A DNA stretch of 64,000 nucleotides. Source: Ctena decussata (taxonomy: Eukaryota; Mollusca; Bivalvia; Lucinida; Lucinidae). Below the pieces are notes generated by a model. It was given only the letters and a program-made list of their open reading frames with translations, ran no database searches and was not told where the DNA came from. The stretch spans positions 86,102,979 to 86,166,978 of the forward strand of contig OZ022501.1 of assembly GCA_963989385.1 (NCBI GenBank). The letters run 5' to 3'. Positions within the stretch are counted from its first letter, which is position 1; each line of letters opens with the position of its first letter. A program made the translations under genes and the position numbers. Positions 1 to 64,000 of the stretch are shown piece by piece.

Positions 1-65
1 CTACCCTTTAAAGGCAGATGTTGACAGTTGTTCCAAATACTATTAGAAGAGTGTTCATGTAAATA

Positions 66-244
66 CAATCAGCTCTCAATATCTCGAAGTCGAACTTAAG
101 CCCAAACTGCTGATATTTCAAAGTTAATTTTCTGGTACCAGAAATTTTACTTTGAGATATCAGTAGTTTGAGATAACAGAATGTATTCTTCGATATAATA
201 AGATACTTTGTGATATCAGTGCTCGAGATATCGGGAGTTGACTG
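66..244. mobile_element. Short TIR element (pogo/Tigger-like MITE), copy 1
   Basis: The termini are near-mirror images: CAATCAGCTCTCAATATCTC at the left, and CAGTCAACTCCCGATATCTC when the right end is read on the other strand. TA dinucleotides flank both sides (64-65 and 245-246), as expected for Tc1/mariner-type insertion. The interior is a chain of GATATC-containing half palindromes. A second copy lies at 20620-20834. Assignment to pogo/Tigger rests on the CAGT..CTC-style terminus and TA target, and is an inference. Confidence 0.7.
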
Positions 245-249
245 TACTT

Positions 250-1325
250 CACTTGGTTGCTTCATTGCATCGTTTCACACTGCATCTCAGTATATCATAC
301 ACTGTCAATTTTCTTTGGGCTACCTCTCGTCTCATTCGTCATTTCGTTATCTCACACTTTCTCTTGTTTTGTTACTTCGTACTTCGTACATCCTCTCATT
401 TCATTATTTCATACATGTATTTGCTTCATTCGATTCATTTGTTTCATTGTCACAAAGTCACAAAGTCACTTCACCGGTTTTCTTTATTTCACACTTAGTT
501 TCATATCTTGTCGTATTTGATTATTTTACACTTCTTCTAATTCGTTATTTCATACTTCGTCTTAGTCGTTGTTTTACACTTTGTTTGGGCCTAAGTCGTT
601 CTTTCTAACATTGTCTCAGTCATAAGTTAACACTTCGTCTCAGTCGTTATTTAGCACTTCATCTAAGTCATTATTTCATACTTCGTCTAAACCGATTTTT
701 TAATACGTCTCAGACGATTATACACTTCGTTTTAGTCATTTCACATTTCATCATACATGTAGACGTTATTTCACAGTTCGCGTTAGTCACTATTTCACAT
801 TTCGTCCAAGTGATTATTTCATACTCCGTCTAAATCGTTATTTTATAAAGCGTCTAAGACGGTTACACACTTCGTTTTAGTCATTTCACATTTCATCTTA
901 GACGTTATTTCACACTCCGTATTAGTCACTATTTCACATTTCGTCTAGGTCATTATTTCATACTTCGTCTAAATCGTTATCACACACTTCATATCAGTCG
1001 GTTTTTACACTTCGGTTCAGTCGGGTTTTACATTTCGTCTAAGTCTTTATTTACAGTTGGTCTTAGTCGTTATTTTACACTTTATTTCAGTTTTTATTTC
1101 ACCTATTTCTCGACCGTTATTTCATCCTTCGTCTCAGTCGTAATTTCACACTTCGACTCAGTCGTTATTTTCATTTCTTTTCAGTGGTTACTTGAACCTT
1201 CGTCTCAGTCGTTCTATCACACACCATCTCAGCCGTTATTTCACACTTCGTCTCAGTCGTTATTTCACATTTAGTCTTAGTCGCTATTTAATTTCGTACA
1301 ATTGATCTCATTTCATTATTTCATA
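250..1325. repeat. Degenerate 24-bp satellite array
   Basis: About 1.1 kb of diverged tandem copies of a unit whose core reads CGTCTCAGTCGTTATTTC plus ACACTT (24 bases per turn, clearest at 1120-1280). ORFs called here are by-products of the array. It stops about 40 bases before the acceptor of the 33-bp exon at 1363. A related array in the opposite orientation lies just upstream of the homologous exon of the minus-strand gene (25800-25910 and 26490-26660). Confidence 0.85.
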
Positions 1326-1362
1326 TTTAAAAGAAAATAACTCTTTTCTTGTTATTCCACAG

Positions 1363-1395
1363 CCCTTGACTGCAATATGGAACATCTTCACGAAG
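1363..1395 (+). CDS. Penultimate coding microexon (33 bp) of plus-strand paralogue
   Basis: The acceptor is a pyrimidine-rich stretch ending TTATTCCACAG; the donor is GAAG|GTAAGTAA. Read in phase 1 (two bases, ten codons, one base) it encodes LDCNMEHLHE. The minus strand has a homologous 33-bp exon at 25750-25782 with the same phase, encoding LDCNMEHLHH. Conservation of both length and splice sites supports a real exon rather than a chance ORF. The split codon joins the next exon (G+AA) to give Glu. Earlier exons of this gene lie left of the window. The function is unknown. The alternative is a decayed duplicate that is no longer transcribed. Confidence 0.75.
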
Positions 1396-1769
1396 GTAAG
1401 TAAAGCTCCTAGAGTCTCATAAAGGAGTCTACAGGATTAAAATTGTATAACCAGTTGTCAGGTGGTGATAAAAATAGGTTGCTTTGCATTTACTACATGA
1501 GTGGTGAAAACACAACAGCAGAAACAGTCAACATAAAATATTCCTTCGATTGTCTATCTGGCTTTGCCTGTCTGATAAAATGATATTAAACTGCCAACAG
1601 AGGTTAAATCTAAAGCACTAACCATGTACACATAAACAAAATGTAAACTATTTGATACAAACAGTATTTGAAATTCAATTAAACTGGAGTAATCTACTTC
1701 CAACGAACAAGCTCTTTCACTGTGATTTTAGCTGTCCAGTACGTTTTTAACCCGAAGAAAAACGATATC

Positions 1770-3262
1770 TTTTTAGCTCACCTGAGACAGCGGCTGCGGG
1801 GGAGCTTATAGGATGGTAAGGCTCCGTCGTCCGTCGTCGTCTGTCCGTCCGTCCGTCCACAATTTCAAACGACTTCTCCTCTGAAACCTCTGGGCCAATT
1901 AATCAAATTTCATATGTGGCCTCCAGAGGAGGGGGAACGAAAAGTTGTTCAAACGGTCCTGGTCACATGACCAACATGGCCGCCACGCCCATATATGGTA
2001 AAAACCTAAAAAAATCTTCTTCTCCAGAACCATTAGACCGATGACCTTGAAACCAGGTATGTAGCATCGGGTACGCTAGTACTACCAAGATTGTTCAAAT
2101 TATTACCTTGGGTTGACTTTGACCTTTATTACGGCAAGGTCAAATTTGCTTCCTTGTGCTTTTATATGGCAAAATGCTACAACATAAGATATCTTGGAAA
2201 CTGTTGAAGATTTTGGGCTAACAATTGGTATCTGCAGTCATCTTAATAAGTACATGAATATTTATGAGTACAAGAGGTCAAGGTCATTCTTTGACCATTG
2301 ATCCAGAACTCTCATATTTTGACAATTTCAAACAATTTCCCCAAAAGCCACTGGGCCAATTGAGACCAAATTTCATATAGAGCCTCCAGGGGTTGAGGAA
2401 ACAAAAATGTATTCATACGGTCCAGGTCACATTACCAACTTGGCCGCCATGTCCATATATGGTAAAAACCTTTAAAGATCTTCTTCTCTAGGACCAACTG
2501 ACCGATGGCCTTGAAACTTTGATGTAGCATTGGGTACTCAAATACTATCAAGATTGTTCAAAATAATGACCTTTGGTAGAATTTTACCTTTTTACGGCAA
2601 GGTCAAATATGGGAAAATGATAGATCATAAGATTTCATGGGAAGTTTGAAAGATTTTGGCCTAAAAATTGGTATATACAGTCGTCTTAATGAGGTCATGA
2701 AGAATTATGAGTACAAGAGATCAAGGTCATTCTTTGACCTTTGAGGCAGATCTCTCATATTTTGACATTTTCAAAATTTCCTCAAAAGCCAAAGGGCTAA
2801 TTGTAATTACATTTTATATAGAGCCTCCAGGGGTTGATTGAATAAAAATGTGTTAAAACGGTTCAGGTCACATGACCAACATGGCCGCCATACCCATTTA
2901 TGGTATAAATCTTTAATATTTTTCTTCTCCAGAACCAATATGCCTATGGCCTTGAAACTTGGTAAGTAGCATGGAGTACCAGAGTACTGCCAAGACTGTC
3001 CAAATGATGACCTTGGGTTTACCTTGACCTTTTTGCTGCAAGGTCCATTATGGGAAAATGCTAGAACATACGATTTCATGGAAAGTTTTGAAGACTTTGG
3101 CCTAAAAATGGTATATATGTTGTCTTAATGAGTACATGTAGATTTAAGAGATCATGGTCAGTCTTTGACTTTTGATCCAAGACTCATATTTTGACAATTT
3201 TAGACCTAAGAAAAAGCCACTTTGCTCAGGTGAGCGATTCAGGGCCTCATGGCCCTCTTTTT
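1770..3262. mobile_element. Bivalve-type dispersed repeat with AGCTCACCTGAG / CTCAGGTGAGC ends
   Basis: The left end reads AGCTCACCTGAG and the right end GCTCAGGTGAGC, followed by a hairpin (AGGGCC-TCAT-GGCCCT) and a T run. The interior is about three diverged tandem units of roughly 450 bases, each with ATGGCCGCCA, CCATATATGGTAAAAACC, a 'TTGACCTTT' motif and a 'CTCATATTTTGACA' motif. I recall this arrangement from oyster and clam genomes. Superfamily is uncertain (possibly a non-autonomous Helitron-like or foldback element). No coding capacity. Confidence 0.7.
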
Positions 3263-4232
3263 TTCTTTGAGAGGGGGAGGGGGACGGGGATAGAGAAGAA
3301 ATGGCAACTAAAATCATCAAGGGCAAAACAGGTATGAAAGCGAGATTTTTCATACTTGTATGCGACACTTCATTTTAATCTTTTCTACAGAACTGTGGGG
3401 CATCATGGAAAGATACCAAAGAGTCTCTTATTTATGAGGCGACGTAAATATGCAAACAACATTAAAAGAAAGATACATCAAAAAGTATGGAAGCGAGTTG
3501 TAATACTTGTATTTGAAACACTGTCATTACTTGTTCTTCATAACTTTTAGTATCGTGAAAATTTCCAAAAAGGCGCAAGAGTTAACCCAAAATTCACAAA
3601 CTGACTTCGGAAAAAAGTATCATAGAGAAATAAGTCAAAAATATAAAGTGATAGTTGTTATTCCTGTATGCGACACATTGTCATGTATTGTTTTACACAA
3701 ATATGAAGTATCGTGAAATACTGCATATGGCTCGCGATTTGCAAACTGACCTCGGATAGATGGATGGACTTGGCGAGTATTAATGCATACATGTATAGGA
3801 GAAAACGCGGTGACGTCATCGATAAGGATTGCAAGGGTAATGATGACGCTGAGAAGAGTGGGTATCTGAATGTGAAATATTGTTTTATTGTCACTCATAA
3901 TGCATTTTTTTAAAATGGTTCCACACGATGAAGTGCTTTGAGAGGTACGTTTGATCATGGATGCTCTAGTAAAAAAAATAATTTGTGTCTGTACATTTTC
4001 TGAACTCACCGGTTGTTTATTGTTTGTAAGTGAATGTACGCGGTATTCAGCGGGTGTTTTGATAAGGGATGTCTTTAATTATCATATTTCAAAGTAGGCC
4101 GCCGATGTCCAATTGTGACAATTTCAGATTCAATAAACAAACTGTGTTGGCGGTGCGGCTAATTTACACATCAAATAAAACTCGATTACTACAATTAATT
4201 GACATTAATATATTTTTCCCTTCATATAATAT

Positions 4233-4236
<4 letters not shown>

Positions 4237-4266
<30 letters not shown>
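4237..4266. repeat. (GA)n microsatellite
   Basis: Fifteen uninterrupted GA repeats. Confidence 0.95.
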
Positions 4267-4269
<3 letters not shown>

Positions 4270-5678
4270 GTTGTTTAGATGTCGTGAGCTCGGACTAAAT
4301 AATGTGGTAATTACTGATAGCCATTTCAAAACATTATTAAAGGTTCTGTTTGATATTATCCTTTACCATTTTATAATCGCAAGCATGAATTTTAATTTAT
4401 TTACTCATTTATTTCTTAAATGTTCTTGTCCCTAGAGCAGATCATGATTTTTTGTTAATTTTGCTTTAGTTCTCATTAGTTTCTAGTTTCTTTATTTTAT
4501 TGTGTATTTCATTTCCTATTACCCCTGTTATATTTTCAAATCTCCTTGAGCGTAGAAAAAGGTTAAAATATTGTTATTCAGTAATTCTGATTTATTTCTA
4601 TTTTATTTAATTATTTCTTTTTCCGTCGAAGTTATTCAGAGAAACAGCCCGGTTCCGGACCGAGTAATTAAATACATTTAAGTAATTAAATACGGACCGA
4701 ATAATTACATAAAATTAAGTAATTGAATAACTCTCTTTTTTTCGCGAGAAAAGCGATTATGACAATATTCGCAAAGGTTTCACTTGTTGCTATTTATTCG
4801 AGGCCTTTCAAAGTATATTTCACGCACTTTCAGCGGTTAATTTTCAGCCATAGGGAAGAATTCTCGTTATAGTGACGGGATTTTCCGATAATCTCCAAGA
4901 GGGCCGGAGATAAGCGGTTACCTGTATGCGGTTCTCAGTTTAATAGGGAAATGTATAGAAGCTCATAAATAAATTAAATTTTCTTACTTAATATATTTTC
5001 CGACATTAAATTATAACATCTAGCACGAAAGAGCATTTCAAGCTCTTTAATCTGGTATAAAAATCATAGAACTGTGTCAATGAGAAGTTTCTTCCATCAG
5101 AGCCCATAGTTTTCTTTCTATAAACCATAAGTTTCTTAACACAATTTATTCAAATTACGCGTTTCTTCGTTTTTGGGCCTAAATAACACATATAAATTAA
5201 CATTTGCGAATCAATTATAACGTATGAGCTAGAAGCTGTTATTCCACTGATTACAATGATGTATTTTATACATGCATAGCTAATTGGGAAATTTCTTCCC
5301 TGAACGCCTAATTTTGCTAACTATTGATTCGAAGCTTGGTCGAAAATTTTCTAAGTTCTCTCTATTAACCATTAAAACACTGGAAAGGGAAGCAATTCCA
5401 TTTATGGCCAAGGGCTAAAATTTACAGGTAGTACAGAGTTATCGATTTTACACCGTAACGAGTTTTCTGCCAGATGCAAAATTCTATATTGCCCACTGTC
5501 TGTCGCTGTCTTTTGCCAACCAATGTTCCCACGTGATCATTCGATGACGTCACTCCGGGGATTCCCGTTATCTCCTATATCGTAGTTTATCACCACGTTT
5601 TTGGCCGACCAACATCGACAGACCGTTTTAGAATTAAGTGACCCATTTTTGTCAGACTATCTATTTATTTATTTTCAG

Positions 5679-5704
5679 AAATGATGTACTTTCGGAAGAA
5701 CTAA
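5679..5704 (+). CDS. Terminal coding exon of plus-strand paralogue
   Basis: The acceptor TTTATTTATTTTCAG precedes AA followed by codons MMYFRKN and a TAA stop. Joined to the 33-bp exon at 1363 in phase 1, the C-terminus reads LDCNMEHLHE-E-MMYFRKN. The minus-strand gene ends in the same way (LDCNMEHLHH-K-MMEFLKKK, stop at 22829). The same exon layout, phase and partly conserved residues at both loci are strong evidence of paralogy. The C-terminus is short and lysine/arginine-rich; function unknown. Confidence 0.72.
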
Positions 5705-5821
5705 AGGAAAATAAGCCTCAAGCTAGAATTAACAGGAAAACGATGGCCTTATTTAGATAAATATAGCCCTAATTGCATGGGCAAAAATGAGTTTGAACTA
5801 TGTGTTTATCCAGTTCGGTCT

Positions 5822-5827
5822 AATAAA
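5822..5827 (+). terminator. Candidate polyA signal AATAAA of plus-strand gene
   Basis: AATAAA lies 118 bases after the stop at 5704, a spacing similar to that in the minus-strand paralogue. Confidence 0.5.
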
Positions 5828-6034
5828 ACTTTCCCTGGTTCCTTATACAGGTGGATGCTCTCATACTTTTTACGTCATTTTCTTGCGTATTCCGAATAAG
5901 GAAATTCCGGACATATTCTCATGTATTACGTGCTTTAAAAATGTTTCTGTATGCATTCTTAAGAAGCAAAGCGCAAAATACATCATCTCGTTAATAATTA
6001 AAGGCTTTATGCAATGGAACCCCGTGTACGATTA

Positions 6035-6115
6035 TAATATTTCCGCTTCCGGGAATCGCACTCGGGACTAGATTAGCAGGCCAGCGCATCCTCCCGACTA
6101 CGCTACGCAGCCGGG
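6035..6115 (-). repeat. tRNA-like SINE fragment
   Basis: On the minus strand the segment has a box A-like TAGCGTAGTCGGG, a CTGCTAATC stretch like a Ser tRNA anticodon arm, and a box B-like GTGCGATTCCC. It lacks a clean acceptor stem, so a SINE head or tRNA pseudogene is more likely than a functional tRNA. Confidence 0.4.
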
Positions 6116-6384
6116 CATTTACTGCTACTCGGCATGAAATCTCAACTTTTAGGTTTACAGTGTAACGTAGGATGACATTGAAAATATATCTATGCATTTG
6201 AAATAGAAAAAAAAACAAAACATTTTGCAGGTCAGCCTCAAAGTCGTAGGAAGGACAGAAGAAAAATATGACCTTGTAAAGTTCCCTGCAAAATAATTTT
6301 CCTTATATACAAATAGTCTCCGGCATGAGCAAGTGAAATTCGGACCTTTCATGAAACAAATCAGCCGTTTAAGATAAATAGGTA

Positions 6385-6560
6385 CACTGTTGGAGGAACA
6401 ACCTTGACATTTTCACTATTGCCTCCCTTCTCAATGAGGTCAACTCATAAAGGAAAGAATTTGCTCCTCTAGGAGCAAATTCTTTTCGTTTTGAGTAGAC
6501 CTTTCTTTGGAGGAGCTACGTTGTCCAGGGCAGCAAACAGAAAGTCATACAAGTTGTCGC
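6385..6560. repeat. Dispersed repeat, GAGGTCAACTC / GAGTAGACC family, copy A
   Basis: Contains CCTCCCTTCTCAATGAGGTC, a palindrome centred on GCTCCTCTAGGAGC and GAGTAGACCTTTC. Related copies occur at 7085-7260, reversed at 21175-21340, and distantly at 56000-56165. The palindromic centre suggests a MITE or snapback element. Confidence 0.55.
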
Positions 6561-7084
6561 TCTTTGGAAAAATGGCAGAAAACACTGAAATGTACCTATG
6601 CTTCTTAAAGTCCAGTAACATTCAGTGATATCTTTTCTGCGTGTACTGTGGCTTAGCGTACGGGAGACGGAAAATATACAACACATTTTATGGGCCCGGT
6701 AATACTGACCTTTAGACTCGGTCTCTATGCGCGTGTACTCTCTGCTAAAAGAAAGTCCTGACTACAGTAAACGCCGTGCTGAAAAATTTTGCTTATACTA
6801 AAAAGAATATTATTCCTGGTACATATGTAGTAAAAAGAAAAATATTCCAAGTAGTGAAAAGAAAAGTTACATGTAGCAAATAATTCAGTAACATACGTAT
6901 CATTTTCCTATTAATTCTTAATGCAAATTCACATGGAACCGATGGAGCAACAATCAGAAGCGAATAATGGACTCGAGTTAGACTTGTTTTGTTTGTTTGT
7001 TTTTTTACTATGTGAAAGGTAATTAATGGCATGTGCAAAGCGGAAATACCTAAGATGAGTGGACACACGTTGAGGGGAAGCAAT

Positions 7085-7260
7085 TTTGTTTTTTATTATA
7101 TTGTTTCCCTTCTCTAAAGGGGTAAACTCTAAAAGATAAGAATTGATCCTCTGGGAACAAATTCTTTCCTGTAAGAGTAGACCTCATTTTGGATGGGGTA
7201 CCTTGTCAAGAGAAGCAAACAGGAGGTCACGAAACTTGTATTTCATTGTAAAAATGGCGA
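7085..7260. repeat. Dispersed repeat, GAGTAGACC family, copy B
   Basis: Shares GGGGTAAACTC, GAACAAATTCTTTCC, GAGTAGACCTC and AAGCAAACAGGAGGTCA with copy A at 6385-6560. No coding potential recognised between 6560 and 7085. Confidence 0.5.
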
Positions 7261-7430
7261 CAAAACAACAGAGGTGTACCAACAAACCTTAAGTCAGCCT
7301 GCGCATCCACGCAGTGTGATCAAGAAAGCGCATTTTTATTCTTTAGGGCTCAAACAGTGTTATTTTCTATGGTTCAAGAAACACTTATCATTAGTGTTTG
7401 GTAAAATGAAATGAAAATCAAATAATAATA

Positions 7431-7664
7431 GAGCTGCGACATGAGAAAACCAACAACGTGGTTTTGTGCCCAGCGTAGACTCAGATCAGCCTTGGCATAC
7501 CAGGCTGATCAGACTCTTCGCTGTCTGCATGAAGGTAACTTAGACCCTTAACTACCATTTAAGCTCAGAGCGAAAAGTCTGATCAGACTGGGCGGATGCC
7601 CAGGCTGATCTGAATCTGCGCTGGGCGCAAAAACACATTGTTGGTTTTCTTGTGTCGCGGCTCA
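7431..7664. mobile_element. GAGCCGCGAC palindromic MITE, copy 1
   Basis: About 235 bp of imperfect palindrome starting GAGCTGCGACATGAGAAAAC and ending in the reverse complement of the family consensus. The core is CTGATCAGACTGGGCGGATG flanked by inverted AGATCAGCCTGG segments. Ten copies lie in this window. Better copies show TA target duplications. Confidence 0.85.
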
Positions 7665-8025
7665 ATTATATCTTCAGGCACGTGTATTTCGTGCGAATAC
7701 GAAAGACATTGAATAAGATTGCGCTAATGCAGAGGCTGCTCTGGGTCTTGTATCTTTTTGCATGCCGTCAGATACCTTTCGTTTTCTTCTTTACAGCTTG
7801 TTTTGCATGTACATACATTTATACCACATTTTCTCTTTCTAACATAAGACGTGCGATTTATGAATGAATGATTTTGGGGTTTATGGTTCGAACAACAGTA
7901 TTTCAGACAAACTGAAACGAACAAGCTGGGGAAAGAACAAAACCTGAGCTGGAATCTAACCACTGACATTGAGTCCAGTGTTCTACCCTGTCGGTCAGCA
8001 CAAATGGACAGACGCGTCAGCCATG

Positions 8026-8419
8026 CCTGAAAAGTGCGATAAACCATGACAGAGATCAGGCAACTTATACTGATCAGACTTCCCAGTTTGAATCAATTAT
8101 TTCTACATTTCAATGGACTGTACAACGAAGAGTAGCCAGACAGGCAGGCTGATCTCTGTTGTCATTTGGTTGGTGTAAGACTTTACAATTAGATGTTGCC
8201 ACTCTTGTACATCTTTACTATTTCTCTGCTTTCTATTTAATTTGCAATAAAGAAAATTGAAAATCCATTGTTTGTTTCTGCTTAACCCCCCCTCAGGTTT
8301 CACCTTTTTGATTTATTTAAATTAAAAAGATCATAAATAAAAATATTAGTGTGGCATTTCAAACCATTATACCAGCTAAGGAACTCATATAGGGCTAAAA
8401 TATTTAAATAATAAATAAA
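8026..8419. repeat. Segmental duplication, copy 1 (left part)
   Basis: Begins CCTGAAAAGTGCGATAAACC and matches 12234-12590 in the same orientation with modest divergence. Shared markers are GTTTGAATCA, AACGAAGAGTAG and ACCATTATACCAGCTAAG. The match resumes at 10912 after a 2.5 kb insertion, so copy 2 shows the uninterrupted state. Confidence 0.8.
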
Positions 8420-8449
8420 CTAGACAATCACTAAAGGTGATGAATGCCC

Positions 8450-9260
8450 GCCATATGCCTCACTAGATGAGTAGTGTATTAAGAGGTATTTGTGTGAAAT
8501 TATATCAAAATCTGTCAATAATATAGGTGCTCCAGGGATGACATTTTTTTTTCTTAAAAAAGGCATCTGTGACCTTGACCTTGGCTCTACAACCCTGAAA
8601 GGTGAACTTGTCTAAGATATTGATCATACTTAATATTTGTGTGAAGTTATATCAAAATCAGTTAACAAATAAAGGTACTAGAACCTTGACAAAGATTTAC
8701 ATGTACCTATAATAGCATCTGTGACCTTGACCTTGGACCAACAATGCTGAAATGTAAAGTTGTCGCAGGTATTGTCATGCTTAATATTTGTGTAAAGTTA
8801 TGTCAAAATCATTCCAGAGGGATGACAACGTATTTTCTAAAAATAGCAACTGTGACTGGACCTTGACCCTAAAATTCTGGATTGCGAAACTTTCCAAGAT
8901 ATTGTCACACTTAACATTTGAGTGACGTTACATCAAAATCTGTCAATGAATAAAGGGGCTAGAGGGAAGATAAAGATTTTTTCTAAAAATAGCGACTGTG
9001 ACCTTGATCTTAAACCTGCAGTGCCGAAATGATAATTTATTCAAGATATTGTCATACTTAACATTTGTGTGAAGTTATATTAAAATCGAACCATAAATAA
9101 AAGCGTTAGAGCGATGCCCAAGTTTTTCGGAAAATAGCAACTGTGACCTTGACCTTGATTCTTCTAGCCTGCAACGCAAACTTGTTTGAGGTATTGTCAT
9201 ACTCAATAAAGCTGTGACTTTATATCAAAATCAGTTAAAAACAGAGGCAGCTAGAGCCAC
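8450..9260. repeat. Diverged ~130-155-bp tandem array
   Basis: About six units, each with TGACCTTGACCTT, a 'GATATTGTCATACTTAA' motif and a GTGAAGTTATATCAAAATC motif. It forms the left half of the 8420-10912 insertion. Confidence 0.75.
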
Positions 9261-9279
9261 AACAAAAGGTGAGCTTGTA

Positions 9280-10870
9280 TATAAGCCACTGAAATATGGT
9301 CAAAATATGTATGTCATTCAAGGGGACAAAATTCTGCAATAAAGACCTAAATCAAAGTTCTGTTTCCTTTATGCACATGTTCAAAGCATGTCTGAACTGT
9401 GTTGCAAGTTTCAACTCCTGGCATCAAATACTATAGGAGGAGTTGCGGAGACAAGATAGTTCTACAAGTGTAAAATATGGTTAAAATATGTAACTATATT
9501 ATTCAAGGGGACATAATTCTGCAATAAAGACCTAAATCAAAGTTCTGTTTCCTTTATGCACATGTTCAATGCATGTCTGAACTGTGTTGCAAGTTTCAAT
9601 TCCCGGCATCTAATACTGTAGGAGGAGTTGCAGAGACAAGAACAGTACTACAAGTGTGAAATATGGTCGAAATATGTATATTATTCAAGGGAACATAATT
9701 TTGCAATAAAGACCTAAATTAAAGTTCTGATTCCTTTATGCACATGTTCAATGCATGTCTGAACTGTGTTGCAAGTATCATTCCTTGCATCAAATATTGT
9801 AGGAGGAGTTGCGGAGACAAGACCAGTACTAACAGTGTGAAATATGGTCAAAATATGTATGTTATTCAAGGGAACATAATTCTGCTATAAAGACCTAAAT
9901 CAAAGTTCTGTTTCCTTTATGCACATGTTCAATGCATGTCTGAACTGTGTTGCAAGTTTCAACTCCCTGCATCAAATATTGTAGGAGGAGTTGCGGAGAC
10001 AAGAACAGTACTACAAAGTGTGACGGACGGACGGACGTTATTAAAGGGGACATAATTCTGCAATAAAGACCTGAATCACAGTTCTGATTCTATTATGCAA
10101 AAGTGTGAAATATGGTCGAAATATGTATATTATTCAAGGGAACATAATTTTGCAATAAAGACCTAAATTAAAGTTCTGATTCCTTTATGCACATGTTCAA
10201 TGCATGTCTGAACTGTGTTGCAAGTATCATTCCTTGCATCAAATATTGTAGGAGGAGTTGCGGAGACAAGACCAGTACTAACAGTGTGAAATATGGTCAA
10301 AATATGTATGTTATTCAAGGGAACATAATTCTGCTATAAAGACCTAAATCAAAGTTCTGTTTCCTTTATGCACATGTTCAATGCATGTCTGAACTGTGTT
10401 GCAAGTTTCAACTCCCTGCATCAAATATTGTAGGAGGAGTTGCGGAGACAAGAACAGTACTACAAAGTGTGACGGACGGACGGACGTTATTAAAGGGGAC
10501 ATAATTCTGCAATAAAGACCTGAATCACAGTTCTGATTCTATTATGCAAAAGTTCAATGCATGTCTGAACTGTGTTGCAAGTTTCAACTCCTGGCATCAA
10601 ATACAGTAGGAGGAGTTGCGGAGACAAGACCAGTACTACCAGTGTGAAATATGGTCAAAATATGTATGCTATTCAAAGGGACATAATTCTGCAATAAAGA
10701 CCTGAATCAAAGTTCTGTTTCCTTTATGCACATGTTGAATGCATGTCTGAACTGTGTTGCAAGTTTCAACTCCCTGCATTAAATATTGTAGGAGGAGTTG
10801 CGGAGACAAGAACAGTACTACAAAGTGTGACGGACGGACGGACGGACGTACGTACGTATGGACGGACAAG
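9280..10870. repeat. ~180-bp tandem array
   Basis: Repeats of a unit with GTGAAATATGGTCAAAATATG, CATAATTCTGCAATAAAGACC, GCATGTCTGAACTGTG and GTAGGAGGAGTTGCGGAGAC. Some units are shortened and carry GACGGACGGACGG instead of the unit start. Divergence among units is low compared with the array at 8450-9260. Confidence 0.9.
9655..10552. repeat. 449-bp higher-order direct duplication
   Basis: Segments 9655-10103 and 10104-10552 are near-identical by eye and share private variants (CTGCTATAAAG, CAGTACTAACAGTG). This indicates one recent unequal exchange spanning two and a half basic units. Confidence 0.85.
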
Positions 10871-10993
10871 GGCAAAACTATATGCCCCTCCCCACTTCGT
10901 GGCGGAGGCATAAAAAACAGTTTTGTTTAAAAAAAATGAATTTCTACATATTTTATAGCATGGCCGGAAATTATTATGTCCCCCACCAGTAGT

Positions 10994-10995
<2 letters not shown>

Positions 10996-11024
<29 letters not shown>

Positions 11025-11025
11025 G
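10996..11025. repeat. Poly-G run (30 G)
   Basis: Thirty consecutive G after CCCCACCAGTAGTGA. The length may be unreliable because of sequencing or assembly. Confidence 0.9.
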
Positions 11026-11049
11026 CGGGAATATGTTCTTCAGTGTGAT

Positions 11050-12000
11050 GCGTCGGCGTGACAATTTGCATCCTGTATATTTATTCAACCAGTAGGTGGA
11101 ATTTTACCAGAATTGAGTGAGCTGATTAAGTTTTGGTGAGTTTGTCCCAATTTTCAAGGTCACAGGAGGTCTTAGGCTGTTAAATTTCATGCCTCGGCGT
11201 CTGCGTGACACTTTTTGTACCCACGATATCTCTTGAATCAATAGGTGGAATTTCACTAAACTTTCAAGGATATATCATTGGGACAATGTCAAGAGCTGAT
11301 TTGATTTTAGTGACTTTGACCTCATTTTCAAGGTCACTGGAGGACTTAGATGATAATTTCTTGTACCCATGATATCTCCTGAACAAATAAATGGAATGTA
11401 ACCAAATTAACCGTGATACACCATTGGTGCATTTTGAGAGATGATTAGATTTGGGTGACATTGACCTCATTTTCAAGGTCACTTGAGGACTTAGATGATG
11501 ATTTCTTGTACCCACAATATCTCATGAACAAATAGATGGAATTTCACCAAACTAGAATGGATACATCACTGGGACTAGCGCAAGAGCTAATCATATGTTG
11601 GTGACCATGACCTTATTTTCAAGGTCACAGGAGGACTTAGATATGTGAAAATTTTACTTAAATTGATATATCTCATTAGCCTCTCATTAGATCTCTCGTC
11701 GGCTTGACTTCCACTTTACTTTCATAGATATACTTTATGGCCAATCTCAAGAGTTTATTATGTTTTGATGACCTTGATCCCATTTTCAAGGTCGGAAGCT
11801 AACTTACAAATGCTTATTTTTTTTCTCTCAAAAAAAACAACAACAAAAAAACAACAACAAAAAAAACCCAGTTATATCTTGAACCAACTGACAGATATTC
11901 ATCAGACTTGCATGAATAGATTGTTACATGTAAGGTTTAAGACAAGTTTTGTAGTTAGAGACCTTGACCCGTTTTTTCAAGGACACAGTCTTCTATGTAG
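11050..12000. repeat. ~130-150-bp tandem array (CAAGGTCAC family)
   Basis: Five to six diverged units, each with TACCCACGATATCTC, ATAGGTGGAATTTCACC and CATTTTCAAGGTCAC. It starts beside the poly-G tract and fades into an A-rich stretch at 11830-11870. ORFs here are incidental. Confidence 0.75.
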
Positions 12001-12233
12001 GATATCTTTAGAACCAGTGGATGGATTTTCTCCAAAATTGCATAGACATTTTATTTGTACAGGCTTCTTATTCATTAGAGGGGATGGGAAATGGGCTGAT
12101 AGAAAAAAAAACTATCAGTTTTTCTCTGAAAAACATTTCTAGTTGAGAATTGCATTTTTCAGTCGTTTAACACTAGTTATTCCGGTAACTATTTGCATGA
12201 TAGCCTATAAGGTAAGGAATGTATGCAATAATT

Positions 12234-12660
12234 CCTGAAAAGTGCGATAAACCATGCCCGAGATCAGCCAACTCATACAATGTACTGATCAGACTACCCA
12301 GTTTGAATCAGTTATTTCTATATTTCAAAGGACTGTACATGTATATAGCCTACAACGAAGAGTAGTCAGACAGGACAGGCTGATCTCAGTTGTCATTTGG
12401 TTAGTCTAAAACGACTTTACATCTCTACTAGTTTACTACTTTCTTTTTTTTTGTTTTCGCTTTACCTCCCACGGGTTTTGCCTTTTACTTTATTTAATGT
12501 AAAAATATCATAAATAAAAATATGGTGGGACATTCAAACCATTATACCAGCTAAGAAACTCAGGGCTAAAACGTTTGGATAATAAATAAAAACAGTTTTG
12601 TTTAAAAAAAATATATTTCTACATATTTTATGGCATGACCGGAAATTATTGAGGATTGCA
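12234..12660. repeat. Segmental duplication, copy 2 (uninterrupted)
   Basis: Matches 8026-8419 and continues directly into sequence matching 10912-10975 (AACAGTTTTGTTTAAAAAAA). It is therefore the empty-site version of copy 1. Confidence 0.8.
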
Positions 12661-12887
12661 TTATTCCAGTAAACCATTTGCATGGTGGCCTACACCGTAC
12701 AAAGTAAGGAATGTATCAAATAATTGCTAGCTATATAGTCTATTATTTTACTAGCATTTTCAGTCATTTATGTCAATTCATTTGACCAAAGGGTCTAAAA
12801 TCGCAAAACAAGATGGAAATTCAAGAGCATTTCAGAAGTATAGGTCTTATTCAAGACTCTACTGCATTCTGGTTTATGTTAAATAAA

Positions 12888-13125
12888 TGAGCCGCGACAC
12901 GAGAAAACCAACAATGTGGTTGTGCGCCATGCGCAGACTCAGATCAGCCTGGGCATCTGCTTGGTCTGATCAGACTCTTCGCTAAGCGCTTAAAAGGTAG
13001 CTAAGGGTCTAAGCTAGCTCCATGCGGACAGCGAAGACTCTGATCAGACTGGGCGGATGCCCAGGCTGATCTGAGTCTGCGCTGGGCGCACAACCACATT
13101 GTTGGTTTTGTCACGTCGCGGCTCA
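12888..13125. mobile_element. GAGCCGCGAC palindromic MITE, copy 2
   Basis: Starts TGAGCCGCGACACGAGAAAA and ends GTCGCGGCTCA. Full length (238 bp) and close to consensus. Confidence 0.9.
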
Positions 13126-15090
13126 ATTATTATTAAACAATACCATGTATATACATATTGTTACGTGTTATGAAAAAATTAAATCCTGGCGTTGGTAACT
13201 TAGTTTTTTAGACGACTGAAACTTGGGGGTGGCGCATCAAAATTAAAGTCTCATAAGTTTTGGGGCCTGCAATATTCAAGTCATTGTGAAATGAAAAGTA
13301 AACAAGACTGATCTTATTTTCTGATATCCTTTTACATATATGTCATTAGTTTTTGCAATTGGATAATTATGCTTGTCTGCCATTATTACGTTTCATTCAG
13401 TGACTACATCTAATAGCCCACCCTGCTGAAAATAGACCATTTTTCTACGACTTTAATGAAATTTAGAAAACGTAGCTGTCTTTCAGAACCAATAATTTTC
13501 TTATAACATAGAGGTGATACAAAAGCTGCTGATTATATAGCAGTATTGTTTCTGAATCTGAAAAAAAGAAACTTAAAGTATATTGTATCTGTTAAGCATG
13601 TGCGTGTTAACATTTTATTTCAGATTTCATCTTATTTTGTGATTTTGCTACTTGGTTAATTAAAGGGAAGACAATTCAGATCATTAAGATGACTGGCAAC
13701 TATAAAAGCCACCACTTTGTAGGTCAGTGACGAATACAGCACAAACATATGAACAAAATTTCATTTATATTACGTAAAGGTAGAAAATGCTGGCTCAGAT
13801 TCGGTAAAAATTCTCAATAATTTCCGGTCATATAACCGGCTGAATTGATGACAGATGTCTACAGTGATGGCAGATGCAATAAACTGAAAGTAGATTGTGA
13901 GCAGGTAGGATAAAGTTGCTGGTAAAAAGTTTCTAAATTCCCGAAACATTCTAGCCTCATACGGAAGTTTCTCAGTTTCTGTAGATACTAGAGTATCAGT
14001 CTGGGTGGCTTTCTTTTACAGATGAGGCTGTGGCAGGCCACGAATGGGCAACTCTTTTAGAAAACAACACAAAGTCTGCATTTCGGCTCAAATTAAACAC
14101 ATTTGAGACAGTGTCCGATCTGTTTGATTGCATGCATTGAAAAATCAATTAAGCAGCAATATTTTTGCTAACATTTTATGGCCAATTCGGTTTTATAAAG
14201 AAAATTACACGCTTTCCAAGAACCATTGCCTTTGTCAACAGATACAATTTATGTTGGATAACTGGGATGACAGATCGATGTATATGGAAATAGGCTGACA
14301 CTAATGGCAGATATCATGTCTTGAAGATGATTACTGATTTTGGCTTGTAACACCAGTGTCACAGTCAGGGCTCAGAGGTCAAATCTTGTCTCTGAACTGA
14401 CTCACAGCTGCTGAAGCGAACTTACTCAAAATTCACAGACAGGTAAAGCAAGACAAAATAGTAACTTAAAGAAAAGTAAAGTATAATGAGAAGTTATATC
14501 AGGTGTGACATTTATGTTCCCACACCCAATGTCAAGGACACAAGACATTTTGGTTAGTAGTCGAAATGTCCCCATGAATCATCTCAAACTTCCGAAATGC
14601 ATTTAATTCTCACAGAATAGTAAAGCAAAATGAGAATGTATGTCATGTGCAAGACTCATACTCCATGCCCAAGGTCATGGTCACAATCAGGGCTCAGAGG
14701 TCCGTTTTAAGGGGCCTTTGAGGTGCATTTGTCACTCACTGTAACATTTGTTGTTGATTTTCAAATAAATCAAAATATCAATTTCTCAAGGAGAGAGAAG
14801 ATGGAAAGAAGAAGAAGAAAAGAAGAAGAAGAAGAAGAAGAAAAAAAGAAAAGAAAAAACGAATCGGAATAGAAAGTCGTGTATAAAATACAGCGTTAAC
14901 AGGATATATCGCTGCATGACATTCTCTCTGCATTATGCTGTAAGTCAGATGTATCCTACCGAAAATAGCTGTCATTTGAGGTGATTTGGAACGGCGTTTT
15001 CTCACCCAGTGAACATGAACATTCCTTTCTAGAGCTGTCTGAGGTATTCCTATCTCGTCCTGCTGCCTCGAGCCTGTGCTCTGAAAACTA
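13126..15090. other. Intergenic stretch without recognised gene
   Basis: AT-rich sequence with only short chance ORFs. Two diverged copies of a segment containing CAGGGCTCAGAGGTC occur at 14360-14400 and 14680-14705. A (GAA)n tract lies at 14804-14841. I see no exon with convincing splice sites. Confidence 0.5.
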
Positions 15091-15107
15091 TATCAATCTG
15101 TCAATTA

Positions 15108-16790
15108 TTGCTTCCCACGATGTACTGGTTACCTAAACTTCATAAACGACCATATAAGGCCAGGTTTATTGCTAATTCTAGTGCTTGTGCCACTATTGAA
15201 CTTTACAAATTATTAACTCCTCGCCTTACCGCTATCAAAATTCATGTAATTAGGTACTGTGAAAAAGTTCACGAACGGTCAGGCAAACATTTGTTTTGGT
15301 CAATTAAAAATTCTACTGAGGTTCTTGAAAAACTGAAGTCTAGAGGATATCGCGCGTCTAGTTTGTCTACATACGATTTTTCTACACTCTATACAACTTT
15401 GCCCCATAATTTAATAAAAAAGAAACTAACAAATTTAATTGAGACTACTTTTCAGAGAGAGAGTGCTCTTTATCTTGTCAACCGTGATAGGGTTAACCAC
15501 TAAGCATGCAGACTGTCGCATTAGATTTGTGTTATAGCCAATGCGTTTAAATCGCATGATAATTTTCTTAAATTGATCAGGAAATTCTGTTTTCCCTACG
15601 ATTTTGCGTAATTTATATATTAAGTCACCATAAAATTCAGGTTCCGATAGGCCGTGTTGCAAAAGTGACCTTAACCCTGTATTATATTTAGAAACCAATT
15701 CAAAGTGTCTACGATAAAATTTAGAAAAAAGCTTTCCGAAGTTTATGATACCGATACCCCTGCTGTAAAAGCTTGGCTGTCAAACTTTTATTACAAGCAT
15801 TGAAATTAGCCAAATGACTAGACACCCTAGCGAAGCGAATAAGCTGAGAAATGTAAACACCATAGGAAGTGGTGCGGGGAACATCACAATCCAAAAACGG
15901 AAAATTAACAATGTCGAAATCAAAATCATCGCGTTTGATAAACATGCCCATGTAGGAATTCCGATGGGTACTAACTGCGCTCCTCTTGTAGCAGATTTGT
16001 TTCTATTTTGCTATAAAAGAGACCTTATGATGTCTCTTTCTGATGATACTCAAGCTTATGTCATTGAAGCATTCAACTCAACATCTAGATACTTGGACGA
16101 CCTTTTAAATATTTACAATCCTTATTTTAAAGGAATTGTTAGTCAAATTTATCCTGCTGAATTGCAGTTAAATAAAGCAAAAACTTCTGATACCGAAGCC
16201 ACATTTTTGGATTTAGATTTATCAATTTTAAACGGACTTGTTTCATCTAAAATTCATGACAAACGCGATGATTTTGATTTCGACATTGTTAATTTTCCGT
16301 TTTTGGATTGTGATTTCCCCGCACCACTTCCTATGGTGTTTACATTTCTCAGCTTATTCGCTTCGCTAGGGTGTCTAGTCATTTGGCTAATTTCAATGCT
16401 TGTAATAAAAGTTTGACAGCCAAGCTTTTACAGCAGGGGTATCGGTATCATAAATTTCGGAAAGCTTTTTTTCTAAATTTTATCGTAGACACTTTGAATT
16501 GGTTTCTAAATATAATACAGGGTTAAGGTCACTTTTGCAACAAGACCTATCGGAACCTGAATTTTATGGTGACTTAATATATAAATTACGCAAAATCGTA
16601 GGGAAAACAGAATTTCCTGATCAATTTAAGAAAATTATCATGCGATTTAAACGCATTGACTATAACACATATCTAATGCGACAGTCTGCATGCTTAGTGG
16701 TTAACCCAATCACGGTTGACAACTTTGCTGTCCTCTTTAACTGCACGCCGGTGGGTCGGGATTCTATGATAGCCCCTACATTAAGCTATA
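15108..16790 (+). pseudogene. Rearranged Penelope-like reverse transcriptase
   Basis: Three blocks. The first (15108-15490, plus) encodes the fingers region starting YWLPKLHKRPYKARFIA, with motif A as STYDFSTLYTTLPH. The third (about 15945-16790, plus) carries motif B as GIPMGTNCAP, motif C as SRYLDDLLN, then FLDLDLSI and a C-terminal part ending NPITVDNFAVLFNCTPVGR. Between them, 15489-15945 is an inverted copy of about 16260-16710, so the middle of the RT is missing and the C-terminal segment occurs twice in opposite orientations. A frameshift near 16320 (the PRTTSYGVY segment is lost) also breaks the third block. I assign it to Penelope-like elements from the motif style (IPMGTN...PLVADLF) and the tandem tail repeats that follow. 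A related RT class is possible. It cannot encode an intact enzyme. Confidence 0.75.
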
Positions 16791-17043
16791 TACATGTATT
16801 AGTTGGTTGGGGACGGATGTATCTCTGTTTCTTGGCCCACCGGGGTTCAACTGGTGGTCTTCTTTTGCTCCAGTGTTCCAGTGGTGTTGCTGACGCCCCA
16901 GGGATTTCCAGGTGTCTCAACACGTTTTTGCTGTCGAGTCCTCATCCTTGCTTCATCACGGTCTTTTCTTGATTTTAATTGTTGACCTTGATGACTCTCT
17001 GATGAGTTTGGGGACCTCCATACGAACCGAACTACCAACTTAT

Positions 17044-17520
17044 TGTGTGCACCGCGGCGGAGGGTGAGGGTGAAGGTTTGGGCCCTATAAAACCGGTTTA
17101 AACCCCCCAGTAGTTATTACTGACCGTCCCAAGGCGGTATTTCCGTTGCGGTCGCATTTGTTTTATGTTCGGTGCTGTTTAACTTATTGTGTTTTCATAA
17201 TAAAAAATAGAAAATAGGTAAAATAGTTGTCAAATGTTTTCCGTATAATTTGTTTAGTCTGTTGTGTGGTACATGTGTGCACCGCGGCGAAGGGTGAGGG
17301 TGAAGGTTTGGGCCCAGTAAAACCGGTTTAATCCTCCCAGTAGTTATTACTGACCGTCCCAAGGCGGTACTTTTGTTGCGGTTGCATTAGTTTTACGTTC
17401 GGTGCTGCTTAAATTGTTGTGTTCTTATTTTAACCCTTCTATAATAAAAATAGAAAATAGGTAAAAATAGTTGTTAAATGTTTTTCGTATAATTTGCTTA
17501 GCCTGTTGAAACCCTTCTGT
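17044..17520 (+). repeat. Tandem 3' tail repeats of the Penelope-like element (two ~235-bp units)
   Basis: Two direct copies (about 17044-17270 and 17277-17520) share GTGTGCACCGCGGCG, GGGTGAGGGTGAAGG, GTAGTTATTACTGACCGTCC and AATAGAAAATAGGTAAAA. They directly follow the RT block, as expected of the tandem pseudo-LTR or tail repeats of such elements. Confidence 0.65.
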
Positions 17521-17705
17521 TGCTCTTAATTATTTAGTTCAATAAAGATAGCCGAGTTGCCACCTATTTGGGAAAGAGCTGCTAAATTGGCTTGTCACTT
17601 GTAATTTATTGTTTGTTGGGATGTCTTTGTCAATCTTTCCCTTTGATGTTGGGGATAGGGTTTGGAATCTGATTAAGTCAGTTCCTGAAGTGTAGTTACT
17701 CTTTA
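17521..17705 (+). repeat. Distal 3' tail of the Penelope-like element
   Basis: Contains AGCCGAGTTGCCACC, GGAAAGAGCTGC and GTTGGGGATAGGGTTTGG. Solo copies of this tail lie reversed at 28888-29236 and, more diverged, at 32080-32465 (plus) and 50420-50600 (minus). Confidence 0.65.
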
Positions 17706-18779
17706 AATTGGCATAGCCGAATCATTGTAATTTTAACAACTCTTGCTTTTTTTTGACTGCCGTGTACATTGCATGCAGAACATGAAATTGACTGTCATTG
17801 CTGGCCGAGAAATGTCACCACAGAATTTTTATCAGATGTAGCTGTCTGTCAGTCACATAAAATGCATGAACCAGAAAACAAATAAACAAGAAAGAACTAG
17901 TGACTGAAAATTTGCTTAAACTGTATAGTTAATTCCTGAAATACAATGAATTATTTTATTGAAAAAAAATATGGATGAGAAAAATCATCAATGGTGGTTA
18001 TGATTTTTCGACAGAGAAATTTCGGGTTCGGGTTCAGATTATGTCAGTTTCGTGCAAGGACAGCGTCGCATGAGACTAATAATAATCTTAAAAAGAGCCT
18101 GCGATTTCCGTGTCTCGTTCTCATCCCCATCATAGATTGTATTATAGTCTATTAATCCCATCCTCAGACTGAGTCTCAATATTCTTTGAGATACATCTAT
18201 CTATTCAAGGATCTTCTTCTTGTTTTGGATTAGTGATAGTTTCTAACAGGTTTATTCTTACTCAGTCATTTTCACATAGATAACCAAAATGGTCGGACCA
18301 AGTCCGGGAACTGGGATATGTGCCGCTTAAATGCTAATGGCTATGCACATGTATTTCTGTTATTATAATAGAGTCTTTACTTGACACTGAGATGCACTGT
18401 TTGAAATGGTTACTTTGGACTTCCAGTGGGTGGCTTTTAGTTTATGAACCGGGTATATGATGCACCAATGCAATTTTACTAGTAATATCTACGAGACATA
18501 TGATTGGATCAATAAGCTTTGAGGGACCTAGCCTGAATAGGTGCCCCATTCGGCTGCTTCGCCTTAAATGATTGTTTGCAAGCAGACGGGTACATGTAGC
18601 TGCTGAACCACAGGAGGAGTTTTTTCAACAACCGATAATTGTTTGTGAAACAGGCCTTTTTGTCAGATATTTCCAGAGACTCTACTAACGCAATTAAATT
18701 ATACGAAAGCCCAGGCAAGCCAGCACACATTATGTCAATGGTAAGGTCAGTTCGAGTTTTGAATTCTAACAGGTCCTTA
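17706..18779. other. Intergenic stretch without recognised gene
   Basis: No motif, exon or repeat recognised by eye. Confidence 0.4.
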
Positions 18780-19045
18780 TAAACAAAAGCCTATAAGGAC
18801 AGGCAAAAAATAAAGTTTTTAGAAAAAAGATTAAGTTCTCGAAATAACGAGACACCAACTACGAGACACAAACTCGTGATACATGTAACAAAGAACCAAC
18901 TCACATTAGCGAGAAACCAACTCATGATAACGAGAAAGCAACTCGTTATAACGAAAAGCCAACTCGAAATTACGATAAGGCAACTCATAATAACGAGAAA
19001 CCAACTGTTTAAACGAGAAGCCAACTCGCTTGAAACTCCTTATAG
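18780..19045. repeat. Minisatellite bounded by CCTATAAGGAC inverted ends
   Basis: Repeats of about 22-24 bases with the core CGAGAAACCAACTC. The block starts near CCTATAAGGACAGGC and ends near CTCCTTATAGGTCAGACTG, which is inverted relative to the start. It could be a small TIR element filled by a minisatellite. The ORFs on both strands are repeat artefacts. Confidence 0.65.
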
Positions 19046-19264
19046 GTCAGACTGTACATGATGTCATTACTGCGGAAGTGCACAGGCGAATCTGAGCATG
19101 TGCAATTCGTTAAGACAAGTGATGTTGTTTGAACAATATACGAATTATAAGAAACCACAAGAAAGCACCAGTAAATTGCAAAATTAAAAGGAGATCAGCT
19201 AAAACTTAAGGCATTTGTTATTTTTTTCTTTATTGCAAAAAGATAGAAAACACACTAAACAGAG

Positions 19265-20506
19265 CAGGCTTACAAGTGGCTTTTCATGAAAAAGTAGGAA
19301 AAAAGTAGGAATCATTTGAAGAAAAAAGTAGGAAAAAAGTAGGAATTTTATGATAAAAAGTAGGAATTATTTATACAAACTTACCAATAAATCTCGTATA
19401 TATTAACTCACTTTAACGCTGCCTAACAGTTTAGAAAAACTCCAGTCACAAGATATAAGGGCTTTTAACTTCAGGAGGCTCTGAAATCTTACTGTACATG
19501 CTGCTGTCAACCTGATTTCTTTTTATTTATTAATCAAATTGAACATTTAAACAAACCATAAAACATAGTGAAAGAACTGTTCAATGTTGTTCCCGAGAGA
19601 GAGAAAGAGAACCAGGTGGTAAGATGCTTGCATGAAATTGTTGCATTGAACAGGATATAATAGTAGTTTATATGAAATAGGAGGACCTGAGTGTGACCTG
19701 TCAGGGAACAGGAAATGAGAGCAGTCAGAAATTCAATTTCAGAGCTGAATGGACAGTGTCCCAACATCTTTCTCTGGAACATGTGTTAGAATGAGTATAT
19801 GATTAAAAACACCTTACTTTGATTAACAATCACAACTACTGCAAGATAGTAAAAGCAGTCATTTCCACCTCTAGTCAGCCCCCAAATGCTAGCATTTGCA
19901 AGTCTGAATGCCCACCCGAAGCCATTTTGGCTTAAAAAGAATGACTAAAATGATATTATTCATGTCTAAATGGGGGGTCTGGGGGGCTGCGCCCCCCAGA
20001 AGCCAAAAACAAATAAGAAAATTACATTCTGACAGTGCTCCTCAGCTCCTCAAAATTAAGAGCTTGCTCCCTAGCTCCCTGAAAATAATTGCTAGTGCTC
20101 CCCAAGCTCCCTGAAATAAATGGCCATTCTCCCAGCTACCCAAAACCCCTGGGAGGGCCTCATCCTTCATATTTAGCAACATGCATGTTCAAATGGTTCA
20201 ACACATTTCCCAGAAAGGCACCATGCAGCTTGCATAAGAGGTGAACAGTAGCATGTTCAAAGACTCTGTAAGAACCTCATCAGTAGTATATGCCATCAGT
20301 CCTTATATCATGTAGCATGTTTCATTCTGCAACAGACTAAAATATTTTGAAATATACATTTTTTTATTTTCATTTTCATTCAAAAAGTAGGAATAGTAGG
20401 AATATTTTTGAAAAAAGTAGGAAAAAAGTAGGAACAGGGCAAAAAAGTAGGAAAAGTAGGAAAAAGTAGGAAAAAGTAGGAAAAAGTAGGACCACTTGTA
20501 AGCCTG
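19265..20506. mobile_element. 1.24 kb TIR element with 6-bp flanking duplication
   Basis: The left terminus CAGGCTTACAAGTGG has its exact reverse complement at the right terminus. ACAGAG flanks both ends (19259-19264 and 20507-20512). Subterminal AAAAGTAGGAA minisatellites occur at both ends in the same orientation (19295-19370 and 20385-20490). No transposase ORF, so it is non-autonomous. The CAG-type end resembles hAT, but hAT usually leaves 8 bp, so the superfamily is left open. Confidence 0.75.
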
Positions 20507-20619
20507 ACAGAGTAAAGAATAAAATACACGAGTAGTAAAATGCCGCATGAAGGTGAAGCAATAACTCAAACCAGCATGTGCAGGTGTGAATTCATCTAGA
20601 GCACCCATCACATTATATA

Positions 20620-20834
20620 CAGTCAACTCTCGATATCTCAAAGTCGAAATTCCTCCCAAACTACTGATATCTCAAAGTCAATTTTCTGATCCAAGAAAAT
20701 TTATTTTGAGATATCAGAAGTTTCAGATAACTGGAGTTGAAATGTAAGTAGAAACAGGGGAATATGTCCAAATTATATTCTTTGATAAAAGAGGTACTTT
20801 GAGATATCAGTGTTCGAGATATCGACAGTTGACT
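20620..20834. mobile_element. Short TIR element (pogo/Tigger-like MITE), copy 2
   Basis: The left end is CAGTCAACTCTCGATATCTC after TA (20618-20619); the right end mirrors it with one mismatch. Same family as 66-244. Confidence 0.8.
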
Positions 20835-22736
20835 ATGCATTCACATTTGATTATGTTAAAGAGACTTTATGTTTAAGCATCAAATACTAAAATATGGAAG
20901 GATACCAAATGAATATGTATCTTTGTGTTATCCTGAAGGAACGAGTTGTCATATTGAGGCCTCAAGAGATTATCCTATAGCAATAAGCACGTTCCGTCGA
21001 GATATATTGAGCCATGAAGATGAATTTCGGTCTCTCGTGATTTTTTTCCTAAAGCTAACATTTATGGATATATTTATTTCGTCAATAACTGGTTATTTTT
21101 GATGCTTCAAGATCTTATCTTGAGGAAATAAAGTATTACTATAAGATGTATGAGTAAATGTTTCTGTTTTTTTTTTCGAGGGGAAACAACTTGTGTATTC
21201 CTGTGTGCTTGAAAGGAAGTAGAAACCCTTACAAAAGGGGTTTTGCTCCAAGAGAAAGAAAGTCGTTTCTTTAAAGGTTGACCCCATTGAGAAGAGAAGC
21301 AAAAATGAAAAAGAGAATAGTTGCCTCCTCTGCATTTGTACCCATTCATCTTAAGGCCGTAGAAATGTATCTTTAAGGTATCTTTCTTGTGACCAAAGAA
21401 ACCCTGTCCCTTCAGGAGTCACTACTGGACAAACTACTGACTTATCTCTCACTTGAGACTGAGGCTAATCTACAAGTCTTGTTACTACATGTATCAGCAT
21501 AGAAATATTTTTTTCTTACCGGTGAGTATTGGTAATTAATACATGATCTTTGACAGCATATCCCAAATATAAGTTCACGACCTCGAAGACTGAGTAAATT
21601 AATATTCGCATCTGCCCGAAAACACGCGTTAATCAGCCATGATTTACAGACAATGATTTTTTTTTCGATTCTAACATTATACAGAATGAAATTGCAAAAT
21701 CATTACGACGTTCTCAAATGGACTATTTTGAGACTGCCGTCGACAGATGTTTATGTTTATAAATATTTGACTTCATCAAGGCACCACAACCTTAGCAACG
21801 TAGATTAGTGCAAAACTGCACTCGACGCAACTTGGAGAAAACGTTTAGCATTATGTCAGTATAGCCGCGAAAAAAATGTTACGCGGGTATAAAAATCGTA
21901 AATCGTAAGCACTTAGATCTCGTTTCTAGTATGAGTAAATGAAAGTGCAACTAAAAAGAAATAAATGTGAGTAAAATAAAAGTCCAACTCAAGTCCATCA
22001 TTCGTTTCAGGTTCATCACTCGGGAACAAGAATTAACAGGAGTCCCTCAGTTCTTGTGTTGCTTGCAGTATGCCTCTTGGAAATATGTCAATCACAGCAT
22101 TTTCTATGCAAATCTATTTAATTGTGAATCATTTGATATCCAACTTGCCAGACTCTTCCATTTTTCAAGTGGGATAAGTCCATTAATATTTCAGGTGTTC
22201 TTGTGTCGTTTTAACACATTTCAGCCTGGTGTCCCATTAGAGGGACATTGGCGAAAATTGCAGACCCAGATCAGACGCCGCAGAATGCGGCGTCTTATCA
22301 GGGCCTACACTTTCTGCACTAGCAAAATGATTAAAATAATGAGATCACACTTAACAAGATACCCCTTAAATTACAAATGGACTCATCCATTAGATAGGAT
22401 GGAAGATGCCACTCGGCATGGTTTAAATTCAAAAGGAACAGCATCAGAATAGATGCGGTTCAACGTTTAAGTACGGGCTACACAGTTTCCAACCACGAAA
22501 ACTCGAACAAGTCTGCAATTGACGTTTTCAAATATTTTGTGCGATTATAAGGAGACCTCGCCGTTTTTTTAGAAACACCTGCAGCAGAATACCTTTAAAT
22601 TTTAAATACTGGGACAGATAGATCTGAGTAATAATATGCAGGGTCTACACTGTTTGCCATTCCATCTCACGGTATCTTTCTGGCGCATTACTGCATTGCA
22701 AAAACAAACTATTCATTTTTTGTAATGCGTACGGTA
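20835..22736. other. Intergenic stretch between the convergent genes
   Basis: Holds a reversed GAGTAGACC-family repeat near 21175-21340 and a short perfect palindrome (GACGCCGCAGAATGCGGCGTC, arms of nine bases) near 22271. A 161-codon ORF at 21967-22452 has no recognisable family and includes the palindrome, so I do not call it a gene. Confidence 0.4.
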
Positions 22737-22742
22737 TTTATT
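22737..22742 (-). terminator. Candidate polyA signal AATAAA of minus-strand microexon gene
   Basis: AATAAA on the minus strand, 87 bases past the stop codon at 22829. The plus-strand paralogue has a comparable signal. Confidence 0.55.
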
Positions 22743-22828
22743 ATCGGTGTCCCATTTTTTTTTCGATTTCGATTTTTTTAAATAACATCTGTTTTGTTCC
22801 TGTTAATTCTTCCTCTGACGTCAGCTGT

Positions 22829-22857
22829 TTACTTCTTCTTCAAAAATTCCATCATTT
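22829..22857 (-). CDS. Terminal coding exon: MMEFLKKK and stop
   Basis: The acceptor TATATTTTTTTCAG is followed by AA, eight codons (MMEFLKKK) and TAA. Joined to the A ending the 33-bp exon, the split codon is Lys. The plus-strand paralogue ends MMYFRKN in an exon of the same design (5679-5704). Confidence 0.75.
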
Positions 22858-25800
22858 CTGAAAAAAATATAAACACACCATAATTAGCATAGTAGCGAGA
22901 TACTACTTATTTCAAAATTATCCGTTTGTATTATCTTACTACTTGTGTTGCAGCTTCATGTAGGTTTGAGCACATCACGCATGTGCGAAAGGAGAAATGT
23001 ACGCATGCAAGGGACAATAGCTAACTTGGAAATAATTTCATCTACTGTCGGTTAGTTCTTGTGTGTTGAGTTTACTCGCTCCTGTGCGTAAAGATTATCT
23101 TGTTCTGGCTACGCCTCTGTGGGTTTGGTGTAGAATTTGATGTCATTGCCCTTTTACGACAGTTTGTACAAGTTCATACCGCGCAATCCCGCAATGCCGT
23201 TTCAACGTGGAGATTAACGTTGCAACCTCCGGTAAACACACATTAAATACTTTTTTCATTTATATGTAAAACACATTTTTACAACAAGAATTCCGCGGAA
23301 TGCGATGTCTCGCCTGCCGGTGCTTTGACACAAAACAGAGCTAAGTCAGTAAACACGCTGCAAATTTTGAATGGTCAGTGAAACCTAACTTTAGGTCACG
23401 GTGCTTCATTTATGACAGTTTTCAGTTTCACTGTTCCAGATGTATGCATATCCCACATTTCATGGCTCTAACCTGTATCATTTCTAAGAAACATAACTAA
23501 ACTTGAGCCACCTGTTGCAAAGTCGAAGAACCTGAAAATGTCGGTCAACTGGAATATTGATGGTGAATTTGAGCTTTACTCTTCCAGATCTTTGCATGAT
23601 CCATGTTCCATGGCTCTAGCACATATAGGTTTTGAAAAATAGATATAAAAACGAATAATATTTAAAAAAAAGTTAGTGAATCGTAAAAACTAGGTCAACA
23701 CTCAATATCAATGTTGGGTTTGAGCTTAACTCTTCCAGATGTAAGCATGGTTCAAGTTTCATGGCTCTAGCCCTTATAATTCTTGAGAAATATAGCTTAA
23801 CCACAAATTTGACAAAAAATACAAGTCAGTGGATCGTAAAGTAGTTCAAGACTCACTACTGATGGTAGCTTTAAGCTTTACTCTCCCAGATGTATGCATG
23901 ACTCAAGTTTCATGGCTCTAGCCCTTATAAGTTCTGAGAAACATAGATAAACGCGATAACTTGCCAACAAATACAAAGTCCGTGAACCATTAAAAGTAGG
24001 TCAAGACCCAATATTGATGGTAGCTTTAAGCTTTACTCTCCCAGATGTATGCATGACCCAAGTTTCGTGGCTCTAGCCCTTATAGTTCTTCAGATAAACG
24101 TGAAAACTTGCCAAAAACAAAGTCCGTGAACCGTAAATTGTAGGTCAAGATTCAAAATTGATGTTTCTTGTCAGCTTAACTCTCCCAGATGTGTGCATAA
24201 TCCAAGTTTGATGGCTCTAGCCCTTATAGTTCTTGAGAAACAGACCTAAACTCGAAAACTCGACAAAAACTGCAAAGTCAGTGAACCATCAAATGTAAGT
24301 CAAGACTCAACATTGATAATGGCTTTTAGCTCTACTTTACCAGATGTATGCATGACCCAAGTTTTATGGCTCTAGCCCTTATATTTTCTGAGAAAATGAC
24401 CTAAACGCAAAAAATCAACAAAAGTTGTTTACGCCGAAGACGCTGCCACCGACGACGACACGGAAAAGCAGGCGAGAAAAAAACTTAAGCTTTGTATATT
24501 GGATAAACTGGTGAAGTCACCCTTTGCCAAACCGAAATTTTGGTTTGGCCTCTCTCAGGAGTTTTGTTTTTCTTTTACTTCAACAAAGTGCCGGTGCATA
24601 GTATATGCTTTATATGAGAAAAACAGCAATACTATATTTCAGCTATCCGTTACTTTTAATTTCCAGGAGGGAATGGAATTGCACATTTGAGCCGCGACAC
24701 AACAAAACCAACAATGTGGTTTTGCGCCGAGCGCAGACTCAGATAAGCCTGGAGATCCACCCAGTCTGATCAGACTCTTTGTTAAGTGCTCTAATGGTAG
24801 CTAAGGGGCTTAAGCTACCTCCATGCGGATAGCGAAGCCTCTGATCAGACTGGGCGGATGCCCAGGCTGATCTGAGTCTGCGCTGGGCGCAATCCACATT
24901 TTTGGTTTTGTCGTGTCGCGGCTCATTTATCAGACATGACGTTCAATTAACAATCAAGTGATGTGTTAGAATTAGGCCTTGACCAAAACTGGTCAATGTA
25001 GCAGTCTAATCTGGGTTGCATTTTGCTGGATACACCTCCATGGGGGAGCAGCTCCGCCATTTTCATTTTTGACTCCTTTCTTAACGTGGCCAACTCTTCT
25101 TTCTGTTAAGATCTTTTTAAGATAAAACCTTTCCAAAAAATTTGGCAAAACGTGCAGGTAGTCACATGTAGTATTCTTCAAAATTATTGAGAATAGCATT
25201 TTGGCTGTCAGTTGCCAGCCATTTGTTTTAAACAACAATCCAGTGACACTGCAATGTCATCAAAGGTAAAACCCCATGTCACATAGGCCATGACATAACA
25301 GGGCCATGCAGTAGCTAACAACATGGGTAATATTCTGTAAGATAGGGAAATAACGTCTTTAAAGGTACAATAATGAGTATTTCAGGGGCGTAACTAGGGG
25401 CAATTTCATGATACGCACAACCATGTTTTATGCTCCACTTCTTGAAAGGAAAGCTAGTATTTCAGCCACTTTGGTAATTGGTATTGAAATCTTGTCTAAT
25501 TTATAAAAATTCAGCATTCAAATATGCAGGTGCGTTTTGAAATTTTGTCAATTTTGACAAAATTTCAATACGCACTTGCGTATTTGCCGTATAAGTAGCT
25601 ACGCCCTTGTATTTTATATATGAATTTAAGATATTTCTAAATATTTATACGTAAGTAAAATAGATTATTATTATCACAAGGGTTTGTTAGAAACAAATCC
25701 GTTCTAATTTCTCAAGCTAAAGTCAGAGTACTTTTAAACTTTTACTCACTGTGGTGAAGATGTTCCATATTGCAGTCAAGATCTGTGGAATGAGAAGACA

Positions 25801-28800
25801 ATAATTAATTCTGTGTGAAATAATACGATGAGATGAAGTGTGTAATAATAAAATGCAATGAAGTGTGAGACATTAAAACGAAGTGTGAGACAAGGAATGA
25901 GATGTTGGGAAGGCCAGATTTTACCAGCTGCATTATGCGTATCATACTTACGAGACTATACTGATGTGGGTTTGGGCTGGACTCGCTGTATCCTGGGCTA
26001 TAGGTTAAATCGGCATGGGATACATGGTTATATTGGAATCAAACAGTGTTTCATGCAAGTAAAATCGGCCTTAGTCAGTATGTAGTATGCGTATCATACC
26101 TATATGTTCCATGTGGTGGAATTGGCGTTTAACAGTATGCAAATTGCTTATGATACATATAAAACTACAGGTATGCTGATGGCGAGCTAAAGTCTGGACT
26201 CGCCGTGTTCTAGGCTATAGTTCACATCAGCACAGGGACACTATGTCAGATTACGTGGTTATGCTGATGTCGAGCTTTTGTCTGGACTCGTTGTATTCCA
26301 GGCTGTACCTCTCCACCATGTCCTCCCTCCTCCCCATCAGAATTTGGCACATTCGAATGGTACATTTATGTACAGTATGTGTACCAGGGGTCATAAATTA
26401 TATTGCATTAATGCTGAAACCTCATAAAAATATGTATGGTTAGTATTACCATTGAAAATGGACTGAATAAATTATTTGACTTGGCTTTAAATGAAGTTTG
26501 AAACCACGAAACGAGACGACGTGAGATGTAATGAAATGCGTCAATGAAATGAAAGCATGGGAGAAAGATATTATCAAAGACGGCAAAAAGTGCAATAACA
26601 AAATGTGACACCAATATGACTGAAGTGCAAAAAAGGTTCAGGGAAAACACGAAACTATAAGTGATAATGATGTGATCGCAGGAACATTAATTTTTTACAT
26701 CCTCAAATAAAGAGTGAGTGAACTCGGGTTTAACGTCCCACCAACAACGAGGTCATATGGAGACGGGACCTCGGTTTAAAGTCTCATCCGAAAGACCGGA
26801 GAAGCGGGGGATCGAACCTGCGACCCCTGGATTGGTAGTCTGGAGTGTTATCCACTACGCTACAGCCGCTCCCTCAAATAAAGAAAGCCAGGATGAAGTG
26901 TTTTTTGTATTAAAATGGAACTTGTGAATAGATGAGGAAAGAAGTATCAGACTCTGTTAAAGATAGGTACTTCAGTGGTTACTCAGATAATCGCTCGGGT
27001 TCAGGAAAACTTTGACTTGATAGGTAGATCGACCTCTTTTGTTACTTGGATAAGCCCTGAGATAAGAAGAAAGATTCGTAGAAGAAATAGGACACACGCT
27101 AAGGCTATACAGACTGGCAGTAGGAAACTTAGGTCAAAATTTAAATCTTTGAGAAAGGAAATTAAGGTTGGTGTAAAAAGGCAACACGATTTGTATGTCG
27201 ATAGCTTGGTTGGTGACTAAGAGTCTTCTGCCGGTACATTAACAATCAAAGGAAAGATAAAACAAGATAGTCAAGGTATCCAACCTCTAAAGAGGAGAAT
27301 TGGCAGCGGTGTTGCAGAATCAAGAACTGGAACAGGCAGATCAATTAAATGGTCAGTTTACAGATGTTTTCAGCAAAAGTGTACACACCAAACGTCCCCT
27401 CCTTTATCGCTTGGCTGCTTTCATGAAGGACATTCTTGTTTGGCTGAAGTAGTAACAAACTTCTTGAGGGATTAAACCCCTTACCAGCTTAAGGATCTAT
27501 TTTCTTAAACGAACTCGCGTTTGAATAAGGCCAAATGTTTGCGCACCTCTTTCAACAGTTTATTGACACGGGTGACATCCCCAAAGTATGGTTCCTCGCA
27601 AATATATACCTGCTCTTGAAAAAAAAGGAGATAGGTCTTTGGCTGCCACTAACCAACTGGTTTCTCTAACCTGTGTACCATGCAAGCTACTTGAACACGT
27701 TGTTTACTCTAATTCTATGGCACATGAATATAAACTTTTGTCAGACAGACAACATGCATTTCGAAGAGGCATAGTTGTGAAACTTAGTAGATCACACTTG
27801 TAAACGACTGGATTAAATCTTGGATAAGGGCTGTCAGGCTGAAACTTTTATCTTGGAGTTCGAGAAATCTTTCAACACACACCCTCATGAATAACGTAGC
27901 TGTAAACAATGCGGCTATGGTATTAGTGAGACGACACCGAAATGGATAACTTTTTTTTCTCTATGACAGGCAGCAACGTGTAGCAGTAAATGGATTTAGA
28001 TCAGATTGGTCACCATTTTGTCAGGTGTTCCCCAGGGCACCGTTCTTGGACCTACGTTATTCTCGTTGTGCATTAATGATATTACAAAATATATTGACTT
28101 GGAAGTAAGACTTTCTGCAGACGACTTTGTTTGCTAACATGTAATCAGAGATAGTGGAGACACGGTGAAACTTCAGGAGGATATAGACCGTTTAGGGTGT
28201 TGGGGAAGGAGTTGGGGCATGGGATTTCAACCAGTCAAATGCCATACAATGCAGATTACAATGAAATGGATCAAGGAGAACAATGCATTGTATACCTTAG
28301 AGGGAACGGTCCTCAAAACGTAGAGAAAGAATATCAAGTATCTTGGCATAACCATTACCAATGATTTGAAATGAGAAGAACATGTCAGCAATATTTGCAC
28401 AGAAGGCTAATAGACCCTTTGCTTAGACGTAATTGGCCGACATGTCCACAGAACGCTAAAGAGTCAGCATACAAGAGACTGGGGCGTCCAGTCCTGTAGT
28501 ATGGGTGTTCGGACAAACTTGAGAAATTGCAGAAAAGGGCGTCTAGATTTGCAACAGGAAAGTGCATCTATGAAGCTGGGAGTATGACTGTCATTCTGGA
28601 GAACCTTAAGTGGGAATCTCTGGGTAAGAGGAGGAAAGCTCGTAGACTCATAATGCTTTACAAAGGTCTGTAGTTCTAAATGACCAGGCGTACCAGGAAT
28701 CATCATTCCCTGCATTTCAAACATCTCTGGCTGGAGCTGACATTTACAAGTCCATTTCCCCCCTCGAGACTACTGGAGATTATAACTCCCTTGCAGGTTT

Positions 28801-31800
28801 CCTGTTTTCCATCGCTTAGTGTGCAAAAGATTCAGTTACTAAGTTTACTACTCTTGAAAGGGCTAGGAAATTTTAAGAGTAACTACACTTCAGGAACTGA
28901 CTGAATCAGATCCCAAACCCTATCCCCAACATCAAAGGGAAAGATTGACAAAGACATCCCAACAAACAATAAATTACAAGTGATAAGCCGAGTCAGCAGC
29001 TCTTTTCCAAATAGATGGCAACTCAGCTATCTTAATTGAACTAAATAATTTAGACCAACAGATGGGTTACAACAGACTAAGCAAATTATACAAAAACATT
29101 TAACAATTATTTTTACCTATTTTCTATTTTTATTATAGAAGGGTTAAATTGAGAACACAATAAATTAAACAGCACCGAACATAAATCAAATGCAACCGCA
29201 ACGAAAGTACCGCCTTGGGACCGTCAGTAATAACTAGCTTCCCTGATTACAGATCCTTGTGAATAATTGTCCTTGAAAGTATCACCAGTAAACAATCCTG
29301 GTTATGACTCTGACAGTAAAAATGATTAAAATATATACAGAAGTCTTACCAAAAAATACAGGTTACTCAGTAACTGTAAAAGATACTTTGCTGAAATTTG
29401 CAAAATACATGTAACGTTAATATAATATATGAAAAATATCTACAAAAATTTCACGAAAATTGCTTTGAAAATGAAAATTTCGTAAGCAAATGAGGGCAGG
29501 CGGAGCTTAAGAGAAATCACGGAACTATAACTTACCCGCGATATACTCATCTGAAAAGAGAAAATAACAATTGTTTCAGTTGTTTTTTTTTTTTTATGAA
29601 GATATAAAACCACAGGAAGCTACCGCATCTATTTTGCTATAAAACGGAGTTTTCCTTTCTCTAAAATGACCCCAATATCTAAACCTGGGGCCGTATTCAT
29701 AAAGTCACTAAAGTTGTTGCTATGCGGTTGCTAAGGCTAAATATCTATAAAGGAGATTCCCTACAACTATGAAATTTGGTCTGGAGGAACAGTCTTTGTA
29801 AGACTGTTCGTCCAGAGCAAATTTCATAGTTGTAGGGAACCTCCTTCAAAGAAATTTAGCCTTAGCAACAGCATAGCAACCACTTAAGTCGTTTTATGAA
29901 TACGGCCCCTGCCTTACAGATGGGGATTTCCTTCAAAATAATAATGATAATAAAAAGAAAATAAAATTAAATAAAATTCTCCAAATCTAGTCTTTTTGGG
30001 ATTGGTTTGGAAGGGAAAACCCGTCTTATAATGAAGAAATATGATAATACCGTAATGCAACCCTTGAGCACACAGAACAGTAGCATATTGTATCTCAAAC
30101 TTATAATGCATTTTTCTTAGATCTTATTCAGTTGGTTAAAACAATATTTCATTCGTACATATTGATTAAATACAATACATAATGGCACACGGTCTAATTC
30201 CATAAAAACGAAGGTTTCTATTTTTGTTGATCCATAACCAAACTGGGCTTGGTGTATTAGAATTTGCAACAATTACGATTTGCATTTTCATTTACCGTAA
30301 AAAATGAACTTAAATCAGCTTCAGGTTTATACAACAGATATATGTTATACAGACGATGCAAGGTCTAAAACTCTTCGAGATTTTCCCTTCTTTTTTTCAA
30401 GTACCGTAACAGGAAAATTATATGAGAAAGTTTCCACGCCAGTTTTTTTTATCGCTCGAACATTATCCCCAAAAAGGTGTATGCTATCAGCATGCTGAAT
30501 AAAATGATACACATCACCGCCCCTTCCCCAACAGTAAAAATAATTGTAAGGTACATAAATAATACTTACGACATTGTTCGTCCCCTAAAAATAAATAATA
30601 AAATAAGAATCAGTGGTCCATATTAGAATGAGCTACAGGGATAGCTTAAGAATAATTTTCCATAAAACTACATAAAATGTATGTCGTGATCCATCATTAG
30701 ACCCGTCTGTGAAGGTGTAAGCGTCACATCCGCGTATGCTTCACAACGTTGTGAAGGCTACAGGCAGCTTTTAATAGGTTTCACATATCTCTGAAGGTTA
30801 CGGACAACACTTCGTAAACTTCACATGTAAAAACTTTAATGTGAAATTTACAAATCATATGTATGAACCTTCCGTAAATATCACATCCCTGTTGTAAAGG
30901 TTCCGGATAGCCGTCCGTAATATTCACGTGTGAGAAGATAATGGACAATTGTCAGTATGTCTTACTCATGTGTGAAGGTTAGGGACGGCTGTCCGTAATC
31001 TTCATATATGTGTGAAGATTATGGACGACTGTCTGTAAGCTCTACATGGAACCACTTACGTACTATTTTTGTATGTAGTACAGGCTGTGTGTCCTGCTCT
31101 TTGTCCGTATGTCCTAGTCTAACATGATTGAAATCAGACTTCACGCTAACAAAAGTTCTTTGTCTAAATCTTCAGAGTAAATCAGCAGACACACTAACTG
31201 CCGTCACGTAGAGCGCTTACGGTAGTGTGTATCAGGCCCCGGGCATGCACCGATGGCACTATGGTGAGTCTATAGTGGCAGTACTGGCCCCGAGGTTATA
31301 AAACTTTTTTCATGCTCAACTCAGCTGAGCATGAAATTTTCTCTGCTGATAAATATGAAAATGCCAACTAATGTTGGCATTTTCATATTCATAAACAGTG
31401 AAAATTTCATACTCAGCAAAACTGAGCATGAAAACAACTGTACTTATCAGTAATTTGCTATTTATCAGCAAGTAAAATTTCATGCTCAGCTGAGTTGAGC
31501 ATGAAAAAAGTTTTATAACCTCGGGGCCTGATTTATTTCTAGGATGTGTGGATAACGCTGTGCAATGAAAGTAAGCTTTAAGTTTTGCTTTTATTGAAGT
31601 AATTTGAGCGATTTAACGATTAAGTGTAGAGTGGAGTTTCAAGGTTCAGTCATTTACGTTCTTGGCTAGATTTATCATTTGGAAGTGAAAGACGAGATGA
31701 TCCGAAAATAGCTCCTTTTCAGAGAGACAATTTGGAAAAAAATCCAAAAGAAGGGCAATTGCATTTCAGTCCTAAGTACCGATACTACAACCATTAAGTA

Positions 31801-33880
31801 GGGGAATAACCGCAGTTTTCTCCAACCATATAACTTGCCTCCTTGTGACAAACGTATATATATGTAGGAGACAAGCTGACTGTTGTTGTCCGAACTTGAG
31901 AACTATATGCGAAGCAAATCCTAAATCTTAAGGACTTCTAAAATCATCCCAATAAAGACGTGCAATACAAAATTCCTGGATCTTTCGCAAACAAGATCTA
32001 GGAAACAGAATCTAAATTCAAAAATATCATAGAGTACAACTTTCAAAACTAAAAGAGTTGTGAGGTTTTTGTCCAGTAAAACAGCGAGGTTTGGGTCCAG
32101 TAAAACTAGTTTTAGCCCCTCAGTAATCTTTTGCTGACCGTTCCAAGGCGATACTTCATTGATGTTATATTGTTCTGTGTCTGCTTGTCTATAATCTCTG
32201 GCGGTTTGGTCACTTGTATTGCTGCCCAATCTGCCTTCTGTTTTGTTTTGTAATTAATGTTTTGTTTTGTAATTAAAATAAAAAACAAGTAAAAATAGAT
32301 GTTGATGCTGTTATTGGGGTAGCTGAATGACCACCTGTTTGTGAAAGAGCTGTTCATTCGGTTTACTGTGCGTGTCTTTCGTAAACTTGTGTCAATTTCT
32401 GTGTGTATGTGCTTCTTTCCCTATTGGTTTTGAGAGTGGAATGTGGGATTTGATTGTATTAATTCTTGATCATTGCCTATCATTTTACTTTGCATTTACC
32501 CTATCATTACGTTAAAATAGAAGACGTTTTGCTGCGCCACCTGGGGAACATCGTTATCAAGGGCGTAGCTACCTATACGGCAAATACGCAAGTGCGTATT
32601 GAAATTTTGTCAAAATTGACAAAATTTCAAAACGCACCTGCATATTTGCATGCTGAATATTTATAAAATAGACAAGATTTCAATACCAATTGCCAAAGTG
32701 GCTGAAATACTAGCTTTACCTTCAAGAAGTAGAGAATAAAACATGGTTGTGCGTATTATGAAATTGCCCCTAGTTACGCCCCTGGTTATAAGAATAGAAA
32801 CAACAACAAAAACAATTAAAATAAGATAGTTACGGTTTGTCTATGGGTTGTTTATACAGATTTGAATCAGTTACGGGCAATAACTCCTGATTAAATAAGG
32901 CAGTAACTCCTGATTTAGTCAGGCCATAAAATTTCATTCTTCAGTACAGATGAACGGACGAAAAGGTGGACGAACGCAAAACGCTCAAACTGTAACCATT
33001 CGGTTTTGGCGGGACCCGGGATGATAAGCCGACCTCGGATTCGTTCATAGTGATGCTAAATTTTCGGAACGTTAGGACATATGCAAAAATCGAAATGTGA
33101 CACTCATTCGTAAATGTCACGTGTGAAGCTTTACAAAGTTTGAAGCTTACGAGAGTGTGAAGCTTACACCTACTCAACTAGTATTGTCTCTTCCAATTAT
33201 TAGAACCGTCTCGCAATGATAGTTCTGATACGGGGTCACAACATATGTTTTCGTTTGAGAAATAAGAAAAAAATTATTTGAGAATTATCCTCAAAACCCA
33301 GTCTTATCTGAAGCTCTGAAGAAAACAAAAACAATACACTATACGATCATTCTAAGCAGATGAACATGTCAAGGAAACTAGTAGTATATTTGATAGACAG
33401 TCTTTAATTCTAAAGACTGTCTTATTTTAGGACCTACACAAATTAGTAGTTGAAACATTATCGAATTTTAAGTCCGAAGTGGCTGCCTAACCTGTCTTTT
33501 TTTATCACATTGTAATCAACATTTTGTAGAAGGCCGTATTCAGTTGCATTTCTACATGTTCTAGAAGAAAAATTCTCAGCCAGGCATAGTTTTTTTCTAT
33601 GACTGCTTTGATTTGAGGGAAATAATATCAGCGGGGTCAATAGACGACTAGTTTAAACATATTTTATTCTGAAAATCATATCATATCTTATATATATCTA
33701 CATACACAAAATTACAAAAGTGAATAGACTTGAACGAAAGCTATAAGCTTATTTAGTTCATCTCCATAAGAAAACATAATATTAAAGATGCCAAGGTGGG
33801 TTATTAAATATGAATCATAATGTTATGTTGATGGACATTAAACATGTGAACTATTCTGAAATATTGTAATCATTGGAATA

Positions 33881-33919
<39 letters not shown>

Positions 33920-36900
33920 TAAAAAACATAGAAAGGAAGTGGCGGAAGCGACAACAGGCAGGGAAGGACAACACATTGCCAACTGATCACATATATACTT
34001 AATAGGTATAGCGGCACCGCAAATAGTGATTGTCTCTTTCCTAAGGAAGCAAATAATGTCAAATTCTGACATTCTGACGATTCGTCTACTGGCAAGTGCT
34101 GCGCATATGCCACATAAGTCGCATGCATATATATTTCAATTCTGAGGTCAAAATAGCACAATAAATTGCACTAAGAACTGCATGGAATCCTACATTTAAT
34201 GGGGAGGCCTTTACTTCAGCAGAATCGGCATGAATAAATGTAGCACCTGCATGTATACTTGCCACGTTACTCCAATCAAGTTACAGATTGTCTATACATC
34301 AGGTCTAGGACAGTATTAAATTTAAATACAGATTGTACATTTAAAGACTATCTTTAAATTTAAAGAGATTTTGGTCTGTAAATTGACAGACTTGAACATG
34401 TAAATTGTGGAAAAGTATGCCTAATATAAAAAAATCGTATTTCGATATCTGGAATAATATGTACATATTGAGTGGAAGCACATGTGTCGATCCTGCGAAC
34501 AGCACTTCTTGAAAGTTTTGTCATTTTTAAACCCCGTGATATCCGGGCGGATGGTTAGAATGAATTAAATAATGCGAATTATTGTTCTGCTGCTTAATCA
34601 AGATCATCTAGTCCATACCGGCCTCTCATAAATTAAAATATGCTTCCGACTTACTGTTGGATGAATCGCTTTGGGAACGAAACGTCCTGACTTCCCGTAA
34701 ACCGATTTTGTGGTCAAAGGGGAAAAACTATGCCTGGCTGAGATTCAAGCAAACAAAATTAGCCTTTTACAAAATATGAATCATAATTGCGACAAAAACA
34801 GCACCGTTAGCGAGCAGTAGCGGATTTTTAATTGGATTAATTTTCAAGAATTAATTTGTATATAGAGGATCTTACATGAGTGTTCATGTATTATTAAATT
34901 TATTAAAAGAGTTGAAGAAAAAAGATAAGATGCGAGGCTATGCCGAGCATCTAATCGGTTTTCTCCAACGAGTTAAATGAATTCAATAATACAGGAGCAC
35001 GAATGCTAGATTCTATTTAGCATATGACACTAAAATCGCATTTTATTAACACATTTTGCACTAAAATGTCACGATTTCGCAATTAGAAAACGAGACGTTC
35101 TTATGGACGTCAACACAGACTAAAATATCTTTAAAGACAGTCTTAAATTTAAAGATTGTCTTTAAATTTTTATACTTTCCAAGACCTGATACAAATAGAC
35201 AAGTAGATGCGGGAGAAATGCGATGAGATGTGCTATGGAAAAGGGTATCTTAAAGCATGCACAAAAGAATACGCAGACAGCGCTGTCTGATCAGAATACT
35301 TTTTCCATAAACAGTCTTTAAAGAATAGATACAGTACCGGCAGCGCGAAACCGTACATGCGCTTCGCAAGAAATTCGCGTTCAAAACGCGCTCGAAACGC
35401 GTATTTTTCAAACACGTTTTGCGATTTAGAAACGCGTTTGTGAAAGAACCAATCGAATTGCTGCATATAATCGCGAATAATCGCGTTTGTACGCGAAATT
35501 CGCTTTAGCCAATCAGAACTGCGATTCCAGTTCGCGTTTTTCGTTACTTCGCGTGTGCACGCATTTGGTGTTTAGACCAATGAAAATTGCGTTTGCCGAA
35601 CGCGTTTCGGTCTCGTATACACTGGTTCCTAGCTTCATTGACAATGCTATTGAAAAACTGAGAACCAACTAAATTTGGTAAGGATTTGCCTTTTTCCCAA
35701 TTATTTTCGACGAAGTATATAAAGAAAATTAGATCTAAGGAAATAATAATGAAATCCCGGTGCCAGGCTCAGGGCTGAAAACAACACATTTTTTCTAGAA
35801 CTTGAAATTATTTAAATTTAAGCCCTTTGTGACTCTCCAATTCCCCCAATTTTTTTGTAAAAGCTTGAGAGAATAAACTTTTTCAGTGTCAACGGATGCT
35901 GAAAGTCCGTCACGATGCAGGTCCAAAATGTTGTTTTGGATCGCAACCGAAAATCTCATCTTTATTTCCGGTTACCTAAAAAACTGCAAACAATACTTTG
36001 AACGAAAATATATAATCGATTATGAGACTTACTGCGAAAATAATTAAAAGCACAGAAAACGAACTAAAAATATTTTTATGAAAACAATATGACTCTGTTT
36101 ATAAATCCAATTTATAATCCACTGTAAAACGCTGCAAAAATACTGATAAATTATGATGACTCTGTTTATAAATCCAATTTATAATTCACTTAAAACGCTG
36201 CAAAAATACTGATAAATTGTGATGCGCGTACGACCATATTATGGCTGCTTCGCACGCGTTTTGCGAGAAGCGTTTTGATTGGCTTATTATGAATCGCGAT
36301 TTTCGCGTTATCTACGTCACAAACGCAAATGAACTTTTCTGATTGGTTAAGTTATGCTACGCGAAAATCGCGGATAACACGCGTTTCGCATTGGTTTCTC
36401 GGGAAGCGATTTGATTGGATATTTGAAAAACGAGATAAACGCGAAAAACGCAAGTCAACGCGTTTCAAAACGCGTTTCATACACACGCACGAAAAACGCG
36501 TTGCACACGCGTTCAAAACGCGAAAATTGTACGGTTTTGCGCTGCCGGTACTGTATACAGAATAGTGAACTTTTATCAGATTAAGCGAACGCGGTGAAAA
36601 AAGAACCTCAACGGGCGCACAAAGTTGAAACAGCTTTGAATCAACGTTGATTCAACGTCACGACGTTGAATCAACGTTGATTCAATGATGTTTCTATCCT
36701 GTGTGCCAAGTGGGACTTTTTCGCATGTCGCATCCCTTAATGCCACATGGACTCTTCACAAAGCAGACATGTCCACAACCAATATAAAGGCTTCAGATTA
36801 ATTTTTCACTGTATGTCTTTATTTTCTAGTCTATTTTATGAAAATAGGGTATATCCTGATCGGACGCCGCATTCTGCACTGTTTGTCAATAGTCTTTTAT

Positions 36901-39900
36901 AGGATACATCTTTGGGTGAACAGCGGAATTATGTTCAGGAAACGGTAGTACATGTATTTCACAAGATTTTAACTCTAAGAGAGCTAAATATGCAGACGAC
37001 AAATTCACGACTGCAAAATAAAAAAAAAAAATGTTTCGCGCAAGCTATATCATAATGAGGATTCAAAGACTGGAGGGCAAATCGTGTATATCATTAGGAA
37101 CCGCCTCATCTGGATCTATGCTATTTGAAAAATCAAACATTTTGTTTTTGTTAACCTCCTCGATTCCGCGGAATCGTTGAGACAATTTGAACAATGTCGT
37201 ACAATCTCAACCCTTAAAGCGCCAAAAATTAAAATTGTTGAACTGGCAAACAGTGTAGATCCAGATTAGGTCACTGGTGGCTCATAATGAGCCACCTCAT
37301 CTGAATCTACACTGTTTGCCATGTAGTGTTCGAATTCTCAACATGAAATCACTTGGACGAAACATTTTTTGAAATTCTGCAGACGTAAATTTTGTCGTCT
37401 GCTTTTTGACGCATTAATGGTTATTTCATTTTTGTTAGCACGATTTCTGATAAGTTGCATTTTGACTGTTACTTAGACGGTTGGTCATGTTGTAAGTTCT
37501 TGGCGACATGTTATGAAAATATCGTCGTTCATTGAAGCCTTACCGAGATTTTTATTTAGACTCCAAAACCATGAGAAGTGTTGGTGTCATATATAAGGCT
37601 ACATGTAGCAAGTAAGATTTTGCGTCTATTGTGACATAATATAATCTTCGGCTGACACAATTCTGACTTTAACATGGCCGTCATTCGAATACGTTTGTGG
37701 ATATTTTTTTCAGCAAATTTGTAGAAATTGAAAACTAAAAATAAAACATTATAAAAATGCTTAGCTGGAACAAGAAATACTTACAATCAGACGCATAGGC
37801 CTCTGCTTTTTGTTTTCCGTTTTCATAATTCATCGCTAGTTCTTCTAGAACGCCATATTCGTGTCCCCCTTGTCTGTAAGCTAAAATATAACATTGATAC
37901 AAAAATTAAATAAATCTAATGATACCTTGTAACAAGATACTCGTACATGTGCAGCTTCTGTTGACCCAATATTATAACAATTCATGAATGTCGATGTAGG
38001 ATAGGGATATCTCAACTTCAACCAGGGATAAGGCTCGCCATGTCTCTGTTGAAATTCCGACCCTAGGGTGAGCTGTACCTCACCTACATGGACTGGTTCA
38101 TGATGGATTATTTTTCTCCCCCTTTTAGCGAACTTTTAGACCTCAAATCGGATATAGATTCAAGACAGGAAAAAATTAGGAACATGTTAACTTTTTAACC
38201 AGTGATACAGTCCAATGTATTTATCGGGTCTTAATTAAAACGGGTGTAAACCCAGTTTGCCCCTTGAAAATAGCCAGAAAACACGATCCGTCGTCAATTT
38301 TAACCTGCAGAAGGCGAAAACAATATGCATCTATACCTCTGACGTCGCGCGCATCCTGTGGCTAATAAAGTATTCATAACCTGTTTTGTGACGTCATAAA
38401 AATTTAATGACGTCTCATACCTATGATCTTCTGTCAAACATCGCCATTGTTGTTTGTGCCCATTTCCTCTGTTTAGAATTGAAATTTAACTCAAACTTGA
38501 AAATGTCCTGTTGCTAATTTAAACAGATATTGCTTAATGGCAGAAAGAAGTTTCCAAGACTATATGTGACAGTGCCTGAGATTTTGAGCCTTGTGGAGGT
38601 GCGACGTTGACGTCACGAAACGTGAAATGAAAGTGACGTCATAAAATTTGCACGTAAAGTTAATTGTATTTCCGCGCACTGACTACTAAATTTCAAAGCG
38701 TCTCCTGAAAAGAGTGTTTCAACATTTCTATCGGCGTGTTTAATTTTCTTCATCTACACTCTTTTAAGAATGTTTGCATTATAGATTTTGCAAAAGAGAT
38801 GTCGCGAACCAGAGTTATAAAGGTTTATCCAGCTAGATGTAAATTATATCCAATCATTGTAACGAAAACAAAAAATCGGGTGTGTTTGAATTTCGTTTGC
38901 TTATGCGGTAAACCTATGTCTACGTGCTTCTCAAAATCTATTCTGGAAGCACTTATAAATATGAAAATGTTAAAAACAAAATTTCCGATTTTCGCTCCAT
39001 AAGGCTCAAAATGCCAAACACTGTCACATATAAGCTGAAAGCTTATCTTAAAAGACGGTAAGTTGGGGAAAAATAGAATCTATCATTGGTCTCCGATGCA
39101 GACAGGGAAATCCCGACCCGAGGGCATACGGGGTGTGTCGGAAACGAGGCTTGCCGAGTTTCCGACACACCCCGTGTGCCCGAGGGTTGGGATTTGCCTG
39201 TCCGCATCGGAGACCAATGATTGATTATTTTTCTTACCTACGATAATATTTACTTCAAATTAAGCGGGGAACTAATAGACCTATTTCATGCGAACGTGTA
39301 CAAGTGTAAGTAGTACAACCATGTCACCCTCATGGCTGCTGTAGTGAATTGACAAGTAAAAATAGGTCCTTGACAAATCCGCATTTTTAGATTTTCTAAT
39401 TGAAATTGATATTAACTAGAACAAAATTTATATTGAGACGACTATAGAAAGCGCGTGTATGACGTTAATTGTGACGTAACGTCAACGTCATTTCAAAAGT
39501 CAGTTAGTAGCGTCTTCAAAGTGGCGGCATCCTCGACAGTGTTTCATGTTAAACTAATCTCTTCATTTGTATCATACCAGCCCGACGATGTGACACCTGT
39601 ATCGATAACGCGTATGTCTCCTTACATGTACCTGTTAAAATCTATGACTCTGTATAGAAATTAATGGCAAAACAGTGCTTGACAACGTAAATTATTTCTT
39701 TAACATTTGTGCCAAAATTTATCCTGATATGACCATATAGCTCATTTTACGCTCTTTAAGTTGATATAATTTTCATCAAAATAAGTTTGTGCCTTCATTC
39801 TTCCAGGTGAACTGGAAAATAAGCTCATCGCCCCCTACTTAGCATATATAAAAATTTTACAAAGCGCGTGTTCCTAGACTTTGGCAGTAAAAACTTATTT

Positions 39901-42900
39901 TACTGTGTCTAGTTTATTTTTTTTTCCCTGATATTTTCTTAAAATTTGAATTGCATACTTTTCACAGATATAAAAAATTCCGAAATAAGTTATCGTTAAC
40001 ATTCTTCCCTATTAACTTTAAAATACATTCCACGCGCCTTCCGACTGCCGAATTCGTAGGCGTTAAATTTCTAAGTCCAAACTGATGTCGCACTCTACAT
40101 CGGGCCAGACAGAGTATGCGAAATGGTATTTGTTGTAAATGCGAAACTGCTTTTGTATCAAACCAGCGGTACAAGAAAGACAGAAAATGTTAAGAAATGC
40201 AAAAAAGAAAAAAAGATGAATATAAAAATAAATAAATAAAAATTAAAAATAAGACAATAAATACAAAATAAAGAAACAAAACTGCCATATATCAAATGTG
40301 TAATATTTCATCTAACTTCTCTAGATAAACAAATATATTAATGAATAGACTATAACTTTTTTTCTTTCTTAAAAGTATACTCCCTCGTATTTCATTACGA
40401 AATAATCACAAAATTAGGCAACTGGTTAGTTGTATGCAACCCAATTAAGACTTGTACAAACACTTTTCAGCGAAAACATCTTTGTTACGAAGGCAGAGAC
40501 GATATATCAGTGCATACCTTCTTGAATATTCACGAATATTTTGTCGTCACAAATTGATTGACTCCCACGTGGCAATAAAAAGGCGTTTCCGCAAGCACGC
40601 TTTGAATTTTATGATTGGTGGAGTAAATACTTAACAATAGCACTAACCTCTAATCCGTGCACGTGAGTTCATTACAGCCAATAGCTGTCTGAAGTCGATT
40701 AAAGAAAGGTCTTAAAATTATTCATGATATAACTTTACCCTGATTAACTTTGAATGCTGGGCGTATCCAGTCTTCAGTTTTGGCGGGAAACGCAGTCCGC
40801 TGTTCCCGCCAATTTATTTATTTTCTTAAATTCTCCTACTTCCAGTGACCATCACAATTCATAAATTAGGCAGATGAAAATACTTTTACAAGCGATCAAT
40901 CATGCCCAGGATATAGTTTTTCGTAAGAAATTTGAAAGTTAATAGAAATATTGAGGGTGTATATCTTTAACAGGTTTGTAAGGTTCGATAATGATCGTTT
41001 AATACCAATTAAACACTTTTGTAAGTTAATTGGCTTTTAATGGCTTCATTCTCAACGTAACTTGTCAACTGTGAAAGATACACTATGAAATTTACTCATT
41101 TTAAGGTCAGTTCGTAATTCGTTCATCTATCACAGAATATTAAACGGAATTTAATGTTTGTGTTTCCTCTGGATTTATTTTCCAATCGCTATGACAAAGT
41201 CGAACTCGGGCCATGTAAATAAGTACTCGTACATTACAACATTCGCTCACCGAGGACTCAGATCAGCCATTGCAGTTTAGTCAGAGTATTCTCGGTTCGC
41301 ATGAACAGTATGCGATTCCTGGACATTAAAAAAGCAAAAAAAAAAAGATGAAAACTCTGATCTTTATAAACAGTATGACAGCTGATTTGAGTGTTTACAA
41401 AAAACGATAACCCTGGTCAGTCTACACAGAAGGGACGACTACATTAAGTTCACATGAAAAGTCTGCGATTGTTGAAATTTAAAAAGCAGGAATGTAGACC
41501 CTGATCAGTTTTCACAAATTAACGACTGATTTGTATATTAAGTGTTCTCATAAATTTATGCCAGCAGTGAGTATTCAAATCAGCCTGCACACCTAAACAG
41601 CAAAACCGAAGACTTTGATCAGTCATCAAAGAAGAGAAAGCTGATTTGAAAATCTACGGTCATGGTGATACATTGACTATCTTTTTCCGACTTTAATACC
41701 TTGAAACGGGCCATTATGGGATTATAAAGAATGAATAACCTTTCTTGGGTTGTATTTTATCGATGTGGCAATTCATTCCCATGAAAGAATAATGCATAAA
41801 GTATGGAATCGCCAAGCCGGGCGCACCGTATATCAAGGAGCGCGTAGTGGTACACAGAATTCAAGCTCGTGTGAGCCGTCCCAGCCCATTGGCAAGACAG
41901 AATTTTCCAGCACAGCTAAAAATAGAACAAACTCTGTCTCGTAGGTAAGAAAAGCTTTTCTTGCACACCAGATAAGGATATCCGCGTGCTTCCCCTGTAC
42001 CTACACATCATATCTCACCCATGTTATCTCACCCCGGACCGGATAAAAATCACGAGCGTTTAATGCATTGGTTGTATTGGAGGTCACGTATCTGCGTCGT
42101 CCAGTGACGTTGGCGTTTTGGATGATGACGTCACGAAGACGGCAAAAATGACGTCAGTTTGTGCACGCAAGACGTTGAGGTAAAGAACTGAATGGGGCGT
42201 TGAAAGCCGCGCCTTCTTTCAAAACCAAACAGAAACCATTCAAGGCAAGCCTCGTGATGCCGATCAGTGACCCTCGTGACGGATTTTTCTATCCACACCA
42301 TATACCCTTAAACGATATTTATATTCTCATTTACCACAGGGTACAGGATAGACTTAAAGAGTCATTCCTGTGCTTTCAAGAAATAGTAAATCTTTTCTCA
42401 CACGTCTAAACTATAATAAGCTACACGTGAATTCGTTCCAATTTCTTTGCTCAATTGCTTCCAAGACAGGATTTAGGAACATTCATTTTACATGATAATT
42501 GTCATTAAATAATCTTCTAGCTTACCAGTTATTGTACCAGATCTTTGGCTTTGCTTGATTTCTGTCTGAGGTTATCATGTTAGATTTGTGACTTCATTGT
42601 CTAAGTCACTCATTAAATGACGTCAGAATAGCTCAGTTTAAGGCAGCCAAATAATCTTTTAAACTAGGTGAAACAAACAATCAAACATTGGTGTCCAGTG
42701 GGGATAGGGATCCCAGCCCTCGGGTCTACCGTTCAAGTGGGAAACTCGACTGAGCCTCGGTTCTCACTTGAACCGTAGACCCTCGGGTTGGGACCTTGTT
42801 ATCCCCACTGGGCACCAATTATAGATTCTATTTTTTTTACCTACTAGACAGGGTTTGTACTATTTACTCCGTGCTGGAAAATTCTGTTTTGCCCATAGGC

Positions 42901-45900
42901 TTGAACAGCTTACACGAGATTGAATTCTGTGTATCACTGCACGCTTTTTAAAAGCCGGTACGCCCGGCTTGGCGACTCTATACTTTATGCATTATTTCTA
43001 TGGGAATGAATTTACTTATATGGGATTTTATCGTTGTTGTTGTTGCAGTATATTCTTGAAGCCAATATTAGACTGGTAATGTTCTCTCTGTGCTGTGCCA
43101 AAAGGGTTTTATGTTAAGTTTGTGAGGGATTCACCAACGTTTACACATTGATAAAATCCCAAGAAAGATAATCCATTCCTTATGATTCCATTTTCATCTG
43201 CTACTACATTTGTAAGTATCAAAGTAAAAAAAAAAAGCTCCGAAATAGTCAATGTTTCATACAAACTCTGTCGAGAATGCAGCCATTTTTAGGACGTTAC
43301 CATCTGATGTTTCAAATAACGTCACAATTAACATCAAACGCGCGCTAGCTGTAGTTGTTTCAGTTGTTAATCAATCATTAGTTTGGAAACTACGCTGAGA
43401 ACAGGCTGTTGGGATTATAAATATTTTCACACACTTTTGAGAACATAAAGGGCAGTAGACAAAGCATAGATTTTGGGCTAATTTTTGGGAAACATGCAAG
43501 TCTTTAATTGTTGGTATACATCCTTAGTTAACTATGTATATACAAGGGCTGTAACGAAACAAAAAAGAGCTGTTACGAAACGAAAAATAGTCATAGTTAC
43601 CAAACGACCTGATGACCAGGTCGTTTGGTAACTATGACTCTTTTTCCTTTCGTAACATTCTTGAAACCACAGTTAACCAGGTGTGGTATACAACAAAAGG
43701 TTCAACATATATAGCATAAATGTGGATCACTTACCGCTATCCGCTAATTGCACAAGGGCGTCAACTTCATATTCTTCAAACACTGAAGTAAAAACAAGAA
43801 ATATCTTTTTAAATAAGATATCGACGAAGTTAAAAGAGTAATGGCGCCATAAGTGTATACAAATTGGCATCATTTATTCAGCGGCAAAATAACGTCGAGG
43901 CAATGTCGCTTCAACGTTGATGCAACGTTATGACATTGCAAAAATGTCATTTGCTTGCTGGGATAAGTCCTGCTCTTTGATCTCATATTAATGTTTTTGC
44001 CCAAACTGGATAGGTCTTTCCCAGCTCCAAAATCACGGAGCTTTCATTTAGACTACAGTTGAAGTTATACTACTACTCGTTAAACAGACTTGTTCAGGGA
44101 CACATGTAGAAGTAATATTATATGAGCCGCGACACGAGAAAACCAACAATGTGGTTGTGCGCCCAGCGCAGACTCAGATCAGCCTGGGCATCCGCCCAGT
44201 CTGATCAGAGTCTTCGCTGTCCGCATGGAGGTAGCTCAGTCCCTTAGCTACCCTTTAAGCACTTCGCGAAGAGTCTGACCTGACTGGGTGGATGCCCAAG
44301 CTGATCTGAGTCTGCGCAGGGCGCACAACCACATTGTTGGTTTTCTCGTGTCGCGGCTCATATGTCTGCGTTCAAAAAAATAAAAAAAATGAGATATTGC
44401 TTGGTTTTACAAGATAATCGATTCTTTTTGACTGCAGTCGTAGTTATACCTCTAATCGTTAAACAAGAGTTGTTCAGGGACACATGGATAAGTAATCTTG
44501 TGTGTCTTAGTAAAAAAAGTTTCATTGTCCGATATTGCTTGATTTTACTAGCCAATCGATTTCCATGATTCTCTTCAACAATGACGGTGAAGATTTATGG
44601 TTTGCCACTGGCCCGGAAGTGCACTGTGTCTGTGCTTCTTAGAGCTGCCTGTTTGAGTATCAGTGCTCCTAAACATTGATATCAGAGGTGTATGGTGTAC
44701 CAAAAGGGTCAAAACTACCGATACCGGTCCACCTGTAAAAAAATACAGGTGCACCGCTAAATTGTAAATTTTAGCGGTGGACCGATAGCCAAATACATTA
44801 ATACTATAAGGATTGGTCATGAGTGTGAGGTGTGGATAGAAAAATCTGTCACGAGGGTCACTGTTCGGCAATACGAGGCTTGCCGAGTGATGCCGAACAG
44901 TGATCTCGAGTGACGGATTTTTCTATCCCCACCTCACACAAATGATAGATACTTATTCTTGCACACCACGTTTTGTTTTAACTTCAGAACTTCTTAAAAT
45001 GCGTAATTCTAGTGCTTAAAAGGTTTCAATTTGATTTTGAAACAAGGCGCCGCTTTCAACGACCGCCATTCGGCTCTTAACGTCAACGACTGCCGTGCAT
45101 AAATTGACGTCATTTTTACCGTCTTCGTGAGGTCATCATCTAAAATGCCAACGTCACTTGACGACACAGGTACGTGAGCTCCTATACAACCAATGCATTG
45201 ACAGCTCGTGATCATCAAGATTTTTCCGGTCCTGCATGGGTCAGAACACCAGGGTAAGATAAGATTTTCTATCCCAGGTGAAAAGAATGGCATTTTCTAT
45301 CCGGTGTGCAAGAAAAAGCTTTTTACTATCTGTGTACAACTAAGTGGCAGATCATCAGGGGAACGCAAAGGCCGTTATTGTTTAACGCAACACAGTTTGC
45401 TGTTGTTGAGTTAACTTAACGTCACAGTAAACAATATTTGAGCCGCGACACGAGAAAACCAACAATGTGGTTGTGCGCCCTACACAGACTCAGATCAGCC
45501 TGGGCGGTCAGACTCTTCGCTAAACTATCCCAGCGGACATATAATGTAGAAATGACGTGATGACGTCGAATCACAGTCAAAACGACGTTGTTTGATTCAT
45601 TATGACAACATGTGCCTGCTGGGTAGAGTATAGACACAGAAAACAGTATAAAAATCGGCTTTGTTGATATGTTTCTGCCGTTTATAGCTTATAAAATAAT
45701 ATACTTACCGTGGGTATTCCAGGTACATTCTGAAAATACAGAAAGCAATGATCAAAGTAACTAGGGGTAAAAGGGATAATTTCGGGATATTTTCATATAT
45801 TTCTGCATAAAAAACATATGTTGTGACCACTCATTAAAATCTTCTCAATGAGACGGTGCTAATAAGGGGTAACAACATTTTTTATATTACCAGGCTGTAA

Positions 45901-46321
45901 CTCACAATTTCAAAGGTTGTTTGACGTCACGTGCTGGTCAATATTTTGTGATAATCACCGACCAGTTTTACGCTTAAGTCATTGTTCTCGTGACATAACG
46001 TCTGATGTACGTAATGTTAATGGCGTAACGTCGCGAGACAACACCGGATTCCATCATAAATACAAAAAACGCATTGGAATTATCATAGATTAAAACAATT
46101 ATTGACCTTTATTTCGGCGAATATGCAGTTTTATTGACCTGCAAACAAAAAAATTACATATTCACCCCAACAAAGGTCAATAATTGTATAATATTTAATA
46201 TATATAACCTATGTTGTGACCCCTCATTAGAACCGTCTCAGTGAGACGGTTCTAATTGGTTTAAACATATTTCATTCATTTTTTAGAAATTGTTTACAAC
46301 ATACATACATACATACATACA

Positions 46322-46359
<38 letters not shown>

Positions 46360-49300
46360 ATACAATACAGGCTTGGGATTAGAACAAACGCTAGGCGCTT
46401 ATAGAGTTCTTCTCCCTGTTTATAGAGTTCTTCTCCCTAGGCGGTTCTAATTAGGGTAGCAACATATGATTTCGTTGAGAAATTAGGAAATAATATCTCT
46501 TAATAATCCTCAAAACCCCATCTCGTCTGGAGCTTAAAATTTGTATCAGACCTATGAATGAATTTGATTTGTCTTTCATATTACATTTCTATGACGATTG
46601 TTAGTAGGATCATGCAAGAACTGCGATTTCAATTATGATTAAAATATGGATTTGCTAGGGCGAAATTTTCCACCTTTACTTAACATTAAGAATGATTGTG
46701 AACCTGGGCCCAGATCTCACAGGGTATAATCGATTCCGCTAATTTTCGCTTCCTGCAGGGACTGTACATCATATTTGGCTTCCGCCGAGACTGTCCGCGA
46801 TCTCTTGCTTCCTGCCGAGACTTCTGTACATGATAAATGGCTTCCTGCAGAGACTGTCCGCGTGATTCTGCTTCCTGCCGAGGCTCTCGGCAGGAAGCAG
46901 AGTCACGCGGACAGTCTCGGCAGGAAGCCATTTTTCGAGGACAGTAGTCTCTGCAGGAAGCAAAAGTTCGCGGACAGTCTCGGCGGAAGCCAAATATGAC
47001 GGACAGTCTCTGCAGGAAGCGAAAATTGGCGGAATCGATTATACCCTGTGGATCTGCAAGTATCGGTTGAGTAAGCAGTGGGAAAGCGTAACTGTCGGTA
47101 AAAGTAACTTACCGTTGACCTTACTAGTCAGCTTCCGAAAGCTTTGCTCCATTTTCCAAAACACTTCATCCTGGGTGTCTGAAATATATACAAAGCATAA
47201 AAACCTTGCTTCCAAAGGCTAAACCCTTTACAGAACATATATGAGCCGCGACGCGAGAAAACCAACAATGTGCTTGTGCGCCCAGCGCTGACTCAGATCA
47301 GCCTGGACATCCGCCCAGTCTGGTCAGAGTCTTTGCTGTCCGCATGGAAGTAGCTTAGACTCTTAGCTACCCCTTTAGTGCTAAGCGAAGAGCCTGAACT
47401 GACTGGGCGAATGCCTAGGCTGATCTGAGTCTGCATTTGGCGCACAACCACATTGTTGTTTTTCTCGTGTCGCGGCTCACATTCATTCACTTACTGTGCC
47501 AAACGCCCACTGTCAATGAGCCAACTTCGTTTGCCATTGTCGCGAGAGGCAAACGACAGTTGGCTATGCTGGGCTGTCCGTCTCTGACACAATCCAGGGG
47601 CAGCCGTTGCTGACGTATACTACCCTATTTATAGCTTACAGCTTGCTATTAAATTGCTTCAGGGTGTATTTGAAGCAGTGTGAAGTTACATGGTCATAAT
47701 AATTTTACGTTTTAAATCTAACACTCAGGCGCAAAGCTAAAAGTAGGATTCTTCACTCAATATGACTGTACTCATTACTTGTCACTGAACTTGTAGCCCT
47801 TTAGCGGCGAAATGGGTCTAAGGGAAGGAACTACACTACTTAAGAAAAAGATAAGCTCTAGCAGTGACTTGTTGAGTAATAATTCACTGTTTGGAGGCCA
47901 GTTGTAAAGTAGATGATATCACGCGCGAGTGATATAGCTACTTACAACTTACCGGCAAAGAGTGAATTATTACTCAACTATTCACTGCTAGAGCTGAACT
48001 ATTTCGATTCTAACACTCAAAAATGCTGAAAAAGTACTCTTTTCATTCAAACTCTCCAAACCTTCCTACCAGCGCGTATACGTTCCCGCCAATATTCTTA
48101 GCTGCATCTAACGTAAATGTACGATTTTATGGCGATTTTAGAAAGAAAAAGAGACGTTACACCGTCTAACGTCTCAAAACGTCAGAAAATTACGTCAGTA
48201 GTTGCAATGACGTCAGCAAGTAGACTCACGCGCTCCGAAACGGTGAATTGTTGCAGAACAAAACACGGAAACTTTCCATTGCTTCTTTAGGCGCACTGTG
48301 TTAGAATTATGAATATTACGTAGTATACAATTTATACGTAAAATACTCTTATGAATATTACGTATTATACAGTTTGGATAAAAATGGCTGGGACTGTCCG
48401 CGTGACTCTGCTTCCTGTCGAGCCTCGGCAGGAAGCAGAATCACGCCGACAGTATCTGCAGGATGCCATTTATCATGTACAGAAGTCTCAGCAGGAAGCA
48501 AGAGATCGCGGACAGTCTCGACGGTAGCCAAATATGACGGACAGTCTCTGCAGTAAGCGAGGATTGGCGGACTGGCTTATACCCTGTGTCAAATAGCTGC
48601 CGAACTAACCCAAATAAAAATTCCTGTCTTCTCGCTAGAAATGCAACGGAATGGTGCGAAAAGTGCTGACTGATTGCGACATAGACCCTTTGGCTACCCT
48701 GCAGGCTCATGACGTCGTGATGACGCCGTACTGACGTCGATGTCACGTTATAACGGCACTTCAACGTCAGTGTGACGTCATTTTGACGTCATTTGCCCGC
48801 TGGGTTAGGACGCCGAAACTAAACGAAAAAACATGCTTTGCTTTTTTTGATAAATTGTATGAAGTGCCGTTTCACTATAAATCCCCTGTTTGTAATAACA
48901 AAAATCGAATTTGAGATATCACTTTATCGATTTTGTGTTATCTCTATTTCGAATATATTATTTTGTGATATCATTTATCATCATCATAAAAATGTGATTT
49001 AGTGATCACAAATTCGAAGAAATGACATCACAAAATCAAATCTGTGATATCACAAAGTCTATTAAGTGATACCACTAAATAGATTTTGTAATATCAAAAG
49101 TGGATTTCGTTTCTGTGATATCACTGATTCGAGTTTGGGATGTCACAAATTTACATTTTGTGATATCACAAATTTATCCAATTTTATGATTTCAAAATCA
49201 GTTTAGTGATATCACTATTTCTAATATGTTATAACCCATTTTGTTTTGTGATAACATTAATTAGTATGTTATATAACGAAATCGACTTAGTGATATCACA

Positions 49301-52300
49301 AAATCGGTTTAATATTTTTTTGGGATATAACTCATTCGATTTTGTGATATCAATATTTCGAACATGTGATATCACAACCTCAGTAAGATACAGTGATATC
49401 AGAAAATCGAATTAGTGATATCAAAACATAGCTGTAATTAATCATTATCACAAAACGTATTTTGTGATATCACTTATTCGTTTTTATGATATCACTTAAT
49501 CGCACATATTTTGTGATACTAATAATTCTATTTTGTAATATCACTTTTTTTAGTTAGTGTTATCACAAAACAGAGAATTTATAGTAAAACGGCACTTCAT
49601 AGAAATGTAGTAGTGAGCATTTAGTTTGTTACCCGCCCAAACCCACAGTATCCGAACTACATGTACAATCTCTTCCGGTTTTCATAGCGTTAAATCGAGA
49701 GTACAAACGTTCGCTTATAACCAGTAGTCGGAAATCATTATGTTTTGAGATTTTATCCGGAATCTGTTTCGTCATTTATAGCTATTCAGCTTCGAAAATG
49801 TAAAGAGGTAAGTTTAATATAATTTGCTCTTCGGTCTTTTACTTTATTACCTTGTACAGTGTCGTGTATGGGTGGGTAGTAATTGGTACAGTATTCAAAT
49901 CGCCCTTGGCATGATTCTTAAACCATTTTTAGCATTTTCTTACATGTTTTATAAAAAATCTTTAGAATAAACGGAAGACGTTATCAATCTACAGTTTGTT
50001 AGTTTTGATAAAAGAATGATAGCTAAGTTTTGCACGACATAATCTCGTGTTAAATTAAGCTGTTCGGAAAAAAAATCTGCGACGGCAAGGAGTTTTTCAT
50101 TGTACAGGGCAATAAAGTAAAAGACCGAAGAGAAAATTATATTAAACTTACCTCTTTACATTTTCGAAGCTGAATAACTATAAATGACGCAGTAGATTCC
50201 GGATAAAAACTCAAAACATAATGATTTCCGGCTACTGGTTATAAGCGAATTTTGTACTCTCGATTCAACGCTATGAAAACCGGAAGAGATGGTACAGAGC
50301 GTTCGGATACTGTGAAACCAGAAGCGTATAATTTCTCTACCGGTAGAGAAATTATAGGCTCCTGCCCAAACTTAACAGATATTTTATTGCAGTAAAGTAA
50401 AAAGATAGGCAATTATCAGGAATAAATACTCAATCAGATCCCATATCCCGCCCTAAAAACCAAAAGGGAAGTAAAGTATAAACATAAATTGACAAAAGTT
50501 CGTAAAGGACAGGCACAGTAAACCAAACGAGCAGCTCTTTCCTAAATAGGCGGTCGATAAAATCCACATAAAAGTAAAAATAAATAAAATTCACTCCTAT
50601 AATAGATACGATACTAACCGTATTCATCGACCATTAATTCGTCCTCGAGATTTAATTCTCCAGCGCACCTGTCCTCCTCGTATAGTTTCCAGGCTGCTTC
50701 CTCGATGACTGTAAACAAGAAAAATCTTTGAAAAAAGATAATCGGCGCAGATTAAATGGAAGTGTGTTTTGTTATAATCTCTAGTTTAAGATTTGACAAT
50801 AACTTTCATGAATAAGAAAGCTATGTCGAAGCACCCACAATTGTAATTTTGACACTGGGTAGCGACAACGACCTATCTCAAAACTGAGCTGTCCAATTGG
50901 GAATTCCAAAATGGACCACGGTCAATCTTGAAACTGACCTGATTTCAAAATAGTTATCAAACATGTTGCACTGTTTGTTTGTTTGTGTGTATTAAACCGA
51001 AAGTAGAAATCGAAAGTAGATCTACGACGAAAAAAAGAAAGTTTTGAATATCTGCGTCTGTTTTCGATAACATTTCTATTGTAAAATATGAGACAGAGTG
51101 CTAGTATTCACAGTGCAGTAAGACGAGAAAAAACGAGATTAAATGTAAAACATAAAAAAGGGCGTAGCTACCATTACGCAAATACGCAGGTGCGTATTGA
51201 AATTTTGTCAAATTGACAAAATTTCAACACACATCTGCGTATTTTCATGTTGAAATGTTGTTAATTGGGCATAATTTAAATACTAACTGCCAACAGACCT
51301 CTATTATTGCCCTCAAAGAGTATAAAACATGATTGTGCGTATTGTATAAGTTGCCCTAGCTACGCCCCTGATTATTAAATGACTTCCGGGTAAACAAGTT
51401 TACTCATTCTTATGAGATTTAACCTGTACTGAATAAGCTTGCTTGTCTATTCATGGCTACCGGTTTTGCAGGAGTTTCTGGTCCCTACGAAAAAAATGCT
51501 TTCTGAATTTCTCGGATAAAAGACTAAAAATATCAAATTATTGTTTACAATTACAATGTAAGCCGCGACACGACAAAACCAACAAAGTGGCATATACGCC
51601 CAGCGAAGACTCAGATCAGCCCGGCCATATGCCCAGTCTGATCAGTCTTCACTAGGCCCATGGAGGTAGCTTTGACCCTTAGCTATCCTTTAAGCGCAAA
51701 GTGAAGACTTTTGTCAGACTGGATAAATTCCCAGGCTGGTCTTTGCATGGCACGATGCCACTTTGTTGGTTTTGTCGGGTCGCAGCTCAAATGTTAAAAA
51801 AGATCAATGCTATTTACTAGATACAGGTTCAATATAATTCAACATTTGATGCACATGCAAAACGCTTTATTTTCCTTTTGTTTTACAAAGACTTTGAAAA
51901 TTGTCAAAATACATGTAATAAGCTTGCAAAATAAATGATAAATTGTGAAGTAAAACGTAATGTTTACCACCTTGTTTCGGGCAGTCATTTGACCTCATTT
52001 CAAGCCAATCTGGTATGTTTATCGACGGTTCTAATGACGAAATCTTGTCAATAAAGTCAACAGACGTAGAGTTCATATCATAATAAAGAAATACCGCTCG
52101 GTTTATTAAAATCGGTTCAGAGGTTTGAAGGATAGGTCTATGGCATTCCAAAATCCATGTTTTGTTGGCCATACTGAATCACATACATCTTTGTATACGC
52201 CCCTTTACCAGTATATGAGCCGCGACACGACAAAACCAACAATGTGGTTGTGCGCCCAGCGCAGACTCAGATCAGCCTGGGCATTTGCCCAGTTTGGTCA

Positions 52301-55300
52301 GACTCATTGTTAAGTGCTCAAACGGTAGCTAAGGATCTAAGCTACCTCCATGCGGACAGCGAAGACTCTGATCAGACTGGGCGGATGCCCAGGCTGATCT
52401 GAGTCTGCGCTGGACGCACGACCACATTATTGGTTTTCTCGGGTCGCGACTCATATACAGTCGTGACAGTGTCTGACATTTTGAGCTTTGCAGAGGTGCA
52501 ACGTTGACATCACGAAACGTGAAATGAAAGTGACTTCATAAAATTTGCACGATATGTTAATTTGATTTCCAAGCACTGACTTACAAGTATAAATTTCAAA
52601 GCGTCGCCTGAAAAGAGTTATTCAACATTTCTAACGGCGTCTTTAATTTTCTTCATCTACACTATTTTAAGAATGTTCGCATTTCTACCTTTGATAAGAG
52701 ATGCCACGAACCAGAGTTATAAAAGTTTATCCACCAATATGTAAATTGTATCTTACCAGTGAAATGAAAACAAAATATCGGATTGGTATTGTGTTTGGTT
52801 TTGCAGTAATCCTTAGCGCTATTTCCGTCTCTGTACATCTCGAAATCTATTCTGGAAGCACTAATAAATATCAAATTGCTAAAACATAATTTCCGATTTT
52901 CGACTCCATAAGGCTCAAAATGTCAGAGCCTGTCATACTTATGTAGCCTACTGACCAAGGGCGTAGCTAGGGCCACTTACACAGTACGCACAATCATGTT
53001 TCATACTCTTTGAGGGCAATAATAGAGGTCTGTTAGGCGGTTAGTATTTAAATTATGCCCACTTAACAACATTTCAGCATGAAAATACGCAGGTGTGTGC
53101 TGAAATTTTGTCAATTTGACAAAATTTCAATACGCACCTGCTTATTTGCGTAATGGTAGCTACGCCCTTGCTGACGCTCATGAATTTAACGCTTCCAAGG
53201 CTGGAAACTCGTTTTCGGCATGTATGCGCGAAAGATATCAAACAGTGCCTTTAAAAGCGATCTCTGCAGATGATTGGCTAATATAGACGTTGGCTGTGAC
53301 AACAACGTTCGATTGTTAAAATGACGTAACTGACTTACGTCATCACGCATCGTGACGTCAGCAAGTTCGGACAAAACTGCGTTTGTATTTCATTTTCTAA
53401 AGATGCAAGAAAAATGGAAATATGGAAAACCATGGAAATGTCGTGTCTCTAATTTTAAAAGTATCAGGCACGACCAGGAGCACAAGGAAATAGCACAGTA
53501 AGCCTCGTCTGATAAATGTCGCTAACGAGGTATTCTCTATAAAGCTTTATCATATGACGTCGCATCTGAGAGTGTAATAAAGCCATGCATTAATTGCGAT
53601 AATCCACTAGTGGATTAAATATGCAAATTACGTCGTAACGTTATACGTTGACGTCCATAAAAACGTCGCTTTTACTAATGGCGAAATCGTGACGTTTTAG
53701 TGCAAATTCTGCTGATAAAATGTGATTTTAGTGTCACATGATAAATAGAATCTTGCATTCGTGCTCCTATATTATTGAATTTATTAAACTCGTTAGGGAA
53801 AACCGATAAGATGCTCGGCAAAGCCTCGCATCTTATCTTTTTCCCCAACTCGTTTAATAAATTCAATAATACATGAGCACTCATGTAAGATCCTCTATAT
53901 CTCTATTTAGAATGTCGTGCAGTCTGGCAACTGGCTGTTATCTCTGCAACTGTCCCTTATCGAAAATGTCTGAAACTCAAACCGATCTTTAAAACGTTTT
54001 TAAAATTGGATCACCTAAAACAAGTACTGTATGCTAAATGTCCTAGAAATTGAACAGTTTGCTTTCTAAATGTAGATATACTGAGTATGCGTCTAAAAGA
54101 TCAGTTGAAATGGCAATCAGTGTCGATCCTTGTCAGACTGCTCCTGTATCACATATTGCAAGCACAGTAGGCCATTGCCCTACTATAATCCAAATAAGCT
54201 GAACGCCTAGGCACTGAAAGTCACTCAGCACCATCACCCGTCCGCACAACCCCCTCCCCAACCAACCCAAGTCCCTGCCCTTCCCCCACCCTCCTTCAAG
54301 AAAAAAAAGCATACAAATGGTCTGGATGTTGACACAAGCACATCGCACCGGTCTCGAACTAACACCGTGACGGTAGAAGTTTGAAGAACACTATCTCTAT
54401 AGGGGGTGAAAACTGTTGTTGATTAGTATTTTGTCATGACGGAGTTTCCCGACAGTATCATACCTACCCGGATTTGAAGTTATTACATGTACTGGGTAAC
54501 ATGTAAAAGTAGTCCAGAAAATAACAATAAATAGAGGATCTTACATGAGTGCTCATGTATTATTGAATTTATTAAACGAGTTGGGGAAAACGATAAGATG
54601 CGAGGCTATGCCGAGCATCTTATCGTTTTCCCCAACGAGTTTAATAAATTCAATAATACATTAGCACGAATGCAAGATTCTATTTATCATATGACACTAA
54701 AATCGCACTTTATTAGCAAATTTTGCACTGAAACGTCTCGATTTTGCCAGTAGAAAACGCGACGTTTTATGGACGTCAACGTATAACGTTACGACGTAAT
54801 TTGCATATTTAATCCACTAGTGGATTATCGTTTTTAATGCATGGCTTTATTACACTCTCAGAAGCGACGTCATATGATAACATGTGTTATGATAAAACTC
54901 ACCTGAATAACGTTACAAAATCTTACATACCTTTCACGAATATATCTGAAACAGAAAAACATAAGAAAACTATAATAAGAAAAGTCAGTGCCACGACACA
55001 AGACCTCATTGTCCACATATAAACAAAGTTTGAAGTCTCTAGCTTGAATAATTTCTGAGACAGTTTTGGCACAAATTTTGAATATCAACATATGAAATAG
55101 CAATAGAAAAAATAAAAAATGAGACCAATGAAGCTGATTCTGAATCCCACGATACAATCACTCATTCTCCATATGTATAACATGTTTGAAGGTCCTAGCT
55201 TCTAGAGCGGCTCAGAAAAGTGTGGCACAAATTTACCTTGAAAGGACAGAAAAACTGGACGAATAAAGGGAAGAATAAAAGCAATGATTCCGATTCTCAA

Positions 55301-58300
55301 TCCCACACCACAACAACTCATTGTCCATATACAAACCAAGTTTGAAGATTCTAACTTGAATAGTTCTGATATAAAACTGTGACACAAATTTTCAATATTA
55401 ACATGTGAAATAGTGATAGAAAGAAAAATGGATAAAAAAATAGAAAATAAAATCAATGAGCCTGATTCTCACGATTCAATTACTCATTCTCCATATGTAT
55501 ATATTTAGTCTGAATGTCCTAGCTTTCACAGTTCCTGAGAAAAGTGTGACACAAATTTACCTTCAAAAGTCAGAAAAATGGATAAATAAATGGAAGAATA
55601 GGAGCAATGAGCCCGATTCTCAATCCCACAACACAACGACTTATTGTCTATAGGTACAACGTGTTTAAAGATTCTAACTTCAATAGTTCCTGAGAAAACT
55701 GTGACACAAATTTTCACAAAAATATCTTACGGAATTACAGACCAAATCCTGTATAGCCCCACTTTTTCAAAGCGGGGCTATAGGTAACGAACTATGCTAA
55801 AAACTAAGCCGTGATCTGTAACTGTATGCCAATTATATGGATCCTAGCATAAGCGATTCTCCAAATATTTTATTCAAAAGTTTTTTTTCTATCTAAAATG
55901 CCTATGTCCTTAAAAGGGGAATGACTAAACGAACTTAAGAGCCGTCGACGTGAATAGGGGTATACATTTTATGGGGAAGAAACTTTGCCATAATCACCAT
56001 GCCTTCTTTATTGATTAGGGTCAGTTGTCAAAACAACGAATTTGTTTCTAAGGCAGCAAAGTCTTGACGTCTAAGAGTAGATACCAATTTGGAAGAGCTA
56101 AGTTCTTGACAGAAGCAAGAATGAAATCACAATAGTGGATATCCATTGTGAAAATGTATTTACATCTCGTAGCTTTCAATTTATTTATTTAATTTTTGTT
56201 TTGTTAAAAAAAAAGAAACAAAAAAGAAAAAAATCCTGAAATACACGCTTTAGTTTGCAGTTAGGTACATGTACAATAGCTAAACAACAACTTACGCAAG
56301 AGAAATTCGAGCACCTCCCCTCGAGACATAAGATGCTTGTCACCATGCATATGAGGAACATGATAACCGTGTCCCGTGTAGCCACTGTCGTATCCCGAGC
56401 CAGAGCCGTATCCCGAGCCATAGCCGCTGCCGTATCCCGAGCTATAGCCACTGCCGTATCCCGAGCTATAGCCACTGCCGTGTCCAGCGTAATATCCCGT
56501 CCCATACATATACGAGTCAGAGCCAGATCCCATGCCGTATGAGCTGTATCCGTATGAGCCGGATCCTGAAGAGCCGTATCCGTATGAGCTGGATCCAGAT
56601 GACATGCCATACATTCTAGCCTTGACACCATTCTGCTTTTTTACAGGCTGCTTGTCCATCTCTTGTAGTGTTGAGACTGCAATAAAAAAACATTGCCCGT
56701 CCCTGCAGACACAAGCCGTTGAGTCAACATTGAATCAACGTTAATTCAATGTCTTGACGTCGGGCCATAGTTGATTGAATGTTGGTTCTGCGTTGTGTGC
56801 CCGATTGCTTTAAATTGAAATATTTACATTTATCATATACTTTCACTAGTATTGCCCTTGATACTAGATATTTGGCCCACCCATTATAGCCCTGTCAGAA
56901 AGCGCTGTCCAGCCCTGTTGTCCAAAAGTCAGGTGTAGGGCCGAGATCACCTCACGTGCAGGGCGGGACAGAAATATCTCAGCCCTTGTATCGGCCCTCA
57001 ATTTTGGCGCTAACGTTAAGTATTGCCGCCGACGTCATCAAAACAATTCAGCGAGCTAAAAGACGTCTGCCGCCATGTTTTATTGCCGCACGTGGACTGG
57101 CTGAAGGTGGACTCGCAGAGACTTTGTAGTTTGTTCTAAAACCAGAAAACCATTCTCGGTAAGTTTTATTTTGTAATCTGAGCCATTTACGATTAAAATA
57201 CCAAAAAAGTGTGATGTGTTTTCTTCATTTAGTGCTCAGTTGTACTTCCAGCTGAAAGAAAAATGGCGGCACGGCTCATCATCCACGATCTTCCGACTCG
57301 AATATCTTCATGTTATTTCAGCCAATAAAAAGAAAAAAAAAAACAGACAAATTTTATTGGAACAAAAATATTGCAGTATTTCTTACAAAAGTTCAATTTC
57401 TATAAGAAAGTATATGATAAAAAGATCATCACACGGTTGTTTTGATCCCATCCCTGATCTCAGCCCTCGGACCGTATCAACCCTCGCCCTTCGGGCTCGG
57501 GCCGATACGGTCAACTCGGGCTGAGATCAGGGCTGAGATCAAAACAACCGTGTAATAATCTCTATGTACCGTCGTCCGCAAATTACATAGATGAACCTAT
57601 ACTGGGCTGACGATTTACTTAGATGAACCTGTACTGGGCTGACGATCTTCATACATCCATAAACATCACTCGTTCACGCGACGTCACGCATAGGCGACGC
57701 CACGGATAATTCAAGTAGTTGATTGGCCGACGTAACGTTCGATATAGGGAGAACTAGTGGTGGGCTACGTATGTATAATGTCATCATACCTTTGTACTCT
57801 TACGTCATTAAGTCGTAACTCAGGGTTCAAAGCGATGTTGTGTACATTCTTACGATGCCAAATGCACGGTGCATAACCATATCGGACGCTATCTGTGAAA
57901 ATCTGCGTTACTTGACTCTATCTGTGATTGCTACGGACTATATTTGTTACTTGCCATGGACGCTTCGGCGATTCAGTCGAAGAAAAAGGGACAAAACGTG
58001 TAAGTTCTGGGTTTCATGGTTTCCACGGAACACATACCTTATTTTCCCTAATATTTTCGTCGATATTATTCAGCTAGCGATGTTCAGTGCTTGTCATCAG
58101 TGAAATCAAATGCAGCGTGATAGTGCAGGAGCGTACATGGCCCATGAAAACAAGAAAAACTCAGTGTTTTTATTTGTAGGTAATGAATTTTGTCCTTAAT
58201 TTACGAAGATAATTAAGTTCTCGATAATTTACACATGTCGTTAGGTGCCTTAATAAAATCTTTACGTTAATATCGATGTTTAAAGGACACCACCCAATAT

Positions 58301-61300
58301 TTTCAATGTTCCGGATTCTATTTGTGTCTCCGAAATAATGTAATTTTATGCCAACGGACAGATGTTGTCCTCAAGGCAACGGACTATACTTGTGAGCAGC
58401 GGACCTTACTTGTGATATTTGTTATCTATTTTCATCCAGATCAAACTTGTGGTTGCATCAGCCAAAACGGCGAAGACTAAGTCCCGAATTTGAAAAAAGT
58501 CCTGCGGCGCATGCTCAATTCGTGTCCACAGTAGATTGCCAAAATGAGGCTATGTCACCCACAACGGTTCACTCAAAAGATGTAAAGAAAGTTGACAGTG
58601 CTCTTTCCGTTTATGGGTTTCTTTGACCTAATATCATGCATATAGTTACACCAAACTATAGATGTTGTTCATAATAAACTGCAACTCAAGGTGTCCACCA
58701 CTGTTTGTATTTATAACTATTCTTTTCATTCTATTCCCATAACCTTACTAAGTCGTTGGTGCACCACAGATGACTTCGAAACAATCCCTTTCCACCTTGT
58801 CCCGTCTTCAGCTGCCCTAGCCGAGCTGGCAAAATCCATTCCTGTCCACTCCTTGATATTGTCTTCCCACCTCCTCCTCCGTCCACCCCCTCCCCCTCCC
58901 CTTTCACTGTGCCCTGAAGAATTATCTTTGCTAAACCAGAAGACCTTGAGACGTAGCCAAACCGACCCAGCTACCGCCTCCTGACCAGCGTCAGGAGCCC
59001 ATCATATTCTCCAATGGCTGCTTGGAACTTCCTGCGAACCTCCTCATTGGTTATATGGTCCTTGTACGAAATGTTAAGTAACCTTGGGTAGCATCTCATT
59101 TCAAAGGCCTGCGTTCTTTACTCTAACTCTGCTGGCAAGGCCCACGATTCACAGGCATACAGAAATATGGAAATGACAAGGGAGCGCATATGTCTCACCC
59201 TTGATCCAAGAGACATGCCGCTATCTCCAAATTGGTTTCAGCTTGGTAAGAGCTGAAGTGGCTTGTGCAATCCTTGAGAGAACCTCCTGTTTTGAGCCAT
59301 CATCTGAGACAACCGACCCAAGGCATTTGAAGCTGATTACAGTACCCAGCTTCTGCCCTTTTACCTTGCTCTCCCTGCGCTGTTCGTCATCAGTTTGGTC
59401 CTCTCAGCACTGATCTCCATCTTACACCTTGTGCAGGTTTGGTCGAGACTATCAACTAGAGCCTCTAGTTCCTGCTCTTCCTCAGCTAGAGCGTCTATGT
59501 CATCGACAAACCGCAGATTGACAATGTCTCTGCCGCCCCCGCCCCCCCCCCCCCCCCCCCCCGCCACATTCTTCCAGAGTATCAGTATCCTTGTCTTACT
59601 CCAACTGTTGTTCTGAACCATTCTCCTGTGCTGCCATTGATCAGGACTGCACTTGTAGCCTTGTCGTACAGCTGCTCAATGGTGCAAACTAGACCTGCAC
59701 CGACATTGCACCTCCGCATGGTGGCCCATAAGGCTGCATGCCATACCCTGTCACTGGCTTTTTTTTAATCAATGAAGACACGAACAGATCCTGCTGATGT
59801 TGGAGATATTTTTCACACAGGACTCTAAAGCTGAAGATCTGGTCTGTGGTGCTCCTTCCCGCTCGGAACCCAGCCTGTTCCTCAGCGATTATCTCTTCGG
59901 CTTGTGGTTTAAGCCTGTTCAAGATGACTTTAATCATGACTTAAAATTCAACTGCAAAAAACATGTAAAGGCGCGTATTGAAACGTTGATTCATTTCTTC
60001 GGCTCTGAGGTGACCAAAACACGCTGAAAAGTTTAAAAATGTGTGCAAGAAGAGGGATCAATCAATCATGAACGATATCTAAATAGAAATCTGCCCCGTG
60101 TTGATACCATTTTCGGATCACTAGCCAAATGTAGGCCCATGCTTCTGAAACACAGATAGTTTCCGATGATATTGGCAGATAGAGTCCTGTGTGAAGCACG
60201 ATTAGCCGCTGATAGAGTCTTGTGCCAGGCGCATATAGCATCCGGTGCCATTGAAAAAGGTAAAAAAAATCCGATTTTCTTCAAAAAGGAGATATTCTTT
60301 CAACTCAGAGCTTTACAAAATTTTAAATTCATTCATCAGGGTCAAACTTATCCAACCGATCTGTTTTCTTTCCATTGCGTTCGCAACTGATCGGCGTTCA
60401 AAGTGGATACACTCTCCAAAATTGTCAAATCTTGACCTTCATTCCAGCTTGTAGACTCGAAAGTAAATACGAATTAGGCATAACAGCTATAGATACTGGA
60501 AGATACGGATGTCTGATGTTCCGTGCACCTTATGCCCCCTAAGAAAATGTGTTGTTTACAATTAAATTAGAGTTTATTAACACCCACCCTTACCTCGTTT
60601 TCCATTTTTGGACGGATAGAATCCTAAACTAACGCAAATAGACTCCGAAATACACAGATAGAGTCCAGTTTTCACAGATAGCGTCCGATATGGTTATGCA
60701 CCGTGAAATGGTGAGTAAATAAGTGTTAAAAAAACATGCATATCAAGCTTTCAGCAGTCAAGAACTGCAGGATGGTATATGAATGGATCAGGCTTGTTCT
60801 GCATGGAAATTATTGTTCAGGGTATCTTCCGTTTGTAGATTAATTTGCAATCTAAGGCGTAGAATAAATATAGCTGTGTTTCCACTAACATGCTGAAAAA
60901 AATCTGGTCGGTAGGTAGGAAAATCTTGTTTTTATTACTTTATTTTTTCTCCCGAAAAAAATAGGGTCCGGCATGTATTTTTTGAAGTTTTGATTTTTGT
61001 ACATGTATTTTGTCGATTAAATTGTATTTTTCAGACTTGCAATGTATATTATAACTCATCTTAGATGCCCGAAAAAGTCAAATCTGTATTTTGGAAGGTA
61101 CTAAAAGCCAAAAACTACAAAAAATTTTAAATTACAATTTGAAAAGGCAAAGAAGAAACTGGGTAGGGTCGGTGTTTTTTTTTGTTCTTTTATTGATAAA
61201 AATAGCAGAGTCGGGGGGTCTGAAGCAGGGTCGGTCGGGTTAGTGGAAACACGGCTATTTTTTAGGTCTAATTTGCATTAACTACAACGACCATCTTGGA

Positions 61301-63894
61301 CACTTTCTCCGGAATATTTAGGTTGAATATGATGGCAGCCATTTTGAATTGGCCAAGAAGAAGGATATTTACATGTATAACAAGATAATTGGTTGGTTGT
61401 TTTGGGTTTAGCGGCCCGAGAGAAAAAATGTCCAAACAACCCCACCCGCATCTACTGCAAGCACAATGGGCCCTCACTCTACTATTACCCCCACCCGCAT
61501 CTACTGCAAGCACAGTGGGCTCTTACCCTACTATCATCCAACTCAGTATGACGCCCTGGCACTGGAAGTTATACGCAGCACCATCGCGCCATCCGACCGC
61601 CCCTATGATAAGATGAACTAGCGCGTTGAATATCAAACGGTGACAAAATATAGTGCCATATTTTTTTAAAATTTTAACAAAAAAAATCGTTGAATTTATG
61701 CAATAACAGCCATGAAACATTTGTTTCCAATGCATTAACGTTTGCCAGGTCCCTCGGCAGATGTTGAAAACCTCGGCTTTCGGACTAATTTTCCAACATC
61801 TCCTTCGGAACCATACAAATGTTAATGAGAAGGCCGAGGTTTTCAACCTATCTTTCGGGACCTGGCAACTTGACGTTAAGCGTGAAAAACCATGTTTGAT
61901 CCCTATAGCTGTTGAACATCCTACCATATAACTATTCCTCGTCCCTTCCTTGACGTTATACAAGGGCGTAGCTGCCTTTACGCAAATACACATGTGCGTA
62001 TTGAAATTGACATGACAATATGAAATATCTTGGGGTCTTAACCCTTATATTTCATGTCAAGCCGCCTAAAGCCTGACTGTGCGTATCAAGTTATCACCTC
62101 TAGCTACGCCCCTGTTATATTAGTCAAAGTTCACGAATAAGTAACAAAATTGATGTAGAGACATAGTATAAATATGATAAATTTCATTTTTTTCGGAAGT
62201 TCATGGAAATATGAAAGAAATGGGTTCCTTGTAAGTTCGGGCGTCACTTACTTTGCACGTATTCCATTGCGGCCATACTTCCATGAACATCCGAAAAATG
62301 ACATTTGAGCCGCGACGCAAGAAAACCAACAAAGTGGTTGTGCGCCCAGCGCAGACTCAGATCAGCCTGGGCATCCGCCCAGTCTGATCAGAGTCTTCGC
62401 TGTCCACATAGAGGTAGCTTAGACCCTTAGCTACCCTTTGAGCACTTAATGAAGAGTGTGGTCAAACTTGGCGGATGCTCAGGCTGATATGAGTCTGCGC
62501 TGGGCGCACAACCACATTGTTGGTTTTCTCGCGTCGCGGCTCATTTATTTCTTAAATGAAAATGCATACGCTCTTCCCCAGTCATGAAACAATCCACGAC
62601 ATGTCTCCAGTTTATACCTCGTGCAGGTCTTATCTGGGGCCGTATTCATAAAGGTACTTAAGTCGTTGCTATGCGCTTGCTAAGGCTAAATATCTATAAA
62701 GGAGATTACCTACAACTATGAAATTTGGTCTGGAGGAACAGTCTTTGTAAGACTGTTCCTCCAGAGCAAATTTCATAGTTGTAGGGAATCTCCTTCAAAG
62801 AAATTTAGCCTTAGCAACAGCATAGCAACCACTTAAGTTCTTTTATGAATACGGCCCCAGGGATTCTAGTTTCTGCTCTTCCCCAGTGAAGAGCGTTCTG
62901 CTAAAAGTGACCAGTATATTACTTCTTTGCTGACATTTCATGCCATTTACTAGGCAACGGGCATATTAGGTGGCCCTAAAAGCGTCTTGTGCATGAATTT
63001 AAAATCATCTTACCTGATCGGGCTCAATGTCAATCAGTTAATGCGCGGGCAGCATATGGCCCGCACGGACAAGAAATAGAAGTAAAGGTGGTCTACATGG
63101 CGAAACATGTCGCATGGCACACGTGTCATGCAAAACCATGTTGCAAGACACAAATCTGTTGCATGCAACATGTCTAATCGTCTAAAATGATTGCATGGCA
63201 AACGTGTCATGCAACATGTGAGCCGTGACACGAGAAAACAAACAAAATTTGGGCGCCAAGCGCACACTCAGATTAGACTGGACATCGACTCAGTCCGATC
63301 AGAGTCTTCGCTATGCTCTCAGAAGGTAGCTGAGGTTCGAAGCTACCTTCATGCGGACAGTTAAGATTCTGATCAGACTGGGCGGATGCCCAGGCTGATC
63401 TGAGTCTGCACTGGGCGCACAACCACTCTGTTGGTTTTCTCGTGTCACGGCTCATGTGTCATGTGAAATGGACTCTTAACCATAGATTACGCAACAGTAG
63501 GAATACTGAGTAAATGCTAGTTAAAGTCTTTATTTGACTTATTTCATTATACCGTTGACTCTTTCTTTTCAAAGACACCTGTCAAAACGAGTCTGCATTT
63601 TTCAAAAATAATTGTCTCCATGGAGCAGCCAATTAAACTTTAAATAGTTTCAATGATGTATATAAACTTTATTCTTACGTAGTCTCTTCCACAGCATTTC
63701 TGAAATATAAATGGGTAGAAAATGTGAGGCCCACCTCGAGCAAATAGAGAGAGAGAGAGAGAGAATGGGTGGGTGGGTGCTGTTGGGGGTGGGGAGGCTT
63801 ATGCCAATTTCATTACCTCTGCTGTCGATCAAGCCAGTCAGCTTCTTTATCATGCAAAAGTAGCTGTTGACCGAGACAATCGACATCAGTATTA
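22829..63894 (-). CDS. Microexon gene, all introns phase 1 (5'-incomplete gene model)
   Basis: Spliced model on the minus strand with exons at 63817-63894, 63679-63699, 56296-56676, 54931-54945, 51968-52030, 50619-50708, 47113-47178, 45709-45729, 43735-43782, (42526-42561), 37785-37880, 30570-30584, 29536-29550, 25750-25782 and 22829-22857. Internal exons are multiples of three, run two bases + codons + one base, and have GT-AG borders. Split codons at the junctions make E, L, H, E, V, D, E, V, A, W, H, D and K, never a stop. The product inside the window is about 320 residues: a hydrophobic/basic start, a Gly/Tyr/Ser low-complexity domain, then an acidic, Trp- and Tyr-containing tail ending MMEFLKKK. 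I recognise no known domain. The first exon, start codon and any signal peptide lie beyond 64000. In architecture, though not in sequence, it resembles the micro-exon genes described in schistosomes. Transcripts could skip any exon without a frameshift. The main risk is that one or two exons are mis-called. Confidence 0.72.
23390..24430. repeat. ~150-bp tandem array in the last intron
   Basis: About seven diverged units, each with GGTCAAGACTCAATATTGATGG, CTTTACTCTCCCAGATGTATG, CAAGTTTCATGGCTCTAGCC and GAGAAACATAGATAAACGC (segments given separately). No exon signals inside. Confidence 0.85.
24688..24925. mobile_element. GAGCCGCGAC palindromic MITE, copy 3
   Basis: Starts TGAGCCGCGACACAACAAAA and ends GTGTCGCGGCTCA. 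Full length. Confidence 0.9.
25384..25608. mobile_element. AGGGGCGTAACTAG / TAGCTACGCCCTT MITE, copy A
   Basis: The ends are inverted (AGGGGCGTAACTAGGGGCAA and GTAGCTACGCCCTT). A near-terminal palindrome sits around AATTTTGTCAATTTTGACAAAATT. Further copies at 32559, 51159, 52958 and 61962. Confidence 0.85.
25750..25782 (-). CDS. 33-bp exon of minus gene: LDCNMEHLHH
   Basis: Acceptor TTCTCATTCCACAG, donor CACA|GTGAGTAAA. Phase 1 gives LDCNMEHLHH after the split Asp codon. It is nearly identical in DNA to the plus-strand exon 1363-1395, including the CCACAG acceptor, while flanking introns share only the satellite type. Confidence 0.8.
25800..26660 (-). repeat. Reversed 24-bp-type satellite, split by an unrelated segment
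   Basis: On the minus strand, 25800-25910 and 26490-26660 read as repeats containing CACACTTCATCTCATCG and TTTCACACTTCGTTTT, matching the array at 250-1325. The middle (about 25910-26480) is different. It holds three loosely repeated segments with GTCTGGACTCG / GGGCTATAG and TGCGTATCATAC, apparently an insertion or second minisatellite. Confidence 0.65.
26714..26871 (-). repeat. tRNA-derived SINE with 13-bp target duplication
   Basis: The minus strand starts GGGAGCGGCTGTAGCGTAGT with box A (TAGCGTAGTGG) and box B (GGTTCGATCCC), and ends with GGTGGGACGTTAAACCCGAG, a tail I recall from molluscan SINEs. CCTCAAATAAAGA occurs on both sides (26701-26713 and 26872-26884), giving a direct target-site duplication and exact boundaries. 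Confidence 0.88.
26960..28885 (+). pseudogene. Decayed non-LTR retrotransposon ORF2 (Jockey/CR1-like)
   Basis: Frame-broken fragments in order: the endonuclease-RT linker (FVTWISPEIRRKIRRRNRTH, 26990-27210), fingers (GDIPKVWFLANIY, 27570), the LLEHVVYSNSMAHEYKLLSD region ending RQHAFRRG (27690-27770), motif B (SGVPQGTVLGPTLF, 28020-28065), a motif C remnant (LSADDF, 28110), and the C-terminal EKLQKRASRFATG ... LIMLYKGL block (28510-28675). Many stops and shifts. It sits within an intron of the minus gene and ends against a reversed Penelope-like tail. The clade is an inference from motif style. Confidence 0.8.
28888..29236 (-). repeat. Solo tail of the Penelope-like element, reversed
   Basis: The reverse complement matches 17345-17705, including CCTTGGGACCGTCAGTAATAA and the GGATAGGGTTTGG region. 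No RT block is attached. Confidence 0.8.
29536..29550 (-). CDS. 15-bp microexon: EYIA
   Basis: Acceptor TTATTTTCTCTTTTCAG, exon ATGAGTATATCGCGG, donor GTAAGTTATAG. Phase 1 gives split His, EYIA, split Asp. Both splice sites are strong, which is the main support for so short an exon. Confidence 0.7.
29687..29909. mobile_element. GGGGCCGTATTCATAAA foldback MITE, copy A
   Basis: Almost perfect palindrome of about 223 bp centred on CAGTCTTTGTAAGACTG, with ends GGGGCCGTATTCATAAA and TTTATGAATACGGCCCC. Copy B is at 62636-62858. Confidence 0.9.
30570..30584 (-). CDS. 15-bp microexon: DEQC
   Basis: Acceptor TTATTTATTTTTAG, exon GGGACGAACAATGTC, donor GTAAGTATT. Phase 1: the split codon T+GG gives Trp, then DEQC, then C+AT gives His into the EYIA exon. 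Confidence 0.68.
30690..31080. repeat. Array of self-complementary GTGAAGGTTACGGAC units
   Basis: Irregular repeats of TGTGAAGGTTACGGACG followed by CTGTCCGTAATCTTCACATG-type segments. Each unit can fold on itself. It resembles the GTGAAGCTTACACC block at 33115-33175. Confidence 0.65.
31286..31528. mobile_element. GGCCCCGAGGTTATAAAAC foldback MITE
   Basis: Long inverted ends (GGCCCCGAGGTTATAAAACT left, mirrored at 31510-31528) followed by CATGCTCAACTCAGCTGAGC palindromes. The centre carries another palindrome (TGCCAACTAATGTTGGCA). Confidence 0.88.
32080..32465 (+). repeat. Solo, diverged tail of the Penelope-like element
   Basis: Shares CCAGTAAAACTAGTTTTAGCC, CTGACCGTTCCAAGGCG, CACCTGTTTGTGAAAGAGCTG and GAGAGTGGAATGTGGGATTTG-like segments with 17290-17705, at clearly lower identity than 28888-29236. 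Confidence 0.6.
32559..32783. mobile_element. AGGGCGTAGCTAC MITE, copy B
   Basis: Reverse orientation of copy A at 25384-25608. The ends AAGGGCGTAGCTACC and GTTACGCCCCTGG are inverted. Confidence 0.85.
32784..34297. other. Intron stretch with minor repeats
   Basis: Contains a short AATAACTCCTGATTA duplicate (32880-32915), a segment at 33195-33330 that matches 46435-46530 (ACAACATATG..TTTCGTTTGAGAAAT, CCTCAAAACCC), and a (GA)n tract at 33885-33916. No exon found. Confidence 0.45.
33885..33916. repeat. (GA)n microsatellite
   Basis: Sixteen GA units. Reading it as protein gives the Ser/Leu ORFs on the minus strand. Confidence 0.95.
34298..35190. mobile_element. CATCAGGTCTAGGACAGTAT TIR element with nested repeat
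   Basis: The left end CATCAGGTCTAGGACAGTAT matches the reverse complement of the right end (TATCAGGTCTTGGAAAGTAT) with few differences. Subterminal TTTAAAGACAGTC palindromes are present. About 34855-35115 is a member of the GAGGATCTTACATGAGTG family also found at 53550 and 54530. Confidence 0.6.
35332..36553. mobile_element. 1.22 kb TIR element with CpG-dense arms
   Basis: Termini CAGTACCGGCAGCGCGAAAC and its near-exact mirror (CAGTACCGGCAGCGCAAAAC), with TA on each side (35330-35331 and 36554-36555). Arms of about 300 bases are packed with AACGCG / CGCGTTT motifs in an AT-rich neighbourhood. The centre is AT-rich and includes a 66-bp direct duplication (36089-36222) with GACTCTGTTTATAAATCC. 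No transposase ORF. The TA target suggests Tc1/mariner-type mobility. Confidence 0.8.
36554..37784. other. Intron stretch with small palindromes
   Basis: Has a TTGAATCAACGTTGATTCAA repeat at 36635-36685 (related to 56706-56805), a CGGACGCCGCATTCTGCACTG fragment at 36860 related to 22270, and a hairpin around GTGGCTCATAATGAGCCAC (37270-37300). No exon seen. Confidence 0.45.
37785..37880 (-). CDS. 96-bp exon of minus gene: YRQGGHEYG..AYASD
   Basis: Acceptor ATGTTATATTTTAG, donor GATT|GTAAGTATT. Phase 1 gives YRQGGHEYGVLEELAM ... KQKAEAYASD, 31 whole codons, with an Ala codon split across the upstream junction. A competing AG seven bases downstream (TTACAG) would break the phase-1 frame, so the upstream AG is chosen. 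Confidence 0.75.
37881..38562. other. Intron stretch without recognised feature
   Basis: No exon or repeat recognised; short TGACGTCA-like motifs near 38340-38410. Confidence 0.4.
38563..39030. mobile_element. TATGTGACAGTG TIR element, copy 1
   Basis: Starts TATGTGACAGTGCCTGAGAT and ends with the inverted counterpart (TATGTGACAGTGTTTGGCAT), TA-flanked. Copy 2 at 52462-52940 is more decayed. The interior has no long ORF. Confidence 0.8.
39088..39222. repeat. Long hairpin with GAGGCTTGCCGAG loop
   Basis: About 60-base arms (GGTCTCCGATGCAGACAGG..GGTGTGTCGGAAAC) around CGAGGCTTGCCGAG. The same loop occurs in a different hairpin at 44820-44940. Confidence 0.85.
39230..41744. other. Intron stretch without recognised exon
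   Basis: AT-rich, with scattered TGACGT motifs (39460-39490). It contains diverged 'CTGATCAG'-type segments at 41260-41650 that may be an old MITE. No phase-1 exon with good borders was found; one splice-like segment at 40630-40690 was rejected. Confidence 0.4.
42526..42561 (-). CDS. Possible 36-bp exon: IKQSQRSGTIT
   Basis: Donor ACTG|GTAAGCTAG is good. The acceptor CCTCAGACAG has a weak pyrimidine tract. Phase 1 stays open (IKQSQRSGTIT) and length is a multiple of three, so it can be included or skipped without a shift. It lies between two transposon copies in apparently unique sequence. Weaker than the other exons. Confidence 0.4.
42690..42815. repeat. Long hairpin ending in GGTGTCCAGTGGGGATA
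   Basis: Arms GGTGTCCAGTGGGGATAGGG / TTATCCCCACTGGGCACC with a loop near ACTCGACTGAGCCTCGGTTC. Confidence 0.85.
43530..43665. repeat. Long hairpin, CATAGTTACCAAACGACC arms
   Basis: GTCATAGTTACCAAACGACC and its reverse complement are separated by a few bases at 43590-43635, with weaker extension outward (TGTTACGAAACG / TTTCGTAACA). Confidence 0.85.
43735..43782 (-). CDS. 48-bp exon of minus gene: FEEYEVDALVQLADS
   Basis: Acceptor GTTTTTACTTCAG, donor AGCG|GTAAGTGATC. Phase 1 gives FEEYEVDALVQLADS; the two other frames contain stops, so the phase is fixed. Confidence 0.78.
44123..44360. mobile_element. GAGCCGCGAC palindromic MITE, copy 4
   Basis: Starts TGAGCCGCGACACGAGAAAA, ends TCGTGTCGCGGCTCA, TA on both sides. 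The best full-length consensus copy in the window. Confidence 0.92.
44820..45325. mobile_element. Hairpin (GAGGCTTGCCGAG loop) MITE relative
   Basis: The hairpin at 44820-44940 (GTGTGAGGTGTGGATAGAAA arms) is followed by sequence matching 41950-42300 in reverse (GCGCCGCTTTCAACG, CCAACGTCACTTGACG, CCAATGCATTGACAGC). Confidence 0.65.
45439..45530. mobile_element. GAGCCGCGAC MITE, truncated copy 5
   Basis: Starts TGAGCCGCGACACGAGAAAA, then breaks off after GGTCAGACTCTTCGCTAAAC. It is followed by a TGACGTCGAATCAC / GCCTGCTGGG repeat (45530-45625). Confidence 0.8.
45709..45729 (-). CDS. 21-bp microexon: CTWNTH
   Basis: Acceptor CTGTATTTTCAG, donor CACG|GTAAGTATAT. Phase 1 gives CTWNTH between split Glu and Val codons. 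It has the same length and phase as the 63679 exon (MLWKRL), which shares the central TGGAA. Confidence 0.68.
45780..46680. other. Intron stretch with small hairpin repeats
   Basis: A short MITE-like inverted repeat (ATTATTGACCTTT at 46100, mirrored at 46170-46188), a perfect hairpin AGAACCGTCTCAGTGAGACGG (46230-46255), an (ACAT)n tract at 46300-46351, and a segment at 46435-46530 matching 33195-33330. Confidence 0.55.
46300..46351. repeat. (ACAT)n microsatellite
   Basis: About thirteen uninterrupted ATAC units. Confidence 0.95.
46718..47050. mobile_element. 333-bp snapback palindrome built of GCTTCCTGC / GACTGTCCGCG units
   Basis: The left end CACAGGGTATAATCGATTCC is mirrored by the right end GGAATCGATTATACCCTGTG. 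Each arm is about four imperfect units of GCTTCCTGCCGAGACTGTCC. The fold centre is near GAGGCTCTCGGCAGG. A half copy lies at 48386-48594. ORFs on both strands read the same repeat and are not genes. Confidence 0.85.
47113..47178 (-). CDS. 66-bp exon of minus gene: TQDEVFWKMEQ..
   Basis: Acceptor TATATATTTCAG, donor AACG|GTAAGTTAC. Phase 1 gives TQDEVFWKMEQ followed by SFRKLTSKVN; both other frames contain stops. The DNA GGAAGCTGACT near its end recurs in-frame in the exon at 63817, suggesting exon duplication. Confidence 0.78.
47242..47479. mobile_element. GAGCCGCGAC palindromic MITE, copy 6
   Basis: Full-length copy, ends TGAGCCGCGACGCGAG and CTCGTGTCGCGGCTCA. Confidence 0.9.
47850..47998. 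repeat. Long hairpin, GAGTAATAATTCACT arms
   Basis: AGCTCTAGCAGTGACTTGTT..GAGTAATAATTCACT is mirrored by AGTGAATTATTACTC..AGTGAATAGTTG..CTAGAGCT (approximate arms), with a CACGCGCGAGTG loop region. Confidence 0.8.
48386..48594. mobile_element. Half copy of the GCTTCCTGC snapback element
   Basis: Contains GACTGTCCGCGTGACTCTGC, a folded GAGCCTCGGCAGGAAGCAG and ends GCTTATACCCTGTG, matching the right arm of 46718-47050. Confidence 0.75.
48690..48800. repeat. TGACGTC-rich short repeat
   Basis: Clustered TGACGTC / GACGTCA motifs ending TTTGCCCGCTGGG. Similar blocks at 43880-43965 and 45530-45625. Confidence 0.6.
48860..49599. mobile_element. 740-bp TIR element filled with GTGATATCAC palindromes
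   Basis: TIR TGAAGTGCCGTTTCACTATA left, mirrored at 49572-49599, with TA target duplication (48858-48859 and 49600-49601). The interior holds dozens of GATATCAC / TTGTGATATC half-sites alternating with AATCG spacers, in both orientations. No coding potential. Confidence 0.82.
49643..50315. mobile_element. Foldback element with ~215-bp arms
   Basis: The left arm (CACAGTATCCGAACTAC .. CTTGTAC, 49643-49860) is the reverse complement of 50098-50315 at high identity, with a unique loop of about 235 bases. A small perfect hairpin (ATAATTTCTCTACCGG and mirror) sits at 50329-50356. Both arms include AAAGAGGTAAGTTTAATAT, which mimics a splice donor. Confidence 0.82.
50420..50600 (-). repeat. Very diverged solo tail of the Penelope-like element
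   Basis: Shares the order CAATCAGATCCCATATCCC, AAATTGACAAAAGTTCG, GAGCAGCTCTTTCCTAAATA with the reversed tail at 28888-29236. It lies 19 bases from the 50619 exon donor. Confidence 0.5.
50619..50708 (-). CDS. 90-bp exon of minus gene: IEEAAWKLYEED..
   Basis: Acceptor TTCTTGTTTACAG, donor TACG|GTTAGTATC. Only phase 1 is open: IEEAAWKLYEEDRCAGE followed by LNLEDELMVDEY. Strongly acidic. Confidence 0.78.
51159..51369. mobile_element. AGGGCGTAGCTAC MITE, copy C
   Basis: Ends AGGGCGTAGCTACC and TAGCTACGCCCCTG, with the GTCAAATTGAC palindrome near the left end. Confidence 0.85.
51559..51789. mobile_element. GAGCCGCGAC palindromic MITE, copy 7 (diverged)
   Basis: Starts TAAGCCGCGACACGACAAAA, ends GTCGGGTCGCAGCTCA; slightly shorter than consensus. 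Confidence 0.85.
51968..52030 (-). CDS. 63-bp exon of minus gene: ..PDWLEMRSNDCPKQG
   Basis: The chosen acceptor is ATTTCGTCATTAG after a T-rich stretch; the donor is GGTG|GTAAACATT (or CAAG|GTGGTA, also phase 1). Phase 1 gives PSINIPDWLEM then RSNDCPKQG. The same frame stays open upstream to 52172, where another AG (TGTGATTCAG) exists, but that would need a phase-2 upstream exon, so the shorter exon fits the gene better. Borders are less certain than for neighbouring exons. Confidence 0.6.
52216..52453. mobile_element. GAGCCGCGAC palindromic MITE, copy 8
   Basis: Full length with TA target duplication (GTATA|TGAGCCGCG and CTCA|TATAC). Confidence 0.9.
52462..52940. mobile_element. GTGACAGTG TIR element, copy 2
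   Basis: Matches 38563-39030 along its length (AACGTTGACATCACGAAACG, GCCACGAACCAGAGTTATAA, CGAAATCTATTCTGGAAGCA) with more point changes. Confidence 0.75.
52958..53170. mobile_element. AGGGCGTAGCTAG MITE, copy D
   Basis: Ends AAGGGCGTAGCTAGGG and GGTAGCTACGCCCTTG, inverted. Confidence 0.85.
53550..53895 (-). mobile_element. GAGGATCTTACATGAGTG repeat, reversed member of inverted pair
   Basis: The reverse complement matches 54530-54890 over about 350 bases (ATCCACTAGTGGAT, TACGTTGACGTCCATAAAA, GATAAGATGCTCGGCAAAGC). Contains a hairpin around the GCATCTTATC arms. Confidence 0.78.
54530..54890 (+). mobile_element. GAGGATCTTACATGAGTG repeat, forward member of inverted pair
   Basis: Starts AGAGGATCTTACATGAGTGC, has hairpin arms GAAAACGATAAGATGCGAGGC / GAGCATCTTATCGTTTTCCC (loop TATGCC), and ends near TTACACTCTCAGAAGCGACG. 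A third, older copy lies at 34855-35115. Confidence 0.78.
54931..54945 (-). CDS. 15-bp microexon: IFVK
   Basis: Acceptor TTATGTTTTTCTGTTTCAG, exon ATATATTCGTGAAAG, donor GTATGTAAG. Phase 1 gives split His, IFVK, split Glu. Phase 2 (YIRE) is also open, so the frame comes from its neighbours. Confidence 0.62.
54990..55715. repeat. ~175-bp tandem array with two alternating unit types
   Basis: Four units, each with CTCATTGTCCATAT, GTTTGAAG..CTAGCTTG, GTGGCACAAATTT and AATGAGCCTGATTCTCAATCC. Units 1 and 3 resemble each other more (TATTAACATGTGAAATAG), as do 2 and 4 (ACCTTCAAAGGACAG-like). Confidence 0.8.
55716..56295. other. Intron stretch with a diverged GAGTAGACC-family repeat
   Basis: 56000-56165 carries GGGTCAGTTGTCAAAACAAC, TAAGAGTAGATACC and GACAGAAGCAAGAATG, weakly like 7085-7260. 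A small hairpin (AGCCCCACTTT / AAAGCGGGGCT) sits at 55757-55781. Confidence 0.5.
56296..56676 (-). CDS. 381-bp Gly/Tyr/Ser low-complexity exon of minus gene
   Basis: Acceptor ATGTTTTTTTATTGCAG, donor TTGC|GTAAGTTGT. Only phase 1 is open from the acceptor: STLQEMDKQPVKKQNGVKAR, then about 80 residues dominated by GYGSG / SYGYSS repeats, then HVPHMHGDKHLMSRGEVLEF. The repeats are built of CCGTATCCCGAGC-type DNA units on the plus strand. Such domains occur in mollusc secreted, adhesive and shell-associated proteins and in RNA-binding prion-like domains, so the role cannot be fixed. It is the only large exon of the gene. Confidence 0.75.
56706..56805. repeat. TTGAATCAACGTT short repeat
   Basis: GTTGAGTCAACATTGAATCAACG.. 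style repeat ending GCGTTGTGTGCCC, related to 36605-36710. Split here as motifs: TTGAATCAACGTT, TCAATGTCTTGACG. Confidence 0.6.
56806..57864. other. Intron stretch with a hairpin at 57430-57555
   Basis: The hairpin arms are CACACGGTTGTTTTGATCCC and mirror, with inner GATCTCAGCCCTCGG arms and a CTCGCCCTTCGGGCTCGGG loop. Around 56890-57000 are related phrases (AGGGCCGAGATCACC, ATCTCAGCCC), so 56890-57560 may be one element. A donor-like CTCG|GTAAGTTTT at 57160 on the plus strand has no supporting exon. Confidence 0.55.
57956..58626 (+). CDS. Possible two-exon ORF within the CACGGTG element (76 aa)
   Basis: Exon 1, 57956-57999: ATG in good context (TTGCCATGG), MDASAIQSKKKGQN, donor ACGT|GTAAGTTCT. 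Exon 2, 58440-58626: acceptor TTATCTATTTTCATCCAG, starting in the matching phase and open for 61 codons to TGA, including NLWLHQPKRRRLSPEFE, with a basic cluster like a nuclear localisation signal. AATAAA follows at about 58672. No catalytic domain is seen. It could be the N-terminal remnant of a transposon protein whose body was deleted, or a chance open frame. Confidence 0.4.
58740..59945 (-). pseudogene. RTE-type LINE reverse transcriptase fragment
   Basis: On the minus strand: ILNRLKPQAEEIIAEEQAGF then RAGRSTTDQIFSF (59935-59800), a broken palm region, NLRFVDDIDALAEEEQELEA (catalytic FADD read here as FVDD, about 59520) through ISAERTKLMTNSA, and a C-terminal EWTGMDFASSARAAEDGTRW block near 58800-58860. 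It is 5'-truncated, frame-broken and interrupted by a C21 run (59542-59562). I recognise this protein from RTE/BovB-like elements in marine animals. Confidence 0.82.
59542..59562. repeat. Poly-C run
   Basis: About 21 C within the LINE fragment; a polyglycine artefact arises in the minus-strand ORF. Confidence 0.9.
60711..61734. other. Intron stretch without recognised exon
   Basis: Holds a short direct duplicate ACCCCCACCCGCATCTACTGCA / CAAGCACAATGGGC at 61436-61525 (two about 54-base units; motifs given in pieces) and T-rich sequence. No exon seen. Confidence 0.4.
61735..61875. repeat. Long hairpin with GCCAGGTCCC arms
   Basis: AACGTTTGCCAGGTCCCTCGG and GTTGAAAACCTCGGC segments are mirrored by GCCGAGGTTTTCAACC and GGGACCTGGCAACTTGACGTT (ends approximate). 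Confidence 0.75.
61962..62113. mobile_element. AGGGCGTAGCTGCC MITE, copy E (internally deleted)
   Basis: Ends AAGGGCGTAGCTGCC and TAGCTACGCCCCTG; only about 150 bp. Confidence 0.8.
62306..62543. mobile_element. GAGCCGCGAC palindromic MITE, copy 9
   Basis: Full length, ends TGAGCCGCGACGCAAGAAAA and CTCGCGTCGCGGCTCA. Confidence 0.9.
62636..62858. mobile_element. GGGGCCGTATTCATAAA foldback MITE, copy B
   Basis: Very similar to 29687-29909, with the same centre (CAGTCTTTGTAAGACTG). Perfect terminal mirror images. Confidence 0.92.
63219..63454. mobile_element. GAGCCGCGAC palindromic MITE, copy 10
   Basis: Starts TGAGCCGTGACACGAGAAAA, ends CTCGTGTCACGGCTCA: matching compensatory changes at both ends. 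Preceded by CATGCAAC / GTCATGCAACATG short repeats (63105-63218). Confidence 0.9.
63679..63699 (-). CDS. 21-bp microexon: MLWKRL
   Basis: Acceptor CCATTTATATTTCAG, exon of 21 bases, donor CTAC|GTAAGAATA. Phase 1 gives split Glu, MLWKRL, split Leu. Phase 2 (NAVEET) is also open; phase 1 is preferred because of the shared frame with the paralogous exon pair 47113/45709. Confidence 0.6.
63746..63764. repeat. (GA)n microsatellite
   Basis: Short GA run followed by GGGTGGGTGGGTG, within the intron between the two rightmost exons. Confidence 0.9.
63817..63894 (-). CDS. 78-bp exon of minus gene: ILMSIVSVNSYF..
   Basis: Acceptor GATCTTACTACAG, donor AGAG|GTAATGAAA. Phase 1 gives ILMSIVSVNSYFCM followed by IKKLTGLIDSR. 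A phase-2 reading (NTDVDCLGQQLLL..) is also open. AAGAAGCTGACTGG near its 3' end matches the 47113 exon in the phase-1 frame (KKLT / RKLT), favouring phase 1. First exon visible in the window; upstream exons lie beyond 64000. Confidence 0.62.
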
Positions 63895-64000
63895 CTGTAG
63901 TAAGATCGACAGTCATTTACAATACTGTTGACCGAAATTGCCTATAATGGTAAATGATAAATTTACCGTTATTGATAATTTCGCTCAACAGCCTCTTTGC

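Follow-up and report, generated by a model that had tools for sequence, protein, structure and literature searches.

Predicted exon structure of gene 1

The window (the whole stretch of 64,000 nucleotides analysed here, at 86102979-86166978 in a 1.66-Gb assembly) contains, on its minus strand, most of a predicted gene that we call gene 1. The model has 14 exons and extends from 69835 to 22829 in window coordinates, with E1 and E2 located beyond the window edge. When joined, E1 to E14 are open to the stop and give a product of 312 amino acids. The minus strand from 63894 to 22829 was mostly inspected by eye (52501-55799 was scanned by script only). For the splice sites we used a generic metazoan scoring matrix set from general knowledge; the resulting pairs of scores are given below in bits.

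E1 (69835-69770) is signal-peptide-like (MGRLIFVAVVVLMLAGIVVSLP) and ends in a phase-0 donor with a consensus splice site. E2 (67009-66967), also with consensus splice sites, is 43 bp long and leads from phase 0 to phase 1. E3 to E13 are all phase 1-1. E3 (63679-63699; 21 bp; 7.6/5.7) encodes MLWKRL, and E4 (56296-56676; 381 bp) encodes a basic linker and a Gly/Ser/Tyr repeat block, after which, still within this exon, the tail domain begins. The three smallest exons of the gene, each of 15 bp, are E5 (54931-54945; IFVK; 11.6/10.0), E11 (30570-30584; 10.8/6.4), which carries a conserved Cys, and E12 (29536-29550; 12.6/11.0). Between E5 and E11 are located E6 (50619-50708; 90 bp), with a conserved Cys, E7 (47113-47178; 66 bp), E8 (45709-45729; 21 bp; 10.1/10.7), E9 (43735-43782; 48 bp) and E10 (37785-37880; 96 bp), and a Trp codon is split at the E10/E11 junction. 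E13 (25750-25782; 33 bp; 9.5/6.5) encodes LDCNMEHLHH with a conserved Cys. The coding part of the terminal exon E14 (22829-22857; acceptor 11.1) ends in TAA, and a polyadenylation-like AATAAA is located at 22737-22742 on the same strand. The splice scan also gave small exon candidates at 60623-60594, 55254-55237 and 54293-54267.

The earlier note had also described 14 exons, with the gene starting at 63894, and had named 11 of them. Nine of the named exons stand, and so do three further ones, which we reconstructed as 63699-63679, 54945-54931 and 45729-45709, on the basis of their splice scores and their counterparts in a paralogue (gene 2, below). The two others had to be given up. In the 224 kb searched, the proposed first exon, 63894-63817 (stretch 63916-63817), has four further matches with E values no higher than 1e-3 and lengths of 43-92 bp, and was taken as a repeat copy; the predicted start is instead at 69835-69770, outside the window. 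The exon at 52030-51968 is unsupported: its splice sites are weak (2.8 and 4.8 bits), and none of the pieces listed for gene 2 corresponds to it. A 101-aa ORF at 51867-52172 (minus strand), which contains 52030-51968 and has no Pfam family above the cut-off, is unexplained.

Introns of gene 1 are phase 1 in 12 of 13 cases rather than in all, as had been proposed; the exception is intron 1 (phase 0), which came with the discovery of E1 and E2 outside the window. Five exons had been named as open in one frame and in the same phase, and each is indeed open in phase 1 only (56676-56296, 52030-51968, 50708-50619, 47178-47113 and 43782-43735), with 37880-37785 as a sixth. Eleven of the 12 internal exons are symmetric. 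E2 (43 bp) is not, and cannot be skipped in frame, so the claim that every internal exon is skippable applies to all but this one. Likewise, junctions had been described as never making a stop, which is true of 77 of the 78 pairs tested among E2-E14; E10 joined to E14 makes one.

Paralogues and exon chains

We detected gene 2 as a copy of E13 at 1363-1395 on the plus strand when the gene 1 model was compared with the window by tblastn. Gene 2 is located on the plus strand, tail-to-tail with gene 1 and mostly to the left of the window, where 60 kb were examined. Counterparts were found for all 13 exons from E2 to E14, in the same order; nine have identical lengths and the others differ by multiples of 3. 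The E2 counterpart is again 43 bp, and those of E3-E13 are 21, 675 (in two pieces), 15, 90, 66, 18, 48, 93, 15, 15 and 33 bp. The E3 counterpart encodes KLLKRL and lies in a 44-bp DNA match (79.5%, E 0.002), and the 675-bp counterpart of E4 carries a different repeat. E5 was paired with a 15-bp exon encoding VVWP by place, length and splice sites, with zero residue identity, and E12 was paired in the same way, hardly by residues. The E13 counterpart is, like E13 itself, phase 1-1. In its core 27 of 27 bases are identical; in the flanks identity is 24/34 over columns 20-60 upstream and 21/55 over columns 10-70 downstream. The coding part of the terminal exon of gene 2 (5679-5704, plus strand), found by DNA comparison, encodes MMYFRKN followed by a stop.

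The phase-1 scan of gene 2 gave 21 pieces, of which 12 are the counterparts of gene 1 exons in order and nine have no counterpart. For eight exons we estimated from 60 shuffles how many exons of the same length and score would fall in the expected interval by chance; the expectation was 0.0000 for seven of them and 0.0097 for the other. With phase left free on gene 2, the chain did not keep to one phase at its start or beyond -8720, so the evidence for the 3' part of gene 2 comes from its comparison with gene 1. The aligned tails of the two products are 40% identical and have four cysteines in common; E8, E11 and E13 each carry one that is kept in gene 2. Over 107 codons from the nine equal-length exons (E4, E8, E10 and E14 left out), pN was 0.33 and pS 0.52 (dN 0.44, dS 0.89; Fisher p 0.011 on rounded counts). 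A genome-wide search of the 1.66-Gb assembly with the gene 2 tail gave six places, all within genes 1 and 2 of this cluster.

Hydrophobic ATG exons with a phase-0 donor are located upstream of all three genes (gene 3 is described below), and, judged by their hydropathy, each may encode a signal peptide. The candidate first exon of gene 2 (MMAPLKLLAVALMLFGVVLSAP; phase-0 donor) is located at -33789 on the plus strand, 93 bp downstream of a TATAAAT; it was picked from a scan requiring a phase-0 donor, in which it accounts for two of six rows with nested starts. The TATAAAT is part of a promoter-like block with two copies outside the window, at 73779-73642 (minus strand) and -33945 to -33801 (plus strand), 73% identical over 145 bp. 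In gene 1 the homologous TATAAAT is at 73719 and the homologous exon starts at 73627, but both start codons and the donor have been lost. Conversely, gene 2 has the flank of the intact first exon of gene 1 (46 bp, 78%), but no exon like 69835-69770 was found there and a dispersed repeat occupies the place. Judged from these comparisons, the two genes appear to have lost opposite members of a pair of alternative first exons.

The dead first exon near the promoter could also mean that gene 1 is a decaying copy, the rest of which is drifting, and that gene 2 is the working gene. We consider this improbable, since the 14-exon model of gene 1 is open to the stop with consensus splice sites, the hydrophobic ATG exon at 69835 is intact and has a phase-0 donor, and pN is lower than pS.

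A third, diverged gene (gene 3) likely lies to the right of gene 1, on the plus strand. Its predicted first exon (MGRLTIALVLFVGIGIAAAFP; phase-0 donor) starts at 104958 and is followed by an exon of 58 bp leading from phase 0 to phase 1 and by phase-1 exons of 72, 336 (GQGK-rich), 54, 36, 27, 18, 51, 108, 15 and 15 bp. The model uses 7 of 12 and 4 of 13 pieces from two lists of phase-1 pieces, with piece 121752 in both. By order and residues, the last five exons (RCTQKP, FDVADAV..., YNSGMEE..., TPFC and KAAE) are likely the equivalents of E8-E12, with likely lengths of 18, 51, 108, 15 and 15 bp. The Trp codon split before E11 is kept in genes 1 and 2 and likely in gene 3 (DWDEQC, KWTEDC and TWTPFC). 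An automatic three-way alignment backed this Trp and the E11 Cys; it placed the other Cys of gene 3 opposite the E6 Cys and not that of E8, and the exon assignments of gene 3 are therefore those made by eye. E13 and E14 of gene 3 were not found to the right of the window, and a piece at 159730-159762 was rejected as a match in length only.

A rival reading takes the exons as a chance set of splice-like sites picked out by the earlier note from 41 kb of intergenic sequence. In its favour are the failure of two named pieces (63894 and 52030) and the presence in the best exon chain of three members derived from repeats (59671-59426, 58930-58796 and 47053-46721; repeats judged by eye). Shuffle controls and the colinear paralogue stand against it. 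The phase-1 chain on the minus strand over 64000-22001 scored 113.9 bits with a penalty of 18 bits, or about 75 bits by subtraction of the three repeat-derived members. In 60 block-wise dinucleotide shuffles the phase-1 chain scored 7.1 bits on average and 27.4 at most. Over the same interval, chains in phases 0 and 2 of this strand reached 49.2 and 48.2 bits, and those in phases 0, 1 and 2 of the plus strand 17.8, 6.2 and 10.5 bits. We therefore regard a chance origin as very improbable.

The phase-1 chain includes the nine exons E4-E12. E3 and E13 score under the penalty, so both rest on the paralogue; for E3 alone, phase 2 outscores phase 1 (16.7 vs 13.3). When phase was left free, the chain contained eight consecutive (1,1) pieces from 50708 to 29536 (50708, 47178, the repeat 47053-46721, 45729, 43782, 37880, 30584 and 29550), with mixed phases at both ends, another donor for E4, and E5 omitted. 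Exons of 9-40 bp scoring at least 19 bits numbered 6, 6 and 3 in phases 0, 1 and 2 of the minus strand and 1, 0 and 1 on the plus strand, with a mean of 0.14 for phase 1 in 100 shuffles. The microexon excess is thus strand-specific and not phase-specific, because pieces so short are open in several phases; for exons of 15-21 bp the frame gives no discrimination of phase.

Predicted protein and comparable systems

In the predicted layout of the gene 1 product, a signal peptide is followed by the Gly/Ser/Tyr repeat block and then by a tail that is acidic (pI 4.59), likely helical and carries the four cysteines. In its repeat block G accounts for 35% of the residues, S for 31% and Y for 22%, and a tandem unit of 24 bp (8 aa) lies at 56398-56485. 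The block of gene 2 contains 27% G together with A, D, Y, M and T, in units of about 11 aa (by eye), and that of gene 3 is 32% G and 21% Q. In models of single exons from single sequences, E10 formed a helix over residues 11-31 (mean pLDDT 86) and E6 a weak helix (mean pLDDT 67).

No recognisable family had been reported for the gene, and our searches agree. No Pfam family reached its cut-off; the best one, with E 0.024, scored 14.7 bits where 20.8 were required. No PDB entry matched gene 1 at E 1, the best match with a two-gene profile having E 0.26. The protein database was searched through shared 5-residue words, with queries that covered gene 1 from E3 onward; its sources include animals, so that a blank result carries meaning. 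None of the 177 candidates for the C-terminal query (without E5) was at E 10 or better. The whole model gave 101 matches at E 10 or better when the 7995 candidates sharing most words were scored, and the 14 inspected match by Gly-rich low complexity. Among the fetched proteins, the linker and tail alone found nothing below E 0.36. The N-terminal query consisted of the rejected first exon and true residues of E3-E4, to which a segment of a transposon ORF was attached as positive control. Of the 1375 candidates for this combined query, 1364 were at E 10 or better (best 120 listed); when the N-terminal part by itself was compared with the fetched proteins, no E value was below 1.3. The exact pattern of the E13 core had no match in the prokaryote genome collection, and tRNA and Rfam scans of the window found nothing.

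Schistosome micro-exon genes (MEGs) had been proposed as the parallel, which is apt for the architecture. As described in the parts of the MEG accounts used here, those genes have, like gene 1, many symmetric small exons, long introns and membership of a gene family, and their signal peptide may have an equivalent in the hydrophobic first exons predicted here (PMC4015677, PMC10526429). The parallel is weaker in quantity: internal exons of up to 36 bp make up 12.8% of the gene 1 CDS and those of up to 51 bp 22.5%, while microexons reach up to 75% of the CDS in MEGs (PMC4015677). With the limit of 81 bp used for MEG microexons (PMC10526429), the share in gene 1 is about 30% (by hand). The hydrophobic/aromatic motif that follows the signal peptide in MEGs (PMC10526429) is absent, by eye, from the 312-aa model. 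Gene 1 also differs in keeping Cys and Trp in its microexons and in having a Gly-rich repeat block. No MEG appeared in the database searches made here; the likeness is one of architecture. Among the titles and abstract openings listed in the literature searches, we found no micro-exon gene of a bivalve.

According to the part of PMC4897951 used here, the molluscan mantle secretes fast-changing proteins with repetitive low-complexity domains (RLCDs). Genes 1 and 2 resemble these mantle and shell matrix proteins in predicted secretion and in Gly-rich repeats of about 8 and about 11 residues that change between paralogues (PMC4897951). RLCD units are about 10 residues long, and repeat domains with units of similar size were found in both genes; rapid change of the repeat between relatives is seen as three compositions in three predicted paralogues. 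A tail with four cysteines built from microexons, as in gene 1, is without mention in the part of that source used here, and the word 'exon' occurs 0 times in its main text (PMC4897951).

Small symmetric phase-1 exons are also a feature of tropoelastin-type genes, which encode an extracellular matrix protein. Gene 1 resembles them in this feature, and differs in having, by eye, no alternating hydrophobic and cross-link exons.

On balance we favour the reading that gene 1 is a 14-exon gene with a same-order paralogue and that its 312-aa protein is likely secreted and likely part of an extracellular matrix; we think this probable, with room for doubt. Exon order and sizes, splice sites, phase 1 from intron 2 onward, the paralogue, the changed repeat chemistry and the four common cysteines can be read from the DNA. 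Secretion, disulfides and a matrix role are what these features suggest for the gene 1 product. The Gly/Ser/Tyr block would self-associate or have its tyrosines cross-linked. The constant domain, with a role in anchoring or assembly, would be the acidic tail encoded by the microexons, which is likely helical and probably has two disulfides closing it. Duplication would alter the repeat chemistry (GSY, MGGYD or GQGK) while the tail is kept.

Since MEGs vary by exon skipping, according to the portion of PMC4015677 used here, gene 1 could similarly produce a repertoire of secreted variants by combinatorial skipping, for instance in immunity or surface interaction. The 11 symmetric internal exons and the single stop among 78 junctions would permit it. 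We consider it unlikely, given that E8, E11 and E13 each have a Cys kept in gene 2, that the split Trp codon is kept at E10/E11, that 9 of 13 exon lengths are identical though the tails of the paralogues are 40% identical, and that exons of up to 36 bp form so small a part of the CDS. Conservation of Cys and Trp at exons of 15-33 bp makes free skipping less likely, as far as comparison of the paralogues can tell. In the matrix-protein reading the microexons are likely mostly constitutive, with in-frame skipping possible for 11 of the 12 internal exons.

What would be new here, judged by analogy, is a secreted gene built from microexons, as in schistosomes, with repeat blocks of molluscan type. 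In a bolder form, which we put forward tentatively and hold to be somewhat doubtful, these genes may be a micro-exon gene family that a mollusc has evolved independently of flatworms. A disulfide-closed helical domain would be encoded in instalments down to five residues in one splice phase, and each paralogue would combine it with a different glycine-rich repeat chemistry; the two nearest copies would have lost opposite first exons. Because all pieces from E3 to E13 share a phase, repeat blocks and tail segments could be swapped without breaking the frame, by recombination or splicing. If true, this would be a tractable gene family outside flatworms with a conserved domain made from symmetric microexons. 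Its neighbouring copies separate conserved features (exon sizes, phase, Cys and Trp) from those free to change (repeat chemistry and first exon), with a bearing on how fast-changing secreted structural proteins retain a constant domain. Such a family may be poorly annotated, because gene predictors tend to miss such exons.

Repeats and mobile elements

Several copies of a dispersed element, about 245 bp long and by eye with inverted ends, are present: on the minus strand at 24930-24687, 44361-44113, 47479-47233, 52457-52216, 62566-62297 and 63455-63219 and on the plus strand at 7423-7675 and 12863-13142. In gene 2, a further copy occupies the place expected for a second first exon. The stretch 46721-47053 is inverted and internally repeated (units of about 30 and about 63 bp) and reads as a long phase-1 pseudo-exon; a similar stretch is present in intron 2 of gene 2. 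At 59914-58744 (minus strand) we recognised by eye a LINE-type reverse-transcriptase-like sequence with poly-G, which yields false long exons in the chain.

A repeat pair on opposite strands, 92% identical over 369 bp, has one copy within the E12-E13 intron of gene 1 (29236-28869, minus strand) and the other between genes 1 and 2 (17341-17709, plus strand). The sequence at 29911-29684 (minus strand) is part of a genome-wide inverted repeat, with at least 82 matches listed, including the query, at 84-98% identity on both strands when 40 of 2694 candidates were scored.

Pieces of a transposon reverse-transcriptase-like ORF are located at 15108-16972 (plus strand). Two of them had no Pfam match at E 0.01, and one segment has many database relatives. 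Two matches of this segment, among the best 120 of 1375 candidates, are labelled Candidatus Thiodiazotropha. These bacteria are symbionts of lucinid clams, and the matches so labelled are likely host DNA in the records, which would agree with the bivalve origin assumed in the earlier note.
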